A DNA stretch of 64,000 bases, taken from assembly GCA_003999685.1 (NCBI GenBank), contig CP021228.1, forward strand, positions 620,001 to 684,000, read 5' to 3'. Positions within the stretch are counted from its first letter, which is position 1. Each line of letters opens with the position of its first letter. Shown piece after piece: positions 1 to 64,000 of the stretch. Under the pieces are notes generated by a model. The model saw only the letters and a list, made by a program, of their open reading frames with translations. It did not search any database and was not told where the DNA came from. The translations under genes were made by a program, and so were the position numbers. The DNA comes from Taiwanofungus camphoratus (taxonomy: Eukaryota > Basidiomycota > Agaricomycetes > Polyporales > Taiwanofungaceae).

Positions 1-1825
1 TTGATGACAAGCTGCCCGCTCGCTCGATATGCGCCCCACTTCTCCACTTTCCCCCCCGCAAAGCACGTACTTAGTATCACATATCGGACAATTTGCAGAC
101 CGTCCGTTGGTTTCCCCCTCTCTTTCCACAAGTCACAAAACTGTGCAAGATTGACAGACCGGGATTGCGTAGTAAAAGAATATATCTTTTGTAGCAACGA
201 AGATGCCAGCCAAAACATACCTAAGTTTCAGCCAGAACTGTCGGCACGTTCGTTTCTCTCATGTTTGGCGGAACCGCCATGGCGTTTCTCGTACGGCGTA
301 GCTTATTGTGACACTGCCATGTTGAAATGAATCGGGAACTTCAAAAATGTTTTCCTGCACCTCTGTTCGCCAACCGAGACCCCGTGTAATGACGCCTCAA
401 TCTGTGTCATCAGCACCGGGGTTGACTGTGAGCTAGCCCGCGAGGAAAAGGTTCCTGAGGGTGCCAGTATCGACAATAGCCTATAGGCAGAGTGGCCGAA
501 TTTCATCCAGGAACAAAATGAACAGTGAAGAAGTTTTCTCGTGCTCCCTTTTGCGGCAGCCTTCTAGCTACTATAAAGGATGCCGAGGCATGTGTAATGA
601 TGAATCTATAATCGTTAGTGTGATATTTATCCAGGACAAATCAATCATACCCATGGCTTTTGACGAAGGAATTTTCGCCTTCTAGCTGATATCAAAGTTG
701 GAGTAGCTAGGTGTTGGCTCGGCCTGTAGGTCATGAGAACAGTGATTGGAAGTAGCTCGTTAGTAAGAACAGACCCGGGGCCCGAATGCATCAAGATTCA
801 AGTATTTGGTACAGACCATTCCCTCCATATTGGACATTGCCTTTGTAAGCGCATATATGCATTGTTCAGTACCGTATATGCAGAATTTGGTGCTTCAAAA
901 TGTAGCATCAGTGCCTCGTTAATCACTGCCTATGAGCGGTAGACAGATGAAAGTCGCTCGCGATGCCCGATAATCCATGAGCAAATTTCTACCGCGGGGC
1001 GCCTCCGGAGATCGCGCACCACTTAAGAGCAACATTGCAGAACTTGGTGTGATCGTGGTACGTTGTTCCAGTCATCCTTGGAGTGTTGACAGCACCTCCA
1101 ACAGTCGCACTTCCACTCTTTGGTGGGCATCGGAGCGGCCTCAGCATAGAGTGCAAGGTAGACTTGGGATTGAACGAGAGACTCCAGAGAACGATCCACC
1201 ACGAGGTTTATGGGATGCAGCGCACAAGATTCACAAAACGCAGGGCGCCACAATGTTCACAAAGTACAAGGACGTCTGCTCACTACGATGGTCCTCGCTT
1301 TTCCTCGATGACCCAGATGGAATCTTTTCTGGGAGGCTCCAGAGCCCCCATTTTGGTCCCAGACACCGATCAATCCTCTATAGAGATTATTGAGGGTTCT
1401 CTCTTGCAACACTGCTATTCGATATCAATTACTGTAATATGCTGGCTTCAAGATGACCGTGCAACATGCATCAACATGACTGCATGTACACTCGTCACGC
1501 ACTTCGAACATAAACGTCACATATTCATACCTTGACAATTTCAATATCAATTGTTCACGTCTTCGCTTGTAGAGCGCTCGTGTTCCAACCGCATTGGCCG
1601 AAGCAAAGACGACAGAATGCGCCAACATAGTTGTAATGTGAGCGAGAGCATGATAATAATATCCCGATGTCATGACCAAGCCCCAGTCGATCTAGCACAC
1701 CACCGCCAGCGTATTCCTCAATATAACAGTCCAGGAGCAGACATTGTATAAACCCTGGAACATTGCCATGTATGCTACAATATAGTTGTTGCAGGCGGTC
1801 ATCAAACGCCATGCCATAAGGGACT
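1..1825. other. No recognisable gene
   Basis: No reading frame here can be joined into a recognisable protein. On the minus strand between about 1020 and 1812 there are short open stretches rich in aromatic and hydrophobic residues that could be remains of a membrane protein, but they contain stops and no family signature was recognised. Confidence 0.4.
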
Positions 1826-3465
1826 TCAAGAAAGCATATCTAACTCTTCGCGCGAGAATAATGACGCGAAAAATCCGTCAAAGTCCTTGATTTTGTCAAT
1901 GCTGGCTGGGCGACGGGCGAGCCCGAGTAGCCAGTCGTGCAGAGCAAGCCGAGAACCTAATGGTGCGGGCTGCCATCTCTTGCTGTCTACCTCCAGATCC
2001 TGGCGCCGCCATTCGAGCATGTAATGCAGCGAGATGCGAGTAACGGAAGGCGCCGAATTCGCAAAATACTCCTGAATGTATTTGCGTTGCAGCTCGAGGT
2101 TGCATGGAAGCTCAGGATTCGTTGTGTGTATGGAGAAGCGCAACGCGAGCGATTTCAGCGAATCAAGCTGTCTCCACTCTTCGCACAGTGCCTGATTCCG
2201 CGTAAAAATGATATTCAGTTACAGTCGAACATGCTGCAGAAGTGCGGATACTGACGGGAAGATAATTCTCGGGAAGGTCCTTGCGAAAATTCACTCGCAA
2301 GTGCTCAAGATGAGGAAAGGATTCATGAAGAGGTCTCGCAAAGCAAATCCAAGGCGGTGCTTGTAGTTTGATCACGCGCTCAGTGGATCCCAGCAGGCGC
2401 CCCAGGATGGTTTGTCCGCGAGCGTCGCGTTCGCGATGACCAGGCCACGTAGGCATTTGCAGTGTAATTTCCGACACAGGACGACCAGGCACAAGTTTTG
2501 AGACCAGCTCTGCGGGTCCATTGATGACCCGAAGAAGTGGCAAAGACGTTTCTGATAACATGTATTCATCCTCTTCGAATGAATCAGATGGCGCGGTATC
2601 AAAGGATAGGTGCGTTACTCGAGGTGTATGTTCTAACACATCCCATATGTCATTCAAAGGAGCTGCGACGTCCCTCAGCTCCAGCGTAAGCTTTTCGAGT
2701 GCGCATTCTTCGTGCTGTGCGATGTGACGGAGGAGATCCCAGTTGTTGGTGCGCATTTCGCGGATAACGCTTGCGTTCACGAAGGCAGTGATAGTTGGCA
2801 TATACGGTTCTACGTCTATTGCGAAAACTAACACGAACGTCGTCCATCGTGTAGTAGAAGTTGGTATGGGGATGTATCTGTCTGGCAAAGCAAAATGACA
2901 GCTTTCGAGGGAAACCGTTCTGAGATTGCGCATTTCAATGATCGCATTGAAGAATTGAGCCGTGATCTCAGTGTGCACCACAGCAAGAAATTGGAGACTA
3001 GTAAAATGGGTGCATGCTTGAAAGTACTTAGCCAAGAACACCGAATAGACCCAAGAATGGGCCTCAGTAGGTGGCGTCCATTGCGTAAATGTACACTGCT
3101 TGACGTAACTCCCAAGTTGGACGCTCCTCGCATCTTTGTCACCGAGCCTCTTGCACCAAGCTTGCCGCGAAGCATTATTCGAATCGCCCTTGAATGTGAG
3201 AGAACTGAAGAGCCGCGACAAACAAACGGCACGGAAAAAACGGCACACGAGGGACAGACTTGACATGGTCCCCTTGTACTCTTCCTCTGTCATCTCATGA
3301 AAGGGCTGGATCAAATCAAAAACGTCCAAGTATATCTCGTTTGGAATGAGCGTGAGTTCTCGTGCCCCGTCTCGGCGTTCTGGCACTGCTCAGGAGGAGT
3401 CAGTAGCATGAAATCACTAAGGAGGGGACAGACTCTAACTCACCATTCCAGGTATATTCTGCCAT
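1826..3465 (-). CDS. F-box-like protein
   Basis: Three exons, complement(join(1826..2191, 2256..3385, 3444..3465)), give 505 residues. The start is the ATG at 3465 in a 22-nt first exon; the large open frame alone begins with a GTG. Residues 15-70 form an F-box-like helix block (IPNEIYLDVF, then SLSLVCRFFRAVCLSRLF), which in the family binds Skp1 in SCF ubiquitin ligases. The rest has leucine-rich, irregular segments of the kind seen in agaricomycete F-box proteins and would choose the substrate, but no named repeat was recognised. Introns are 58 and 64 nt with GT-AG ends, and both keep the frame. The gene is divergent from the carboxypeptidase-like gene, with 449 bp between the starts. The F-box call is a pattern call; the substrate is unknown. 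Confidence 0.75.
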
Positions 3466-3914
3466 CGTTCTATGGAAGGATATCTATGATGTTGTACTTC
3501 AAGCGGGAAATAGAAGGATGGATGGGTGGATAGATTGACATGCGAGCTCCTTCAGCGTCGTTTATTTAACTAAACAACAACGTTGTGACGGTGCAAGCGG
3601 GTGTTTCATGTACGTGTGGACTGAAGCTTACCTGGCAGTAACTGGCGGCGGGCGGTGCGAAACAGTGTTTGATCCAGATGGCGATAATTAGGCGGCTTTG
3701 CCGAAGTGACCGAGTAGACCGTTCAGCGTCCCTTGACTCTGGAGCTGGCGTTTCTATGGGTCTATCATACGCAGTCTTCCATCATTGTGTTTCTTCAATG
3801 TAAGTATGGCATGAGTCGCAACTGGCAGCCTGTTGGCAGAACCCGCGACCCAGCCGAGTGCTTCGCTGCGCCTCGGTGTTTGTTGTACATGTTGACGCAA
3901 GGCGATCAACACTG
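3466..3914. promoter_or_regulatory. Shared intergenic region of two divergent genes
   Basis: This 449-bp gap lies between the start codons of the F-box gene (-) and the carboxypeptidase-like gene (+), so it must hold both promoters. No clear TATA box or named operator was seen. Confidence 0.4.
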
Positions 3915-6212
3915 ATGAGAATGCAACTCTTGTGGGCATGGGCACTACCTTCCCTGCTGTCAGATATCGTCTATTCCTTATATGTTTCCTCTGAAAGTCA
4001 GGCACTTCTTGACTTGGAGTCGCATTCGGGGGATGGGGTTCTCAAATCATTTACCGTCCAGTCAGGAAAAGGCTGGAACGTTGAAGACATATTGAGTGCA
4101 GCAAAAGTGAGGTTTGGAATCCCTAACGGGGGCTCGTTTTTTGATGTATTTGCAGGCAGTAAATGCAGATGTATGGCGTGTCAGTCCGTTGCACGTCGAT
4201 GTGTACTTCCCCACGTCCGATAACTATCTGACATCCCTGTTTTACGCTGCGAAACTCCCTCATAATTCAACCGGAATTCCCCAGTCATCTGTCACTACGC
4301 CATCTGAGCAACGGCCCCCTAAGTCGTCATGGAATCTGACTTCACTTTCCAACACGACATTCCACTCGGTTTATCATCCGTTGTATGAGATTGAAGAGTT
4401 CATGGAGGAAATGGCGAAATTGTATCCTGATCTTGTGCAGCTTGTGAATCTAGGTCACTCGGCAGAAGGAAGAGAGATGATTGCTATGAAGCTTTCGAAG
4501 AAGCCGGAAGGCAACAATGTTCTGGATCCTAGTATCAAGACGAAGACAGGATTCATAGTGACAGGTGCTCAGCATGCCCGAGAGGTTTGTCGCCGTTTTC
4601 GCGAAGTTGATCAGGACTTACTCACAATGAGACTGGTCTGTGTTTACTCTAGTGGGCAGCCACTTCTACGGCTCTGTACCTAGCCCATGCCCTCGTGTCG
4701 AGTGCTTCCGAACCATTTGCAATGTCTTCCCTGCTGGATTATTACGTGAGTCTTATCAGCCATTTTGGATTACTACTATTTCCTCCCCATCTATACAGTA
4801 TCCGCTTCCTAATATTACTCTTTGAGCGGATCTGTAGTTTCTTTTACTCAGTCCTTCATTTCATCGTTCGTATCTGCTTCGTGTTTGTTAGTGACACGAG
4901 TGCTATGCCAAGGCTGATGCTGTTTTGCTCAGGACTTCCACATTATCCCTGTTCCTAACCCTGACGGGTATGTATACACCTGGGAATATGACCGGCTCTG
5001 GTGTGCCTTTATATGGATCATTCGGGCCTTGATGCATACTCATGCCCATGTCGCCGTCATTTAGGTACAAGAATCGACAGATTTTGGGACCAAGCGAGAA
5101 ATGCGTAGGTATTGACATGAATAGGTATTTATTCAAAAATTTTGATACGATCCGTACTGAACGCGTCCCAGGAATTGGGTGCGTACGCCACATCTCTTAG
5201 TTTACTCGACCTTTTGTTGCGTGTTCTGCGGCAAAGTTCGAACCTTGGTATCACCCCTCAGCATGTATTCTCATGTCGCTAACCGAATGTACTATGATCA
5301 CACAAATAGGGTCATAAATGGAAGGCTAAGGCCTACTTTCCTGCGTCCAAGCCTTCGTCTCCCACCGATCCTTGCACACCATGGTACCCGGGGCATCGTG
5401 CGTTCGAGTCCCCCGAAGTTAACAATATCGCAAACTATATCACGACGCTTCCAGCTCTCAAGGCGTTTATTGATCTTCGGGCATATGGACAGACCTGTCC
5501 GTACATTTCCTTACGTATCGAGGTATTCTGACTGAATTGCATTTGTGCTTACGGTGTAGTGTCGACTCCGTTTTCCTATTCATGCAAGAAGACCCCTAAA
5601 GACGCTGAAGACCAGATCGAGGCTGCTCATGGAGCTGCCAGGGCGATTAAACAAGTCCATGGGACAACGTTCACAGTAGGTCATTTTTCTGAGTCTCAAC
5701 TCGGTCCATTTCCGCCTGTAATCCCGTACTTCTCCTGCGGCGTTTTCGACGAAACAGGAGAATATATAGGATATAGTCTAAATCAAACGACTCTACGTTC
5801 GTGTGCCCACTCTTACTAATACGACTGAATTCACTAGACAGGCAGCCTCTGCTCCATGTTATACAAGTGCGCGACTCTATTCTGGTTTTCCGACCTTGGC
5901 TCCCTGAATGACAAACTTTCGATGTTTTTGAAACAGAGCGCCTGGCAATGTTGTTGACTGGATGTATGCCAAGGCCGGGATCAAGTTCTCATATGCTGTA
6001 CATCTGAGGGATACTGGTACTGTACGTGTCACTATCCTCTCGACTTTGTATCTTGTGTAAATGATGTATCTGAATAGTATGGCTTTTCTCTTCCGGCCGA
6101 ATGGATTAGACCTGTCGGAGAAGAGACGTCGAACATGATTCAATTTCTTGCTGGGTTTATTGCAGGAAGAAAGTGTACGTTGTCGCCAGCTAGATGGCGG
6201 ATTCCTTACTGA
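3915..6212 (+). CDS. Ecm14-like M14 metallocarboxypeptidase homologue, probably catalytically dead
   Basis: Eleven exons (3915..4106, 4156..4584, 4653..4745, 4933..5000, 5065..5124, 5172..5178, 5310..5496, 5560..5675, 5838..5866, 5937..6021, 6078..6212) give 466 residues. A hydrophobic N-terminus suggests secretion, followed by a propeptide-like region. M14 landmarks follow in order: QHAREW (zinc ligands H204 and E207), [44 protein letters not shown] and HLRDTGTYGFSLP. Active carboxypeptidases have His in the LHSYSQ-type motif (third zinc ligand) and Glu just before LRDTG (general base). Here these are R340 and H416. Yeast Ecm14, a cell-wall-related protein, is a known pseudoenzyme of this family, and this gene appears to have lost one more ligand. 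Exon 6 is only 7 nt and is needed to complete MNRNW. The function is probably non-catalytic. Confidence 0.85.
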
Positions 6213-6982
6213 ATAGCTGCTGAAGTGTGACGAACCAATGTCGTCAAATCTCAAGTTTTTGGCACTCGGTAGTTGTACTAGTATCCTTCAACTGTCTGAC
6301 ATCAGACAGCTGTGTATTCCGATATATGATACCTCTCTGCATTATCTGCGATCGTATTCTTGGGAATGCATGCATGCCTCTCTAGGCTACGCCCTCGATT
6401 GTATCAGGCGACTAGGACTTGGGACACCAAGGATACAGATGCAAACCATCGGGAGGTTACGCGATGTGAAGGTAGCGCTCGGAGATGTCCGCATCTGGAA
6501 ACACGGTGGGAGAATTGCATTCTGTGAGACATTGGTGTGGCATTGTCGGAAGCATGGACAGACGCGGTCGCCATGTTTGTGGCGACCAGCTCCTGGGCTG
6601 TCCACCATCAGGACACCATTGTTATTTTTGGGGGCTGATTTACTATGTTTTTCAAAATTTCTAAGTAAATATCTTTGACTTAACCTTACACATGATGTAT
6701 GCGTCATGGCTTGGCTTCCTCATTTGACCCCGTCAGGGTCATGTCAAAAACACGCTCGACCACTTACAAAATCCTGGATGACTTAAACAGGCTGTGAGAG
6801 TTCATGAAGTATACGTAAGCGGTAGACACATGCTACCGACTCGGGATTGAACTTGAAGCTTAACCTATCGTCGACCGTCGCTCGATCCTTTGCTTCACTT
6901 CGCTTCACTTGAAGCCAGAAGGTGTTGCAGTTACCATACGGCTGAAGCTGGCTCGCAAAGGCTGACACTGGGAATCTCGGAG
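6213..6982. other. Intergenic, no gene seen
   Basis: This is the gap between the carboxypeptidase-like gene and the P450, both on the plus strand. Short frames exist on both strands but none has splice support or a family motif. It should contain the P450 promoter. Confidence 0.4.
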
Positions 6983-9625
6983 ATGACCATGTCGGGTTTA
7001 TGGGATGTTGATCTGAGCAGGGGTCGAATTGTCATTACTTTCTTCGTAATTTTTGCTATCTCGAGAGTATTCAAGTTCATCAATGGTCTACAGGTATGCA
7101 TTACTTCTTTATGTCTTCTGCCTTGTCTAGCATGGTCTACAATTTTGAGGCCTTGGACAACTTCCTACTTCAATAGAAGTTGGAGTTTGACCTAGGTCGA
7201 TCATAAGTAAATAGCAGACACATAGGGAGCAGGCATCGAGTGTTTGAGATACGTTCTCAACACTACTACGAAATCTGTCTTCCTACAGCTCGTGTTACTT
7301 ACTTGTAAGAATAGAATGCGACCAAACTGCACGACGCTGGTGCTGAAGCATTCTTGTCAATCTGCATCACTGTTGTGGGGGTAGAGCTTGACATCTCGTG
7401 AGCAACAGATCGTCAGCGGTTGGCCCGGAATTCGATGTGCATTCATCCCATTTACGTTCCCTGGATCTCTCATTCCGACATCAAGATGGAACCCTGGTGC
7501 GATGCTGACGTGGAAGAAACGTTCCACTTGTGAGCACACACCATCTTGTACTATCCTTAGCTCTAACACTAACCTGCAAACGTTGCACCAACAAAGTATA
7601 TCGTCAATACGGAACTGACACTATTTCCATCGTCCCCTTTATCCATGGACGTGCCGAGTTCTATACTTCCAACCTTGAGGTTGTGAGACAAGTGGTAGCT
7701 GGTGGGATCAAATCCTCGTGGATCAAGCCTGAGTCCTCCAGCGGCGTCGTCTTGTGCGTTTGTTATCTATTTATGCACTGAGCCCGATAGTCATACGCAC
7801 TCGTACAGAACGTGGGGTATGAATTTATTCGTGGCAGAGAAAGAGACCTGGCAACGACATCGTAAGATCATTAGTCCCGCCTTTAACAACAGATTGTAAG
7901 TCGATGATCAATGCATTTGTTTATTCTTTAACTTGCTGTTTGGTTTCTTGCTACAGGTACAAGCTCGTCTGGGACAAAACCATGTCTTGCTACTTTGATA
8001 TGCTCTCACACGAAGGTTGGTCTACTCGGGATACAGTCAAGATACCCCAAGTTTTGAAGTACACCTCCAAGGTGCGTTATCTCATTCAGAGTATTGCGCA
8101 CCGATGGTACGGCAACGCATGACTGACGTGACGGCGACGATGTTTAGTTTGCATTTCTCCTCATCGCTACTTGTGGTTTTGGGCTCCCTTTCACATGGTC
8201 ATATGACTCGAGTGGCGGCCTTGCTCCCAAGGGTGAAGACGAGTCCAACACTATGACAGTAGCGGAAGCTTTGCGCGTCGAGACATCAACGACGCTCATG
8301 AAAATGGCCCCGAAGTGGGCGTTGAAATTGCCTTTCAAGTTGTAAGTAGGTTCGGGTTTCATTAGTTTGTGTTCCTTTCGTTTTCAGTGGCACACTCACC
8401 TGATCTACTGCGGGGATGATCAGGGCAGGAGAGGTTGCGATGGCTCACGAGATTCTGGACAAGTTCATGCATGCACAAGTTGACCAGCGCAAGGTAGAGG
8501 TCAGGACACAGCTTGCCATGAATGAAGAGGGCAGCGACGATATTTTCAGTCTCCTCGTGCGTGCGAACGAAGTGAACGCACTCTCTGACCAAAGTCGTAA
8601 ACTTACTCTGAACGACGAAGAACTGGTGGATATATTTGCATTTCAAGAAAACCTAGGTATTCACTGATGAATATTTGGGCATTGTAACAAACATCAGATA
8701 GGAAATGTCTTCCTTCTTTTGTTCGCTGGACACGAGGTATATGTCCTATGGTGCTTAAGAGATATATTCTGATGACCCTGTTTAGACAACTGCGCACACC
8801 TTGTCTGCTACTTTCGCTCTTCTAGCCGTGCACCAGGACATCCAAGAAGAAATTTATCGGCAGATCATGGACGTCGTTGGCCCTGATAGCAATCCAGTAA
8901 GTGACTGAAATACGATTCCGATGTGGAAACCACTAAAATTATTGATTAAGAAAATTGAGGATTATCATAAGCTTGATAAGGTCTTATACGCTTTTTATGA
9001 AGCAGCACGTATGTTTCCAGCCGTATACGTCATGATACGCGAGGCTATGGAGGACACGACATTGACCGTTCCTAACCCTCCGGGGATGGAAGGAAGTGCC
9101 GCAACATTGTCGGTACGCAAAGGCACCAAGGTCCGTCCGATATTTCGTGTGTGATAGTATTATTGTATTCATTTCATGATCAACAGGTCATCGTAGACAC
9201 TATCGGGCTTCGTAAGTGGACCTACCTTAGCATCCTGACACTCACTTGAAGCATGCTTGTTGGTTGAGAATATAACCAGCGATACTTCTCTGAACCAGAG
9301 AAGTTCGATCCCTCGCGCTGGCAAGGCGAAGATAAGGTGGATGCGGTCACTGCGTTCAGCATAGGTCAGGAAACGAATGGACTTCAGAATTGCGCTACTC
9401 ACGAGAGCCTCAGGTCCACGTAATTGTATCGGACGGAGGTTCGCTACAACTGAGGCAGTCGCTCTCCTCACAATGTGGCTGCGTGACTGGAAAGTCGAGC
9501 CACTACTTGACGAGGGAGAAACGATAGAACAGTGGTCCGCGAGAGTCATCCAGGCAAAATTTTTCCTGACGCTGGGCATCGAGGACGTGCCAATACAAAT
9601 GACGCGGAGAGAGGCTTTCCGTTGA
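6983..9625 (+). CDS. Cytochrome P450 monooxygenase
   Basis: Thirteen exons (6983..7093, 7409..7529, 7597..7753, 7809..7895, 7957..8071, 8148..8341, 8424..8625, 8698..8736, 8786..8896, 8951..9130, 9187..9211, 9269..9364, 9414..9625) give 549 residues. An N-terminal hydrophobic anchor (about residues 15-27) places it in the ER membrane. The I-helix oxygen-activation motif FAGHETTAH spans the exon 8/9 junction. The K-helix ExxR is EAAR near residue 396, and FDPSRW is the PERF-type block. The haem loop FSIGPRNCIGRRFA is complete, with Cys about 484. All introns are GT-AG and keep the frame; the first, at 315 nt, is unusually long. The acceptor of intron 6 is placed at 8423 because the nearer AG leads into a stop. 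The gene looks intact. The CYP family and substrate cannot be assigned by eye; it could serve detoxification or secondary metabolism, but no cluster partner is adjacent. Confidence 0.92.
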
Positions 9626-10741
9626 ATAAGATTCGGGGCCTGCATCTGACAGTGAGGACGCTGCCAACAGACCAGTATGGAGAGCGAAGGCGATGACTCA
9701 GACGGAGTGACCATAGCAAGCAGAATCAGACTTGATATGACTTATACGAGGTAATATGTATGTTTATTTCTCCATCGTTGACTTGTACAATTAGTAGGGC
9801 ACAATGTTTGTTGAGCCTAAACACGCATACATTCAGACGCATGATGAAGAGAAAATAATCACTGCAAATAAGCGCGGACCAGGTAGTATCAATGCATTTG
9901 CGTATGGCGAGCTCTGGCCCTAGCCCTGGAGCAAAGTGATATTTGTCCTCCATCACTGTCAACAGGGAATCCCTAAGTGGTAGATCACGAACTAATCCGC
10001 ATGTCTCGATTCATTTAATTGGAAACACTCAGTGATTAGGGCATTGGGTTCAGCCATGTTTGAACAACACCAGATGTATCTTGAGGTAAGTGAAACTGGT
10101 GAGACTTGCCCGGTATAGCTTATATGTAAATGCTGTACACACTCAGAACGAGGAGATGCACTTGGCGATCCTCGTGAGGTTCGTGCGACATGAGCCAGGA
10201 GCACAAAACGATGGCGGCATGGCATAGAACTTGTGGCAAACCTGTCCATTAGATCCTTCCAAATGCCTGGGGCCTCATCTGATGTTGCACAACGGAGAGC
10301 GACACACTCGATGGATTTGAAGGTCTGAATGAAAGACTCAATTTGAACACAATAGTAATTCTCTGCCAGTATATTATCACTGAGGCCTCTCTTGGACGTC
10401 AGATTGAAAGTCAGAGGACTCGATCAGCAATATTTAAGTTCCGATTGTCAAAGCCTTGTTGCACGACTGTACTTACAGGGGTTCATTCTACGGAGTAGGT
10501 CGGTGGTTACTTACTTTGATGAACCCACTTTATCCGGTTTTGTTACACGAGACTAATAACCCCCTTTGCGAAGCCCAGCGTCCCAGATCGAGGAAACTCA
10601 GCCATTCTCTCTGGCAGATCCACTCTCGCGCTCGCGCGATCCACGACCAAATCCTGAACACCGTATATCTCCTCGAAAGACGTCCTCATGTCTGCTCATT
10701 CACCCTACTCTACTGCCTGAACGTTTTCCCCTCCACTTGCC
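9626..10741. other. Intergenic, no gene seen
   Basis: About 1.1 kb separates the P450 from atg13. No coding pattern, RNA gene or repeat with clear ends was recognised. It should contain the atg13 promoter. Confidence 0.4.
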
Positions 10742-13213
10742 ATGTCCAATGAGACCCAGAAGGCTGACCAGATAGCGCACAGGTTCTACACTAAGCTTAC
10801 CCTAGTCGTCCATCATGCCCGGGCAACAGTCGAGTCACCCTCGCAGGTCAAAGTGGACAAATGGGTGCGGCTTTCCTGCCATTTGTCCGGTATTGCATCG
10901 CTGACCAAGTCTACAGTTCAATCTGGAAACTCCAGACCCCGACATCTTCAGGGAACACACCCGCCTTTATCGCTCGCTCTCGTCTGCATATGCCAAGCCA
11001 GCTTTCCAGCTGCAAGTATTGTTATGCGTACCAGAGCTAACAAACAACCAAGTGCTAGTCTATCTCGCACCAGATTCATCTCGTCTTCGCATTGATCCTA
11101 CCCCCAAGTACATTGTTCTGGAATCTTGGGATATTGTCTACACAACGAACCATTCGCAGCCCCGCCACGGAGACGACCGTGCAGATGTCGCGCCATCTAC
11201 CATGTACAAGCACGGGATACCCTTGTTCCGTAGCATCTTTACTTTGCTGCGCATCCTGCCATCGTGGAAGCTAGCTAGGCGGTTACGTAGGCGGACAGGA
11301 GGGACTCGAAACGGGAGCTTTAATATTCAACTGCATGTCCAGAGCACAGACGAGAACGGTAGATCTGACGGCATTCTGGGGTTCGGTGAGCCACGTTGTC
11401 CTCTAATCTGTGATCCCGATCAGGCTGCTGGACCAGTGATCTGACCGCACTCTAGACACACGTCCAGCACCGGGCACTCCTCCGCTCACGAATGACTCGC
11501 ATTCTTTCCCCCTGGTCACCCATCCGATGGGCACACTGTCGTTTTCCGTCACGTACCTCACTGCGCCGAACTTCCAGCTAGACGAGCTGGAGTCGCTGCT
11601 CTCGTCGCGGTTCCTGTCGCTGGACGAAGGACCGGAGTTCACGCCGACGCTGGTCAAGAACCAGCAGCGGGAGTCATTGTCAGGCTCCCCGGGTAGCCTC
11701 CCGGTCCGCACGTCGCTGCCGCGCTCCCCTCCATCGTCTGTAGCGGACCGATTCATCGTCCCACCTGCGGTGCATTCTCGCACAATGTCGTTTCCAACGT
11801 TGGGAGGGAGCAGCCCGCGAATGCAGCCTGTCGCACTGCCGTCGGTGCGGCGCCTATCGAATGCTGGCACGGGTACTGCTGGATCCATGTCCGGGATGTC
11901 GGACGGGTCGTCCTCGAGGCAGGGAGGCGCGTCCGCTGGGTCGCGGGATGACGTCCAGCCCGTCTCTGCACTGGCCGCCCGCCTTAGGAAGGAAAGCACA
12001 GGCGCGGGGCGGGGCGTTGTAAGTGTCGACCCGCTCGGCTTTCTAACGTCGTGATTGTACTTAAACCGCACATAATTATCCACCAGGACCTGCCTTCTTC
12101 ACCAGGACCCGTCCCCATTCGCCGCTCGCCTATGAGCATCCACCCGTTCAAGTCGTCGACGCTTTCCTCGGGCTCGCCCTCCCTACACTCTCCTTCCCCT
12201 TCCCTCCGTCAACACTCTCCTCTTTCCTCTGTGCCTGGAGGTGGTCCTTCTTTGCCATCGCGCCCTGCTCATACTTCTCCGACCTCTTCACGAGCAGGTG
12301 TGCCCGCTCTACCTGGTGCGAATAGAGTGCCGTCATCCCCTGTCACGCCGTTCCGACCGTCTCCGCCGTTCGCCCCGTCTAGCTTAGGAGATCGACGGTC
12401 GGTAGTGTCAACGGAAGGTGTTTCCGGGGGCACGGGAGAAGTGAGCCTCCGCATGACCAGTGGGAAGAGGTACTCGAGCAGCTTCGGCCACCGATACGCC
12501 GCGACTGGGGGGATGGGCAGCGAGGGCAGTGCGGGTAGTGGCGCGAGAGAGGGCGAACGGGTAGCAGTGAGTTTGGCTTCCACCGTTTGCATATTCCGCG
12601 TCTCGATTTGGACCATGCTGACCACCTCATACTACTGCATCCACTCTTCGCACAGAGCGCCTCATTCCTAAGCTCCAATACTGATGACGACGACATCTCG
12701 GCTTTCGTGCAGGCCATCGACGCACGCAAACCACTGGGCGGTCTGCGCGAACAGAGTACTCCCCCACCGGAAAATGCGGGCGGTGGCGAATCATCAAATC
12801 GGCCCCAGGATGTGATCACACACTCACGAGCCCGAACACTTTCCGTGCCCGAGCCTATGCTCACGACCGAGTCTGCAGTAGACGAGCGGCTGCGGCAGAT
12901 GAATGAAACGTTCATGACGAGTTTGCGGGGTCTCGGGGGCCGGCGGCGTAACCGTGGTGGCAGCTCGTACTCTGGTCAGCGGTCCCCAGAGCCTATTGCC
13001 ATCGGCGCCGGGGCCAATGGTGACAGACAGGAGGGCCTTGCGTTGGAAGGCACAAGGGTGAGCGCAGCTGGAATTGCGTTACCTCCAGCGTACGTCCGCC
13101 CGAGGCTCGTGTCTACTGGGAGCGCCAGATCCGGGGCTAGCATCGCGTCGGAGGAAGTTTTGGGCAGGATGGACCCGGAGGTAGGAGATGAGCGAAGAAG
13201 AGGTGGTCGATGA
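10742..13213 (+). CDS. ATG13: Autophagy-related protein 13
   Basis: Five exons (10742..10864, 10917..11385, 11456..12018, 12087..12566, 12656..13213) give 730 residues. The N-terminal 270 residues look like the HORMA domain of Atg13: QIAHRFYTKLTLVVHHAR at the start, VLESWDIVY in the middle, and MGTLSFSVTYL near its end. A long Ser/Pro-rich disordered tail follows. It includes SGKRYSSSFGHRYA, a conserved stretch of fungal Atg13, and the acidic DDDDISAFVQAIDARK block that resembles the Atg17/Atg1-binding segment. In fungi Atg13 is the regulatory subunit of the Atg1 kinase complex that starts autophagosome formation and is phosphorylated by TOR. The start is the only ATG that keeps the conserved helix. 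All introns are short and in frame, and the gene looks intact. It is convergent with the JmjC gene. Confidence 0.9.
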
Positions 13214-13739
13214 AGGAAGCCGTCAAGACGGTCTGGTGTAGCAGATCTATTCAGCTTGGTCCCCCCTCAGGTCCAGCGCCAAGCTCAGGACTATTGTGCG
13301 CCCCGGTCGATCAGAATTTCTAAGGGTGGAACAGACGCGATGATGTTTATGTATGTCTCTCGCCTTGTCTGGTCCGTCCTACTGCTTTGTGCGTTGTCTA
13401 TACTTGTCCACCGCTCCTGCTAATATCTGCACAAGCATGTGTACCCGCTCATCGGGTTGCTTTTTCATAAATCTCTCCGGTTCGCATACTTAGTCACCCA
13501 CACCGCCTATGTAGCATGCATGTTATTCAATGGACGATCGGTCAAATGTCCGCAGATGTTCAATTATTGACACATATATTTGCATACCCTTGATTGTAGA
13601 CAGCTAAAGTAGGTTGTCGTTTTACATCATTTAACTACCCACTGTATTCGGGAAGGTACAACCTGACCGATTGTAGTCAGTGTATATCTACACGATTTTG
13701 ACCAGCATACACATTATGAAGTCAGGCACCCCGCGACTT
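13214..13739. other. Convergent 3' intergenic region
   Basis: This 526-bp gap lies between the stop codons of atg13 (+) and the JmjC gene (-). It is AT-richer than the genes and should contain both polyadenylation regions; no distinct signal was singled out. Confidence 0.4.
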
Positions 13740-14851
13740 TCACGGACGGAATAAGAACCACCACCCGATTCCCGCAGACCATCCGGTACTGCTGTTTAGG
13801 GATTGTCCGCTTTCTGGAAGGGAGACGTTCTCGACGCGGTGCCACCATCTCCTTGGAATGAATAATGATTCACCCTCCCGGAGGAGGCAACTGAATGCAG
13901 CCCCTGAGATCGCTTCCACAGTACACTTGGGGGTGGCCCAGTCAGCGAGGACGTCGAATTCAACTTCCGTGTGATTATAATTCGACACGGAGGAGCCTTC
14001 AAAGCCTCGGTAACGAAGCTGCAAGTTAATGGGGGATGTATTGCGTAGCGAGGTTTGCAAACTTGGCCGCTTAATATACTGTGAGGCAGATGGTGGTATA
14101 AGGATAAAATGCTTTGCATGTGTATAACGTTCTGACGAAGCTTGGAAGTGATAGAAGTTTAGATATGGGTCGTAGTGCAGAGGAGAGACCTGTCGAATGT
14201 GTTATCATGCAGAGAACATATCGAAAGCGAGTGCGCGTACGGCACTAGCAGGCCCGATGAAGAAACTAGTCTGATAGAGATCTGCAGATTTTTTCAAAAG
14301 AAGAGTTTGCAGCAGTGGCGGGGGTACGACAATGTCACCGAGCATGGGCACCTTGCCAGTGATTGAGCAGGAATTATTAGCGTACCTCGAACCAAAGCTC
14401 GACCTACCTCGTCGTTTCCTCGCCACTGTGCTAGATATACCTGTTGACTACCAATCTTACCGTCTCGTCTGTTGGTGCTCTCCAGCCAATCCAAATACTG
14501 GCCTAGACGCATTGGAATGCGGTCAAACGCAGTGTCATCATAGCGTCCCAGTTCAACTTCGACGAGTTTATCCTCGCCATGCCTCAATGCATGCATTAAA
14601 TCTCTGGCTCGAGTGCCGATAATGTCAGTGCCATTGGAGATATGCTTCTCACTGAATAGCAGAGGTGTGGATCGAGGAGATGAAGCAAGGGCCTGGAAAG
14701 CTTCCGACGTATCAATAGCAGCGGTCGAGGCAAGAGGTACTGGCCGAGTAGTGATGACAGAGGCATTTCTGGGCAAAGCTGTGAGATATTTCCTTGATAC
14801 ACACCTCGGGCAGGGCCTTCGAGGTGAGGCACTGATCTTCGGGAAAAACAT
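13740..14851 (-). CDS. JmjC-domain (cupin_8-like) dioxygenase
   Basis: Three exons, complement(join(13740..14189, 14241..14351, 14408..14851)), give 334 residues. The Fe(II) ligands are visible once the second intron is removed: SPLHYDPYLNFYH supplies the HxD pair and FIPRRWWHRVENVS supplies the distal His. The upstream block QVYLAQWRG and the FFIGPAS segment match the fold just before the HxD motif in JMJD5/KDM8-like and related cytosolic hydroxylases, and GIGWWFL closes the domain. Family members use 2-oxoglutarate and oxygen to hydroxylate protein or RNA side chains; the substrate here is unknown. The start is the first ATG in the frame (14851), since the longer frame begins with GTG. The gene appears intact. 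It is convergent with atg13 and in tandem with the PTR2 gene. Confidence 0.85.
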
Positions 14852-15169
14852 AATGGTAATGTACAAGCTGACTGGCCTCACGTTGCGGTATGTATGTACT
14901 TATTTATGTAAACTCCGTACGTTCTGTACATTCTGCTTTTGGAGGACTCTAACAAGCAAGAGGAATGCATGTATGATACCTCAATGAGCCGACAATGCCC
15001 TACATTACTGATCCCATGTTATAATCAGACCAGATTCGATGGAATCTACGGTCGATGACTAGTTTAGAGTGGTAGTCAATTAGCTACTTCTTGCGTAAAT
15101 GTAGAATCCGTAACATATCACGAGCAGTATCACCCGAAAGGAATGAGGCTGAAGATCAACGCAGCTAAT
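14852..15169. other. Short intergenic region
   Basis: This 318-bp gap lies between the start of the JmjC gene and the stop of the PTR2 gene, both on the minus strand. It contains only the inferred JmjC promoter and PTR2 terminator regions. Confidence 0.4.
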
Positions 15170-17392
15170 CTACGCAGAACCGTGTTTAGCTAAGTCGGGG
15201 TCAAAGCGACCGTCTGCGAGGGTGTTTAGCTCGTCTTCCTGTGCATCGAGGTGACGGTACCGAATCCAGAACAGGACGCCCGCTACACCTGCAAGGACAC
15301 CCATCACTGAATAATTCCAAACAAGTAAAGGGTCTGCCGACAGGGCTATGAGACTGAAGTCAGTATTCTGATGACCAACAGAAGGATCCCTCAGGTGCTC
15401 ACAGACGAATGCCTCGCCAATAGCACTAGCGATGGCGTTCATAAACAAAAACACAGCCATGACGAGCGACCGCATGTTCTTGGGTGCTTTTGTAAATGCA
15501 TATTCGAGACCAGTGATAGATGCGAAAATTTCTGAGAGTGCGATCAGGACATAGCTGCCAGTCTGAATCCAGACATTCAAGTTAGAAGTGATTGGGTTGC
15601 CTTTTGCATCCATGCATGTCGACACGTAGTACCCGCAAGGATTGCGCCTGTAAATATAGTGCTGCACCACTGCTGCCCATGCCATTGCCGCAGCACCTGT
15701 GAAAAAGCCCATGGTGATCCTTTTGAGTGGGGTGAAGTTGTATCCCATGCGACGAAGACCAGGATATATAATGATATCACATATGGGGATAAGGATAATT
15801 AGCGCAAGCGGATCGAGGTTGGAGAGCACGTCGTTTGGGACACCATGGGTGACCATCGTCGCGGCCTGTGATGTCAAGTTGTTGTTGAGCTGGTTATAGG
15901 AGAGCCCTTGCAAGCGCCATACCGTGAGCGATGGAACTGAAAAGGAATGGGTTGCTCACAATAGATGGGATACCAAAGGAACACTTCGCAGGCCTTAAAC
16001 CCACGCCTGACCTCATCGACCCAGTGATCGTCAAATGTCATCCACGACGGGCGAGCCTCACCCTTGAATGTACTCGGTTTCGCACTGTCCCAGAAATCAG
16101 AGGCTGTCATGTGCTTGTACATGGTGTATGGGTTGAGAGACCACCGCCCCTTCATTGAGAGGCGCCATACACGTAGTGCTTTGCCGAGCACTGAGCCGGA
16201 CGGCGGCGACCTTACATAGAGGTTGCGGCCGAAGAAGAGGACGATAGGACAGAGGAGGAAGAATGCCGTAGGGAGAGTGAAGGCGAGGTAGAACCCGACG
16301 TACTGTATACAATAGGAGTAGTGTCAGCATCATTGAGGAGTGGGGACACGAGAGATAGACCTTTTCGGAATAAGACATGCCAATTTGGCCGATCAAGGCA
16401 CCGATATTCGTGAACAGATAGTAATACTGCAGTGATCGGACAACGGTCACCTAACACAACAAATATTTAAGCAGATCGCCACAAACCATGTAGATCCTAG
16501 ACGCAGTGAGTGTGGGGTCGACGATCACCCGCTCGCCAGAGTTCGTCGTGCCCACGAACATTTTTGTCTTCCTGTATTGCTCTGCGACAAGCGGTGCGAT
16601 GTTCGCCTTGAAACCACCGGTGCCGATGCCCATAGTGATTACCGCAATGATGAAGCATGCGAGCGCACCCTTCTGGTGATGAATGACGTCAGGTACAGAG
16701 GATATCACCAGTAGAATGTGGCCAAGAAGGGCAATTGCAACAGCCACGCAGATAGTCTTGTACCGACCCCAGCGTGTATCGGCAATGTATGCACCAAAAA
16801 GAGGTACAACATAAACCCTTTGGAAACGTTAGCATATAAAGGACGTGGTCACGCTGATTTTCTCACCAGAAGGTATTGAAGGTACCGATACCAGTAGAGG
16901 CGCGTTGACCCATCCCCAATGCCCCGGATTGACCATGTGCAAATCCAGCACCTGTCCGCGAATGGGGAGGTAAAGGCTGCTGGATAAAGTTTGTCTGTAC
17001 GATGAATGTGTCAAGATGCGCGCGGTCGACTTAAACCCATACGAGACGTACGAAGACAACGGTACTACCGTAGTACGAAAATCGTTCTGACAATTCGACG
17101 AATGCGATGACTGCACAATTCCGTGGCGTATCAGGTTAGCTTCACAATTCCACTGGAAGAAAGTCCGGCTCAAAAGCTCACGATAAGCATTCCAAGGAAC
17201 TTTATCGGCTACACGCCGGAGTGTGTCTCGCTCTTCGTCAGTGGAGAATTGCAAACCATCATGAATACCGTCAAGCTCATGAAGGACGCAGTCAGTCGCC
17301 GACGACGACCTTTTCTGTTCGTACTCGAATTCGTCCTTCTTTGCCTCTGCGAGTCCGGCAAAGAGGGCATCATCAGTCTGAAGGCCGGCCAT
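15170..17392 (-). CDS. PTR2: POT/PTR2-family proton-coupled peptide transporter
   Basis: Seven exons, complement(join(15170..15906, 15960..16302, 16361..16450, 16487..16817, 16867..16994, 17052..17110, 17182..17392)), give 632 residues. FVELSERFSYYG is the ExxERFxYYG proton-coupling motif of the family. GGFKANIAPL and TRWGRYKTI follow, then many membrane helices including QNIxNNL-like YNQLNNNLTSQA and EIFASITGLEYAFTKAP, which are conserved in fungal Ptr2 proteins. It should import di- and tripeptides across the plasma membrane. The start is the ATG at 17392, not the GTG four codons upstream. An insert of about 40 residues between helices 1 and 2 (PPHSRTGAGFAHGQ) is usual for this group. All introns are in frame and the gene looks intact. 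Confidence 0.93.
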
Positions 17393-17492
17393 CTCGCTCA
17401 CCACTTAAGCTGAGTGATTCGAGACAGAGACGATGGAGGTTTGGCCTAAGAGGACAGGAGGTGATTCCTTGCCTCGATATCAACACTTTATA

Positions 17493-17896
17493 TCAGCACA
17501 ACTTGGCAAGAACAGATCTGCGTCTGACATGAGAGCATATGGACCTGATAGATTTTGGTAATTGGCTCCGGGCTACTGTGGGACAGTTTGCATCAGACAT
17601 CTTGGCATCCAGCGCTTGACCGCTTCGATAATCTTGCCTCCCATCAATCACGGTGCAAGCATGATGTGCTGTGCCTGATTTGACCCAGGCGCAGTGATGC
17701 AGTGATTGAAATGTCCGCCTGGAGGTCGAAAAGGGGGAGGCAGGAATTGACATGCTCCCGAGATTACAGAGATCCACCTGTAGGACCCTTGTGCTACTTC
17801 AATCTCGCCCACGAGTTTCCTGGAAGAAGGTGGGTTAAAGTTGGCGGACACCAGTCCAGCGATTAGCAGAACGATGAGTGTACTGTACTTCCACAA
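17493..17896 (-). CDS. Doubtful small secreted protein
   Basis: A minus-strand ATG at 17896 opens with a good signal-peptide-like stretch (MWKYSTLIVLLIAGLVSA). A 59-nt GT-AG intron (17720..17778) can be removed to give about 114 residues ending at 17493; without splicing the frame stops at 17648. No cysteine pattern or family was recognised. It lies just upstream of the PTR2 gene on the same strand and next to a repeat-rich region. It may be a real small secreted protein or chance. Confidence 0.25.
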
Positions 17897-19248
17897 CCTT
17901 AGGCGACGTCCCCTGTCCCCGAGGCCTGTCGCTGACGCCTAATCACTGATTTGTCCCCTGTCCCTGGACCCCGGTTGTATACCGCGCACCACCGAAAAAT
18001 TTCTTTAAATGGTAATATTTCCATAACTGTTTTATTCCGTTACACGGCCAAAAGTCTGCGGCATGGAAACGGGGCCTCAGAGTGAGGTCCCCGTAACTGC
18101 CCGTGGCCGTCATGATTCCTACCCTTTTCGTCTTATGATTTTATGGTAATTTTGTAAATCCCTTATGTAGTGCTTGAAATTATGGTTGATGTAACATGTA
18201 AACAGGCCGGTATGCAGCCCCGATTCAAGGCAGGCAGGCCTGAAACCAGCATCCGCAGTGTCCCGGAAATCGACCGAGGGTAGAGGCCCTTTCTCATGAT
18301 ATTACAGGCTTTGTCCAGGGTCATTGTGGCATTGCAAGCATGGCAATAGCATTCAGTAGATGTAATTAACAGCATATATAGTGTGAAACAACAGGCAGTA
18401 ATTATTGTACAGGAATGATGTTCAACATGATGCTGCCATTGGCAGTGGATGAGCTCAGCCATAAAGATAGAGATTTACCACCTGAAATGGTCTTGAATTG
18501 TGATCTGCCAATCCACTGTCAATGTCTGGCCCTTCACATCATGGGATAGTCCTTGAGATCATTCTGGAAATTTTCAGTAGAGCCTAAATAATGGCATGTC
18601 AGTTGAGTGTCATCAAGCAGAGACTGAACATACAATTTGAGATAATCTTCCTTCCATGTTGCTCCATGAGCATGACCATTCTTGCAAATTGCATTGAGTA
18701 GTAAGTCATCTAAGTCAAAACACTAGTACTGGATGCTCAAGAAAGATCAGAAGGAATGGATGGTATCTATCTGCATCAGGAAAAAATTACTTTGCTTGCT
18801 AGTGTTACGTAGCCTCCAAAGCTCACATAGGATGATTGTAAAGTCCCCATATTGGGAGTCTGGATAGCATATTGTAGGGACTTCAAAATACTTGATAGTA
18901 GTGCAGCAGTGTTTTTTTAGTGATCTGTAGTACTAGGAGTCTCTGCCATTACAATATAGTTTGCTGATAGTGGATTACTGCAATCCATCTACAGATCCCA
19001 GATTGACCACCACAAATATTTGACTGTGAGCCAGTTCAAACAAAAGCTTATAAATGCATTCAATAGAACATGATATTACAGCAAGGGATACCATGATGCC
19101 CAAGTGCAAAGTTTAAGATCTGTAACTACCTGTCTTCAGCTTCACTATCTGTCTTGCCTGTCTGTCCTTCCAGCTCCTTGATTGCCATACTCATAGCTGT
19201 TGCTGACACATTGATGAGCACAGACAATGGCTGAACCAAGAAAAGGGT
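17897..19248. other. Gene-poor AT-rich stretch
   Basis: No protein motif or long frame was seen. An imperfect hairpin lies at about 18073-18095 (arms GGGGCCTCA and TGAGGTCCCC). The stretch leads into a tRNA-like fossil and an LTR and is probably repeat-derived, but no element ends could be placed. Confidence 0.3.
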
Positions 19249-19321
19249 GACACTAGCAGGATTCAAACCTGCATCCTCTCAACTGGCCTTCCAATGCTTT
19301 TAACCATTAAGCTATAGTGTC
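19249..19321 (-). tRNA. tRNA-like sequence with a decayed anticodon arm
   Basis: Read on the minus strand, 73 nt fold as a tRNA: a perfect 7-bp acceptor stem (GACACTA with TAGTGTC), U8-A9, a 4-bp D stem (GCTT/AAGC) with a GG-containing loop, and a perfect 5-bp T stem (GCAGG/CCTGC) around TTTGAAT. The anticodon arm does not pair and the loop lacks U33; the triplet in anticodon position would be GCC. It is therefore more likely a tRNA pseudogene or the head of a tRNA-derived SINE than a working gene. The A-box and B-box regions of the internal promoter survive in the D and T arms. Confidence 0.6.
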
Positions 19322-19395
19322 AGTCAAACCTAACACTTGTTAGGTGGATGTGGGTACAAATCACTGAAGGCTTCAAACTCCCCCTGGGTATAAAC

Positions 19396-20880
19396 TGTTA
19401 TCGGAGGGTTCACCCTGGTAATGCTGCAGAGGCTTAGAGCAGTGTGCAGTGAAGGGTCAAGGAGGAACGGCAGTGATAACAAGCCATGTTCCTCAGTAGT
19501 CTTCAACTACAAGCCCTATGTAGTTGCAATAGTCTTTACGGGCTTCTTGTGGGTGCAAGAAGATGTGTAAAGTAAAGTGTATATTGGTACTAATGCATAG
19601 TACACTTTGGAATGAATGAACAAAAAGAATACGACTAAGGAAACCTCCAGCGGAGGGTCCCCCCTTTATACTGCTACTGCCAACCTCAGGTATAGCTAAG
19701 CAGTCCCCCAGAGACAGTGTAAGGTGAGAGGAGTCAGTGGCCTGAAAGTACATAACTACCATGGCGTAAGCAGGGACAGTCGGCCTGTCAGTAAATCTGA
19801 ATAAGTAATGCATGAAAGGGATGCCGCGCTGATAGGCGCCAGGCCCTTCTAGACCCCGCGGAGCGCCCTCACTTGACCCTAGGACCTTAGTCATGACTTC
19901 GACGCCACTCGACATGTCCGATACAGCCCGAAAAGCCACCGCGAGACTCTCCGATAGCCTCGAATCATGCCACCGCCACTCCGCCAGTTCCGGTCCGATG
20001 TTCCGGTGTACCGGTCCCTCTACGCACAATACGCCACACGCAGTTGCCACTCAATGTCCTCGCACGTGACCGGTCTCGCCACTCCGATATCGCTCGATTT
20101 GCTGTGATGCGCCACTCGATGTACTTGATAACGCTACAGCCCCAGGTCTTGTCTTAGTATATTTCATGCCACTCCATAATTCGTAGTACACAAGTAGTTA
20201 GGATGCCACTCGTACTATGCCACTCCCGATGCGCCTTACATTATAGTACAGTAGTATAAATGCGATGTATGGTGTCTCGGAACAACAGAGAAGTTTTCCT
20301 CTATCCTGCAGAGCTCAAGAAGAGCACCTTCGATTTAGTCACCTACTGCGTTCTACTGCATCCTTCCGTCTTCGATTACGTTCGAAGAGTTGCGTCTACT
20401 ATCTGCCTTCTACAGTATCTTGAAGGCTTGCGTCTCGTCCGTCTTCGACATCAGTCGAAGAAGTTGCGTTCAGTCTTACGTCCGCCTTCGAGCCACATCG
20501 AAGGACTGCGCTAGCATCTCTCTCTAACCCAAGTCCGCCTTCTACAGAAATTCGAAGGGCTGTATATCAGCTAAGTTCTCACGTTTAAGCCTCTCCCTAG
20601 TATAGTACAGCATAGTAGCGCATCGAAGCTACGTCGAGCAGTCGCGACACACGTAGAGGGTTGTCGAAGACCTTCGTAGACGTCTCTCGACCCATTTGAG
20701 ATCGGGAACCCTTTGCTGCTGACTCTCCCCTCCACACTAACTAGTTCTATAGCTTTCCAGCTTCTCTAGGTCGTACCCAGTTGAGGTTGGAGTGTTATAG
20801 TGCGCATCAGCGCGTCCGTGGTGTGACGAACAAAGGAAAAGAAAAAATGATTAAGTCCCTAGTCCTACCTGTCGGTAACA
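19396..20880. mobile_element. Stand-alone LTR (fossil of an LTR retrotransposon)
   Basis: The 1,485-bp segment begins TGTTATCGG and ends CGGTAACA, so the tips form an inverted repeat of the LTR type. It is flanked by TAAAC on the left and CAAAC on the right, an imperfect 5-bp target duplication. A TATA box (TATAAATG, 20255-20262) sits about three fifths along on the plus strand, as expected for U3/R. Upstream of it are about eight GCCACTC motifs and downstream an array of short hairpins. No gag or pol coding sequence lies beside it, so it looks like a solo LTR left by recombination. The superfamily cannot be assigned. The boundaries are inferred, and the mismatch in the duplication suggests it is not recent. 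Confidence 0.5.
20370..20558 (+). repeat. Array of five short hairpins inside the LTR
   Basis: Five imperfect inverted repeats with CTTCGA/TCGAAG-type arms lie at 20370-20387, 20406-20426, 20443-20460, 20485-20504 and 20538-20558. They are separated by linkers of 16-33 nt, some of which contain TTGCGT. They are downstream of the LTR TATA box, so they would be in the transcribed leader. Confidence 0.7.
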
Positions 20881-21714
20881 CAAACCACTTAAGGCTTTGA
20901 ACTCCCCAGTCTTATCACTGCATCTCGGCATAAGATCCTGTCATGCAGGATTCATTGGCCCCTTACTCCTCTGCACACACTAGACTTTTAGGACCCTGAC
21001 TGTGGTCTAGGTAGTTTTTCTGTCGTGTCCACTCAGTCACCTTTTCCTCTGGTATCTCTTGCAGGTACCACACCACTCTAGCTCTCACTTCTCATTAGAA
21101 CATGTCAGACCTATCCCCTAGGCTCATCCCTCCATTCAGGACTCCCTAGGTTGTATCACCGGCTGTCAATGTACAGACTTGGAATGAATTGACTTAAAAG
21201 AGTCTGTAATGAACCACATGATAATTGCTTTTAGTGCAGGGCTGACAACCTTGAACACAACTCAGACAGGCTATTTAATTTTGAACCCATCTCTCACTTT
21301 CAATGAAATAGTCATAGTGATGAAATGTTGATTTCCTAGTGAGGCTCTCTACATTTCTTGGTTTGAACTTGATGCTAGGGTGTCCTTCAGGACAAGATTA
21401 ATATTGTCCAACGCTGCAGCTTCAACTGGTTGTAGCAATTTCACTATCAACCAATAGTGGCCGTAGTATGACTTGCGTCTGCACCGTAACTTACCTGACC
21501 TACAGAGATGCTTTTTGTGCGATAAAATAACGCACACTGGCAATACGTAGAACTGTTAACGAGTCGCAAGAGGGTGAGGGTCATAATCATGCATTTTAAA
21601 GTTCAGTTGGGCTGAATTGAGCCGCTGATAAAAAGCTCCTCTGTGATAGCAGTTAAAATGTTACTTTGATCTCCTTTCCCCCCAATTATTACTCTTTAAA
21701 TGTCTGTGACTTTT
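20881..21714. other. Intergenic, upstream of the first kinase pseudogene
   Basis: No gene was recognised. The first 30 bases resemble the sequence at about 19353-19387 left of the LTR (CACTTAAGGCT versus CACTGAAGGCT), giving an imperfect direct repeat around the element. Confidence 0.35.
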
Positions 21715-23287
21715 ATGGAATCTTCAAGTCCACCCAACGAGGGGCGCACCATAACACCAGTGCACAATCTTGGTGCAGTGAAGCAGATGTTTGATAAACT
21801 TGCTGCAGTGAGGATTTACTCACTGGTTGCTAGCACCACACTATGTTTCTCTGACCCTGATTTAGCTTGCAGAGAAAGAGCCCAGCGAGCTCACCCCGTC
21901 CACATTCGCATTTCAACCTGACACTCAGCAAGCCACTGATGTCATCAAGGCTGCCCTTTCTTCCAGGCATGGCGTAGAATTGGTTATGCATCTGCCCAAA
22001 CCTGATGCGAGGACGTGCCTTGATCTTTTAGATCAGGTAAGTGAGCTACTGAGGCCTACCTTGTCAGGTTCAATGAGTTACAGCACTGCCAATACAGACT
22101 GTCAATGCAATTGAACCTGGTAGTCCTCAGTATACAACCATGTTTCATCTTCTGCAAAAATTATCCCACAAATATGAAACAATTCCAAAGTCATTCATAC
22201 TTTCAACAGATGAGCTTGAAAAGACAAGTGTGGAATATGTAAAATGGGGCGGGTATGCGGATGTGTGGACAGGCTGATGGCATGGTCAGGCTGTGGCTCT
22301 GAAAGTCATCCGGATGTCTGAACCAGATGATCTTCCAGAAATTATCGCTGTGAGCGCTGTTAGTGCTGTTGACATAACATAAGGACGTAGCTATATCTCA
22401 CTAGTCAGGCCTTTACAGAAGCCATCGTTTAGAGTCATCTTCATCATTCAAATATCATCCCATTTTTTGGCATCAATACATCCTTCTTTCCAGAAAGGGT
22501 ATGCTTGGTGTCTCCGTGGATGAAGAATGGCAATATCAGAGACTATCTGCGACATAATCCGCAAGCAGATAAGCTGAGACTGATATTTGCGTGCTCTTCG
22601 ATGATGAATAGAGGCACTGACTCGGAGCATATAGCTTGTTGATATCGCAACAGGGTTGGAGTATTTACATTCTATGAAAGTCATTCATGGCGATTTAAAA
22701 GGGGTGAATCACGCTTAATCGTACTGCACTCCATTCACATATTGACTTGGCTGCCCAAATACCAGGGTAATATCCTCATTGATGACAGCGGTTATGCATG
22801 CCTCACCGACTTTGGGATGGCAGACGTCGTGTATAGCCACAATACACTGAACACTGTCTCGTCAAGTTCCCACAGCAACGGATCACTATGATGGATGGCT
22901 CCCGAGGTATTGGATCCAGAGATGTTCGGGCTCAAGAGAGCACTTTTGACCCAGCCAAGCGATGTGTATTCCTTAGGAATGGTCATGCTCGAGGTCTGCC
23001 GTCTCCGCTTTACCTTATCTCCCTCTGGATCCATTGACGCGGAGCAGATCTTCACAGAACGCGTTCCATTCCCCGAATGCCGTCGGGATGCTGCAATCAT
23101 GCACAGCGTGATGTCAGGAAACCAACCCGAGCGCGCCTCCCTGGCAAATGCCAAGAGTTTCTCTGACCGTGCATGGGATGTCATGGAGGCTTGCTGGGAC
23201 ATGAATTGGGAGAAAGGTCCAACGATTTCTGCTGCTCGCCAACGGCTACTGGATCTAGTCCAGACCTCAGAAACGGACAAGCCCTAG
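21715..23287 (+). pseudogene. TKL-like protein kinase K1 (subfamily A), pseudogene
   Basis: Seven exon equivalents (21715..21807, 21866..22036, 22098..22349, 22409..22582, 22635..22703, 22766..22993, 23048..23287) match K2 in order; five have identical lengths. The N-terminal region (MESSSPPNEG, then LDLLDQ) and kinase motifs (VALKVI, VIHGDLKGGN, DFGMAD) are clear. Three stops lie in frame: TGA at 22275, TAG at 22430 where other copies have Trp, and TGA at 22889 where others have Arg of the VRWMAPE block. The donor after exon 4 is AT instead of GT. Each change fits a G:C to A:T transition. It is a host gene that has died rather than a transposon. A truncated product cannot be excluded. Confidence 0.88.
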
Positions 23288-24751
23288 GTATTTGACATGG
23301 TTGGAGAAATGTAAGATGGAAGTTCATTATGACACCGGAAATTGACGAAACCCTTCCCTATAGCCAGACTGTTTTGTGACGACTCGTAAGCGATTACTGC
23401 AATATAACCTGAATGACATTGTTGAACGGGAGCCGCTCCCAATTTGCGTATGCTATAAGGCGTGCACTTATAGATCTACCAGAATATGGTCTATCTTGCT
23501 GTCTGCTTACTCCAATGTTTGCCAGATAAATAACATGTACAGTATAGTTAGCATCTATCAAGACTGGATGTTCATAAATAATGCAGGTTTAGTTACAACG
23601 CATGTCTGCATCATGAAAAGCTGTTAGCGTTAAATGAATTTGACACATTGTTATGGGAGTACAAATGCTTTAGTGGACGCAATGCATTCATCCTAGTGTT
23701 CTGGTATAATTCATATTCCCCGCCTATAAATATAACATGGATGCTAGCTTCTAACTCAATTGTCAGAGAACGCGTGCATCCATAGGAAGTACATCTGTCA
23801 TTGGTTATCTATCCACTTCCAAGTTCGAAGTGGCTCAGACAATCCTATGGATTGGCTGTAACCCTGATCCACATTTGAATTTTACGACAAGAAACATAAA
23901 CTGCATGGCAACGCCCACAAGCCAGCTTCATCCCGCCCATAATAAGGAAGATAGTCCATAATCTGCATTTGAGGACGCGTTATAGCTTCCAATGCAGTTA
24001 ACATCGATGCCGCAAATGCTCGAACAGACCTCGTCATGGTATATAATTATTGACAACGAGCATGTCATTCTGCCTGGCAAGACTAGGTAATGATCGGGTG
24101 TTGAAACCAGACAACTCTAGAGAAAGCCTCAGTCCTGCGTCCACGATAAAAGAAGGATTGTTTTCTAGTTTTATTCAATTTTGAGTAGCTGGCCTTGTAA
24201 GTTTACTGGTTGATAGAACGCTGTGAGTTCAGAGCCAGGATGGTTTAGATGTCCAGCATACCGGACACATTGGACGTGCAACGGATGTACCGTTCACACT
24301 CATGCCAGAAGCTGGGCTTGGTCCGCCTCATGATTCCCGCTAGGAACACACATTGCGCACCTGAAGGGTCAAGAGTGATTAGCGTTGACGACTGCTGTGA
24401 GCTCATCCCAAAGCGCCAAGTCGATCATGCGAGCGATTGGCCCTGCCGTCTGAACACTTGCAATTGGAATCACCCTCCTCAGAGGTGATAGTTCTGTTGT
24501 CTGTACCGATAAGCATCCTCAGGAATACACAAGTGTACAAAACCTGGACATCGAATGTAGAAAGAACTTCCCAGAGGCAGATCAGCGGTATGAAACATTG
24601 CGAGCATTTAATGATATAAGCACGTAGGACACCTGTAGCCAGATTCAGATCTGTACCATCTGGTCACCTTCAATAAATGTTAACCTCATCATGTGAATGC
24701 TCCTACCCACCACCATACGATTGCATGGACAACCTTGCAGTCACATTTTGT
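23288..24751. other. Intergenic between convergent kinase copies K1 and K2
   Basis: About 1.5 kb separates K1 (+) and K2 (-). No gene, RNA or bounded repeat was recognised. Confidence 0.35.
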
Positions 24752-26277
24752 CTATTGGAATGCCCTTGATAACATTTCGAGGGCGGCAGAGGCAGTTGGA
24801 CGGCTCTCCCAGTCATTCTGCCAGCAGGCATCCATCGCATTCCACACCTCATTAGCAAGTCCAAGGCCGTTCGCTTTGGGTAATGCAGGTCGTTTGCCCG
24901 AGATCACATAATTGATGACCATGGCATCACGCCGGAGATTAAAGAACGGGATATAGCCGGAGAAGATCTGTCCCATGTCAAGACAGGACTAACGCAGGTG
25001 CAATACCTTGACCAACCTCGAACATGACCATTGCAAACGAATATATATCGCTTGGCTGCGTGGGACGCGATGTTGCAAGCTGAAAATGCTCCGGATCCAG
25101 GAGTTCAGGTGCCATCCATCGAACAGATCCCGCATTCCTAGACGAAGTTGAGACGGTGTTGAGTGTATTGTGGTTATACATCACATCTGCGAGGCCAAAA
25201 TCGGCAAGACAAGCATGCTCCTCTTCGCTGATCAGGATGTTTACCTAATCTCGAAGTGTTAAGTCAGCAGGACTACCGCCAACAATGTCAGGATGATACT
25301 AACGCCTTTCAGATCGCCATGTACGACCCTCATAGAGTGCAAGTATTCAAGCCCTGTTGCAACGTCAATAATCTAAGATATCCTGGATCAGTACATATCT
25401 TGAGAGAGATATACAGGGGACACTATGCCTACTAAATTCGGTCGATTGGCATCCGGGTTTCTTTTCAGATAGTCCCTGATGTTACCATGTGTCATCCATG
25501 GTGACACCATACACAGTCTTGACGGGAAGAGTTGTCGATTGATGCCATAGAACGGCATAACATTTGGATGATGAAGCCGAACCCACAGGATGACTTCAGT
25601 GAAGGCCTGGGAGCGATCGTAGAGTCATGCATGTGGCGCCGTCGATCAACTCACATTGTAGATTTCTTGCAATTCCTCTTGATCGGATATTCGAACAACT
25701 TTAAGGGCTACAGTTCGTTCCCGGTATTGACCCATCCACACGTCCGCAAATCCACCAAACTTTTCAGCTTGTGAACTCGTCTTTTCCAGATCCGAAGTTG
25801 GAAGAATGAACGAATTGGGAAATGTTCCATGCTTGCGACATAGTTTCTGCTGTATGTGGAAGACTGTCGTATACTGGGGATCACTAGGAACAATTGTATC
25901 GATAAACTGTTTTCAAACAGTATCAGCAATGAATGCAAGTCGTCTTCCCGACCTCTCTACCTGATCAAGCAGATCTAGACATTGTTGCACGTGGGATTCT
26001 TGCAACAGGGATATCAACTCGACACCATGCCTACAAGATAATGCTGACTTGATGATATCCATAGGGTCTTGTGCGCCAGGTTGGAAATCGAACACAGACG
26101 ATGCGAGTTCTCCGGGGTATTTCTCAGTCAGCTGGGGAACATGATACAGATGATGAGACTTGTTATGTCAACATCTGAGTCTCTCACCACAGCAAGGTCG
26201 CTGAACATGCTCGCTAATGCTTCCTGATTGCCATGTGGGAACTGAGCAGGATGTTCATCTTGACTCGAGGACTCCAT
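24752..26277 (-). CDS. TKL-like protein kinase K2 (subfamily A), intact
   Basis: Seven exons, complement(join(24752..24967, 25017..25244, 25304..25372, 25433..25606, 25655..25906, 25961..26131, 26188..26277)), give 399 residues without a stop. The start MESSSQDEHP matches K1. The N-terminal 87 residues end in CLDLLDQ. The kinase has a weak glycine loop (KFGGFADVWMG), the ATP-binding Lys in VALKVV, the catalytic loop VVHGDLKGVN (Asp and Asn kept, Arg of HRD replaced by Gly), DFGLAD, and VRWMAPEL. These features fit tyrosine-kinase-like Ser/Thr kinases expanded in agaricomycetes. No signal peptide or membrane segment is visible, so it should be cytosolic. It is divergent from no close gene and convergent with K1. 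It is the best candidate for an active member of subfamily A; its target is unknown. Confidence 0.9.
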
Positions 26278-27255
26278 GGGTGGCGGCGTTGTTTACGGGT
26301 CGGTGATACCGGGACTGTGGGGGAGCAAAAATCTATGGATGATAAGTGTTGTACAGGACTGAACCTCATTAGTGAAGGCCTCTCTTTCCCCCTTGACAGA
26401 ACCCTTTACGTGGTGTGTGACTCCTTCCTGACAAGTTCATATTGCTTCCATTCAACTGCTTTGAATTGCTGTCGGACCGGCCGTGACGCGCCTTCACGCT
26501 TCATGGACTATCTGAACATCCAATATTGGGACTCGTATAGCAGTCCATGTTTTTGTCTGGCCAAGAATTCTATGTGCACAATCCGGAACAGAGGCTAATC
26601 GCCATGCCGCCGCTACAGGCAAGAAACGGGAACGGAGAGCGGCCGCATCGCTCGTATGTCGCAGTCACCCAAGCACGATATACATTCCGAGGGGTCAAGA
26701 CACTGGTTGTTCGATAATGGTCTCTAGTAAGTTGACAGTGCAGGATATGTAAGTATAGTACAGCTTGTGTGACTGTCTACAAGACGAAACGTTCAATGTT
26801 GAAGCTAAAATTGGCTCGGCTGTCCGGCAGGCAACTGCAGGATGCACATTATACACGTGACTGGTAAGTCACTGCAGTGGCCACTGGCCAGTAAGTACAA
26901 TCTCACTTCCACTGTCCAGTGTCATCGCATTATATAGTTGGTGACCCTTAGAGGTGCGGGGAGTATGAAGTAGGAGACCCCTGTTGCAGTACAAGATACA
27001 AACTTTGGTATATACTTAGTAGGGCTACCGTACGTAATTGTCACTGGGAATCATGCACTGTAGGAACTTACGTGTCTACATGAGTCCGACCGTCCATCAT
27101 CAGGTGAGAAATACATGTTAAAGCACTGGATGCCTACCTACTTGCTCATAGCGGTGATCGACTCGGAACATTGGATGTTCTGAACCTTGCACATTGTCGC
27201 AAGAATGTCAACACCCTCACGAATTGTCAACGTTCAGCCACACATCGATGGCCTC
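26278..27255. other. Intergenic between kinases K2 and K3
   Basis: This gap holds the inferred K2 promoter and the K3 3' region. Around 26856-26926 there are several short inverted CACTGG/CCAGTG-like motifs, possibly a decayed small element without clear ends. No gene was seen. Confidence 0.3.
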
Positions 27256-28777
27256 TCAATGTGTGATAGTTTGCAACCGACCCAGGATGTGCGAAATATT
27301 CGGACGCGCGCCCGGATCCCCCTGCCAGCAGCGTTCCATCAGCTCCCAAACGCCTTGGGGTAAACTAGCCGGAAGTCGTGTAGGCCGTTTACGCTCGGAT
27401 AAAATTCTGCGTCGGAGCTGGACACGGCCACGGTCTGTCAAATTCCCGTTACTGACCTCCTCGTATTCGGAAAATGGAATCTGATTTGTGAGGACCTGAA
27501 ATACTTTCAATGAAATGAATCTGGGTCGTCGAATTTTTGACAGACCTGGTACATCACCATCGATAGTGAGTATACATCGCTCTCCTTAGTAGGATGTGGT
27601 GGGGGATTTCCGAACAGCTCCGGCGCAATCCATATTTCAGGGGCCTCCGGAACTGTGGGATCCGAAAAGCTGGTCAAGGAGTGGGCACTGCGCAAGACAA
27701 TTGCCAGACCAAAATCCGTGATGCATGCGCGCCCAGAACTATCAATGAGAATGTTTTTCTTATGACGTTTTGTAGTCAGAATGCAATCACGAGATTGCCA
27801 GGATAATATTGGAACTCACACATTTAAGGTCGCCATGGACGACTTTCATAGAGTGAGACACTCGAGACCCGCTACGACGTCCAGGATCTACGAAATCCGG
27901 AAATCAATATGCTTGCTGAGCTGAATACTAAAAGAAGGTATTACGAGATTCCGCCGATCTGCCGTAGGATTACGATTCAAATACGACATTATAGTGCCAT
28001 TGTGCATCCATTGGGATACAATGCAAATAAGGCCAGGAAAGAGTGAATTACTGATACCAATAAACTTGACAATGTTTCGCTGGCGAAGGTGGTGCCAAAC
28101 GACGGCTTCTTTGGTACCGCCGTTGTATCTATGCGGCTTGGTAGTAAATCCCTGCAGAGTAACATGCAGTTGCGCACGACCTATTTTACTAGAGATGCAT
28201 ACCTCTGTAACACCGTCTACATCACGCTTGTCGTATATTCGAAGGACCTTGAGGGCCACGTCCTGGTTCCGATAGCGTCCAAGGTATACCATTGCTTGCC
28301 CACCTCCTAAGGAACGATCATTCGTCTTCACCAACTCGGTCTTGGGTAGAATGAATGATCTTGGAAACGATTTTGCCCTCACGCATAATTTCGTTAACGT
28401 ATGATAGGTTGTCGTATATCGAGGTTCGTTGGATCCAATCCTTGCCAAAGCCTAGCCCATGGTGAGGCAGAGACTGGTCACGATGGCCTGGTTTACATAC
28501 CTGATCAAGCAGATTTATGCATGTCTCTGCCTCTTGGCCTCGTATATGCCTCAACAGCTCTTGACCATGTTCGCTAGACACGAGTCTCATTAGCGCATCT
28601 ATTGGAGCATTGCTTCCTGGTCGAAAGTTTATTGGGGAGCGCGTGAGATCTCTGGGGTATTTCTTGGCCACCTTGAGAAAATGGGAGTTGATGAAATGCA
28701 TGCTCACGCTCAAGCAGACTCGCCCTGTCCAGCTTGTCAAACATAGCTTTGAGGGCATCAGCGTTGTATGCATCCAT
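27256..28777 (-). pseudogene. TKL-like protein kinase K3 (subfamily A), single frameshift
   Basis: Exons are 28724..28777, 28501..28671, 28203..28451, 27945..28151, 27820..27887, 27546..27758 and 27256..27495 on the minus strand. The protein starts MDAYNADALKAMF and reaches CINLLDQ. The kinase has GGGQAMVYLG, VALKVL, WHHLRQRNIVKFIG, DFGLAIV and IWIAPELF. Exon 5 is 68 nt where K2, K6 and four other copies have 69 or 72: one base is missing in the segment encoding EYLHSMKVVHGDLK. That shifts the frame just before the catalytic loop. The first intron begins with GC (GCGAGT) rather than GT. Everything else is open. A sequencing error at the single base is possible, in which case the gene would be intact. 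Confidence 0.85.
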
Positions 28778-29746
28778 AGATGACAAATATGTTCGCAGGA
28801 TATCAATGTACTAGTAGAGGGTACTTTGTCTAGGCGTAGGAATGATTGCCAATGAAGAGACACAGTGCCCATTTAAAGCTGTCGGTGCCCCTTTGAAAGA
28901 GCACAGGATTAGAATGATCTATGCGTTTAGTTGCTGTGGAGACCAGCTACTAACTGAGGTAGCTCAGAATGAGCAGGCGTGCACATCCGTCGCCCTCGGG
29001 TACAAGGGGGTAAGAAATGATCCGTCAATGCAGTAATCCACAAGCCTTGTACTCAACAAAGAGCTACCACGAGTACGCGATGCAGAGTTACTGCTCCGAA
29101 TGTTCCTTTATTTCGGCCCTGCTCTTACGGATGTATGTCGCTGTTCGAGATCTCTTCTCGGGGAACATGTACGTATGTTCCCAAATATGAACGAGAATCG
29201 AAGTTCCGGGTTCACTGTCCTCAAGTGAATAAGATTTCAAGTAACAAAAAGGTTGTAACTTGTCCGAGATTTCGAGACCGCAGGCTGCATTGAGACAATT
29301 GTCACGGTTGCAATTTACAAGGCGCTAAGGATTGGCGCTTACGGCCACGCGCCGGCACCGCTATGGACCCACTTGGATCTACAACTAGAACTGCCCAGCT
29401 GCCTCAATCATCTTCACTGAGATATGAATATTGTTCTGTGTAATTTTCTCTGAGGATCCTATTCACAAGACAAGCTCCCGCACAGTCTCGTCCGACGCTT
29501 GCCTTGCAACCATAAAATGTCATCACCGTTTCTTACTTTCTGTGTAATTCCTCATCTATGGACGAAGATCCCTTCTTTTGGTTTGTGATAAGGCATATTC
29601 AAAATGTAAGCCTGTTCAGGACGAGCACAGGTAGCGAATCAAATGAAAAGGGAATACATAACCTTGATGTACATTATTTGACATAAGCACTATTGTGATT
29701 AGCCGGTGTCATAAAAAGACAAACCCATGTCAATAGGCTGACGACA
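28778..29746. other. Intergenic between kinases K3 and K4
   Basis: No gene was recognised. A perfect 8-bp inverted repeat with a 6-nt spacer (GGGAACAT...ATGTTCCC) lies at 29161-29182; it could be a binding site or chance. Confidence 0.3.
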
Positions 29747-31860
29747 TCATTGCGACGACATCACTGTTTTGGTTTCAACTTCGGTCATTGTGAACACTTC
29801 CGTCGAGTCCGGTGCCTCAGGGCCGTCGATGAATAACTTGATCGCCTCCTCCATTTCTTCTGGCGTGAAAGATTCAGGCTTATAGATAATTTTTTCGTTC
29901 ACCAGACATGTGAGAATATGCGGCACTTTTAAGCGTTCAGAAGCCTGGTGCTGCCACGACGCCTCCATCAAACCCCAAACGGCATCAGACAGTCCAAGAG
30001 CAGTGGCATGTGGGAGCCGTTCAGGTCGTTTGCCTGAGACCACGGCATCGCCAATCCACTCTCCCTGGGGATCCTTGAACGGGTGGTGGCCGGCGAAGAT
30101 CTGCACCGTTTTCAGTAGGACCGATAGGAGGAGTATAGGAACTCGACAAACCTCCCACGTCAGCATCGAAAATGCGTACACGTCGCTCTCCATTGTCAGT
30201 AGGGCAGGTGATCCGAATAGAGACATTTGTGCCGCAAATATCTCTGCAGCAATATATGAAAGAGTTCCTCTTCCGCAAGTCGTTGTGGCATCCGAGTTAA
30301 CTGTGTCCAAGTCATAGGTGACAGTCGTCATACCGAAGTCCGATAGGCATGCACGCCCTGCATCATCGACCAAAACGTTGGCCTGCAATGAATACATGAA
30401 TAAGCACCCAGTACCAAGCCTATAAAGTGTACGTACACCCTTGATGTCCCCGTGTATCACAGACATGCGGTGGAGGTACTCAAGCCCTTTCGCAATATCG
30501 ATAAGCTAGAGCAAGTGATCAAGATCGGTCCAAGTGAAGCAACGAGGAGCGCAATCACCAGCTCAAGTCGATTCACGCGCAAATTAACATGTAAATAGTC
30601 CCTGATACTGCCGTTCTTCATCCAAGGAGATACCATACACAAAGTTTGTGGAAATAGTGAAACGTTGACGCCCAGAAGGGCTGCGATGTTTGGATGCTCG
30701 AGGTACTTCCATATAAGCGCCTCTCTGCAAAAGCTCTGTAAACAAATCGTAACGTTCGCTGCTAATTAAGGAGAGGAGAAGGTACTGACTTTGAGTACTT
30801 TAGACTTACTTGGGATACTTGATCCGTTTCTCGCAATAACCTTGAGCGCCACATCCCGGCGCTTGTAGCGTCCACGGTAAACATCCCCAAAACCACCACC
30901 AGCGTTCGGCATTGGCTCGGTCTTCGTCAGGTGGACGCCATGGATCCTGAACGAGGTCGGTAGCGATGCATCCTGCCCACAAAATCTTCTCAATCTGTGA
31001 AGCACCGTTTTATACAAGCGGTCCTCTGGGTTCATCATGTAGAGAGCCTGCGTCTGAATGAGTTGACCAGCAGCCTTGTAAACAAGTATAGACAAACCTG
31101 GTCGAGAAAATCACTGCATAGCCTCAAATCCTCGAACCCTTTCAGAAACTCGACCCTGTTCTGCGAATCGAATATGGTTCGAAGAAGCTGTATGGGCGAG
31201 TCCTCGATTCCTGGGGGTAATTTGAATGATGCCTGCGATTGTAGCTATATGAATATTAGAAATCATGCCCCGCAAAGTTTTGATGGCCTCTCACCTCAGC
31301 AAGCTCATTGTACTTCGCCACGAATTTTCCGACAATCTTAGCTGGGGATCCCAAATAGCACTATATCAGCCACCTAAGGCCGTAAGCACTCTGAGCAGAC
31401 ACACCATCTAATGACGGAGACATGGTATATTCCAAACAGAGAATAATGCGATCTTGTATAGGTAGAAGTACAGACAATCCTGTAGTAAAGCGCAGTCTTG
31501 TAAGCGCAAGCTGGAGGGAAAACAACGGAAACTGACGGTTATGGCCCCAATCAAACACCTCCATAGATATTTGAGCAGTAGTCATGATGATGTCCATTGA
31601 CCGTCCGCTGTGCGCAACATGTCGATAAAGCAGGATTGAGATGATCGACGAGAGCTCAAGATTGGGCCTGGTAAGTATTATCAGCCAAGCAGACGCTTGA
31701 ACGTCAAATGAGACGTACAGCAGCTCGTTCAGACGCCAAACAGGCGCCTCATCACTTACTGTCGAAGATCGTCTTCCCGTCATGCTGTTCACCCGTACTT
31801 CAATTTGGAGTTCCGGATATGTTCCATTCGTCGTCTTTGGGAGACCTAGCATTTGGACGG
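29747..31860 (-). CDS. C2-like domain plus TKL-like kinase K4 (subfamily B)
   Basis: Nine exons are supported: complement(join(29747..30100, 30152..30382, 30437..30505, 30559..30735, 30790..31047, 31098..31232, 31295..31341, 31405..31667, 31719..31860)). The C2-like part begins PELQIEVRVNSMTGRRSS, then PVWRLNELL and SIISILLYRHVAHSGRS. A helical linker ends in SDFLDQ. The kinase has GGGFGDVYRG, VALKVI, VIHGDIKGANV and SDFGMTTVT, and YIAAEIF replaces the usual APE block. No stop or shift was found in these exons. Further 5' exons probably extend to about 32.2 kb (a Ser-rich piece at about 31980-32160 resembles K7), but the acceptor expected near 31958 is not AG, so the start is unresolved. This is the only subfamily B copy with a clean kinase. 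Confidence 0.82.
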
Positions 31861-34037
31861 CTAGTGAATGCAGTTGGTCTACTAGTGATTACCATAATAT
31901 TATATATGCATGGCTTACAATGTATGAGAAGTGAACGCCGCTTGACGAATTATGAGCCCAGTAATAAAACTGAAAGCACATGACGTACATCGACAACTCT
32001 GAGAACCTTCTCTTACTTGACCCCTCTGTATCCGAGCCGGCGGACGATGATTCCGAGGTCCTGCTCAATGGTGTACGTATGAGTTTAAGCAGCATAAACA
32101 CAGCACCGTGTGCAGTGACGTACGATGATGTTCTTAAAGTGCCATGCTCGTTTGAACCCCCGATTATTGGAGACGCAGACAAGGACCTGATAAACGTTGA
32201 ATGCGAAAGCTCGTGATCAATGAGGGGAATAAAGCTTCAGAAACAGCGCGCGCACAATAGTGCTCTCTTAGGCGAAAGCGCATTAACTTCTGGCATGTTT
32301 GTATTAATGCTTATTAGAGACACATGCATGGTCCTAGTCGATGGAGAAGCGGGAAATCGAGAGAAGAGCGCCGAGCGTATGAAAACTTGTGCTTCAACTG
32401 CTGCTCCAAAGTACCGCAGATAACGATGTGCTTAGCTGCCTGAGGCGAAGGTTGTCCGAGAACAAGATCAATGTGCAGGTTGTCAGCGCAAGCGATGTCC
32501 TCTCCATGTCTCCAGTCACGGCATCACCATCTCAGTAAAAGGCAGTAAGACATGCCGGATCTAGGCCAGCCTCATGCTGAGCGTCGCAGGCAACAATGCT
32601 ACGATGATGCAGATGTCCTGCGGTAGGCGTGAACCTTGTACTAATTGACATCTGATTGTCCAGGGATCCATAAGGACCCACACTTTGTAGTTTGGCGGCC
32701 GCGTGTCTCCTGGGCCAGGACGTAAGCCGAACTGTGCTCGTGTTTCTAGTAAGGCTAGCGACGAGCTGTCGTGCTCGCAATCCCAGATTCATCCCTCAAA
32801 ACAGACAAAAGTAAGAAAGATCCGTGTTATGGAAGGCCTCATGGGAGCCGTCACCAGGAGACCTGCAAGCATCCAGGCGCCAATACAAGCGCTTTGAGTT
32901 GTGTCAGCCTGATGGCTCTACTGTATCTGAACTGGCTCCTATTATGCTTGCCATGCTGCATTGACGAAGAATAGACATCTACGCGACACTGGAGCCATCC
33001 TAGTCTTCACAGCTTCACTAAACGTCTTTGTGTGGTGTGACGGTCGAGCAACACGTATCTCCTACCTTTTGGACCATGCAACCGGCGGACGAATTCTGTG
33101 TCGCAGAACCAGCGTTTCACAGAGCCAAAGCAAGACCAAATCAAGTCACGACTGGCAACGAATGGAGGCCGAGACGAGCTTTTCTGAGCTGAACCATGTA
33201 TAGTCAAGTGCAAGACATGGCTAAGTTGATGTGGTCATCTGAAGTCGGTCTATGAGCCAGCTAGCTGTGGTATGTATGGCCTTCTTCTGTCGAGATTGTC
33301 CAGAGCAATAAACCATCATACTCAAAACAGTTATCACTCCGTGCACATTGCAGGGCCAACGCAGACCGAAAGGGTATTTCCGAAAATGGCACTCTGCGCT
33401 CCACCTTTGGCGGTCACCTCCCGATGTAGGCAAAAGCGGAAGCCGAAATAATAGGACTGAAACTCCAAAGAGAACTCTCTTCCACGCATCTTCCCCGAAC
33501 AATGGCGTATGTTCTCAAAATGTTTAGAATCCGAAAATGCATAACGGTTTTTATGACGCTGAAGTGATATTTCCTTGGCTCGGAGCCATAATCTATGATA
33601 CGACCAAATGCTATCGGGTTCGTCGAAATTCGGTCGACATACTGCACACACGGTTTCCATTTCTTATTTTATTCACGGTTTGCCAAACATGCGATTAGTC
33701 TGTCAAGTTTTCGGCTCGTCTTACCTTGCAGCTCTCCGTCCATGATGCTGGAGAACAATCTGCTTCAATACGGGCGTTGGTGAGTTGTATGACAGGACCA
33801 CAATATCTACAGCTCCTTTTCGGTAACATATGCCAAACCGCCTTTCAAGGTCGGACAGTGCACGATGTCTTCTCAGTGTACCCAGGATGAGTTTGTAATC
33901 CAGCCCTGGCTTGCTTGCAAATCCATGTGCGTCATAGATTACGCTGCCGGTGCCGGTATACGCAAGTCTCTATAAAGCAAGTGGCTCCCGCAAATTTCGC
34001 GCGCATGCAGCAGCTCCTGAACGTCGTCAAAGAAAAA
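31861..34037. other. Mostly empty region between K4 and alcohol dehydrogenase
   Basis: The left end (to about 32.2 kb) probably holds 5' exons of K4 on the minus strand. The rest has no recognised gene; a minus-strand frame at 33334-33660 (108 residues) has no motif. A TATAAAG box at 33971-33977 precedes the alcohol dehydrogenase start. Confidence 0.35.
33971..33977 (+). promoter_or_regulatory. TATA box of the alcohol dehydrogenase gene
   Basis: TATAAAG lies 61 nt before the chosen start. With transcription beginning about 30 nt downstream, the ATG at 34005 would sit at the cap, which favours 34038 as the start codon. Confidence 0.45.
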
Positions 34038-35367
34038 ATGTCCTTGTCCGCCCACCCTAAGTCCTATAAGGCATATGCCTTTACCGAGAAAGGCGGCCAG
34101 CTCAAGCTCATCACGCTCGACTGGAAGGATCCTCTGCCCGGCGAGATTGTGGTCAGGGTGCTTGCTTGTGGGGTTTGTGCAAGGTGGGCTCTTCAACCAT
34201 CGCGGAACAACGATCCTGCTGAACATGCAAGAAATGCCGCAGTGACGAAATCGTAAAGTATCAGTTGATGCCCAACATCAAGTTCCCGATCGTGCCCGGT
34301 CACGAGATCGTTGGCGACGTCGTCGCAGTGTCGCCCACCGAGAAATTATGGCAGGTGGGCCAGCGCGTGGGCGCGGGTTGGCATGGAGGACACTGCCACT
34401 CCTGCGAGCGCTGCCGCGCGGGTGACTATATGACGTGCGAGAACGAGGATGTCAATGGTGAGTCAGACTCATGTTTTACCGGGGAAAAGAGCTTTGCAGC
34501 TAACGACGCATTCAGGCGTCGCAAGACACGGTGGGTACGCGGAGTACGTGACACTGAGGTCCGAATCGGTAGCCAACATCCCTCCGGACATGGACCCCGC
34601 CCAGGTTGCACCTCTGTTGTGTGCCGGCGTGACCATGTTCAGTGCGTAACCGGTTCGCTTTATCCTGCGATATGCCTCTTATCTCACCATTACGATTCAT
34701 CAGACTCCCTCCGGCACATGAGCGCCAAGCCACCAGCCTACGTCGCCATCCAAGGTATCGGGTGCGTCCACCTGTCGCTCTTCGCACGGTCCCGCACTGA
34801 CAGGCGATGATACAGAGGCCTCGGGCACCTGGGGATCCAGTTCGCGAAGGCGATGGGCTTCCGGACGATCGCGCTCTCGTCCGGGTCCGCGAAGAAAGAG
34901 CTAGCGGGGCAGCTGGGCGCACAGGCATACATCGACGGGTCCAAGGTCGACCAGGCGCGCGCGCTGCAGGAGCTCGGCGGGGCGAGTGTCATCATGTGCA
35001 CGGCGCCGAATCCAGGGATCATCCAGGCGCTCATTCCCGGGCTCGCGGTCGACGGCGAGTTGCTGATCCTCGCGTTGACGGATAATGCGACCATCCCCCT
35101 AGGTAAGCGGCGTAAATATAGCATGCCGCGAAGGCTCCCGTTGATCGCTGATCGTTGGTTGATTACCGGCGCACAGGTGCTCTCGTCGCGAAGCGCCTCT
35201 CTGTGCGTGGCTGGCCCAGCGGAGTCGCATCCGATTCGGAGGACACCGTTTTGTTCGCCAAGGCGCATGGTGTGAAGGTGATGGTCGAGCAATTCCCACT
35301 TGACAAGGCCAACGAGGCGTTTGACCACCGTAGCTCCGCGCGTTTCCGGGCGGTCATTGTACCGTAA
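34038..35367 (+). CDS. Zinc-dependent alcohol dehydrogenase (cinnamyl-alcohol-dehydrogenase-like MDR family)
   Basis: Six exons (34038..34172, 34232..34457, 34516..34641, 34704..34761, 34816..35102, 35177..35367) give 340 residues. Catalytic-zinc ligands are in LACGKCRSDE and FPIVPGHEIVGDV. The structural-zinc cysteines are in CHSCERCRAGDYMTCENE. The Rossmann motif AIQGIGGLGHLGIQFAKAMG binds NAD(P). The first intron is read from GTTTGT after Cys-Gly; the more obvious GTGGGC donor breaks the frame. The enzyme should reduce aldehydes or oxidise alcohols in the cytosol. It is flanked by kinase copies and is intact, so the region is not simply dead DNA. An in-frame ATG at 34005 would add 11 residues. 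Confidence 0.92.
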
Positions 35368-36316
35368 TCCTCGCAAGTTAAGTGGATGATATAGAGGGGC
35401 GGTGAAACACGCAGAGACAGCACAGTGGAATTAGAATTAATTGTAGTAGTGTACTTTCACCTATGTAGAAACCGATGAAATCAGTCTTGGGTCGCCATTG
35501 TTTCCGATACTTACACCTCAGTCCTCATGATCAATACACAGTCCTGGTTTCAACCGACCAACGTCAACGTCCAGCATTGGTTCAGCGCAAATGGGCGGCA
35601 TTGGCGTCACAGTTCTAGTACTGTCTTCAACGCTCATATATCATATTTATCATCTTCGCAACCCCGGACATCTACATCTACTAGATGCACGTGTCCTGGA
35701 CTTGGATCAGGAAAATGAGCATGCTCCGGTAGAAACAGATTGCTGTCGCAACTACTTACGAGATATCAAGTTCCTTGGCCTGATCCTTTCAGTCAACGCG
35801 GTGTCACATAGCTGAACGGTCAATCTGGCATATACGCGCCAGTGTGTGGCGTTGAACACCATCTATGATACTCCTGGCAACGGCTCTCACTGCCTTCCAG
35901 GGCGTCTTTGTTACGATCGGTTTTAGCATCGAACCATTATGCAGTGGCTGGTTTTGTTGTTTTTGCTGTATCTCTGAAATATGCTGGCTGGATACAACGA
36001 AGCGACTTGGAATTCGCATGTGACATTATGCAAGCGCGTTCAACTGACTGAAGTGGGTCCTTGTGGACGCAGGTTTGCGCACGTCCTGCGACAATTAGAG
36101 GCCTGAGAAGCTAGGGTAGCACCCCCAAAACACAATAGGTTATCGTTGTCCATGCCCAGAAAGAAATTGGCTGGGAGCACAGAACATGATCCGATCAATG
36201 GTTCCACCAATGGGGCGTCGCATAACTTGAATGTCTAATCAATATACCTCAAGTAGGACCCACTGAAATCTTGTTGATCAGTCCGGTATACATCTCTTGT
36301 GCACACTATCTCAAGT
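35368..36316. other. Intergenic between alcohol dehydrogenase and kinase K5
   Basis: No gene, RNA or bounded repeat was recognised in this stretch. Confidence 0.35.
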
Positions 36317-38746
36317 ATGGAAGCCACAGGCGAACCAGAGGATGAAGCGATAAACAAGTACGTTGCAGAATCTTCCGACTGGTCGCAACGAAGTCTTACA
36401 TTCGAATACACTGAAGTCCTCACACAACTGCTCTATCCTCCTCTCTTACTAATGTCAGCGAACAAGTGGTAACAAACCAAAAGGTCTTGAAGAACATGTG
36501 TGTCATTTGCGTTGACCTCGTTTTCACACAGCTCATCATATTCTAGACAGGATTTTGAGTTTACCAGAAGGCGTTCCATCATCCTTAGATGTCAGTACCA
36601 TTGTGGGCGCTATCCCACGTGTGATACTGACTGAGCATCACGTAACTGCTAGCCATTGAAGCTATTGGTCTCCCGCCTTTGGAGGACGGGAGTTATTCAG
36701 AGATCCAGTTGGAAGTCCGGATAGACGGCGCCACTAGCAGGAGGATCGCGGGACTTCGCGACGAGTCCCCCGCTTGGCAATTGAATCTACGTCTGTGCAT
36801 ATTTGCTAACGTCCCGTGGGTCTACCCCTGACGGTCTGCATCAGTCCCCCTGTTGATATTACATCGACAGCTTTTTTTGTCCTCTATCGCCACATCGAGC
36901 ACAACGGACGATTACTGAATATTGCGTTAGGCATCGGTCATGTTGGTAGATATGCCTTTGTAGTCCCCTCACAATGTCTCGGTAAGTCCTCCCCTCGATG
37001 TTCAGCTATTTCTGCGTGGTAATTGCAAAATGCCAGAGATCGTTCTGACCTGCAGTGACATGCCCACATCGGCGTGTATCGTTCTCAGAGTAACCTGCGA
37101 CGTTGACCTCACGTTTGCTGCGTTGAACGGTATATCATCTCAGAAGATCATGTTTCATCGAGAACACTCATGGCTCCCTCCTTTGACCAGCAGTTCACAC
37201 TTTGGAAAAGTTCGTGTTGAAGTATAATGAGCTGGTTGAGGTATGAAGGCAATTCTTAGGGTTTAGCCAGACTGTCAACGTTGTGCAGGATAAACATAAA
37301 CATTCGCCCGCAATTCAAGCAATGCCTCTGGCAGTACTTGAAGCGGTCTTTGACAATAGCGTCACAGCTGATATACTGAATCGCTTCGGCATCGATATAA
37401 GGTTATGTATCAATGTTCTTGATCAGGTTAGCCAGTCCTTGCTTTCTTGGGCAGACACTAACTAGTATGTGCTCAGGCCCTCGATTCACTGCGTCCGGTG
37501 AAACCACTATACAATAGAATTTTCAACAAATTGCAGTCATTGTGTAGGCTGCATAGTTACCTTCCGGCCTCATTAAGACTTCGGTCAACCAAGGTGAAGA
37601 GAAAGGACACCGCTCATGTCAATCACGGTGGTCATGGGTATTTGTATAAGGGGGAGTGTCAAGGGCGAGATGTGGCTCTGAAGCAAATCGCTACAGACAA
37701 AATTTCGGACATGTCTCAAGCTCTCAAAGTCAGTAGTCGTTTCCTTCTGATATTCGGTCAACAGCTCCACCTTCGTCCAGAGGTTTTGTAAAGAGGCAAT
37801 CGTCTGGAAGTACCTCGATCATAGGAACATTGCAACGCTTCTAGGTGTCAACGTCTCCCTGTTTCCCGGAAACGTGTGCATGGTATCCCCGTGGATGGAA
37901 AACGGAGATATCAGTGCTTATCTATGCAAGAACCAAGGTGCAAATCGACTACATCTGGTAAATTCACGTCATGTATACCTGCGTAGGTGCTCAAAGTGCT
38001 CTTGATAGTTGCTAAACGTCGCTGAGGGTCTCATGTATCTGCATTCTGTGTTTCAGGTGGTACACGCAGATATCAAAGGAGTAAGGGAGCACATCTATAG
38101 AGGCTTCATCTACGGGGCTGAGTCTTGTGTCCATTATAGGCGAATGTTCTCGTTGACGATGAAGGCCATGCGTTGTTGACGGACTTCGGTCTCGCAACTA
38201 TAGCCGATGATCATGATGATGCTGTCGACACGAGAGTGACCGAAGCGGATGATCGGGGCACTGTACGATGGATAGCGCCTGAACTTTTGGACTCAGAAAA
38301 TGGGCGCACACCACTGCCAACCAAGAAGAGTGATGTATATTCCTTGTCAATGCTGATGTGGGAGGTCCGTCCTACTCTTGTCTCGCGAGCATGAATAAAC
38401 TGAAATCAGTGAAGGTCTTCGCAGGTCGTGTTCCGTGGCCTGAGCTCGCCAAAGGAGCCCAGATCGTATATGCTGTTCTCAAAGGCGCACGGCCTCTACG
38501 TCTCCCCCACATACAGCTGCTTTCGGACTATCTGATGTTGTTTGGGAGATGATGGTAGCCTGTTGGCAGGCCCAAATCTCTCAGCGCCCAGTAGTGGATG
38601 ACGTTCTCGCGTGCTTGAAACAAGCAAATAGGCATTACCAGCCATCGTCCAAAAATGTGCTGGAGGCACTCAAGTTATCAGAAGCACATTTTGATGCGGA
38701 GCTCGGAATAGTAGACTCACGAACACTACACTCTTACCAACAATAA
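36317..38746 (+). pseudogene. C2-like domain plus TKL-like kinase K5 (subfamily B), frameshifted near the end
   Basis: Exons 36317..36357, 36459..36497, 36547..36590, 36653..36794, 36845..36981, 37037..37129, 37191..37240, 37289..37426, 37477..37728, 37781..37957, 38009..38080, 38140..38364 and 38415..38746 match K4 and K7 closely, with 142, 252 and 177 nt shared exactly with K7. The start MEATGEPEDE leads to FTRRRSIILR and the C2-like EIQLEVRIDG. The kinase has VALKQI, VVHADIKG, TDFGLAT and VRWIAPEL. The loop HGGHGYLYKG lacks the usual last glycines. Near 38510 the reading frame slips by two bases relative to K7, so the product would end at 38552 in place of the last lobe helices. The catalytic HRD is HAD. 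A truncated protein could still be made. Confidence 0.82.
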
Positions 38747-39314
38747 GAACAAAGCCTGGAGCAGGAGACTCACGAGGGCTACATTTTAACACGAATGGGC
38801 CCGGCAACGCCATACGACCTTGTCCATATACGGAGTTTCTCCGGCCACTATACATGGTTTTTGTGTTACTCGTATGCTGTTCCCCTGTCGGTGGGTAGCA
38901 AGGGATGTAGAACATCGATGCTTCATGTCTACCATTTCTGAGAGAGGATGCATATGTAAGCTTCCTGCTGGCGGACAATATAGAAGATCTATCGTGGAGG
39001 TAGCAGTGCACCACATGCCCACAATGCTGGTAAGTATTGTTAGTACATGATTCTCGCCTTCCAGAACCTTTCTCACCTTTTGCCCATATCTGAGGGATAG
39101 ACATGCCCGAAATGCGAACCACCGGCAGTATCTCAATCAGCACCCGGTTCCTAAAGCGTGCCGATAGTTCATGGATGAGCGCGCTCGAAGACGTGAGCAA
39201 CCATCATAAATGCAGCGCCATCTTGCTGTTACAGTCGGAATGCCCCTTACCATTGTTTGTCTCAATTGTTTGCAAAGTCCCTACTTCTGCTGCATTGATA
39301 CCCTGCGGACAGCC
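38747..39314. other. Intergenic between kinases K5 and K6
   Basis: This 568-bp gap has no supported feature. It should hold the K6 promoter. Confidence 0.35.
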
Positions 39315-40848
39315 ATGGATGCACTCAGCACTGATGCACTCAACATGATGTTCGACAGACTTGACAAGGTGGGCGATCCTAAGCATAACCCGGGACGTCA
39401 TCCCCGTTGACTCCAGCTTGTTTTAGGCGGCCAAGAAGTACCCTGGGGACCTCACAGGCTCGCCGATTAACTTCCGGTCAAGCGATGCACCAATGGATAA
39501 ATTGATTAAAGTTCTGTCTAATGCTCATGGTCAAGAGCTATTAAGACACATACGAGGTCCAGAAGCAGAAACATGCATAAATCTCCTCGATCAGGTCAGT
39601 GAGTCAGATTTCCTTGGCTAGTCTTACTCATGAAAAGGATGGTTTTGACGAGGGCTCCACCCGACGAGCCTCGGTATACAACCATCTATCACACATTGAC
39701 AAAAATGTGCAGAAGGACTGGATTATTCCCGATATCATTTACTCTGTCGAACAATGAGCTGGAAATAACCAGTAGCCAATATGTGGGGACAAGAATTGCA
39801 AATGTGTACACAGGACAATATCGAGATCAAGAAGTAGCTCTCAAAGTTCTGAGGATACCCGACGCATTTGACGTAGAGCGAGTCACAGAGGTGCGCATCC
39901 CAAAGAATCGCCAGTGGTTTATGCATGATCAGATGTTATACTACAGGCACTTACTACCAAACCGTATAATTCTTATGCTGGTACGAAAGAAGTCGTCATT
40001 TGGCACCACCTTCGTCACCGAAATATTGTCCAACTGATTGGCGTTAGCAAATCGCTCTCTTTCGATGGATTGTGCATTGTATCTTCGTGGATGCGCAATG
40101 GAACTATAATGTCGTACCTGAAACGTAACTCTATAACGATTCGTCAGAAACTCGAGCTTGTAATTGTATCATCTACCATCAGACTACAGGGACTCACTGC
40201 ATCTGGACTATACAGGTCAACGATGTTGCATCGGGCCTCGATTATCTACACTCCATGAAGGTCGTTCATGGCGACTTGAAAGGTGTAAGCTCCACCTTAC
40301 TTTTACTTCTTTAGGGTAGCATCTGACTCGTCACAAGCGCAACATCCTCATTGATGATGTCGGGCGTGCATGCATCGCGGATTTCGGCCTGGCCGTAGTT
40401 CTACGCGGTACCACATCTCTGACTACTACCTCAAATCCCTCAACTCCAGAAGCACCACAAATATGGATAGCACCAGAACTGCTGGAAGATCCTCCACCAC
40501 ACTCTACTAAGGAGAGCGACATATATTCCCTGTCAATGGTAGTGTATGAGGTCTGTCCAAAATTTGTCCGTCCAGTCGAGTTGTTTCGCTGAAAATAACC
40601 AGGTCTTCTCAGAACGTCTGCCATTTGCCGAATATGAGGACTTTCATAACCAGCATTTGACAGACCGAGGTCGTCCACAATTTCGACGCAAAATAAAGTT
40701 AGAGCATCTACGGCCCACACGACAGTTTCTTCCGGCCGGACTACCTGAGGGCATTTGGGAGTTGATGCAGCGCTGTTGGCAAGCGGATCCGCTTGCACGT
40801 CCCATGATTTCAGAAGTCCTAGAGTCTTTAGAGGTTACCTCTCAGTAA
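39315..40848 (+). CDS. TKL-like protein kinase K6 (subfamily A), one altered splice site
   Basis: The model uses exons 39315..39368, 39427..39594, 39669..39890, 39947..40159, 40216..40284, 40338..40550 and 40603..40848, giving 394 residues. It starts MDALSTDALNMMF and passes CINLLDQ. The kinase has YVGTRIANVYTG, VALKVL, VVHGDLKG, DFGLAVVL and IWIAPELL. The acceptor expected before MVLTRAPPDEPRY, by comparison with K3, reads GG instead of AG. The next in-frame AG at 39668 restores the frame but deletes about seven linker residues; it is the acceptor used here. No stop occurs in any exon. It is a direct neighbour of K5 on the same strand and may be functional. Confidence 0.75.
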
Positions 40849-41434
40849 AGAACCATTGAATGACGACTTAATATTTGTCTTTGAGACGAATGTATCGAAC
40901 CAATGTTCATATATTCCACGAGATAAGACAATCGTAGGATTGGTCAGTTAATTGAATTCCACGTGAACGATATATAAATAATTATGAGCAAATCATCATT
41001 TCGTTGAGTGTAGACCATTGCGGTTCTGCAAGTCGCGACGCTTACTATTACAAAACTAGTCTGCTCCTTACAATCTACATGGAGTGCTACGAATATATAC
41101 TGTTGCGCCTTCATCGCCAGGGAATGTTCTGAATCCTGCGGAGGATTTGCTGAACGTTGACACGTTATCAATACCTAGCTCTCAATCATCGGCATCTGTC
41201 CTGATAACGGGCCTCTATGTGTCCATCTTGGCGATAACAATAAACGAATCGTGTATCACCTCGATCTCTTCCTGCTTTTGTATTCATGATCAATGCAAGT
41301 GATTTCTCGCATGGCAGAATAGTTTGTGCCGGTAAGTCGGGCTTTAATTACTTATATGAAACAAGGGTCCCTCACTGCACTTTAGTTATGGGTCCGTGTG
41401 GATCCATGTTTGCGCGTTCCATGCGATGGTCAGA
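40849..41434. other. Intergenic before the LINE
   Basis: This is the 3' flank of K6 up to the left copy of the LINE target duplication. No gene was seen. Confidence 0.35.
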
Positions 41435-41450
41435 TGCCTAGCATAAGGTT
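41435..41450. repeat. Left target-site duplication of the LINE
   Basis: TGCCTAGCATAAGGTT is found here and again at 49446-49461, exactly at the two ends of the LINE. Confidence 0.85.
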
Positions 41451-41764
41451 TTTTTTTTATTTTTTTTTAAATTCCTCGGGTTTATACTCCATACAACGTA
41501 GGTACATGTAGAGTAATAATGATAGTAAGTGGGCATCCGCGTCCGCATGAGCGGCACACCTACAGTTTTCAGTGGCCTCGTTATGTGGCGTGGGCATATA
41601 ATCCAACAAGGCCTGCAAAAGGAGGGGTACAGTCATCCATAGGAAGCCATACCCGACCCCCGCCCGACCCGCTTTTCACGCTCTGTGTGTTTACTCGGCC
41701 CGGTAATCCCATTCCGTCAGTAAATCACTTAAGGAACTGAGTGTAGCCCTACAGGTTTCAGGCC

Positions 41765-44700
41765 TCAGTTATCGTTCGGATAGACGTGGGGGTTGTCGCG
41801 GATACTGGGTTCCGCTATCCCCTCATCTATCCAGTTATGGTACATTTCAAACGCCTTTGCTTCGGCGTCGTACCACTCGCAGAAATCCCGGTACTTTCCA
41901 CCCAGGGCTGTGGTCATACCAGGATCTAAATGTCGGTCCGCATGGAACCGCTGCCAGACCGCTTGTCTTCCGACAGTGTGGCACATAAGACGGGCACGAG
42001 TGAATGTTCTCGTGTGCGCCGCTTCAGCTTCAAGCAGAGATTCTGCTAAAATCTCTGCCCAATCAAATGTGGAAACCATCAGGTTGAGCCGAAGGAACTC
42101 CATAATGTCATCCGGGGTCCATCCCCTTTGTTCAGGGGGCCCCATCAGAAGCAGATCACGAGGACCCTGTTGGCGCTTCGTCCTGATCCAGAATGGACAG
42201 TCAAAGAGCACATATTCCCTGGTTTCCTCCGCTCCGCACAAACAGAGGTGAGGGCCAGGGATATTGAATCTAGAGCGGTATTCACCGCCTGGAAAATGGT
42301 TGGTGAGCACACGACACACACGTGCCACCTCCTTGTTGGACTTGCCAGCTGCCTTCAAGACCCACGTGCCCTTAGCCGTGGTCTCGTGCAGTGGTAGGGC
42401 GTCCTCGGTTACTTTCCATAACCGTCGACCACGATAGTTGGGATTGTCGACTAATGTCCCCCAACGCTTTTTGACCCTTGCCTTGACACGAGCAAGGGCC
42501 ATCGATTGTGAGATGAATTCCGGTTGGGGATCATCCAATGCTTTCTTCGCGAGTTCGTCAACGAACTCGTTCTGAAAAATGCCTTTGTGGGATGGAACCC
42601 AAAAAAGGACAATACGTCGGCGTTCATCTGCATCGAGGAACGCTCAGATGTGTTGAGAGGCCATGACCGCCACCATCTGTGACGGTCCAACCTTCGGCTT
42701 GAAAATTCGGTCGAGTGCCGATTGGTTATCGGAACAGACTATAAGGGTGGTGATGTGGGCAGGGACGTCACGGACCGCTTCACGCAGCCCGCGCGCCAAT
42801 GCCAGCATCTCTGCATCGAAGCTCTGGACCTTACCGGCCCCAAACTTCCCATGGGCAACGTGATCTTCCCTGTCAATGACGAGCCACGCGCTATCGGATC
42901 TCACTTGTGGCGCATTTGCATACAATCCATCAGTGAATAGCATTCGCCCTTCTGGCTGGGCCAACTGGCGCCGGAATTTCGGCCACCAGGTGAACTCCAA
43001 CCAGTCGGCAAATTCTGGTGAGCTTTTGTTTGGACCTTTTCCGTCCAGGAACACCCGCTCGAAGCGATCAATGTACCGATCCACGACCCGATCACCGGGC
43101 CGTGCCTCCGGGTGGAGGGGTGCAAAGTCTTCTGATGACTGCCGCCCGATGCGATCTATGAACGTCATGGGGGTGATAGCCTGTTTTTTGCCACGGCACG
43201 AGTTAAGCGGCCATGGCGCAGTGATATTGGTGACGTTAGTCGTCCAATAAGGTGGGAGAGCGGCCCTCATTGGGTGCCCTTCATGAACTCGCCGCGCTCG
43301 AAGCGCAGCTTTCTCCATGTATCAGTCGACCTGGATGTGGATGGGGACCAACCCATCCAACATCTCCATCGCCCCGATCGGTGTGGTCTTAAAACAGCCG
43401 GTGATCCACCTAGCTGCTCTCGACTGAGCGGTCTGCAATTCTTTTGCAGCCCATTTGAGGCCCTTCCACTGTGGGTTCCACCACAGTTGAGCGCCGTATA
43501 GCATCAACGGAACGACGTGCGCTATATAGAGCCGCCGTTTGTTGATGGGATGGAATCCGCGTGCCGAATTGCTGAGCATGCAAAGTGCATTGCACGTGCT
43601 GGCCGCCTTGTTGGCGTAGAACCACACATGTGCATGGAAGCTAAGCTTGGGGTCTAAAAAGAACTCAAGATAGCGCATCGTGTCCTTTGCTCGCAAAGTG
43701 ACGTCATGTCCATCAGTTCAGATGGTTAGATCTGGACCAAGGGGTCGGGAATTCGAATACCCCTTCTGGCGCTTCCAGAAGTGCATCAACTCCAACTTGT
43801 GTTACGGGGGGTCTACGCCTGTAGATGACTACCGTGACGGGGGGGTCATTGAGTAGTCAGGCGTAAAGTGTAAACGAGGAGTCAGCCTGGCTGACGACGA
43901 GTACACGTCTAAGTCTTCAACCGCTAGCCCAACGGTCTCGAGAGAGTTGCGGGCTAAGTCACAGCCTAAGTCCTAGTGTAGTCACAAGGATATAGATGGT
44001 TTAAGGCGACCCGTTGAATAGACAAAGGTATAGGGGCCTGAGCCCAGTCATAAAGTACAAATGGTAACAACGGCACCAAAGTACACAGTGTAACTAAGGA
44101 GGACAAGATTGGGGTGCTCCACAGTGAGCCAACCCCTTAAGTACTATGGTGGGTTTAGGGCAAGCCAGCCCTCACCCCCACGGGTACCAGCACCTAAGTG
44201 TCCATAAGTCAGAGGCCCGAGTGGTCCCTTCTGAGGAACAGTCCATAACTAAGCAGGTGACGGCCAGCCCGTCCGGAATGATGGTGATAATTGTAAGTGT
44301 ACACGACCTGCTAGTCCGGTATAGTGAAGAGAAGTGAAAATGTATGTTCACACCATTACCGCCTTGTAACAACTTGTCTCCTTCAACGCCTAAACCTAAA
44401 CGGTTCAGATCACCAACGAGATCATGGAAAACATCCGCCAAAATGGCGTTGTTCTTCAAAACGAGGGCTTGCGGGCTGTCGTCAACAGCCTTCGGCGAAG
44501 CCGCCATGATAAGACCGTCGTCCACATAGAACTGGGTCCCGGTGCAGCCCGGTTGTACCAAATGGACTGGTGCCCACTTGTGTATGACCGGTGCAATATA
44601 AACCCCAGATAGAATCGGGGATAAACTTGAACCCTGACCAACTCCGACGTCAAAGTCAGATGGATCGGTCAGGGTGCCATTGAACAGGAATCGGGTTTTT

Positions 44701-46847
44701 TGCCCGATCAAGTAATTTGCCATGAAATTACAGAGCTTGCTATTGAAGCCCTGCTTTCGCATGATTCCTACCAGTGCATCATGGTTGATAGACGGGTAGA
44801 ACTGTGACACATCGAGCAATAGCACCGATGGGATAAGGTTGCGCGCCCATGCCTCTTTGACATTGTGCACTAGTTGAATGCCAGCGTCAGTGGTACTATG
44901 CTGCATAGCCCCACCAAACTGGCATGGGTGTAAGATTCCCCACTTTTGGGCATCCCACTGCATTCGTTTGGCAATGATCTTTTCAAACAGTTTGCCAAAA
45001 CAATTCAGCAAGCAGATAGGCCTGTAGGCCTTCGCTAGCGTATAGTCCGGTTTGTTTGGTTTGGGTAAAACTACCGTAACAGACCGCTTGAATACGCTCG
45101 GATAGATCTCGAAATCGAGGCAAGCATTATAGTACGCGCGCAACCACTGCCGCACGTGTATACCGAGATCGGTCTCGATGCCCTCCTCAGAGCGCTCGAT
45201 CCGGTCCACCATCCATTTAATCCACATCCAGTTCACGTGATCGGGACCAGGTGCAGACGTATTGCTAGTGGATTTGAGATTCTCGCGAATCTCAAACTCA
45301 CTAATATCTGGTAGAGTCAACTCCTCCCTTTGAGGAATTTCGTCCACAAACGACAGATCCACCAGCTGCGGGTTGGCGGACGTGAACTGAGCTTGGAAAG
45401 CATGACTGAGATCACCTGCACTTTGGACTGGCGCACCGTCAGCTTGCCGCAGCTGAATAGTGGCCTCTTGCCGTCTCGGCTTTGTTCATGTGACAAAGTC
45501 TGAGATCAATTGGGGATTGAATTCATCCATGATCCAATCAAAGTGTGCGCGCTTCGCCCGCTTCGTGGCAAGGCGAAGTGTTGCACATTGTTTATGTCGT
45601 TCGGACCGAAGTTCGGCAGCAACATCATATGCATCTGCAGTGGCCTGAGCACCAGGTCCCAACTGATGACGGAGGTAGCGATACTGCCCAGACGCTGCAC
45701 TAAGGCAGTGTTGGGTGTTCGCAAGCTTAGTGGCCGCACGGGAGCATGCAGCATCCCACCACGACTTAGAGCGTTTGGATGGATGTTTCACTGACGAATA
45801 CTCCATTCATAGTCATTGGAGGTCTCGCTCAAGGCGGTCCCCCATACATTCAATGCCTTGAGCGCTGCTGAAATGTGTAGGGTAATCAGCAAAAAGTTTC
45901 GCCGTTGCCGTTACGAATTGATGGGCCACGTCACCGGTGCGAGGAATACCCCGCACCAGTTCTAGCTCAACTTCAATTGGCATCTCCCACCGCAGGACCA
46001 CATGGTCACTGTTGTGGCGATGTGACATGAGTACATGAAGGTCTTGGCCTTCATAATACACTGGGTCGATCCACACCAAGTCAATGACTCCAGGCGTGAG
46101 AGCGATATTGTGGGAACGCCAAGTGACTGGACCGTCCTGGGCGTTCATCAAGACCAGGTCGAGTTCGGCCTGGGCCAGCTCAATAAGGCGATTAGAATCA
46201 GCGTAGCGTGGAGGCCGCACCCGAGATCCCGCAGCTCGTGCATCCCACAATGGGTGGCGGAGATTGAAATCCCTGCACATACACGCAATGGGTGGAAGCG
46301 CGTGGACACGTGTTTCCAAATATCGGACAGCGTCAAATGTGGTGCTGTCATTGTACACGTTCAGGACATTGAAGTCCCTGGACGGAAGCTTAAGCGCTAC
46401 CAAAAGGCAGTCCTTATGGGAGACGCTGTGAGTGACAACTTGCGGAGAGGCCGAAGCCCACCGCTTGTTGACATAGACTGCAACCTGGGAATCTTTTGAT
46501 GCCCCGAGGCACTTGAACGAAGCATGAGCAGACGTATTTTCATACGCCTCCCCGTCCTGTGACTTACCTGAAGCTACATCCTTGATGCGGCCCCAAAAGA
46601 TCTCCTGGACGCAGACAATGTCGGTGTCCCTATGTCTTTCCAACAATATGCCAGTATTCTCCGCCAAATTCTGGACATTTGCACTAATTATAGTGAGGAT
46701 GGGCCGGTTATTCGGTTCATTCTCAATTTCTTCACCTCCAGCCGATGGGCTGGGTGTGCGGTTAGGGTCCGATGCCTCAAATGGAGACTCAGACCTATCA
46801 TGTGTAATATTTACAACCGAACTTTGCGGTGTACTATACATAGGCAA
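41765..46847 (-). pseudogene. LINE ORF2: endonuclease, reverse transcriptase, RNase H
   Basis: The AP-endonuclease part (about 45813-46847) has ISANVQNL, CVQEIFW, CMCRDFNLRHPLWD and MSHRHNSDHVVL. The reverse transcriptase has SAPGPDHVNWMWIKW, VLPKPNKPDY, RPICLLNCFGKLFE, SQFYPSINHD and FYVDDG. RNase H has LFTDG, SFDAEMLALARG, VCSDNQSALDR and FWVPSHKG. The C-terminal zinc motif CLCGAEETREYVLFDC has Tyr where His is usual. TGA codons interrupt the frame at 45813, 45807, 45486, 43718, 43322 and 42644; all can be explained by one G:C to A:T change from Arg CGA or Trp TGG. A solo LTR at 43800-44371 splits the thumb region of the reverse transcriptase. Confidence 0.9.
43795..44376. mobile_element. 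Solo LTR inserted in the LINE (fossil)
   Basis: The 572-bp LTR (43800..44371) starts TGTGTTACGG and ends CTTGTAACA. It is flanked on both sides by ACTTG, a perfect 5-bp target duplication (43795-43799 and 44372-44376). The LINE reverse transcriptase reading frame continues on either side, so this is a later insertion into the LINE. No internal retrotransposon sequence remains, as expected after recombination between two LTRs. It does not resemble the LTR at 19396-20880. It must be younger than the LINE; the superfamily is unknown. Confidence 0.85.
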
Positions 46848-46863
46848 CTATAAAATTGTCCAC

Positions 46864-49164
46864 TTATGCGGCAGACCCTCCAGCACCTCGAGGCCTAGGC
46901 GTGCTCGAGTCACTGGAGTGGATTTCTCTGCTTTCATGACCAGATACACCTTCTGCATCAGAAGGGTTCGTGATCTCGAGCGACTCTCCCGAAGGTCCGG
47001 GACGAGCGGGCTGTTTGCCGTGTGCCTTTTCAGAAAGGCCGTGCAACTTTCCTCTGGTGGCAGCTTTTGCGGCTGCCGCCCTTCCTTTGGCAACAGATAC
47101 CACTGGTGGGTGGGCCTTATGCCATTGTTGGTCCCGTCGCTTCTTCGCCCACTGGCACTTGGGTGAATCAGCTTGGTGTCCATCATCGCCAGTTTTGCCG
47201 CAATTAGGGCAACTGACGTGCTCTGGTGGGCATGCGATGGTCTTTACCGACGTTGCAGCCCATCGTTGTGCACAACACGAACACCGAAGGCAAAGCGGGA
47301 CGGCTGAAGTCTCGATCCACGGTTGTAAGCGGTACGTCTTGCCGAAGAGACAGACCGGTTTCTTCATGATCCGGATGGCCGTAGAACCAGACCGGGTGTC
47401 GAATATGGCAAAAATAAATAAGCCGCTGCCGCCTGAGGCCGATTGGTAACAAGCCTTAGGCGAATGGTGTGGGTGTAGGACTACCTCCTCCGCCCACTCG
47501 TTGTTCCACACGAGTTCCTGGAATACTTTGAGCGGTGTGTATTCGACCCTAGTTCCGTCCCAGTACAGCGGGAACACCTTGATCGCCATCTGGGTGATGA
47601 TGTGGGCCCAGTCGAGCGAAAGTCTGACCGGGTTCATTCCATCTGGTGCCACATGAGGAGCGACTAGTCATCCTATTCCAGCTCGAAGTGCACCCAATTC
47701 CGTTGTAGAGGGGCGTTCACTGAATACTAAATGTACCTCTCCATTCCCTGGTGGCACAATAGCATTGACAAGATAATTGACGGAGCCTCCTGCTCCGGCC
47801 AATAATTGTTGGGCGACGGCCTTGAGGCTGTCGATGTCTAGGAGATCACCGAGCTCTAGAGCTCGGTCGAATCTAAGAACCACGGTCTTAGGGCTCGCAC
47901 CCCAGGCCGGTTGTGTCGCGTGTTTGATCACGGGAGGAGGGCGAACTGGTGAAATAGCGCCAATTGTGATTAGGGAACGGGTAGGGTCCCGTGCCTGCAT
48001 CGTGGGTCCGATCCCACGCCCACGTCCTATGCCAGGGTGAGGGCGAGGATCGCGTGTTCTGCTGTCACCTTGTCTACACGACACTTGGGCAGGGGCAGCC
48101 ATTCCTTGCGCGATGCGTAAAGCATCGGACAATGAGATGTTGGGGGCGATTTGCACGATCTCTGTCGCTCCCCGTATGTCATCCCAGTTGGGACCATCAT
48201 CAGCTGTAAGGTCAATTACATGAGCTGTATTCGCCTTTTTTGCTGCAGGCGAAGCCGCCCTACTCCTCGTGAGAGAAGGTGGAACTGCACGCTTCTTTCC
48301 CTTGTCTGCCGGTGCAGATTTGGGTTCTTCGTTAGGTGGCGACTGGATTCGCACCTGTTTGGGCGTCTGTTTAGCAGACGATGAGGCCGTAGCAGCGGCA
48401 TAACCTGGTGCTGTGGCAGCTATTCCTTCCACTCTCTTTGACAAGGCTCGTAAGGTGGAAGTGTTCGTAGTGACAGCTTGGATGAGCTTGCCACTATCAT
48501 TGGTGGTTGAGGTCGCGATGGCCCCAAGCGTTGTGCGTGCTCCTTCAAACCATTGATCCGATGGTTTGGGGAGTACCGATGTAAGTGCCACCGACATTTC
48601 ACCGATGGTTCTGCGTTGTTCGGCAATAGTGGCTTCCAACTCCACCCTAATGTCGACTAGTTCGCGTACACGGGTAGCCAGATGACCAATCCCGTTAAGG
48701 TCCGCGATATGTTCTGCTCCAATCAAAGCAACCATTTGATTGGCCACTTGCAGAGCAGCTTGTGCTGTGTCCCTCCACTCAAGTCCATAAGCTTCAGTGT
48801 GGTACTTGTTAACATCCCTCTGTATGATACGTGAATACGCATCCCGGTCGACGTGCAAGGTGTACGAGATGTGTTGCAACGATTCCCTGATGGCCGCTAG
48901 CAGGGAGTCTGGAGTCTCATCTTGTGACGAACAGGTGCCTTGGAAGACCTGCACTTTGGGGGCCGTTGCATACATTATGGCCTCGGGTACAGCCGAGACA
49001 TGCAGTGCAGGCCCCCCCTGTGGGAAATCAATAAACGTGTTGTCCTCAATGTCCCTCTGGGGTTTGCTCACCTCTGGTGTGGGGGTGGGCATGAAAGGCT
49101 GAGTTGGCATGAAAGCCTCTGCAGCAAATGAGGGAGGTGGAGACGACTCTGGGATCGTTTCCAT
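46864..49164 (-). pseudogene. LINE ORF1 (gag-like, zinc knuckles)
   Basis: The frame encodes about 766 residues with one TGA at 47668-47670. The N-terminal half is Pro/Ser-rich with a coiled-coil-like stretch. The C-terminal part has cysteine clusters (CLRCSCC, then CPPEHVSCPNCGKTGDDGHQ) typical of nucleic-acid-binding zinc knuckles in LINE ORF1 proteins. It ends 16 nt before ORF2 in another frame. ORF1 would coat the RNA in the retrotransposition particle. The start at 49164 is the first ATG in the long frame; about 280 bp of 5' leader remain. Confidence 0.82.
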
Positions 49165-49445
49165 CTCAAAGGAAGCTCCACAAGCAAGTCGTAGAGCCTC
49201 GACTTGGGCTTGGGTTTGAGATCCCCACGCATCAGGCGCAGGATATGGGGCAGGTCACCCTGAAGGTGTACCGCCGGACACCCTCGAAGACGACATGCCA
49301 ATCGAGGGCGTCCCAGTGACTTGAGAGTCACCAGCAGTATAATGGGAGCCAGTTGGATGGGAAGTGGGAGTGAAAGCAGGGGCCATTTCGACGACTAAGC
49401 TAGGGCGCTTAATGGAGATGATGGTGGTACTGGTTCAAGAAGCGG

Positions 49446-49461
49446 TGCCTAGCATAAGGTT
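49446..49461. repeat. Right target-site duplication of the LINE
   Basis: This is the second copy of TGCCTAGCATAAGGTT, marking the 5' end of the minus-strand LINE. Confidence 0.85.
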
Positions 49462-49769
49462 CACGCTGTGGTAGGAGAGCACAGGACACCATCAATAGTA
49501 TAACTAGTGGAGAGGTTGCGCCCATATGGAGAACTTCTTGTACTTCCTCGTGCAGTTATCGGAGGCATCGAAGACACTCCTCGTGATAGCAACCTACGGG
49601 CCAGTATGGTTTTAGATGTTTATCTCGAAAAGCAGGGGAAATGCCCTCATGTAGCACCTTCTCGCAACCAACTGCTTGCGGTCGTCAGAACACACTGGCA
49701 AGCCTTCACACGGGTGGACCTTTCTCTGTTTTTCATCTCTGGTGATCAACGTGATACACCTCTCCAGAC
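49462..49769. other. Short intergenic region before kinase K7
   Basis: The 308-bp gap contains no supported feature other than the inferred K7 promoter. Confidence 0.35.
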
Positions 49770-52327
49770 ATGGATTCCGACGTGGTCGCAAGCCAGCTTG
49801 AGCACCGGACAGAGCTACTGTACGTTAGCCATCGCCATATGCCAATTGCTCTCATGTGAAGTCTTATGTTTCTATCGGTCAGTATTCCGCCTGGGTCATC
49901 GACAGAGGGGACAAGTGGAGATGAGGTCTTGGAAACGCCGATGTACGTCATCTCCTCCCGGTTTTCACTCCTTTCCCCGTTGCTAAGGCTCCTTGTTCCA
50001 TTCGCCCGAAGTGTACAATCACCCTCCACATTCTCGGACTCAGGTACCGAAGGAACGAACCAAAGCAGAGGCCCTGAACTGTCACTGTATGTTGTGTATT
50101 CTCCGTGCTATACTCGTGTTCACAAACCGTCAGTGATGAGTTCGTCAAGCGACGTTCGCTAATCATACATGGTAAGACGTCTGTATATAAGATTCATTGA
50201 TTCTATGGTCACCTACCATTGCCAGCTGTTCATGTACACGGTATTCACAAATTAATGGATGGTCAATATCCGGGGCTCCAGATTGAAATTCAGATGGACG
50301 GTTGGGCAGGGAGAAGGTCAGAGGTAGTATGCTCTGAAAACCCAATCTGGAAATTGAACAAGGTCTTGTATGTTTGTCACTATGTTCCGCGTTTGCTGGA
50401 CTGACGGCGTTTACAAGGACCGATGTCGACGCCTCGTCGATCGTAACTATCATACTCTACCGTCGCGTCTCGCATAAAGAACGATCGGTGGATCTCATTT
50501 TGGCCACCGCCCAGCAACCTGTCGCACAACTCTCATGGCTTCCTACGTGTGAGTTCTCCCTAATTCTATTTACTTGTGCTCTTGAAATGAGCTCCATTTA
50601 GATTTATCCTACGTCGCGGATAGTGGCCCGTCTACATCGAATCAGATTAGCCTTGTTTTAGGTTGCACCATGCGTCCTTTGTTGAACGGTACATCTCTCG
50701 AGAAGCCTCGTTGTCATTGGACGCTGATGCATCGCGGTTCAAAATACCAGATAACATCGTCAAGGAATTCACATCTGAGTACAACGTCCTAGCTGAGGTG
50801 AGAGGTTACTCGAATGTAGTGAACGTAGGATCCCAATCATTCCATACTTTAGCAGGCAAAGACGGAGTTTGTGTTGCCTCCAGAAATAGAAGGCTCACCG
50901 GTGACGCTGCTACGAACTATATTTTCGTCGCCGGAAAGGGGAAGATTCCTCGGACGTTTCCATAAGCCAAGGCTATGTATTGAGTTTCTCGACCAGGTCA
51001 GTTCACCTTCATCCATTTAGCTGTCAGATTGCTGATTCATAGAATGAAGTTTTTGATTATGATGAATCCTGATGATCGGCTGTATAGAACAGTGTTGCAT
51101 AGCCTGAGGAGATTGTGCGCGAAATATGCTTCTCTGCCAACCTCATTCAGAGTCTCACATAAAAAATTGACGAAACACGAGCGCGTGACCGGCGGTGGAT
51201 TTGGGGATGTGTACAAGGGGCAACACAAGAATCGAGACGTTTGTTTGAAGACAATGGCGAAGAATAGGGCAAGCTCCTTTGATATGTCCCAAGCTCTTAA
51301 GGTCAGTAGTCCCCAAGCTTTCGGCACCTGATGAACAGCTAAGTCTCTCCAGGTGGTTTGTAGAGAAGCAATTGCCTGGAAATATCTTGATCATCGGAAC
51401 ATCATAATGCTCTTGGGTGTTAACGTCTCACTGATTTCTGACAATTTGTGTCTAATATCTCCATGGATGGAACATGGAGACATCAGAGCCTATCTGAAAA
51501 ACAATCCAGCTACAAATCGACTTCAGCTGGTAAAGAGATTCGCTGCATATTGATCTGCGTCCATGCTGAATATGATCCCATCAGCTTGTGGATATCGCGT
51601 GTGGCCTCGAGTACTTACACTCCCTTGATCTGGTACATGCCGACCTCAAAGGGGTCAGTATATACATGCGAAGATCAGAGTCTCCCAGCTGACTGTCGTG
51701 ACGAGTCGCAGGCGAATGTTCTTATCGACGATGAAAAGCGCGCCTTACTGACAGATTTCGGCCTCGCGACTGTGGCCTATGAGTTGAACACTGTCAATTC
51801 GACGTCGAGTATTTCGAAAGGGGGAGGAACGGTGCGATAGATGGCGCCGGAGCTATTTGATCCAGGAAGGTTCGGGATCAAAGGACCGCCACAACCAAGG
51901 AAAGCGAGTGATATGTATTCATTATCGATGCTAATGTGGGAGGTCCGTCCCACTACCATGATGGTTTCTCAAGCTAAGTTGACTGAAAGTAGCATAGATT
52001 TTCACAGGCCGATATCCATTACACGAATACTTCACGGATTCGCTGATCAGGGATGCTGTTCTCAGCGAGAAACGACCGCAGCGTCCCCCACACACAACTG
52101 CATTCGGACTGTCTGATGTTGTTTGGGGAATAATGGCAGCTTGTTGGACACACGATCCTTTTCAGCGCCCAAAAGTCAACGACATCTCCTCACGCCTGTA
52201 TGACGCCTATGTGGATTATGCACCCGAGTCGGTCTCGGAGGAAGAAATGAAGAAAGCCATTCATTTGTTTGGCAAGGATGGCACTGAAGCTGATATAAGC
52301 ATGGTGTCGACGACAATCACAATATGA
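49770..52327 (+). pseudogene. C2-like domain plus TKL-like kinase K7 (subfamily B), one nonsense codon
   Basis: Fourteen exons (49770..49819, 49883..49942, 50012..50086, 50134..50171, 50226..50367, 50418..50548, 50602..50688, 50751..50797, 50856..50996, 51050..51301, 51353..51529, 51585..51653, 51712..51942, 51998..52327) give 609 codons before the stop. The start MDSDVVASQLEHR leads to a Ser/Thr-rich segment, then the C2-like GLQIEIQMDGWAGRRSE and SIVTIILYRRVSHKERS. The linker ends in CIEFLDQ. The kinase has GGGFGDVYKG, VCLKTM, LVHADLKG, TDFGLAT and a complete C-lobe. A TAG at 51838-51840 replaces the Trp of the VRWMAPE block, so translation would stop in the activation segment. This copy gives the clearest full-length picture of the architecture. 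HRD is HAD. Confidence 0.87.
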
Positions 52328-53060
52328 CGCTTGTCAGGGAGGTCGTGCAATTGGTATAGGGCCCGTGTCTTCCTATTCTCGATACTTTTTTCTATCACGT
52401 TCATCGTAGACTTTACAAGTCGGTCAATATATAGCGACCAGCCTTTTTATAAGATTTGAGCGCTTCAGGTATGTACATGATGGATTCGGTCATGATTTTT
52501 CAAAGCTTGCTCTACGACATCCAACTTCGAAGATACACGACACTTGAAGTTTCAAGTATCGTGTATTAGGCTACTATAGTATTACGCTACAGGTCGGAGT
52601 ATCCACCTCAGAAAGTATGCACCTCCCGAGGCTGTCAGCACGGTTCCGGGCTTATTGTTTTCTCCCTGCACGCACTGGCATCTGGAACAATAAGGGACCT
52701 GTGTACCAAGACAAGCCCAGGCAAGCTGATTTCTCAGGCTCCCGCACAGCAGTAATTATCAACACGCATATGAAATAACTACGCACCCCGACGGCGGTCC
52801 TCTTCTCTTGTACTCTTGCTTTTGTGTGTTATCGATGAACGTCCCGGCGTTTACACCTTTACGTGTTAGAACTTGCGAGGTCTCGTTTCCAACCTTCCCA
52901 ACGTGATCCTTTTGTCTTCTGGCGTATGTATACCTGGATCCCTCTCTAGACAACACTCCATCGACGGCCCCAGAGGTCTTGTTCATTGTCCCCGCGACAG
53001 CTGCAACTGAAACTGCGCTACGACATTGTATACTAACTAAGATTATCTTAATCCTCGCCC
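52328..53060. other. Intergenic, end of the kinase region
   Basis: No gene was recognised. An inverted repeat of about 24 bp each side (arms containing CGACACTTGAAG and CTTCAAGTATCG) lies near 52530-52560. The promoter of the following gene is expected near 53000. Confidence 0.35.
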
Positions 53061-54234
53061 ATGTCCCACCCTGTCATTGTGTTTCCATCGCCTCCACCTA
53101 CTCGCAATAGCCTTACCCCCGAGCAGCGTGCTCAACTGATGCGCACGAACAACAAACTCGGCCAGGTGCTCGGGAGCACCCCACACGTTCTCGATATCTC
53201 GTATCCTACTGGTGAGCACTCGTCATTTAGGCTTGGCTAGGCCTCAGCTCACCAGAATCCGGTGCTACACCTCCTATTCAGACAAACCGGTTCGTGCATC
53301 AGCATCAGAAGACAAGTCGCGTCGGAAGTTTATGAAGGGGCATCAACGTAGTATGTCTCTTCCGCAGATTGACGAAGGCAGCGACAGTGAAAACAGCCCT
53401 GCTTCCCCTCGCCCGAGCACCTCCACTTCCTCGCACTCTATCACAAACCATACTACCTCAATGCACAGCGAGCAGGCATGGCGAACCCCATATGACCCAC
53501 TGCAGCGACCGCCAGTCTTGAAACTCTACCCGCCTCGGCGTGCGATCGCAGGTCCGACGCTCGATCCGATACCGGGCTCTCCTCAGGACATATCGCACGA
53601 CGGCGACGGCACCCCGCCGGACTCGCCGAATGCACCCACTTTTGACCTCGCCTCGGACGCCTCGATGCGGCGGAAGAAGCTGCGGCGGCTGACGCGTAAG
53701 CTGGGAGAAGGAGTGCCGATTGAGCTCGTCTTCCCCTCCAGCAGTAACTCAGAGTTGGACTCGGACGAGGAAGAAACACCGCTGCTAGAGACACCCTCCT
53801 CGGACCTCAATCACCCGTTCGCGCTTCCGCTGCCCACCATCCCGGAGAGCCTGGCCGAGGATGCGCGATTGCGTCACCGCAACGGCACGGCTGATCAGGC
53901 CCCGCGCAAGTCCAGTTTCACAAAGGATGCGGGCAAGCGCTCGACGCGCCGCGATGCGGTCTACGTCCTGGAAGGCCCGGAGGAGCATGGCTTGCGCGAA
54001 GGAGCATTCGAGAGCCTCTGTATTGGTAGTCCTGTGGGCACTACACTGGACACTAAAAGCAAGAAGAAGGGTCGGGTTGAGCATTCAGGGAAGCATGCCA
54101 GGGAGAAGCAGACTGTATGCGTCGGCGTTTCTGCCAGTGCGGGGCTCGATGGAAAAGGCCGCAGTCGGCGTTGGGTGCAGGGCCCCATTCCATTTGATCA
54201 GATCGCCGGCTCATGGCACATGGGTCCTTGGTAA
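53061..54234 (+). CDS. Unknown Ser/Pro-rich protein
   Basis: Two exons (53061..53211, 53282..54234) give 367 residues. The start MSHPVIVFPSPPP and the first exon (PEQRAQLMRTNNKLGQVLG) look structured; the rest is low-complexity, rich in Ser, Pro, Asp and basic patches (RRKKLRRLTRKLG). The C-terminus WVQGPIPFDQIAGSWHMGPW is distinctive and looks like a conserved tail. No domain was recognised. The intron is 70 nt, with an acceptor at 53281 that keeps the frame. Codon use and GC resemble the flanking stable genes rather than the kinase region. It is probably a regulatory or scaffold protein, but no function can be assigned. Confidence 0.75.
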
Positions 54235-55106
54235 TTTGCAAGCTGGTCTCTTGCCCACGGAAGGATATTATACACCACAGGAGGGTGTTCGCATAATTTT
54301 GATTTGGCCTGGTTCGCCTATCATGCTCGTGCTTTCGTGTCTGCTCGTTCGAACTGAAGTATTCGAGATCTAGTACACATGCTTCAAGCCCTGATGTATG
54401 CCATAGCTTATGACTACGAATAATATGCTGTAACTATGCATCGTCTCGAATCGAGGCCATTGAGATGTCCATCAGCGCCCGTCCTGTCGATAGCCTACAA
54501 GACGTTCATCAACTGCAAGGATCAGTTCGATACAACTGGTGAGCGACATGGTGTCTCAGTTTCTTCGCCTACCGAATGCTACTTATTTATGAGATAGAAC
54601 AATGTGCGAGAATTCATGAGCCCATACAGCATCAAACGATCCACCCGAGCTCTTGTTTATACCGTCATTTCGTACTAGGAATATGACAGTGCTGTTCGCG
54701 TAGCTGGCCATCATCGAAATGAGAGACGTGTTTCAACGAGACACGGCCAGTCTATCCAATTACTGCCTACAGGTGCCAGAGGTAGGTGAGTATATTCCAA
54801 GTACAATACCTCCAATCGCTAGCCCATTTTCGACATTCTGAGGACTTCAATCAACATACAAGGGTAGTAGTTGCGTTCCAGTTATAAGTTTATACCAATC
54901 AAAGAATGGAGGTTCGGAAGCCTCCGGCTGTAAGTATCTGTCACTGATCGCCCTACCAGTCCATCAAACCTTCTGCTTAGACGGTCCCAACTTCGAGGTG
55001 TATTTCGGCTCGTTGCGGATATCGACCGTATGCCCCAAAATTCCATTTACCAACCATTTTCCCAATAAGACGCCTGATTGACTCAACGCTTCCAATAACT
55101 TGAAAT
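54235..55106. other. Intergenic, no gene seen
   Basis: This 872-bp gap lies between two plus-strand genes. No supported coding or RNA feature was found; it should contain the promoter of the eisosome gene. Confidence 0.35.
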
Positions 55107-58100
55107 ATGTTCAGGACCGCGGCGAAAAAGATCGCCCACAACTCTACGATACCTGCACTAGCCGGAAATAAGGATCTCCGTACACTGCAGGACTTGATTA
55201 CGGCAGAGAAATCGGTGTTAAACTCGTATGCCTAGCTAGATTCAGCCTCTGCAGCATATCATTCATTGGTGGTCTATCAGATTGCAGAAGCTGAGCGTTG
55301 ATATCGCGAAAGCATCGGAAGCATTGAAAGCATGGGGTATGGGTGAAGGCGATGATCTAGGTGTGAGTAGCTGTGCTTTTCATGTACGATGCCAAATAAT
55401 CTCGCTGCTCCCACCACAGGACATCCTCAGTGCGTCCAGCGCGCTGTATTTACACTTTTCCGCGGCCCTTTCCGCATTTTCGACCCATGAATTGTCTGTA
55501 CGCGAGCAAATGAAGTCGGTCCGCACACGAGAAGAAAGTCTGGATGCGCTTCGGCGACGCCGCAAGTCGCTTGCATCAGACGCTGAATCTGCGGAGAGGA
55601 AGCTGAGCAAGATGAACCCTGACAACAAGAACCTGCAAGCGCAGACAGATTTACTGAACAAGCTGCGAGAAGACATCCGGGTGATGGATACCGAAATTAT
55701 GGCAGAGGAGGCTAGCCTTGGTGACTTCAAGCGCTCGAGCGCAAAGACATGGATGGGCCTTAAATTTGGTGGGCTGGTAGAGTGTTGCGAGAAAGGCGCC
55801 GTGCGTACGATGTTCCACATACCGTGTAGCTGGATTGACCCCTGTGCAGATTGTAGGCGAGCTGGGAAAGGTAGTTATCACAGTGAGTGTTTCTCTTCTG
55901 TCACTTGGATGTCTCTTCATTGTGGTATCAGGAAATTCCAATAGACCCGACGGAGCCTGGTCTTCCGCGGGCTTACTATCAAGGCCACGCTCAAACCGAG
56001 GCCCTTGTCGTTGAAGCCCGGCGTGCGGTCAACGAAATTATCTTTTCTGCTGACCCCAACCCCAGTTCCTCGCCGCGTCACCCTCAATTCTCGCCTGGGT
56101 CTATGCCAGGTCCCCTTTCACCGACATCTCAGCGGAGGCAATCAGGTCTCAATCAATATTCTTCGTATGGTGATGGCTCCAGGCGGGCGTCATTGTCGAT
56201 GTCGATGCAAATGCCGGTGCCTGTAGACGACCCAGACATGCTGAAAGGGAATGGAATTCGTTCCCCATCGATCCCAAGCTTCAGTGGCTATGGTCATCTC
56301 AGCCGGCAGTCGTTTTCCTCCGATCAAGTCCAGCCGCCAGCAGTCCCTAATGCAGGCAACATGAATGAGTTTGGGACGATCCCACTGGGACAGTTCTCCC
56401 TACAAACGAGCTCGTTGCGAGGTTCGGAGGAGCGGGAGAGAGTCGCAGGACCTCGTGGACGCTTTGCTACTTTCCCAACCAAGGCAGCGGGACCCCGTCC
56501 TCCTCCTGGTGCTAGCCCCGGAGCATCCAGCTACGGTGCCCTACCCTTGCAGGAGCACGACCGACCACCGTCGCTCGATGTTGAGCAGCCACAAGATTCG
56601 TTCTCCTCAAGTGTGGCACAAGCTTTAGGCCAGCAATTCGAATTGAGTGAGGGTGCTCAGGGCTCTTCTACCTTGTCCGCACCAAGCACCGATCCCCTTG
56701 ACAGGAAACGGCGGAGCATTGACTCTGAGCTCAGATCCTATTCTCCCCCTCCGCCGGTGTACTCCCCCCCCACTGAGCCTCTTCAGTTTGACCTTAGAGA
56801 TGACGAAGATGAAGGCGCTGATGTCCAGCTTGCCTACATGTCCTCTCATGCGAATGATTCTGACGCATCGCTTTCCCAACGTGATCGTGCGGATAGGAGG
56901 GTGAGATTTGACGGTTCACCGGATGTGATACCAGAAGCAGGAAATGCTGGACATGGGGCGAACAATGATGAGGGGCCAGACCATGACAGCAGTCGCCAGG
57001 AGTCACGGGATCCGGAAGGCTCACAATCGCAGGCTTCAAATGAAGGTGAGCTAGCGTGCATTGTCGCGGCTACCTTTGACTAAGCCATTATATGCTTTGT
57101 TCCGTGCACCTCATATATGCCTGCAGGCCCACAACCTTCTGCTATTAAGTCGCCCGTGATACAGTCTGTTCCAGAGTCGGAAGAACGTAGCTCATCTCCG
57201 GTGCAAATTCGATCACCTCCTCCTCGCACGCAGTCTCCTGTCAGTGACGAGAAGTCGTTGAATGCCGCAGCTGCGCGAGAAGTCTCCCGCGAACTTGATG
57301 CCCTCATGTTCAGCTCTCCATCCCTGTCTCCAGACACTGGCATGCCCGAACCTTTACTTCCACCTCAAGCGCCTTTTTCGAAGCGATCTGTATCTCCTAG
57401 ACCGAATGTTGAGATCTCTACGACGCAACCCATGAGCCCCAGAATTGAACCCCAATATCTCCGTGAGAGAGATCGAGCCTTGGTTTCACCCAACAGCATA
57501 TCGTCTGTTTCTAGTGGTGACACTTCGAGAGTTAGTGGGGACAGAAGTGTTCCATCGCCTGCTCCTCCGCCCATGGCCAACGTATCAGTGGCTTTGCCGT
57601 CCCCCTCACCTTCTGGTATATCAAATGTGATCACGTACCGCACACCTCCTGAGCATGCTTCCCCTTCTGGCACCATCCCTGCGTCATCTTTGTACAACCT
57701 TCCGTCTTCTGTGACCGGCTCGGGAGCATCATTCTCATCGACTTCGGTCTCGGGAGGTTCGCGAACAATATCAGCAGCCGCTTTCAGAAGGCCACAGATA
57801 CGTGCTCCCAGTAGCCCGATGCCTGACAGCGGTGTTGCTGGGCTGCCAGATACAGGCCCGTTAAATGTCAAGAAGAGGCCTTTGCCGACCTCTCCCTTCC
57901 CGTCATCGCGGCCTCAAGGTGTATCTAGTCAAGGTCGAATACCATCTGCACCCATGACAAGTGGTGGGGCGCAGGATGTGAGCGCAATGCCCTATTCGAG
58001 GTATCGCTCTGTGTCAGCCACGCATCCTCAAGACGGAAACGACCCGCGCACAAGCAGTCGCGTCTCAACGAATTCCGGCAGATCGCCGACGCGCAATGGG

Positions 58101-58271
58101 GATGGTGGTGGTGGAAGTGATGACGACTTTGACTACATTTCAGCATATGTGAATTCTACCGACACTACTACTCGGCCCGAGGACGAATCACATCCACAAT
58201 CGTCTGGATATGAGCAAGGACGATTTGCAACAAACTTGGAGAACGATGGTACCCTGGAGGGACTCAGATAA
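55107..58271 (+). CDS. Eisosome component Pil1/Lsp1-like BAR protein with long disordered tail
   Basis: Six exons (55107..55225, 55281..55362, 55420..55800, 55850..55882, 55932..57045, 57127..58271) give 957 residues. The first 250 residues match the Pil1/Lsp1 BAR pattern: DLITAEKSVLNSLQKLSVD, LKAWGMGEGDDLGD, a long charged helix with EESLDALRRRRKSLASD, and a third helix ending LRE-like in VGELGKVVITEIP and TEALVVEARRAVNEI. In yeast such proteins bend the plasma membrane and build eisosomes. Yeast Pil1 has about 340 residues; here about 700 residues of Ser/Pro-rich sequence follow. The tail has many SP sites and RKSS/RRAS-type motifs that suggest phospho-regulation. Exon 4 is only 33 nt. The gene appears intact. 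Confidence 0.87.
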
Positions 58272-59552
58272 GGTGTACAACCTATATTAAGTTCACGATG
58301 TTTTTACGGATGTGTCCATTCAATTTAGCACATTGTTCAATGCTCCCACGTTGCGACCATCCTAGTGCGTCTTCGAATTTCTACCAATATCCGTATCATT
58401 CAGCTAGCCAGAGGAGGTTCCTTTATCTTCACACTTCGTTCCGGAAGTCTTGCCATCACTGTATTGACAGATATTTATTTCCGTTCCCTACACATTCTCG
58501 TGCCCAAAATCTCAGTTGAACTTCTCGAAAGCACTGTCTTGTCCCTATACCCATCGTAGAAAGTAAATGCTGCCCGCGCACGTCCTTCCTATTAAAAGTG
58601 AGAGAGATACTAATAGTCAGGCCTTACATCAAGTTCACACCAGGAACTCTGAATCCTCCTTGACACTCAGTCATGACTTTTTACTTTGGACCATCACTCA
58701 CGAAATATTCGAGGAATATCTGTATCACCGAAAGCTAATCAACACCGAGTCTGGCGTTACAAATCATACACTTCACATTTGCAAAAGAACCTGTTAGAGC
58801 TCGCGGGGAAGCCGATGTGGTACGAATACAATGAAGCCTGAGGTGGCGAATTCAATATGACTAACTGCGCGCCCGGGCCCTGTGTTATCTGTTCAGGGTA
58901 GAACTTGCATCTCTGCGCCCAAATGTTTGCACGGCTCCACTATCTTGTGAAGGTGGCTTACATTAATGGACACACTGTTTCTGAAGTAGACAGTAATCCG
59001 CACGGGAAAACTGGCACTTAAGAATGATGAAGCGCGGGCTATCAATGCGTACATTTAGAACAGGGGTTGTGCCACCTCCGTCAAGGGACAGGGGCTCAAA
59101 AAGAAATCGTGTCAATGAGCATTGAGACGTCAGAGGGACTGCGAGCATGAACTGGAATTGGTAGATAGTGTGCGGATGGAAGGGTGAGTCGAAGCGGATG
59201 CAATATAACACAGGCGGAAACACAACAGCAACATCAAGATGTCGAAACGCACACGGGCCGAGCGGGAAGAAGAGGGAGAGATAGTGAGACAACAACGTAG
59301 AGGCTCTACACACTGGCACATCCAACACTACTCGCTACGTGTTCGGGGCGCAGATGTCCATGCGGCGCTCTGGCGCCGTAGAGGGCATGTAATATATTAG
59401 TCTGTGCGCCCACAGGCGGCGATTTTCGTCTCGGGGTCATCAGTGTCCGTTCTGTATGGGTCGCCCCGAGGGTATAGTATATAATATGTCAATCATCATA
59501 GTCGGTGAGCGGGCGGCCGGCGCACGGGAGGGCAAGCTGCGAATGTGAGAGC
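58272..59552. other. Convergent 3' intergenic region
   Basis: This 1.3-kb gap lies between the eisosome gene (+) and the GH16 gene (-). Short frames on both strands have no support. Confidence 0.4.
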
Positions 59553-62500
59553 TCAACAAGAACCGAGCTTCCACATCTTGACGGAATCACTGCGCACAGG
59601 TCAGCACCTGGTCGCAAGCAGCGGATGTCCACGGGGGACGCTCACATTCTGAATGCACGGTCGTCTGCGTCAGACGGCCACGTCGCGCTCCATGTGCCCT
59701 GGGCATTTGCAAACTCCTGCATGGCGGTTCCAGAGCCGTCGTACCACGGCTTGCCGCCGACGTTGTCCGGGAACCAGCCACTCGTGCCGCCCGCCGCAAG
59801 GTCAAGAATGAGGTAGAACGCTGCAGCGTGAATCGTCAGCAAAGCGACGCAAGAAAAGGCCGCTAAGGCGTGCTCACGCTGGTCATACGGCGCGGCGGCC
59901 GTCCCGCCGTTCTCCTGCCAGATGTTCTGTACGACGACCTCGGTCGCGCTCCCGTTCATCGCGGTCGCGGGGTAGTTCCCGCGGTCCCAGAAGCTCTTCC
60001 CGCCGCGGCCCTGGATGCGGACGTTCATCATCGCGTGCAGGCGCGTGTCGACGTAGAGGCGCATCCAGTCCTCGGTCCACTCGAGCGCGTACGTGTGGAA
60101 GCCGTCTGCGAACGAGGAGCGCTTCTCGCTCCACCACCCGAAGAGGTGCGTCTGCACCGTGTCGAGCACGCCGTAGTTGAGCGACGCGCGCACGTAGTTC
60201 GAGCCTTGCGCGGTATAATCCAAGCCGTTCCCGCGCGCCTCCATGATCTGCAGTTGCCGTCGTGAGAATGAGTTCAATGAACAGAGAGATGAAAGGACAG
60301 GGGAAGCGGTGAATGAACGGAGAGGAATGGAAGGGGCACGTACGTCGATCTCGCCGCTCATGGGCCACACGCCGTACGTGTTGTTCACGGGGAGCATCCA
60401 GATCGCGGGCCACAGCCAGTCGCCCGTGGGGAGCTTCGCGCTCACCTCGATGCGGCCGTACTTGATGCTGTACGACTGCTGCGTGCTGATGCGCGCGGAC
60501 TGCACGGGGTTCACGACCGTGCCCGTGTCGTTGTTCGACGTCACGCTGCACGCGGTCTGCAGCCCAAAGCCGGTCCGGTTCGAGTTCGAGTTCGAGTTCG
60601 AGTTCGGGCGCGAGGTCGGGTCCGACGAGGGGCGGATTCAGGATGCCGGCGGGGCAGGAGACCGGTCGATCACGACACGAAGCAAACGCAGGCAGGCCAG
60701 ATCGATCAGGTTCGGGTTCGCGTCGGAGCCGTCGACACCAACACGGGGGCGGGAGCAGGCGGATCCGGGGAGGAAGCGCGATCGAGATCGGCGGGATCGG
60801 CGGGCGGAGGACAGAACAGCTCGATCAGCTCGACGACGCGACGGGCAGCGAAGGGAGGGATACGCACCTGGTTCTTGGTCGTGCACGCGCCGCCGAGGTC
60901 GTACGTGTACCCGTTGAAGATGCTGCCCTCGCCGATCTCGTCGCTGGTGAGCGTCGGCATGATGTACAGCTGCCCGTCGCTCACGTACAAGTTCTTGCTC
61001 TTCGTCGTCGTCATCTGGAACTCGCCGTTGCTGCGCCCGGCCATCAGCATCACCAGCACGCGCACAGCAGGTAACGACAGCACACGCACCCGAACCCGCC
61101 CAGCTCGACGTCCGCCGCCCACGTGCCGTTGAGGTCCAGGCTGTCAAACTCCTCGTCGAGCACCATGCACAGCTCGCTGTCCTTGAGCAGCACGACGTCC
61201 GTCCACCCAAAGTAGCACAGCACCGCCGCCCCCGCGACGCCGACGCACATCATCGCGATCGTGAGCCACCAGCTCGTGCGCGTGCGCCAGTCCTTCCTGC
61301 CCATCCACGGCTTGTCTTCCAGCCCGACCTTCTCCGCCAGCCTGCGCACCCAGCACACACCGTCAGCAGCGTGGACAACAGCAGCAGCAGCAGCAGCAAA
61401 TCACACGCACCTCGAGCTCGGCAGCACCCGCCGCCCCTTGCGCAGGTGCGCGTGGATGTCCGCGTAGCTTGGGTAGCGGCTGGCGTACGACGCCCCGGCC
61501 TGCAGCGCCGACGAGCTGCTCGACGCCTGCGCCGGCTCGTACGGGTACGGGTGCGGGTGCGGGTACGGGAAGCTCGGCGGGCTCCACAGGCTGCTCGTCG
61601 GCCGCGACGCGGGGCTCAGGAACGGCGCCCGCATCGCGATCGCCGGCACCGACGCCGTGCGAGGCAGCCCCGTCGCGCCCGAATCTGCGCAGGTCGCGAG
61701 CGCGTGGTCAGCGTTGTGGCAGGCGCGCGCGCGAGAGGGACAGAAGCGACTCACCGGCATACATGCTCGCACCACCCACATTCGCGTGCACGTTCCCCAC
61801 CGTGGCCGCGGCGGCCGCGCTGTTCCGGTACAGCTGGCTCTGGCCCCCCGTCGCGCCGGGGCTCGGCGGCGTCGCGCTGCGCGGGCCCATGAACGGTGCA
61901 TACGGCCGGCCGAGCTCCTCGTGCTCCGCGACCGGCCCGCCGTGTACGAGGCCGTACCCGCCCGCGCCGGGGAAGGCGCTCGGGGACACGGGGTAGCCGG
62001 GGGAGGGCAAGTACGCGTTGGCGGTGGACGACGGCGCGGGGGGCGGGGCGGACGCGCCGGGGCCGCGGTGGAGCGAGTCGAGCGAGGCGCGGCGCGCGAC
62101 CCCGGGGATGGGCGTGCCCGGGTCTGGGTTGCCCGGGTGTGACTGGAAGGGGAACGGATACGCGCTCGGCGGTGCGCGCGCCCGCTCCTTCCCCGCTGTG
62201 GCCATGTTCGAGTTCGCGCTCGGGCTGGCGTTCGGGTTCACGTTCGGGTTCGGGCCGGCGTTCGTATCCGCGTCCGCATCTGCGTTCACACGGGCGCCCT
62301 CTCCAACAGCGTTGTTCATCCCCTCGCCGCTGGACGGGCTGCCGCTGCTCGCCGTGTGCTCGGGCACGCCGTACACCGAGCTGCGCGGCGTGCCGAACGG
62401 ATCCGCGGGGACACTCATCGGCTCGAGGCCCGCTTCCGCACCGACCTCTTCCCGCGGGCTCACGAGCGCGCCGTCGCTCGCGTACGCGTACTCGTTCGCC

Positions 62501-63078
62501 ATCGCGCTCCGCCGGCGGTGGTGATTGCGCGCACGCACGGCGGGCTGGGGCTGAGGCTGCGTCTGGCTGCGGGGCCGCTCTGCGCCTCTGGCCGGCGGGC
62601 GCGGAGCCTGACTCTGGCTCTGACTCTGGCTCTGGCGGACGCCCGCAGCGCCGACTCCCGCGATGCCCGCGGCAGACACGCTGGCGGCGTCGCGCTCCGA
62701 GTCGCTCGCAGGGTCGGCGTCTGTGGCGCTCGCGGCGGAGGACGCGCTCCAGGAGCGGCGCGGGTCGGTGCGCGCGAGGAAGGGGGGGCGCGGCGGGTCG
62801 AGGGGCGCGGACTCGGCGGAGGAGGAGTCGCGGCGGGAGCGCGTGCGGGTGCGGACAAAGGACGCGGCGAGGGGCGCAGGGGTGTGCGTGTGCGGTGCGG
62901 GCACAGGGGCGGGGATAGGGACGAGGAGGGCGTCCTCGTCGCCGGAGGAGTTGGCGCGGGCGGAGGAGAGAGGACGGGCGTGGGCATGGGCATGGGAGGG
63001 GGAGAGCGAGGCCGAGGGGAGGGCGCGGTAGGCGTCGGCAGAGGAGTGGGGTGCAGTGTCGCCGCGGCGGTGGGCCAT
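59553..63078 (-). CDS. Kre6/Skn1-type GH16 glucan-synthesis protein
   Basis: Eight exons, complement(join(59553..59589, 59646..59820, 59878..60247, 60344..60556, 60868..61030, 61090..61341, 61411..61684, 61755..63078)), give 935 residues. About 550 residues of low-complexity cytosolic sequence (SQ repeats, His- and Ala-rich runs) precede one membrane helix (SWWLTIAMMCVGVAGAAVL), so it is a type II membrane protein. The luminal GH16 domain has VLDEEFDSLDLNGTW, YGRIEVSAKLPTG, WPAIWMLP and the catalytic GEIDIMEARGN, whose two Glu residues are split by an intron. In yeast Kre6/Skn1 act in the secretory pathway for beta-1,6-glucan assembly. The 37-nt last exon restores the family C-terminus RIDSVKMWKLGSC; without it the frame stops at 59642. 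The gene looks intact. Confidence 0.9.
60579..60606. repeat. TTCGAG microsatellite in a GH16 intron
   Basis: Four full copies and a partial copy of TTCGAG lie in the 311-nt intron between exons 4 and 5. Confidence 0.85.
61381..61398. repeat. GCA trinucleotide run in a GH16 intron
   Basis: Six GCA units sit in the intron between exons 2 and 3, close to the donor site. Confidence 0.85.
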
Positions 63079-64000
63079 GTCGGGTCTCGGTCACCTTGTC
63101 TGTGTAAGTGTGAGTGTGAGGAGAGGCCGGGCGAGTCTGGGAGAGGAAGAAGGGAGAGAGCTTGTCTGAAGAGGAGGGAGGACGCACGCCAGGAGTGCGG
63201 TGATTGTGCATGCGCGATAAGCTGCTCGCGGCCAAGCCTCGGTTGCTTCGAATTCGCTCTGATGACGGCCTGCTTCGACCTTATCGCGCACCAGCAGCGC
63301 GTGCCCGGGGTCCGCATCTTCAAGGCACACCCCGTCGCGGCGGACAGAGCCCGCGCCCATCAAATGAATGAGTGTGCTGGGAAAAGAAAATACTTGATCG
63401 CGCGCGAGAAGTCACAGTCGTGCTCTATCCTGATCGCCACCCGATCGCTCTCGCCCGAGCATCGATAACCGTCACGCCCCTCCGCCGTGCGCAGCGAGGC
63501 CTGCTCGGCGGAGTCTTCTCGTAAATGAACGATCCCATCCATCACCGGTCGACCGTTCATTAAAACACGGAGCGTGGCCCCGGCCCCCCAGCCCCCGCGT
63601 CGTCCCCGAGCAGGCCCCGGCGCGCATCACTGCGGGAACGAGCACGCACGCACCACGGACCCTGCCATGACGGCTCTGCCAGGGCCGTCCGTCCTCGCAG
63701 CTCGCGCACCCTGGAGCCCCGCGGCACGTGCACCGCTCCTTACCTATTTCCGCCCACACGCGATCCCCAGAATCCAGATGGCAGGAATGACCACCAATCA
63801 CGTCTCTCCCTCCACACTGTCACCTCTCCGCTACCGCATTTCGCACTTCGCATGGCTCTGACGTCACACCACTCTCCGCCCCGAATCTGATGCCCCTCGA
63901 CAAATATAGCACCGTCCTTCCTTTTCATATCTCTCCTGTATCCCACGTCGCCCGGGTCCGCGGGGTTGCTCGACGAGCATGCTAGTACTTAATTTTCGTC
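63079..64000. other. GC-rich upstream region of the GH16 gene
   Basis: No further gene was recognised up to the window edge. The stretch probably includes the GH16 promoter and 5' leader. Confidence 0.35.

What the first reader, a model, noticed from the sequence alone, without database searches (positions are those of the whole stretch)
21715..52327. Seven TKL-like kinase paralogs packed in 31 kb
K1 to K7 share a kinase domain, an N-terminal Leu-Asp-Gln linker and nearly identical exon lengths (for example 252, 174-177, 69 and 228-231 nt), yet lie on both strands and show every stage from intact to dead. Birth-and-death of this kind is seen in defence, recognition or mating-type-like gene families. 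A role in self/non-self or stress signalling is an inference only.
Basis: partly seen in the sequence, partly recalled or inferred. Interest (0 to 1): 0.75.

Follow-up and report, generated by a model that had tools for sequence, protein, structure and literature searches.

The report
Old mushroom kinase gene cluster, decaying
A fungal chromosome carries seven related protein-kinase genes side by side, apparently old duplicates from a kinase group known to be expanded in mushrooms; at least four of the seven are broken, and no recent births or link to self/non-self recognition were found.

Summary
Seven related TKL kinase genes (K1-K7) lie at 21715-52327 on both strands, sharing a Leu-Asp-Gln linker and exon plan. 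Only K2 is plainly sound. K6 is open only with a shifted splice donor, K4 lacks a clear 5' end, and K1, K3, K5 and K7 carry stops or frameshifts. The "actively expanding defence family" reading is only partly supported. Family members on contigs C10 and C3 share the exon sizes and mostly the linker (at least 12 genes in all), so these mark an old gene structure, not recent copying. The closest cluster pairs are 53-61% identical, with near-saturated synonymous sites and dN/dS about 0.2: old duplicates, long kept, now being lost. All 12 family members have a non-RD loop (HGD/HAD), against 5 of 38 other kinases read in this genome. The family resembles published agaricomycete FslK/TKL expansions; tree placement could not be tested. 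Function (defence, development, stress) stays open; strain comparison and expression would decide. Moderately interesting.

The parts
21715..23287 (+). K1, short-form TKL kinase, pseudogene: in-frame stops at 22275, 22430, 22889 and a shift or lost splice donor near 22589
   Evidence: spliced model; paralogue of K2 (55% identity)
24752..26277 (-). K2, short-form TKL kinase, open from ATG to stop, 7 exons
   Evidence: PF07714 E=1.3e-44
27256..28777 (-). K3, short-form TKL kinase, frameshift at about 27860 and possibly one at the 28669 splice junction
   Evidence: sister of K6 (61% identity, support 100/100)
29747..31861 (-). K4, long-form kinase: N-terminal domain of unknown family, linker, TKL kinase; open over its modelled exons, start and 5' exons not convincing
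   Evidence: PF07714 E=8.6e-40
36653..38746 (+). K5, long-form kinase, frameshift at about 38511; 5' exons uncertain
39315..40848 (+). K6, short-form kinase, open from ATG to stop only with a shifted donor (39603) in the linker intron; glycine-rich loop degenerate
49770..52327 (+). K7, long-form kinase with Ser/Thr-rich N-terminal exons; one in-frame stop at 51838
49883..50086 (+). two similar Ser/Thr-rich N-terminal exons of K7 (49883-49942 and 50012-50086)
   Evidence: likeness judged by eye
27271..31861 (-). left half of a mirror-image block (K4 then K3)
   Evidence: blastn of the inverted left half against the right half; inverted repeats I1-I5
36653..40833 (+). right half of the mirror-image block (K5 then K6)
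34223..34810 (+). alcohol-dehydrogenase-like ORF near the centre of the mirror image, not part of the family
   Evidence: PF08240 E=2.9e-14
41765..46847 (-). LINE-type retroelement remnant split into several ORFs, between K6 and K7
   Evidence: Exo_endo_phos_2 and RVT_1 above cut-off, RNase H and RVT_3 below cut-off

Best explanation
This is an old local cluster of one fungal TKL kinase family (linker + kinase), of the kind reported as expanded in mushroom-forming fungi (FslK/TKL). It holds a long form (Ser/Thr-rich exons modelled in K7, a domain of unknown family that looks C2-like to my eye, linker, kinase: K4, K5, K7) and a short form (linker, kinase: K1, K2, K3, K6). It most likely grew by ancient tandem and inverted duplication, including inversion of a long-short pair (K4-K3 mirrored by K5-K6), was kept under purifying selection, and is now losing members by point lesions. 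Shown: anatomy, lesions, kinship, retention of catalytic residues, non-RD loop. Inferred: the working copies (K2, perhaps K6 and K4) are soluble Ser/Thr kinases whose N-terminal part receives the signal or recruits the kinase, and which, being non-RD, switch on without the usual activation-loop phosphorylation. The signal is unknown; development and response to other organisms are both open.
For: Gene models and lesions. Kinase match of K2 and K4; best solved relatives of K2 are RIPK1, then TNNI3K, both TKL, with tyrosine kinases close behind (best 60 of 2360 shown). Lys, alpha-C Glu, HxD Asp, Asn and DFG Asp kept in 7 of 7 copies. The exon series recurs in four of five dispersed members, on C10 and C3. 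In one tree the 12 genes form a clade (99.6/96); K1+K2 95.7/96; K3+K6 100/100. dS 1.26-2.54 and dN/dS 0.17-0.29 in the five cluster pairs computed. Departures at conserved columns: broken K1 0.125, K3 0.159, K5 0.202, K7 0.181; others K2 0.111, K4 0.23, K6 0.184. Mirror-image collinearity. Non-RD 12 of 12, against 5 of 38 other kinases read. The highest hydropathy peak lies inside the kinase domain in 7 of 7.
Against: With two outgroups left out, the ML tree puts the C3 tandem pair beside a C10 gene, so the 12-gene clade is not stable. K4/K5/K7 branching is unresolved, and K4-K5 is less alike (44%) than K3-K6 (61%), so the block duplication is not proven; spacers of the two blocks show no leftover similarity. 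A tree with all seven as one clade is not rejected (AU 0.125-0.129). dS is near saturation, so dN/dS is rough. K6 needs a shifted donor and has a degenerate glycine loop; K4's start is uncertain and its APE reads AAE; so only K2 looks fully sound. No expression or strain data.
Confidence: 0.64

Rival explanations
1. An active birth-and-death family for self/non-self recognition or defence: copies are gained and lost as recognition alleles change, and the kinase starts a response to a foreign hypha or microbe.
For: Clustered paralogues with mixed fates; two subtypes with different N-termini; non-RD loop in 12 of 12, as reported for IRAK1 and Pelle (PMC3792031 passages) and most PTI kinases (PMC5968223 passages); C2 and kinase domains are listed as effector domains of fungal NLRs (PMC4986451 passages).
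Against: No recent copies in the cluster. dN/dS about 0.2 averaged over genes; site-wise diversifying selection was not tested. No NLR or HET domain matched in K2, K4 or 37 of 96 window ORFs. Non-RD is one ancestral trait, not 12 independent events.
Confidence: 0.15
2. Mushroom-development signalling kinases: the family acts in fruiting-body or hyphal differentiation and the cluster is a store of partly redundant copies. (About function; compatible with the best explanation.)
For: Zhao et al. 2014 propose this for FslK kinases of Agaricomycetes (PMC3937382, parts 1-2 of 3 read). A TKL-ccin kinase is listed in a circuitry conserved in fruiting of three mushrooms (PMC4082614 passage).
Against: No expression data here; the listed TKL-ccin gene could not be compared with K1-K7. 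Another TKL-ccin kinase is reported as down-regulated in LiCl-treated mycelium (PMC10890143 passage), so the label does not point to one role.
Confidence: 0.35
3. A relic: the whole cluster is in terminal decay and no member is functional.
For: At least four of seven broken; K4 start unclear, K6 open only with a shifted donor and with a degenerate glycine loop; LINE remnant in the cluster. Odds raised from 0.20 to 0.25.
Against: K2 keeps the checked catalytic residues and a full open frame; dN/dS about 0.2.
Confidence: 0.25

Closest known systems
FslK, fungi-specific lineage of kinases close to tyrosine kinases (Zhao et al. 2014, PMC3937382)
   Same: Fungal TKL/TK-like kinase domain; lacks the TK residues AARN in 7 of 7; lacks the first Pro of the subdomain VIII motif in 5 of 7; Pro at the fourth place of GxRP in 5 of the 6 cluster copies aligned there (K2, K4 GKRP, K5 GARP, K7 EKRP, K6 HLRP; K1 GNQP also ends in Pro but lacks the Arg). 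Reported expanded in Agaricomycetes, with recent expansions in Laccaria and Fomitiporia.
   Different: K3 and K6 have a Pro at that subdomain VIII place (PEIW, PQIW). Reference FslK sequences were not at hand, so tree placement is untested. Only 16 of 241 FslK members have an extra domain; K4, K5 and K7 carry one that Pfam does not recognise.
TKL kinases of Laccaria bicolor (Kosti et al. 2010, PMC2838846, passages) and 'TKL-ccin' of Coprinopsis (PMC4082614, passages)
   Same: TKL expansion or TKL label in mushroom fungi. TKL-like genes are also reported expanded in the glomeromycete Rhizophagus (PMC4219462, passages), so the trait is not confined to mushrooms.
   Different: No sequences compared; the passages seen do not describe a mirror-image cluster.
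IRAK1/Pelle, RIPK1 and plant immune receptor kinases
   Same: TKL-type kinases; non-RD loop reported for IRAK1/Pelle and most PTI kinases; RIPK1 is the best solved sequence match to K2.
   Different: No death domain matched in K2 or K4 by Pfam; likeness is at kinase-group level only.
Fungal NLRs with C2 or kinase effector domains (Dyrka et al. 2014, PMC4986451, passages)
   Same: C2 and PKinase are listed as N-terminal domains, C2 in a few basidiomycetes.
   Different: No NACHT/NB-ARC matched in K2 or K4; the C2 assignment here is unproven.

Membership tests
TKL kinase group | PF07714/PF00069 domain with best relatives among TKL kinases | tested here: met
   PF07714 scores above PF00069 for K2 and K4; RIPK1 and TNNI3K are the best PDB matches of K2, followed by tyrosine kinases and B-raf
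TKL kinase group | catalytic Lys, Glu, Asp, Asn and DFG Asp present | tested here: met
   7 of 7 cluster copies, broken ones read across their lesions
FslK (fungi-specific lineage) | absence of the TK motif DL(R/A)A(A/R)N | tested here: met
   HGDxKxxN or HADxKGAN in 7 of 7, against the motif given in PMC3937382
FslK (fungi-specific lineage) | absence of the first Pro of XP(I/V)(K/R)W(T/M)APE | tested here: inconclusive
   absent in K1, K2, K4, K5, K7; a Pro stands there in K3 (PEIW) and K6 (PQIW), without the (I/V)(K/R) that follows
FslK (fungi-specific lineage) | Pro instead of Leu/Met at the fourth position of GxR(L/M) | tested here: met
   six of six aligned cluster copies end in Pro, five with RP; K3 not aligned there
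FslK (fungi-specific lineage) | falls in the FslK clade of a tree with TKs and TKLs | not testable with these tools
   no FslK reference sequences available
C2 domain (PF00168) in K4, K5, K7 | profile match to C2 | tested here: inconclusive
   no C2 hit in Pfam at E<=10, only FeThRed_A at 0.12, below cut-off, for K4; no C2 in PDB; hhalign to five C2 domains of this genome: probability 5.5%, nominal E 0.0071
fungal NLR | NACHT or NB-ARC domain in the gene itself | tested here: not met
   K2 and K4 scanned with Pfam at E<=1: kinase families only, the others below cut-off; K1, K3, K5, K6, K7 not scanned whole
fungal recognition locus | NLR or HET gene beside the cluster | tested here: inconclusive
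   none in 37 of the 96 window ORFs of 120 aa or more
recently expanding gene family | near-identical young copies | tested here: not met
   cluster pairs at most 61% identical; dS at least 1.26 in the five pairs computed

The most novel reading that the evidence does not exclude
The long and short kinases work as a matched pair: a long kinase with a membrane-binding or sensing N-terminal domain next to a short partner kinase, inherited and duplicated as one module (K4-K3, K5-K6), forming a fungal signalling or recognition device built on non-RD kinases, comparable in logic to IRAK4/IRAK1 (Tube/Pelle) kinase pairs or paired plant NLRs.
Probability: 0.08. Interest if true: 0.7.

Novelty: new member of a known kind. 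Interest (0 to 1): 0.33.

Why it matters
TKL kinases are reported as expanded in mushroom fungi, and Zhao et al. state that the functions of the FslK kinases remain to be determined. This locus gives a compact test set: two architectures, intact and broken copies side by side, a non-RD loop throughout, and a mirror-image arrangement. Presence/absence between strains would tell quickly whether such clusters turn over as recognition genes do or are merely old and eroding.

Tried and rejected
Rejected: exon-length identity as a sign of recent duplication (same lengths in family genes on other contigs). Rejected: recent expansion. Not settled: single origin of the seven (AU 0.125-0.129), K1/K2/K3/K6 as one clade (AU 0.078) and the order of K4/K5/K7 (AU 0.486-0.642); these tests compared six fixed trees only. 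Not settled: C2 identity of the long-form domain. Led nowhere: Pfam and PDB for the linker (best hits Bac_thur_toxin 0.056 below cut-off and a designed protein 0.016, both taken as chance); literature searches for this kind of cluster. Structure prediction was not run: its stated rule admits proteins that the DNA gives letter for letter, and spliced proteins do not clearly meet it. Strain or species comparison was not possible: no relatives are held for this genome (stated).
Full report
SETTING. The window is G000:C9:620001-684000 of a 33.2-Mb, 15-contig genome. No relatives are held for this genome, so every genomic comparison below is within it.

OBSERVATION. Comparing all window ORFs with each other finds one dominant paralogue family, in seven places between 21.7 and 52.3 kb. 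K2 (24752-26277, minus) is open from ATG to stop. K6 (39315-40848, plus) is open only if its linker intron uses the donor at 39603: with the donor at 39595, the place used after LDQ in its relatives, the frame breaks. K4 (minus, from 31861) is open over its modelled exons, but its first exons and start could not be modelled with confidence. K1 has three in-frame stops and a shift or lost donor near 22589, K3 one clear and one possible frameshift, K5 one frameshift, K7 one stop.

TWO FORMS. K4, K5 and K7 carry about 120 residues N-terminal to the linker that the models of the other four lack; K7 also has a Ser/Thr-rich leader with two similar exons. A genome search with the K7 domain finds 8 matches at E<=10, all in K4, K5 or K7; with short exons this search is weak, so other carriers may be missed. 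To my eye the domain reads as a C2-like beta sandwich, but Pfam at E<=10, a PDB profile search and a profile comparison with five C2 domains of the same genome (probability 5.5%, nominal E 0.0071) do not establish it. The Leu-Asp-Gln linker has no convincing match either.

KINASE. PF07714 matches at 8.6e-40 (K4) and 1.3e-44 (K2); RIPK1 and TNNI3K are the best solved relatives of K2, tyrosine kinases follow closely. The catalytic Lys, alpha-C Glu, HxD Asp, Asn and DFG Asp are kept in 7 of 7 copies; K6 has a degenerate glycine loop and K4 an AAE in place of APE. All 12 family members have Gly or Ala in place of the Arg of HRD. As a yardstick I fetched 40 other kinase stretches, hand-picked in rank order from the Pkinase hits that seem to cover the loop (at least two such hits, C1:1057721 and C4:2025588, were passed over); a loop was readable in 38, and 5 of these are non-RD (one of the five, L080, may be a splice artefact). 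Non-RD kinases are reported for IRAK1/Pelle and for most plant PTI kinases (PMC3792031 and PMC5968223, passages). The 12 genes share ancestry, so this is one evolutionary event; the Fisher value must not be read as 12 independent cases.

FAMILY. Searches with K4, K2, K6 and a C10 gene and models of 13 loci plus a second gene at one of them give five further members: three on C10 (1178309-1179654, 1228116-1229398, 1237885-1236564), one on C3 (3270656-3269320) and one on C6 (1218543-1217558). Four of the five, on C10 and C3, show the exon series 245-252/171/69/213-228/201 (C6: 168/177/69/219/138), so equal exon sizes are a family trait. LDQ is kept in two of the five (C10 at 1228 kb, C3), reads FDQ in a third (C10 at 1178 kb), is disturbed in the C10 gene at 1237 kb (245-nt exon; broken or mis-modelled) and was not recovered on C6, which also has DIG and no alpha-C Glu. 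More members may be missed: the search tool scores only the best candidates.

AGE. In the first tree the 12 genes form a clade (99.6/96); K3+K6 (100/100) and K1+K2 (95.7/96) are firm; K4/K5/K7 is unresolved; the dispersed genes fall among the short cluster genes with weak support. In a second ML tree without two outgroups the C3 tandem pair moved next to a C10 gene, so the outer border of the family is not stable. A tree with all seven as one clade is not rejected (AU 0.125-0.129). Best identities are 61% (K3/K6), 55% (K1/K2), 53% (K4/K7). dS is 1.26-2.54 and dN/dS 0.17-0.29 in the five cluster pairs computed, with the usual warning about saturation. Broken copies depart from conserved columns about as often as the others, so the breaks look young compared with the duplications. 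By contrast a tandem pair on C3 is 84% identical and FunK1-like copies on C9 and C5 reach 99.9%: recent kinase births do exist in this genome, but were not found in this cluster.

ARRANGEMENT. K4-K3 on the minus strand is mirrored, in order, by K5-K6 on the plus strand around a centre near 34 kb that holds an alcohol-dehydrogenase-like ORF. The simplest reading is inverted duplication of a long-short pair. The K3/K6 sister relation fits; K4/K5 is neither supported nor excluded (AU 0.486), and the spacers between the two genes of each block keep no similarity. A LINE remnant lies between K6 and K7.

FUNCTION. The highest 19-residue hydropathy peak lies inside the kinase domain in 7 of 7 copies (1.20-1.96), so nothing points to a membrane span. 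The most likely mechanism is a soluble Ser/Thr kinase whose N-terminal part receives the signal and which, as a non-RD kinase, does not depend on the usual activation-loop control. Nothing here decides between them. No NLR or HET domain was matched in K2, K4 or the 37 of 96 window ORFs scanned.

NOVELTY. Expanded TKL kinases in agaricomycetes, with some truncated copies ascribed to decay after duplication, are in print (PMC3937382, parts 1-2 of 3 read; PMC2838846, passages). FslK membership is plausible but not shown: K3 and K6 keep a Pro that the paper says FslK members lack, and no tree with FslK references was possible. I found no description of a mirror-image long-short TKL cluster in searches, which cover open-licence papers only. 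I file it as a new member of a known kind (expanded fungal TKL kinases).

Noticed in passing
G000:C9 near 1029300, 1069700, 1131900, 1224300, 1393400; C5 near 1751300, 1754800 (L034-L040): Seven stretches 80-99.9% identical in DNA with a FunK1-like catalytic loop (HRDISAGNIL, seen in the four of them whose translation was printed; name from recall): genuinely recent kinase copies, unlike the window cluster.
   Followed up: partly
59500-64000, and C9:686000-689000 (L046): GC-rich islands, up to 77% in 500-base steps, in a window otherwise at 45-57% GC in 2-kb steps; a GH16 domain match lies at 59642-60637 minus.
   Followed up: no
L023, C3:1036085-1037163 and 1039083-1040229: A tandem pair of related kinases (partial models), 84% identical, whose HxD Asp is Thr or Asn (HGTVR/HGNVR): candidate pseudokinases, and a younger duplication than those measured in the window.
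   Followed up: partly
41765-49254 minus: LINE remnant (endonuclease, reverse transcriptase, weak RNase H matches) next to a 528-aa ORF (47668-49254) without a family match at the cut-off.
   Followed up: no
L024, C6:1218543-1217558: A family member with DIG instead of DFG and no alpha-C Glu: possible pseudokinase outside the cluster.
   Followed up: no
10905-11444 plus: ATG13 (autophagy) exon, E=9.4e-34, about 10 kb left of K1; POT-family transporter exons at 15170-16323 minus.
   Followed up: no
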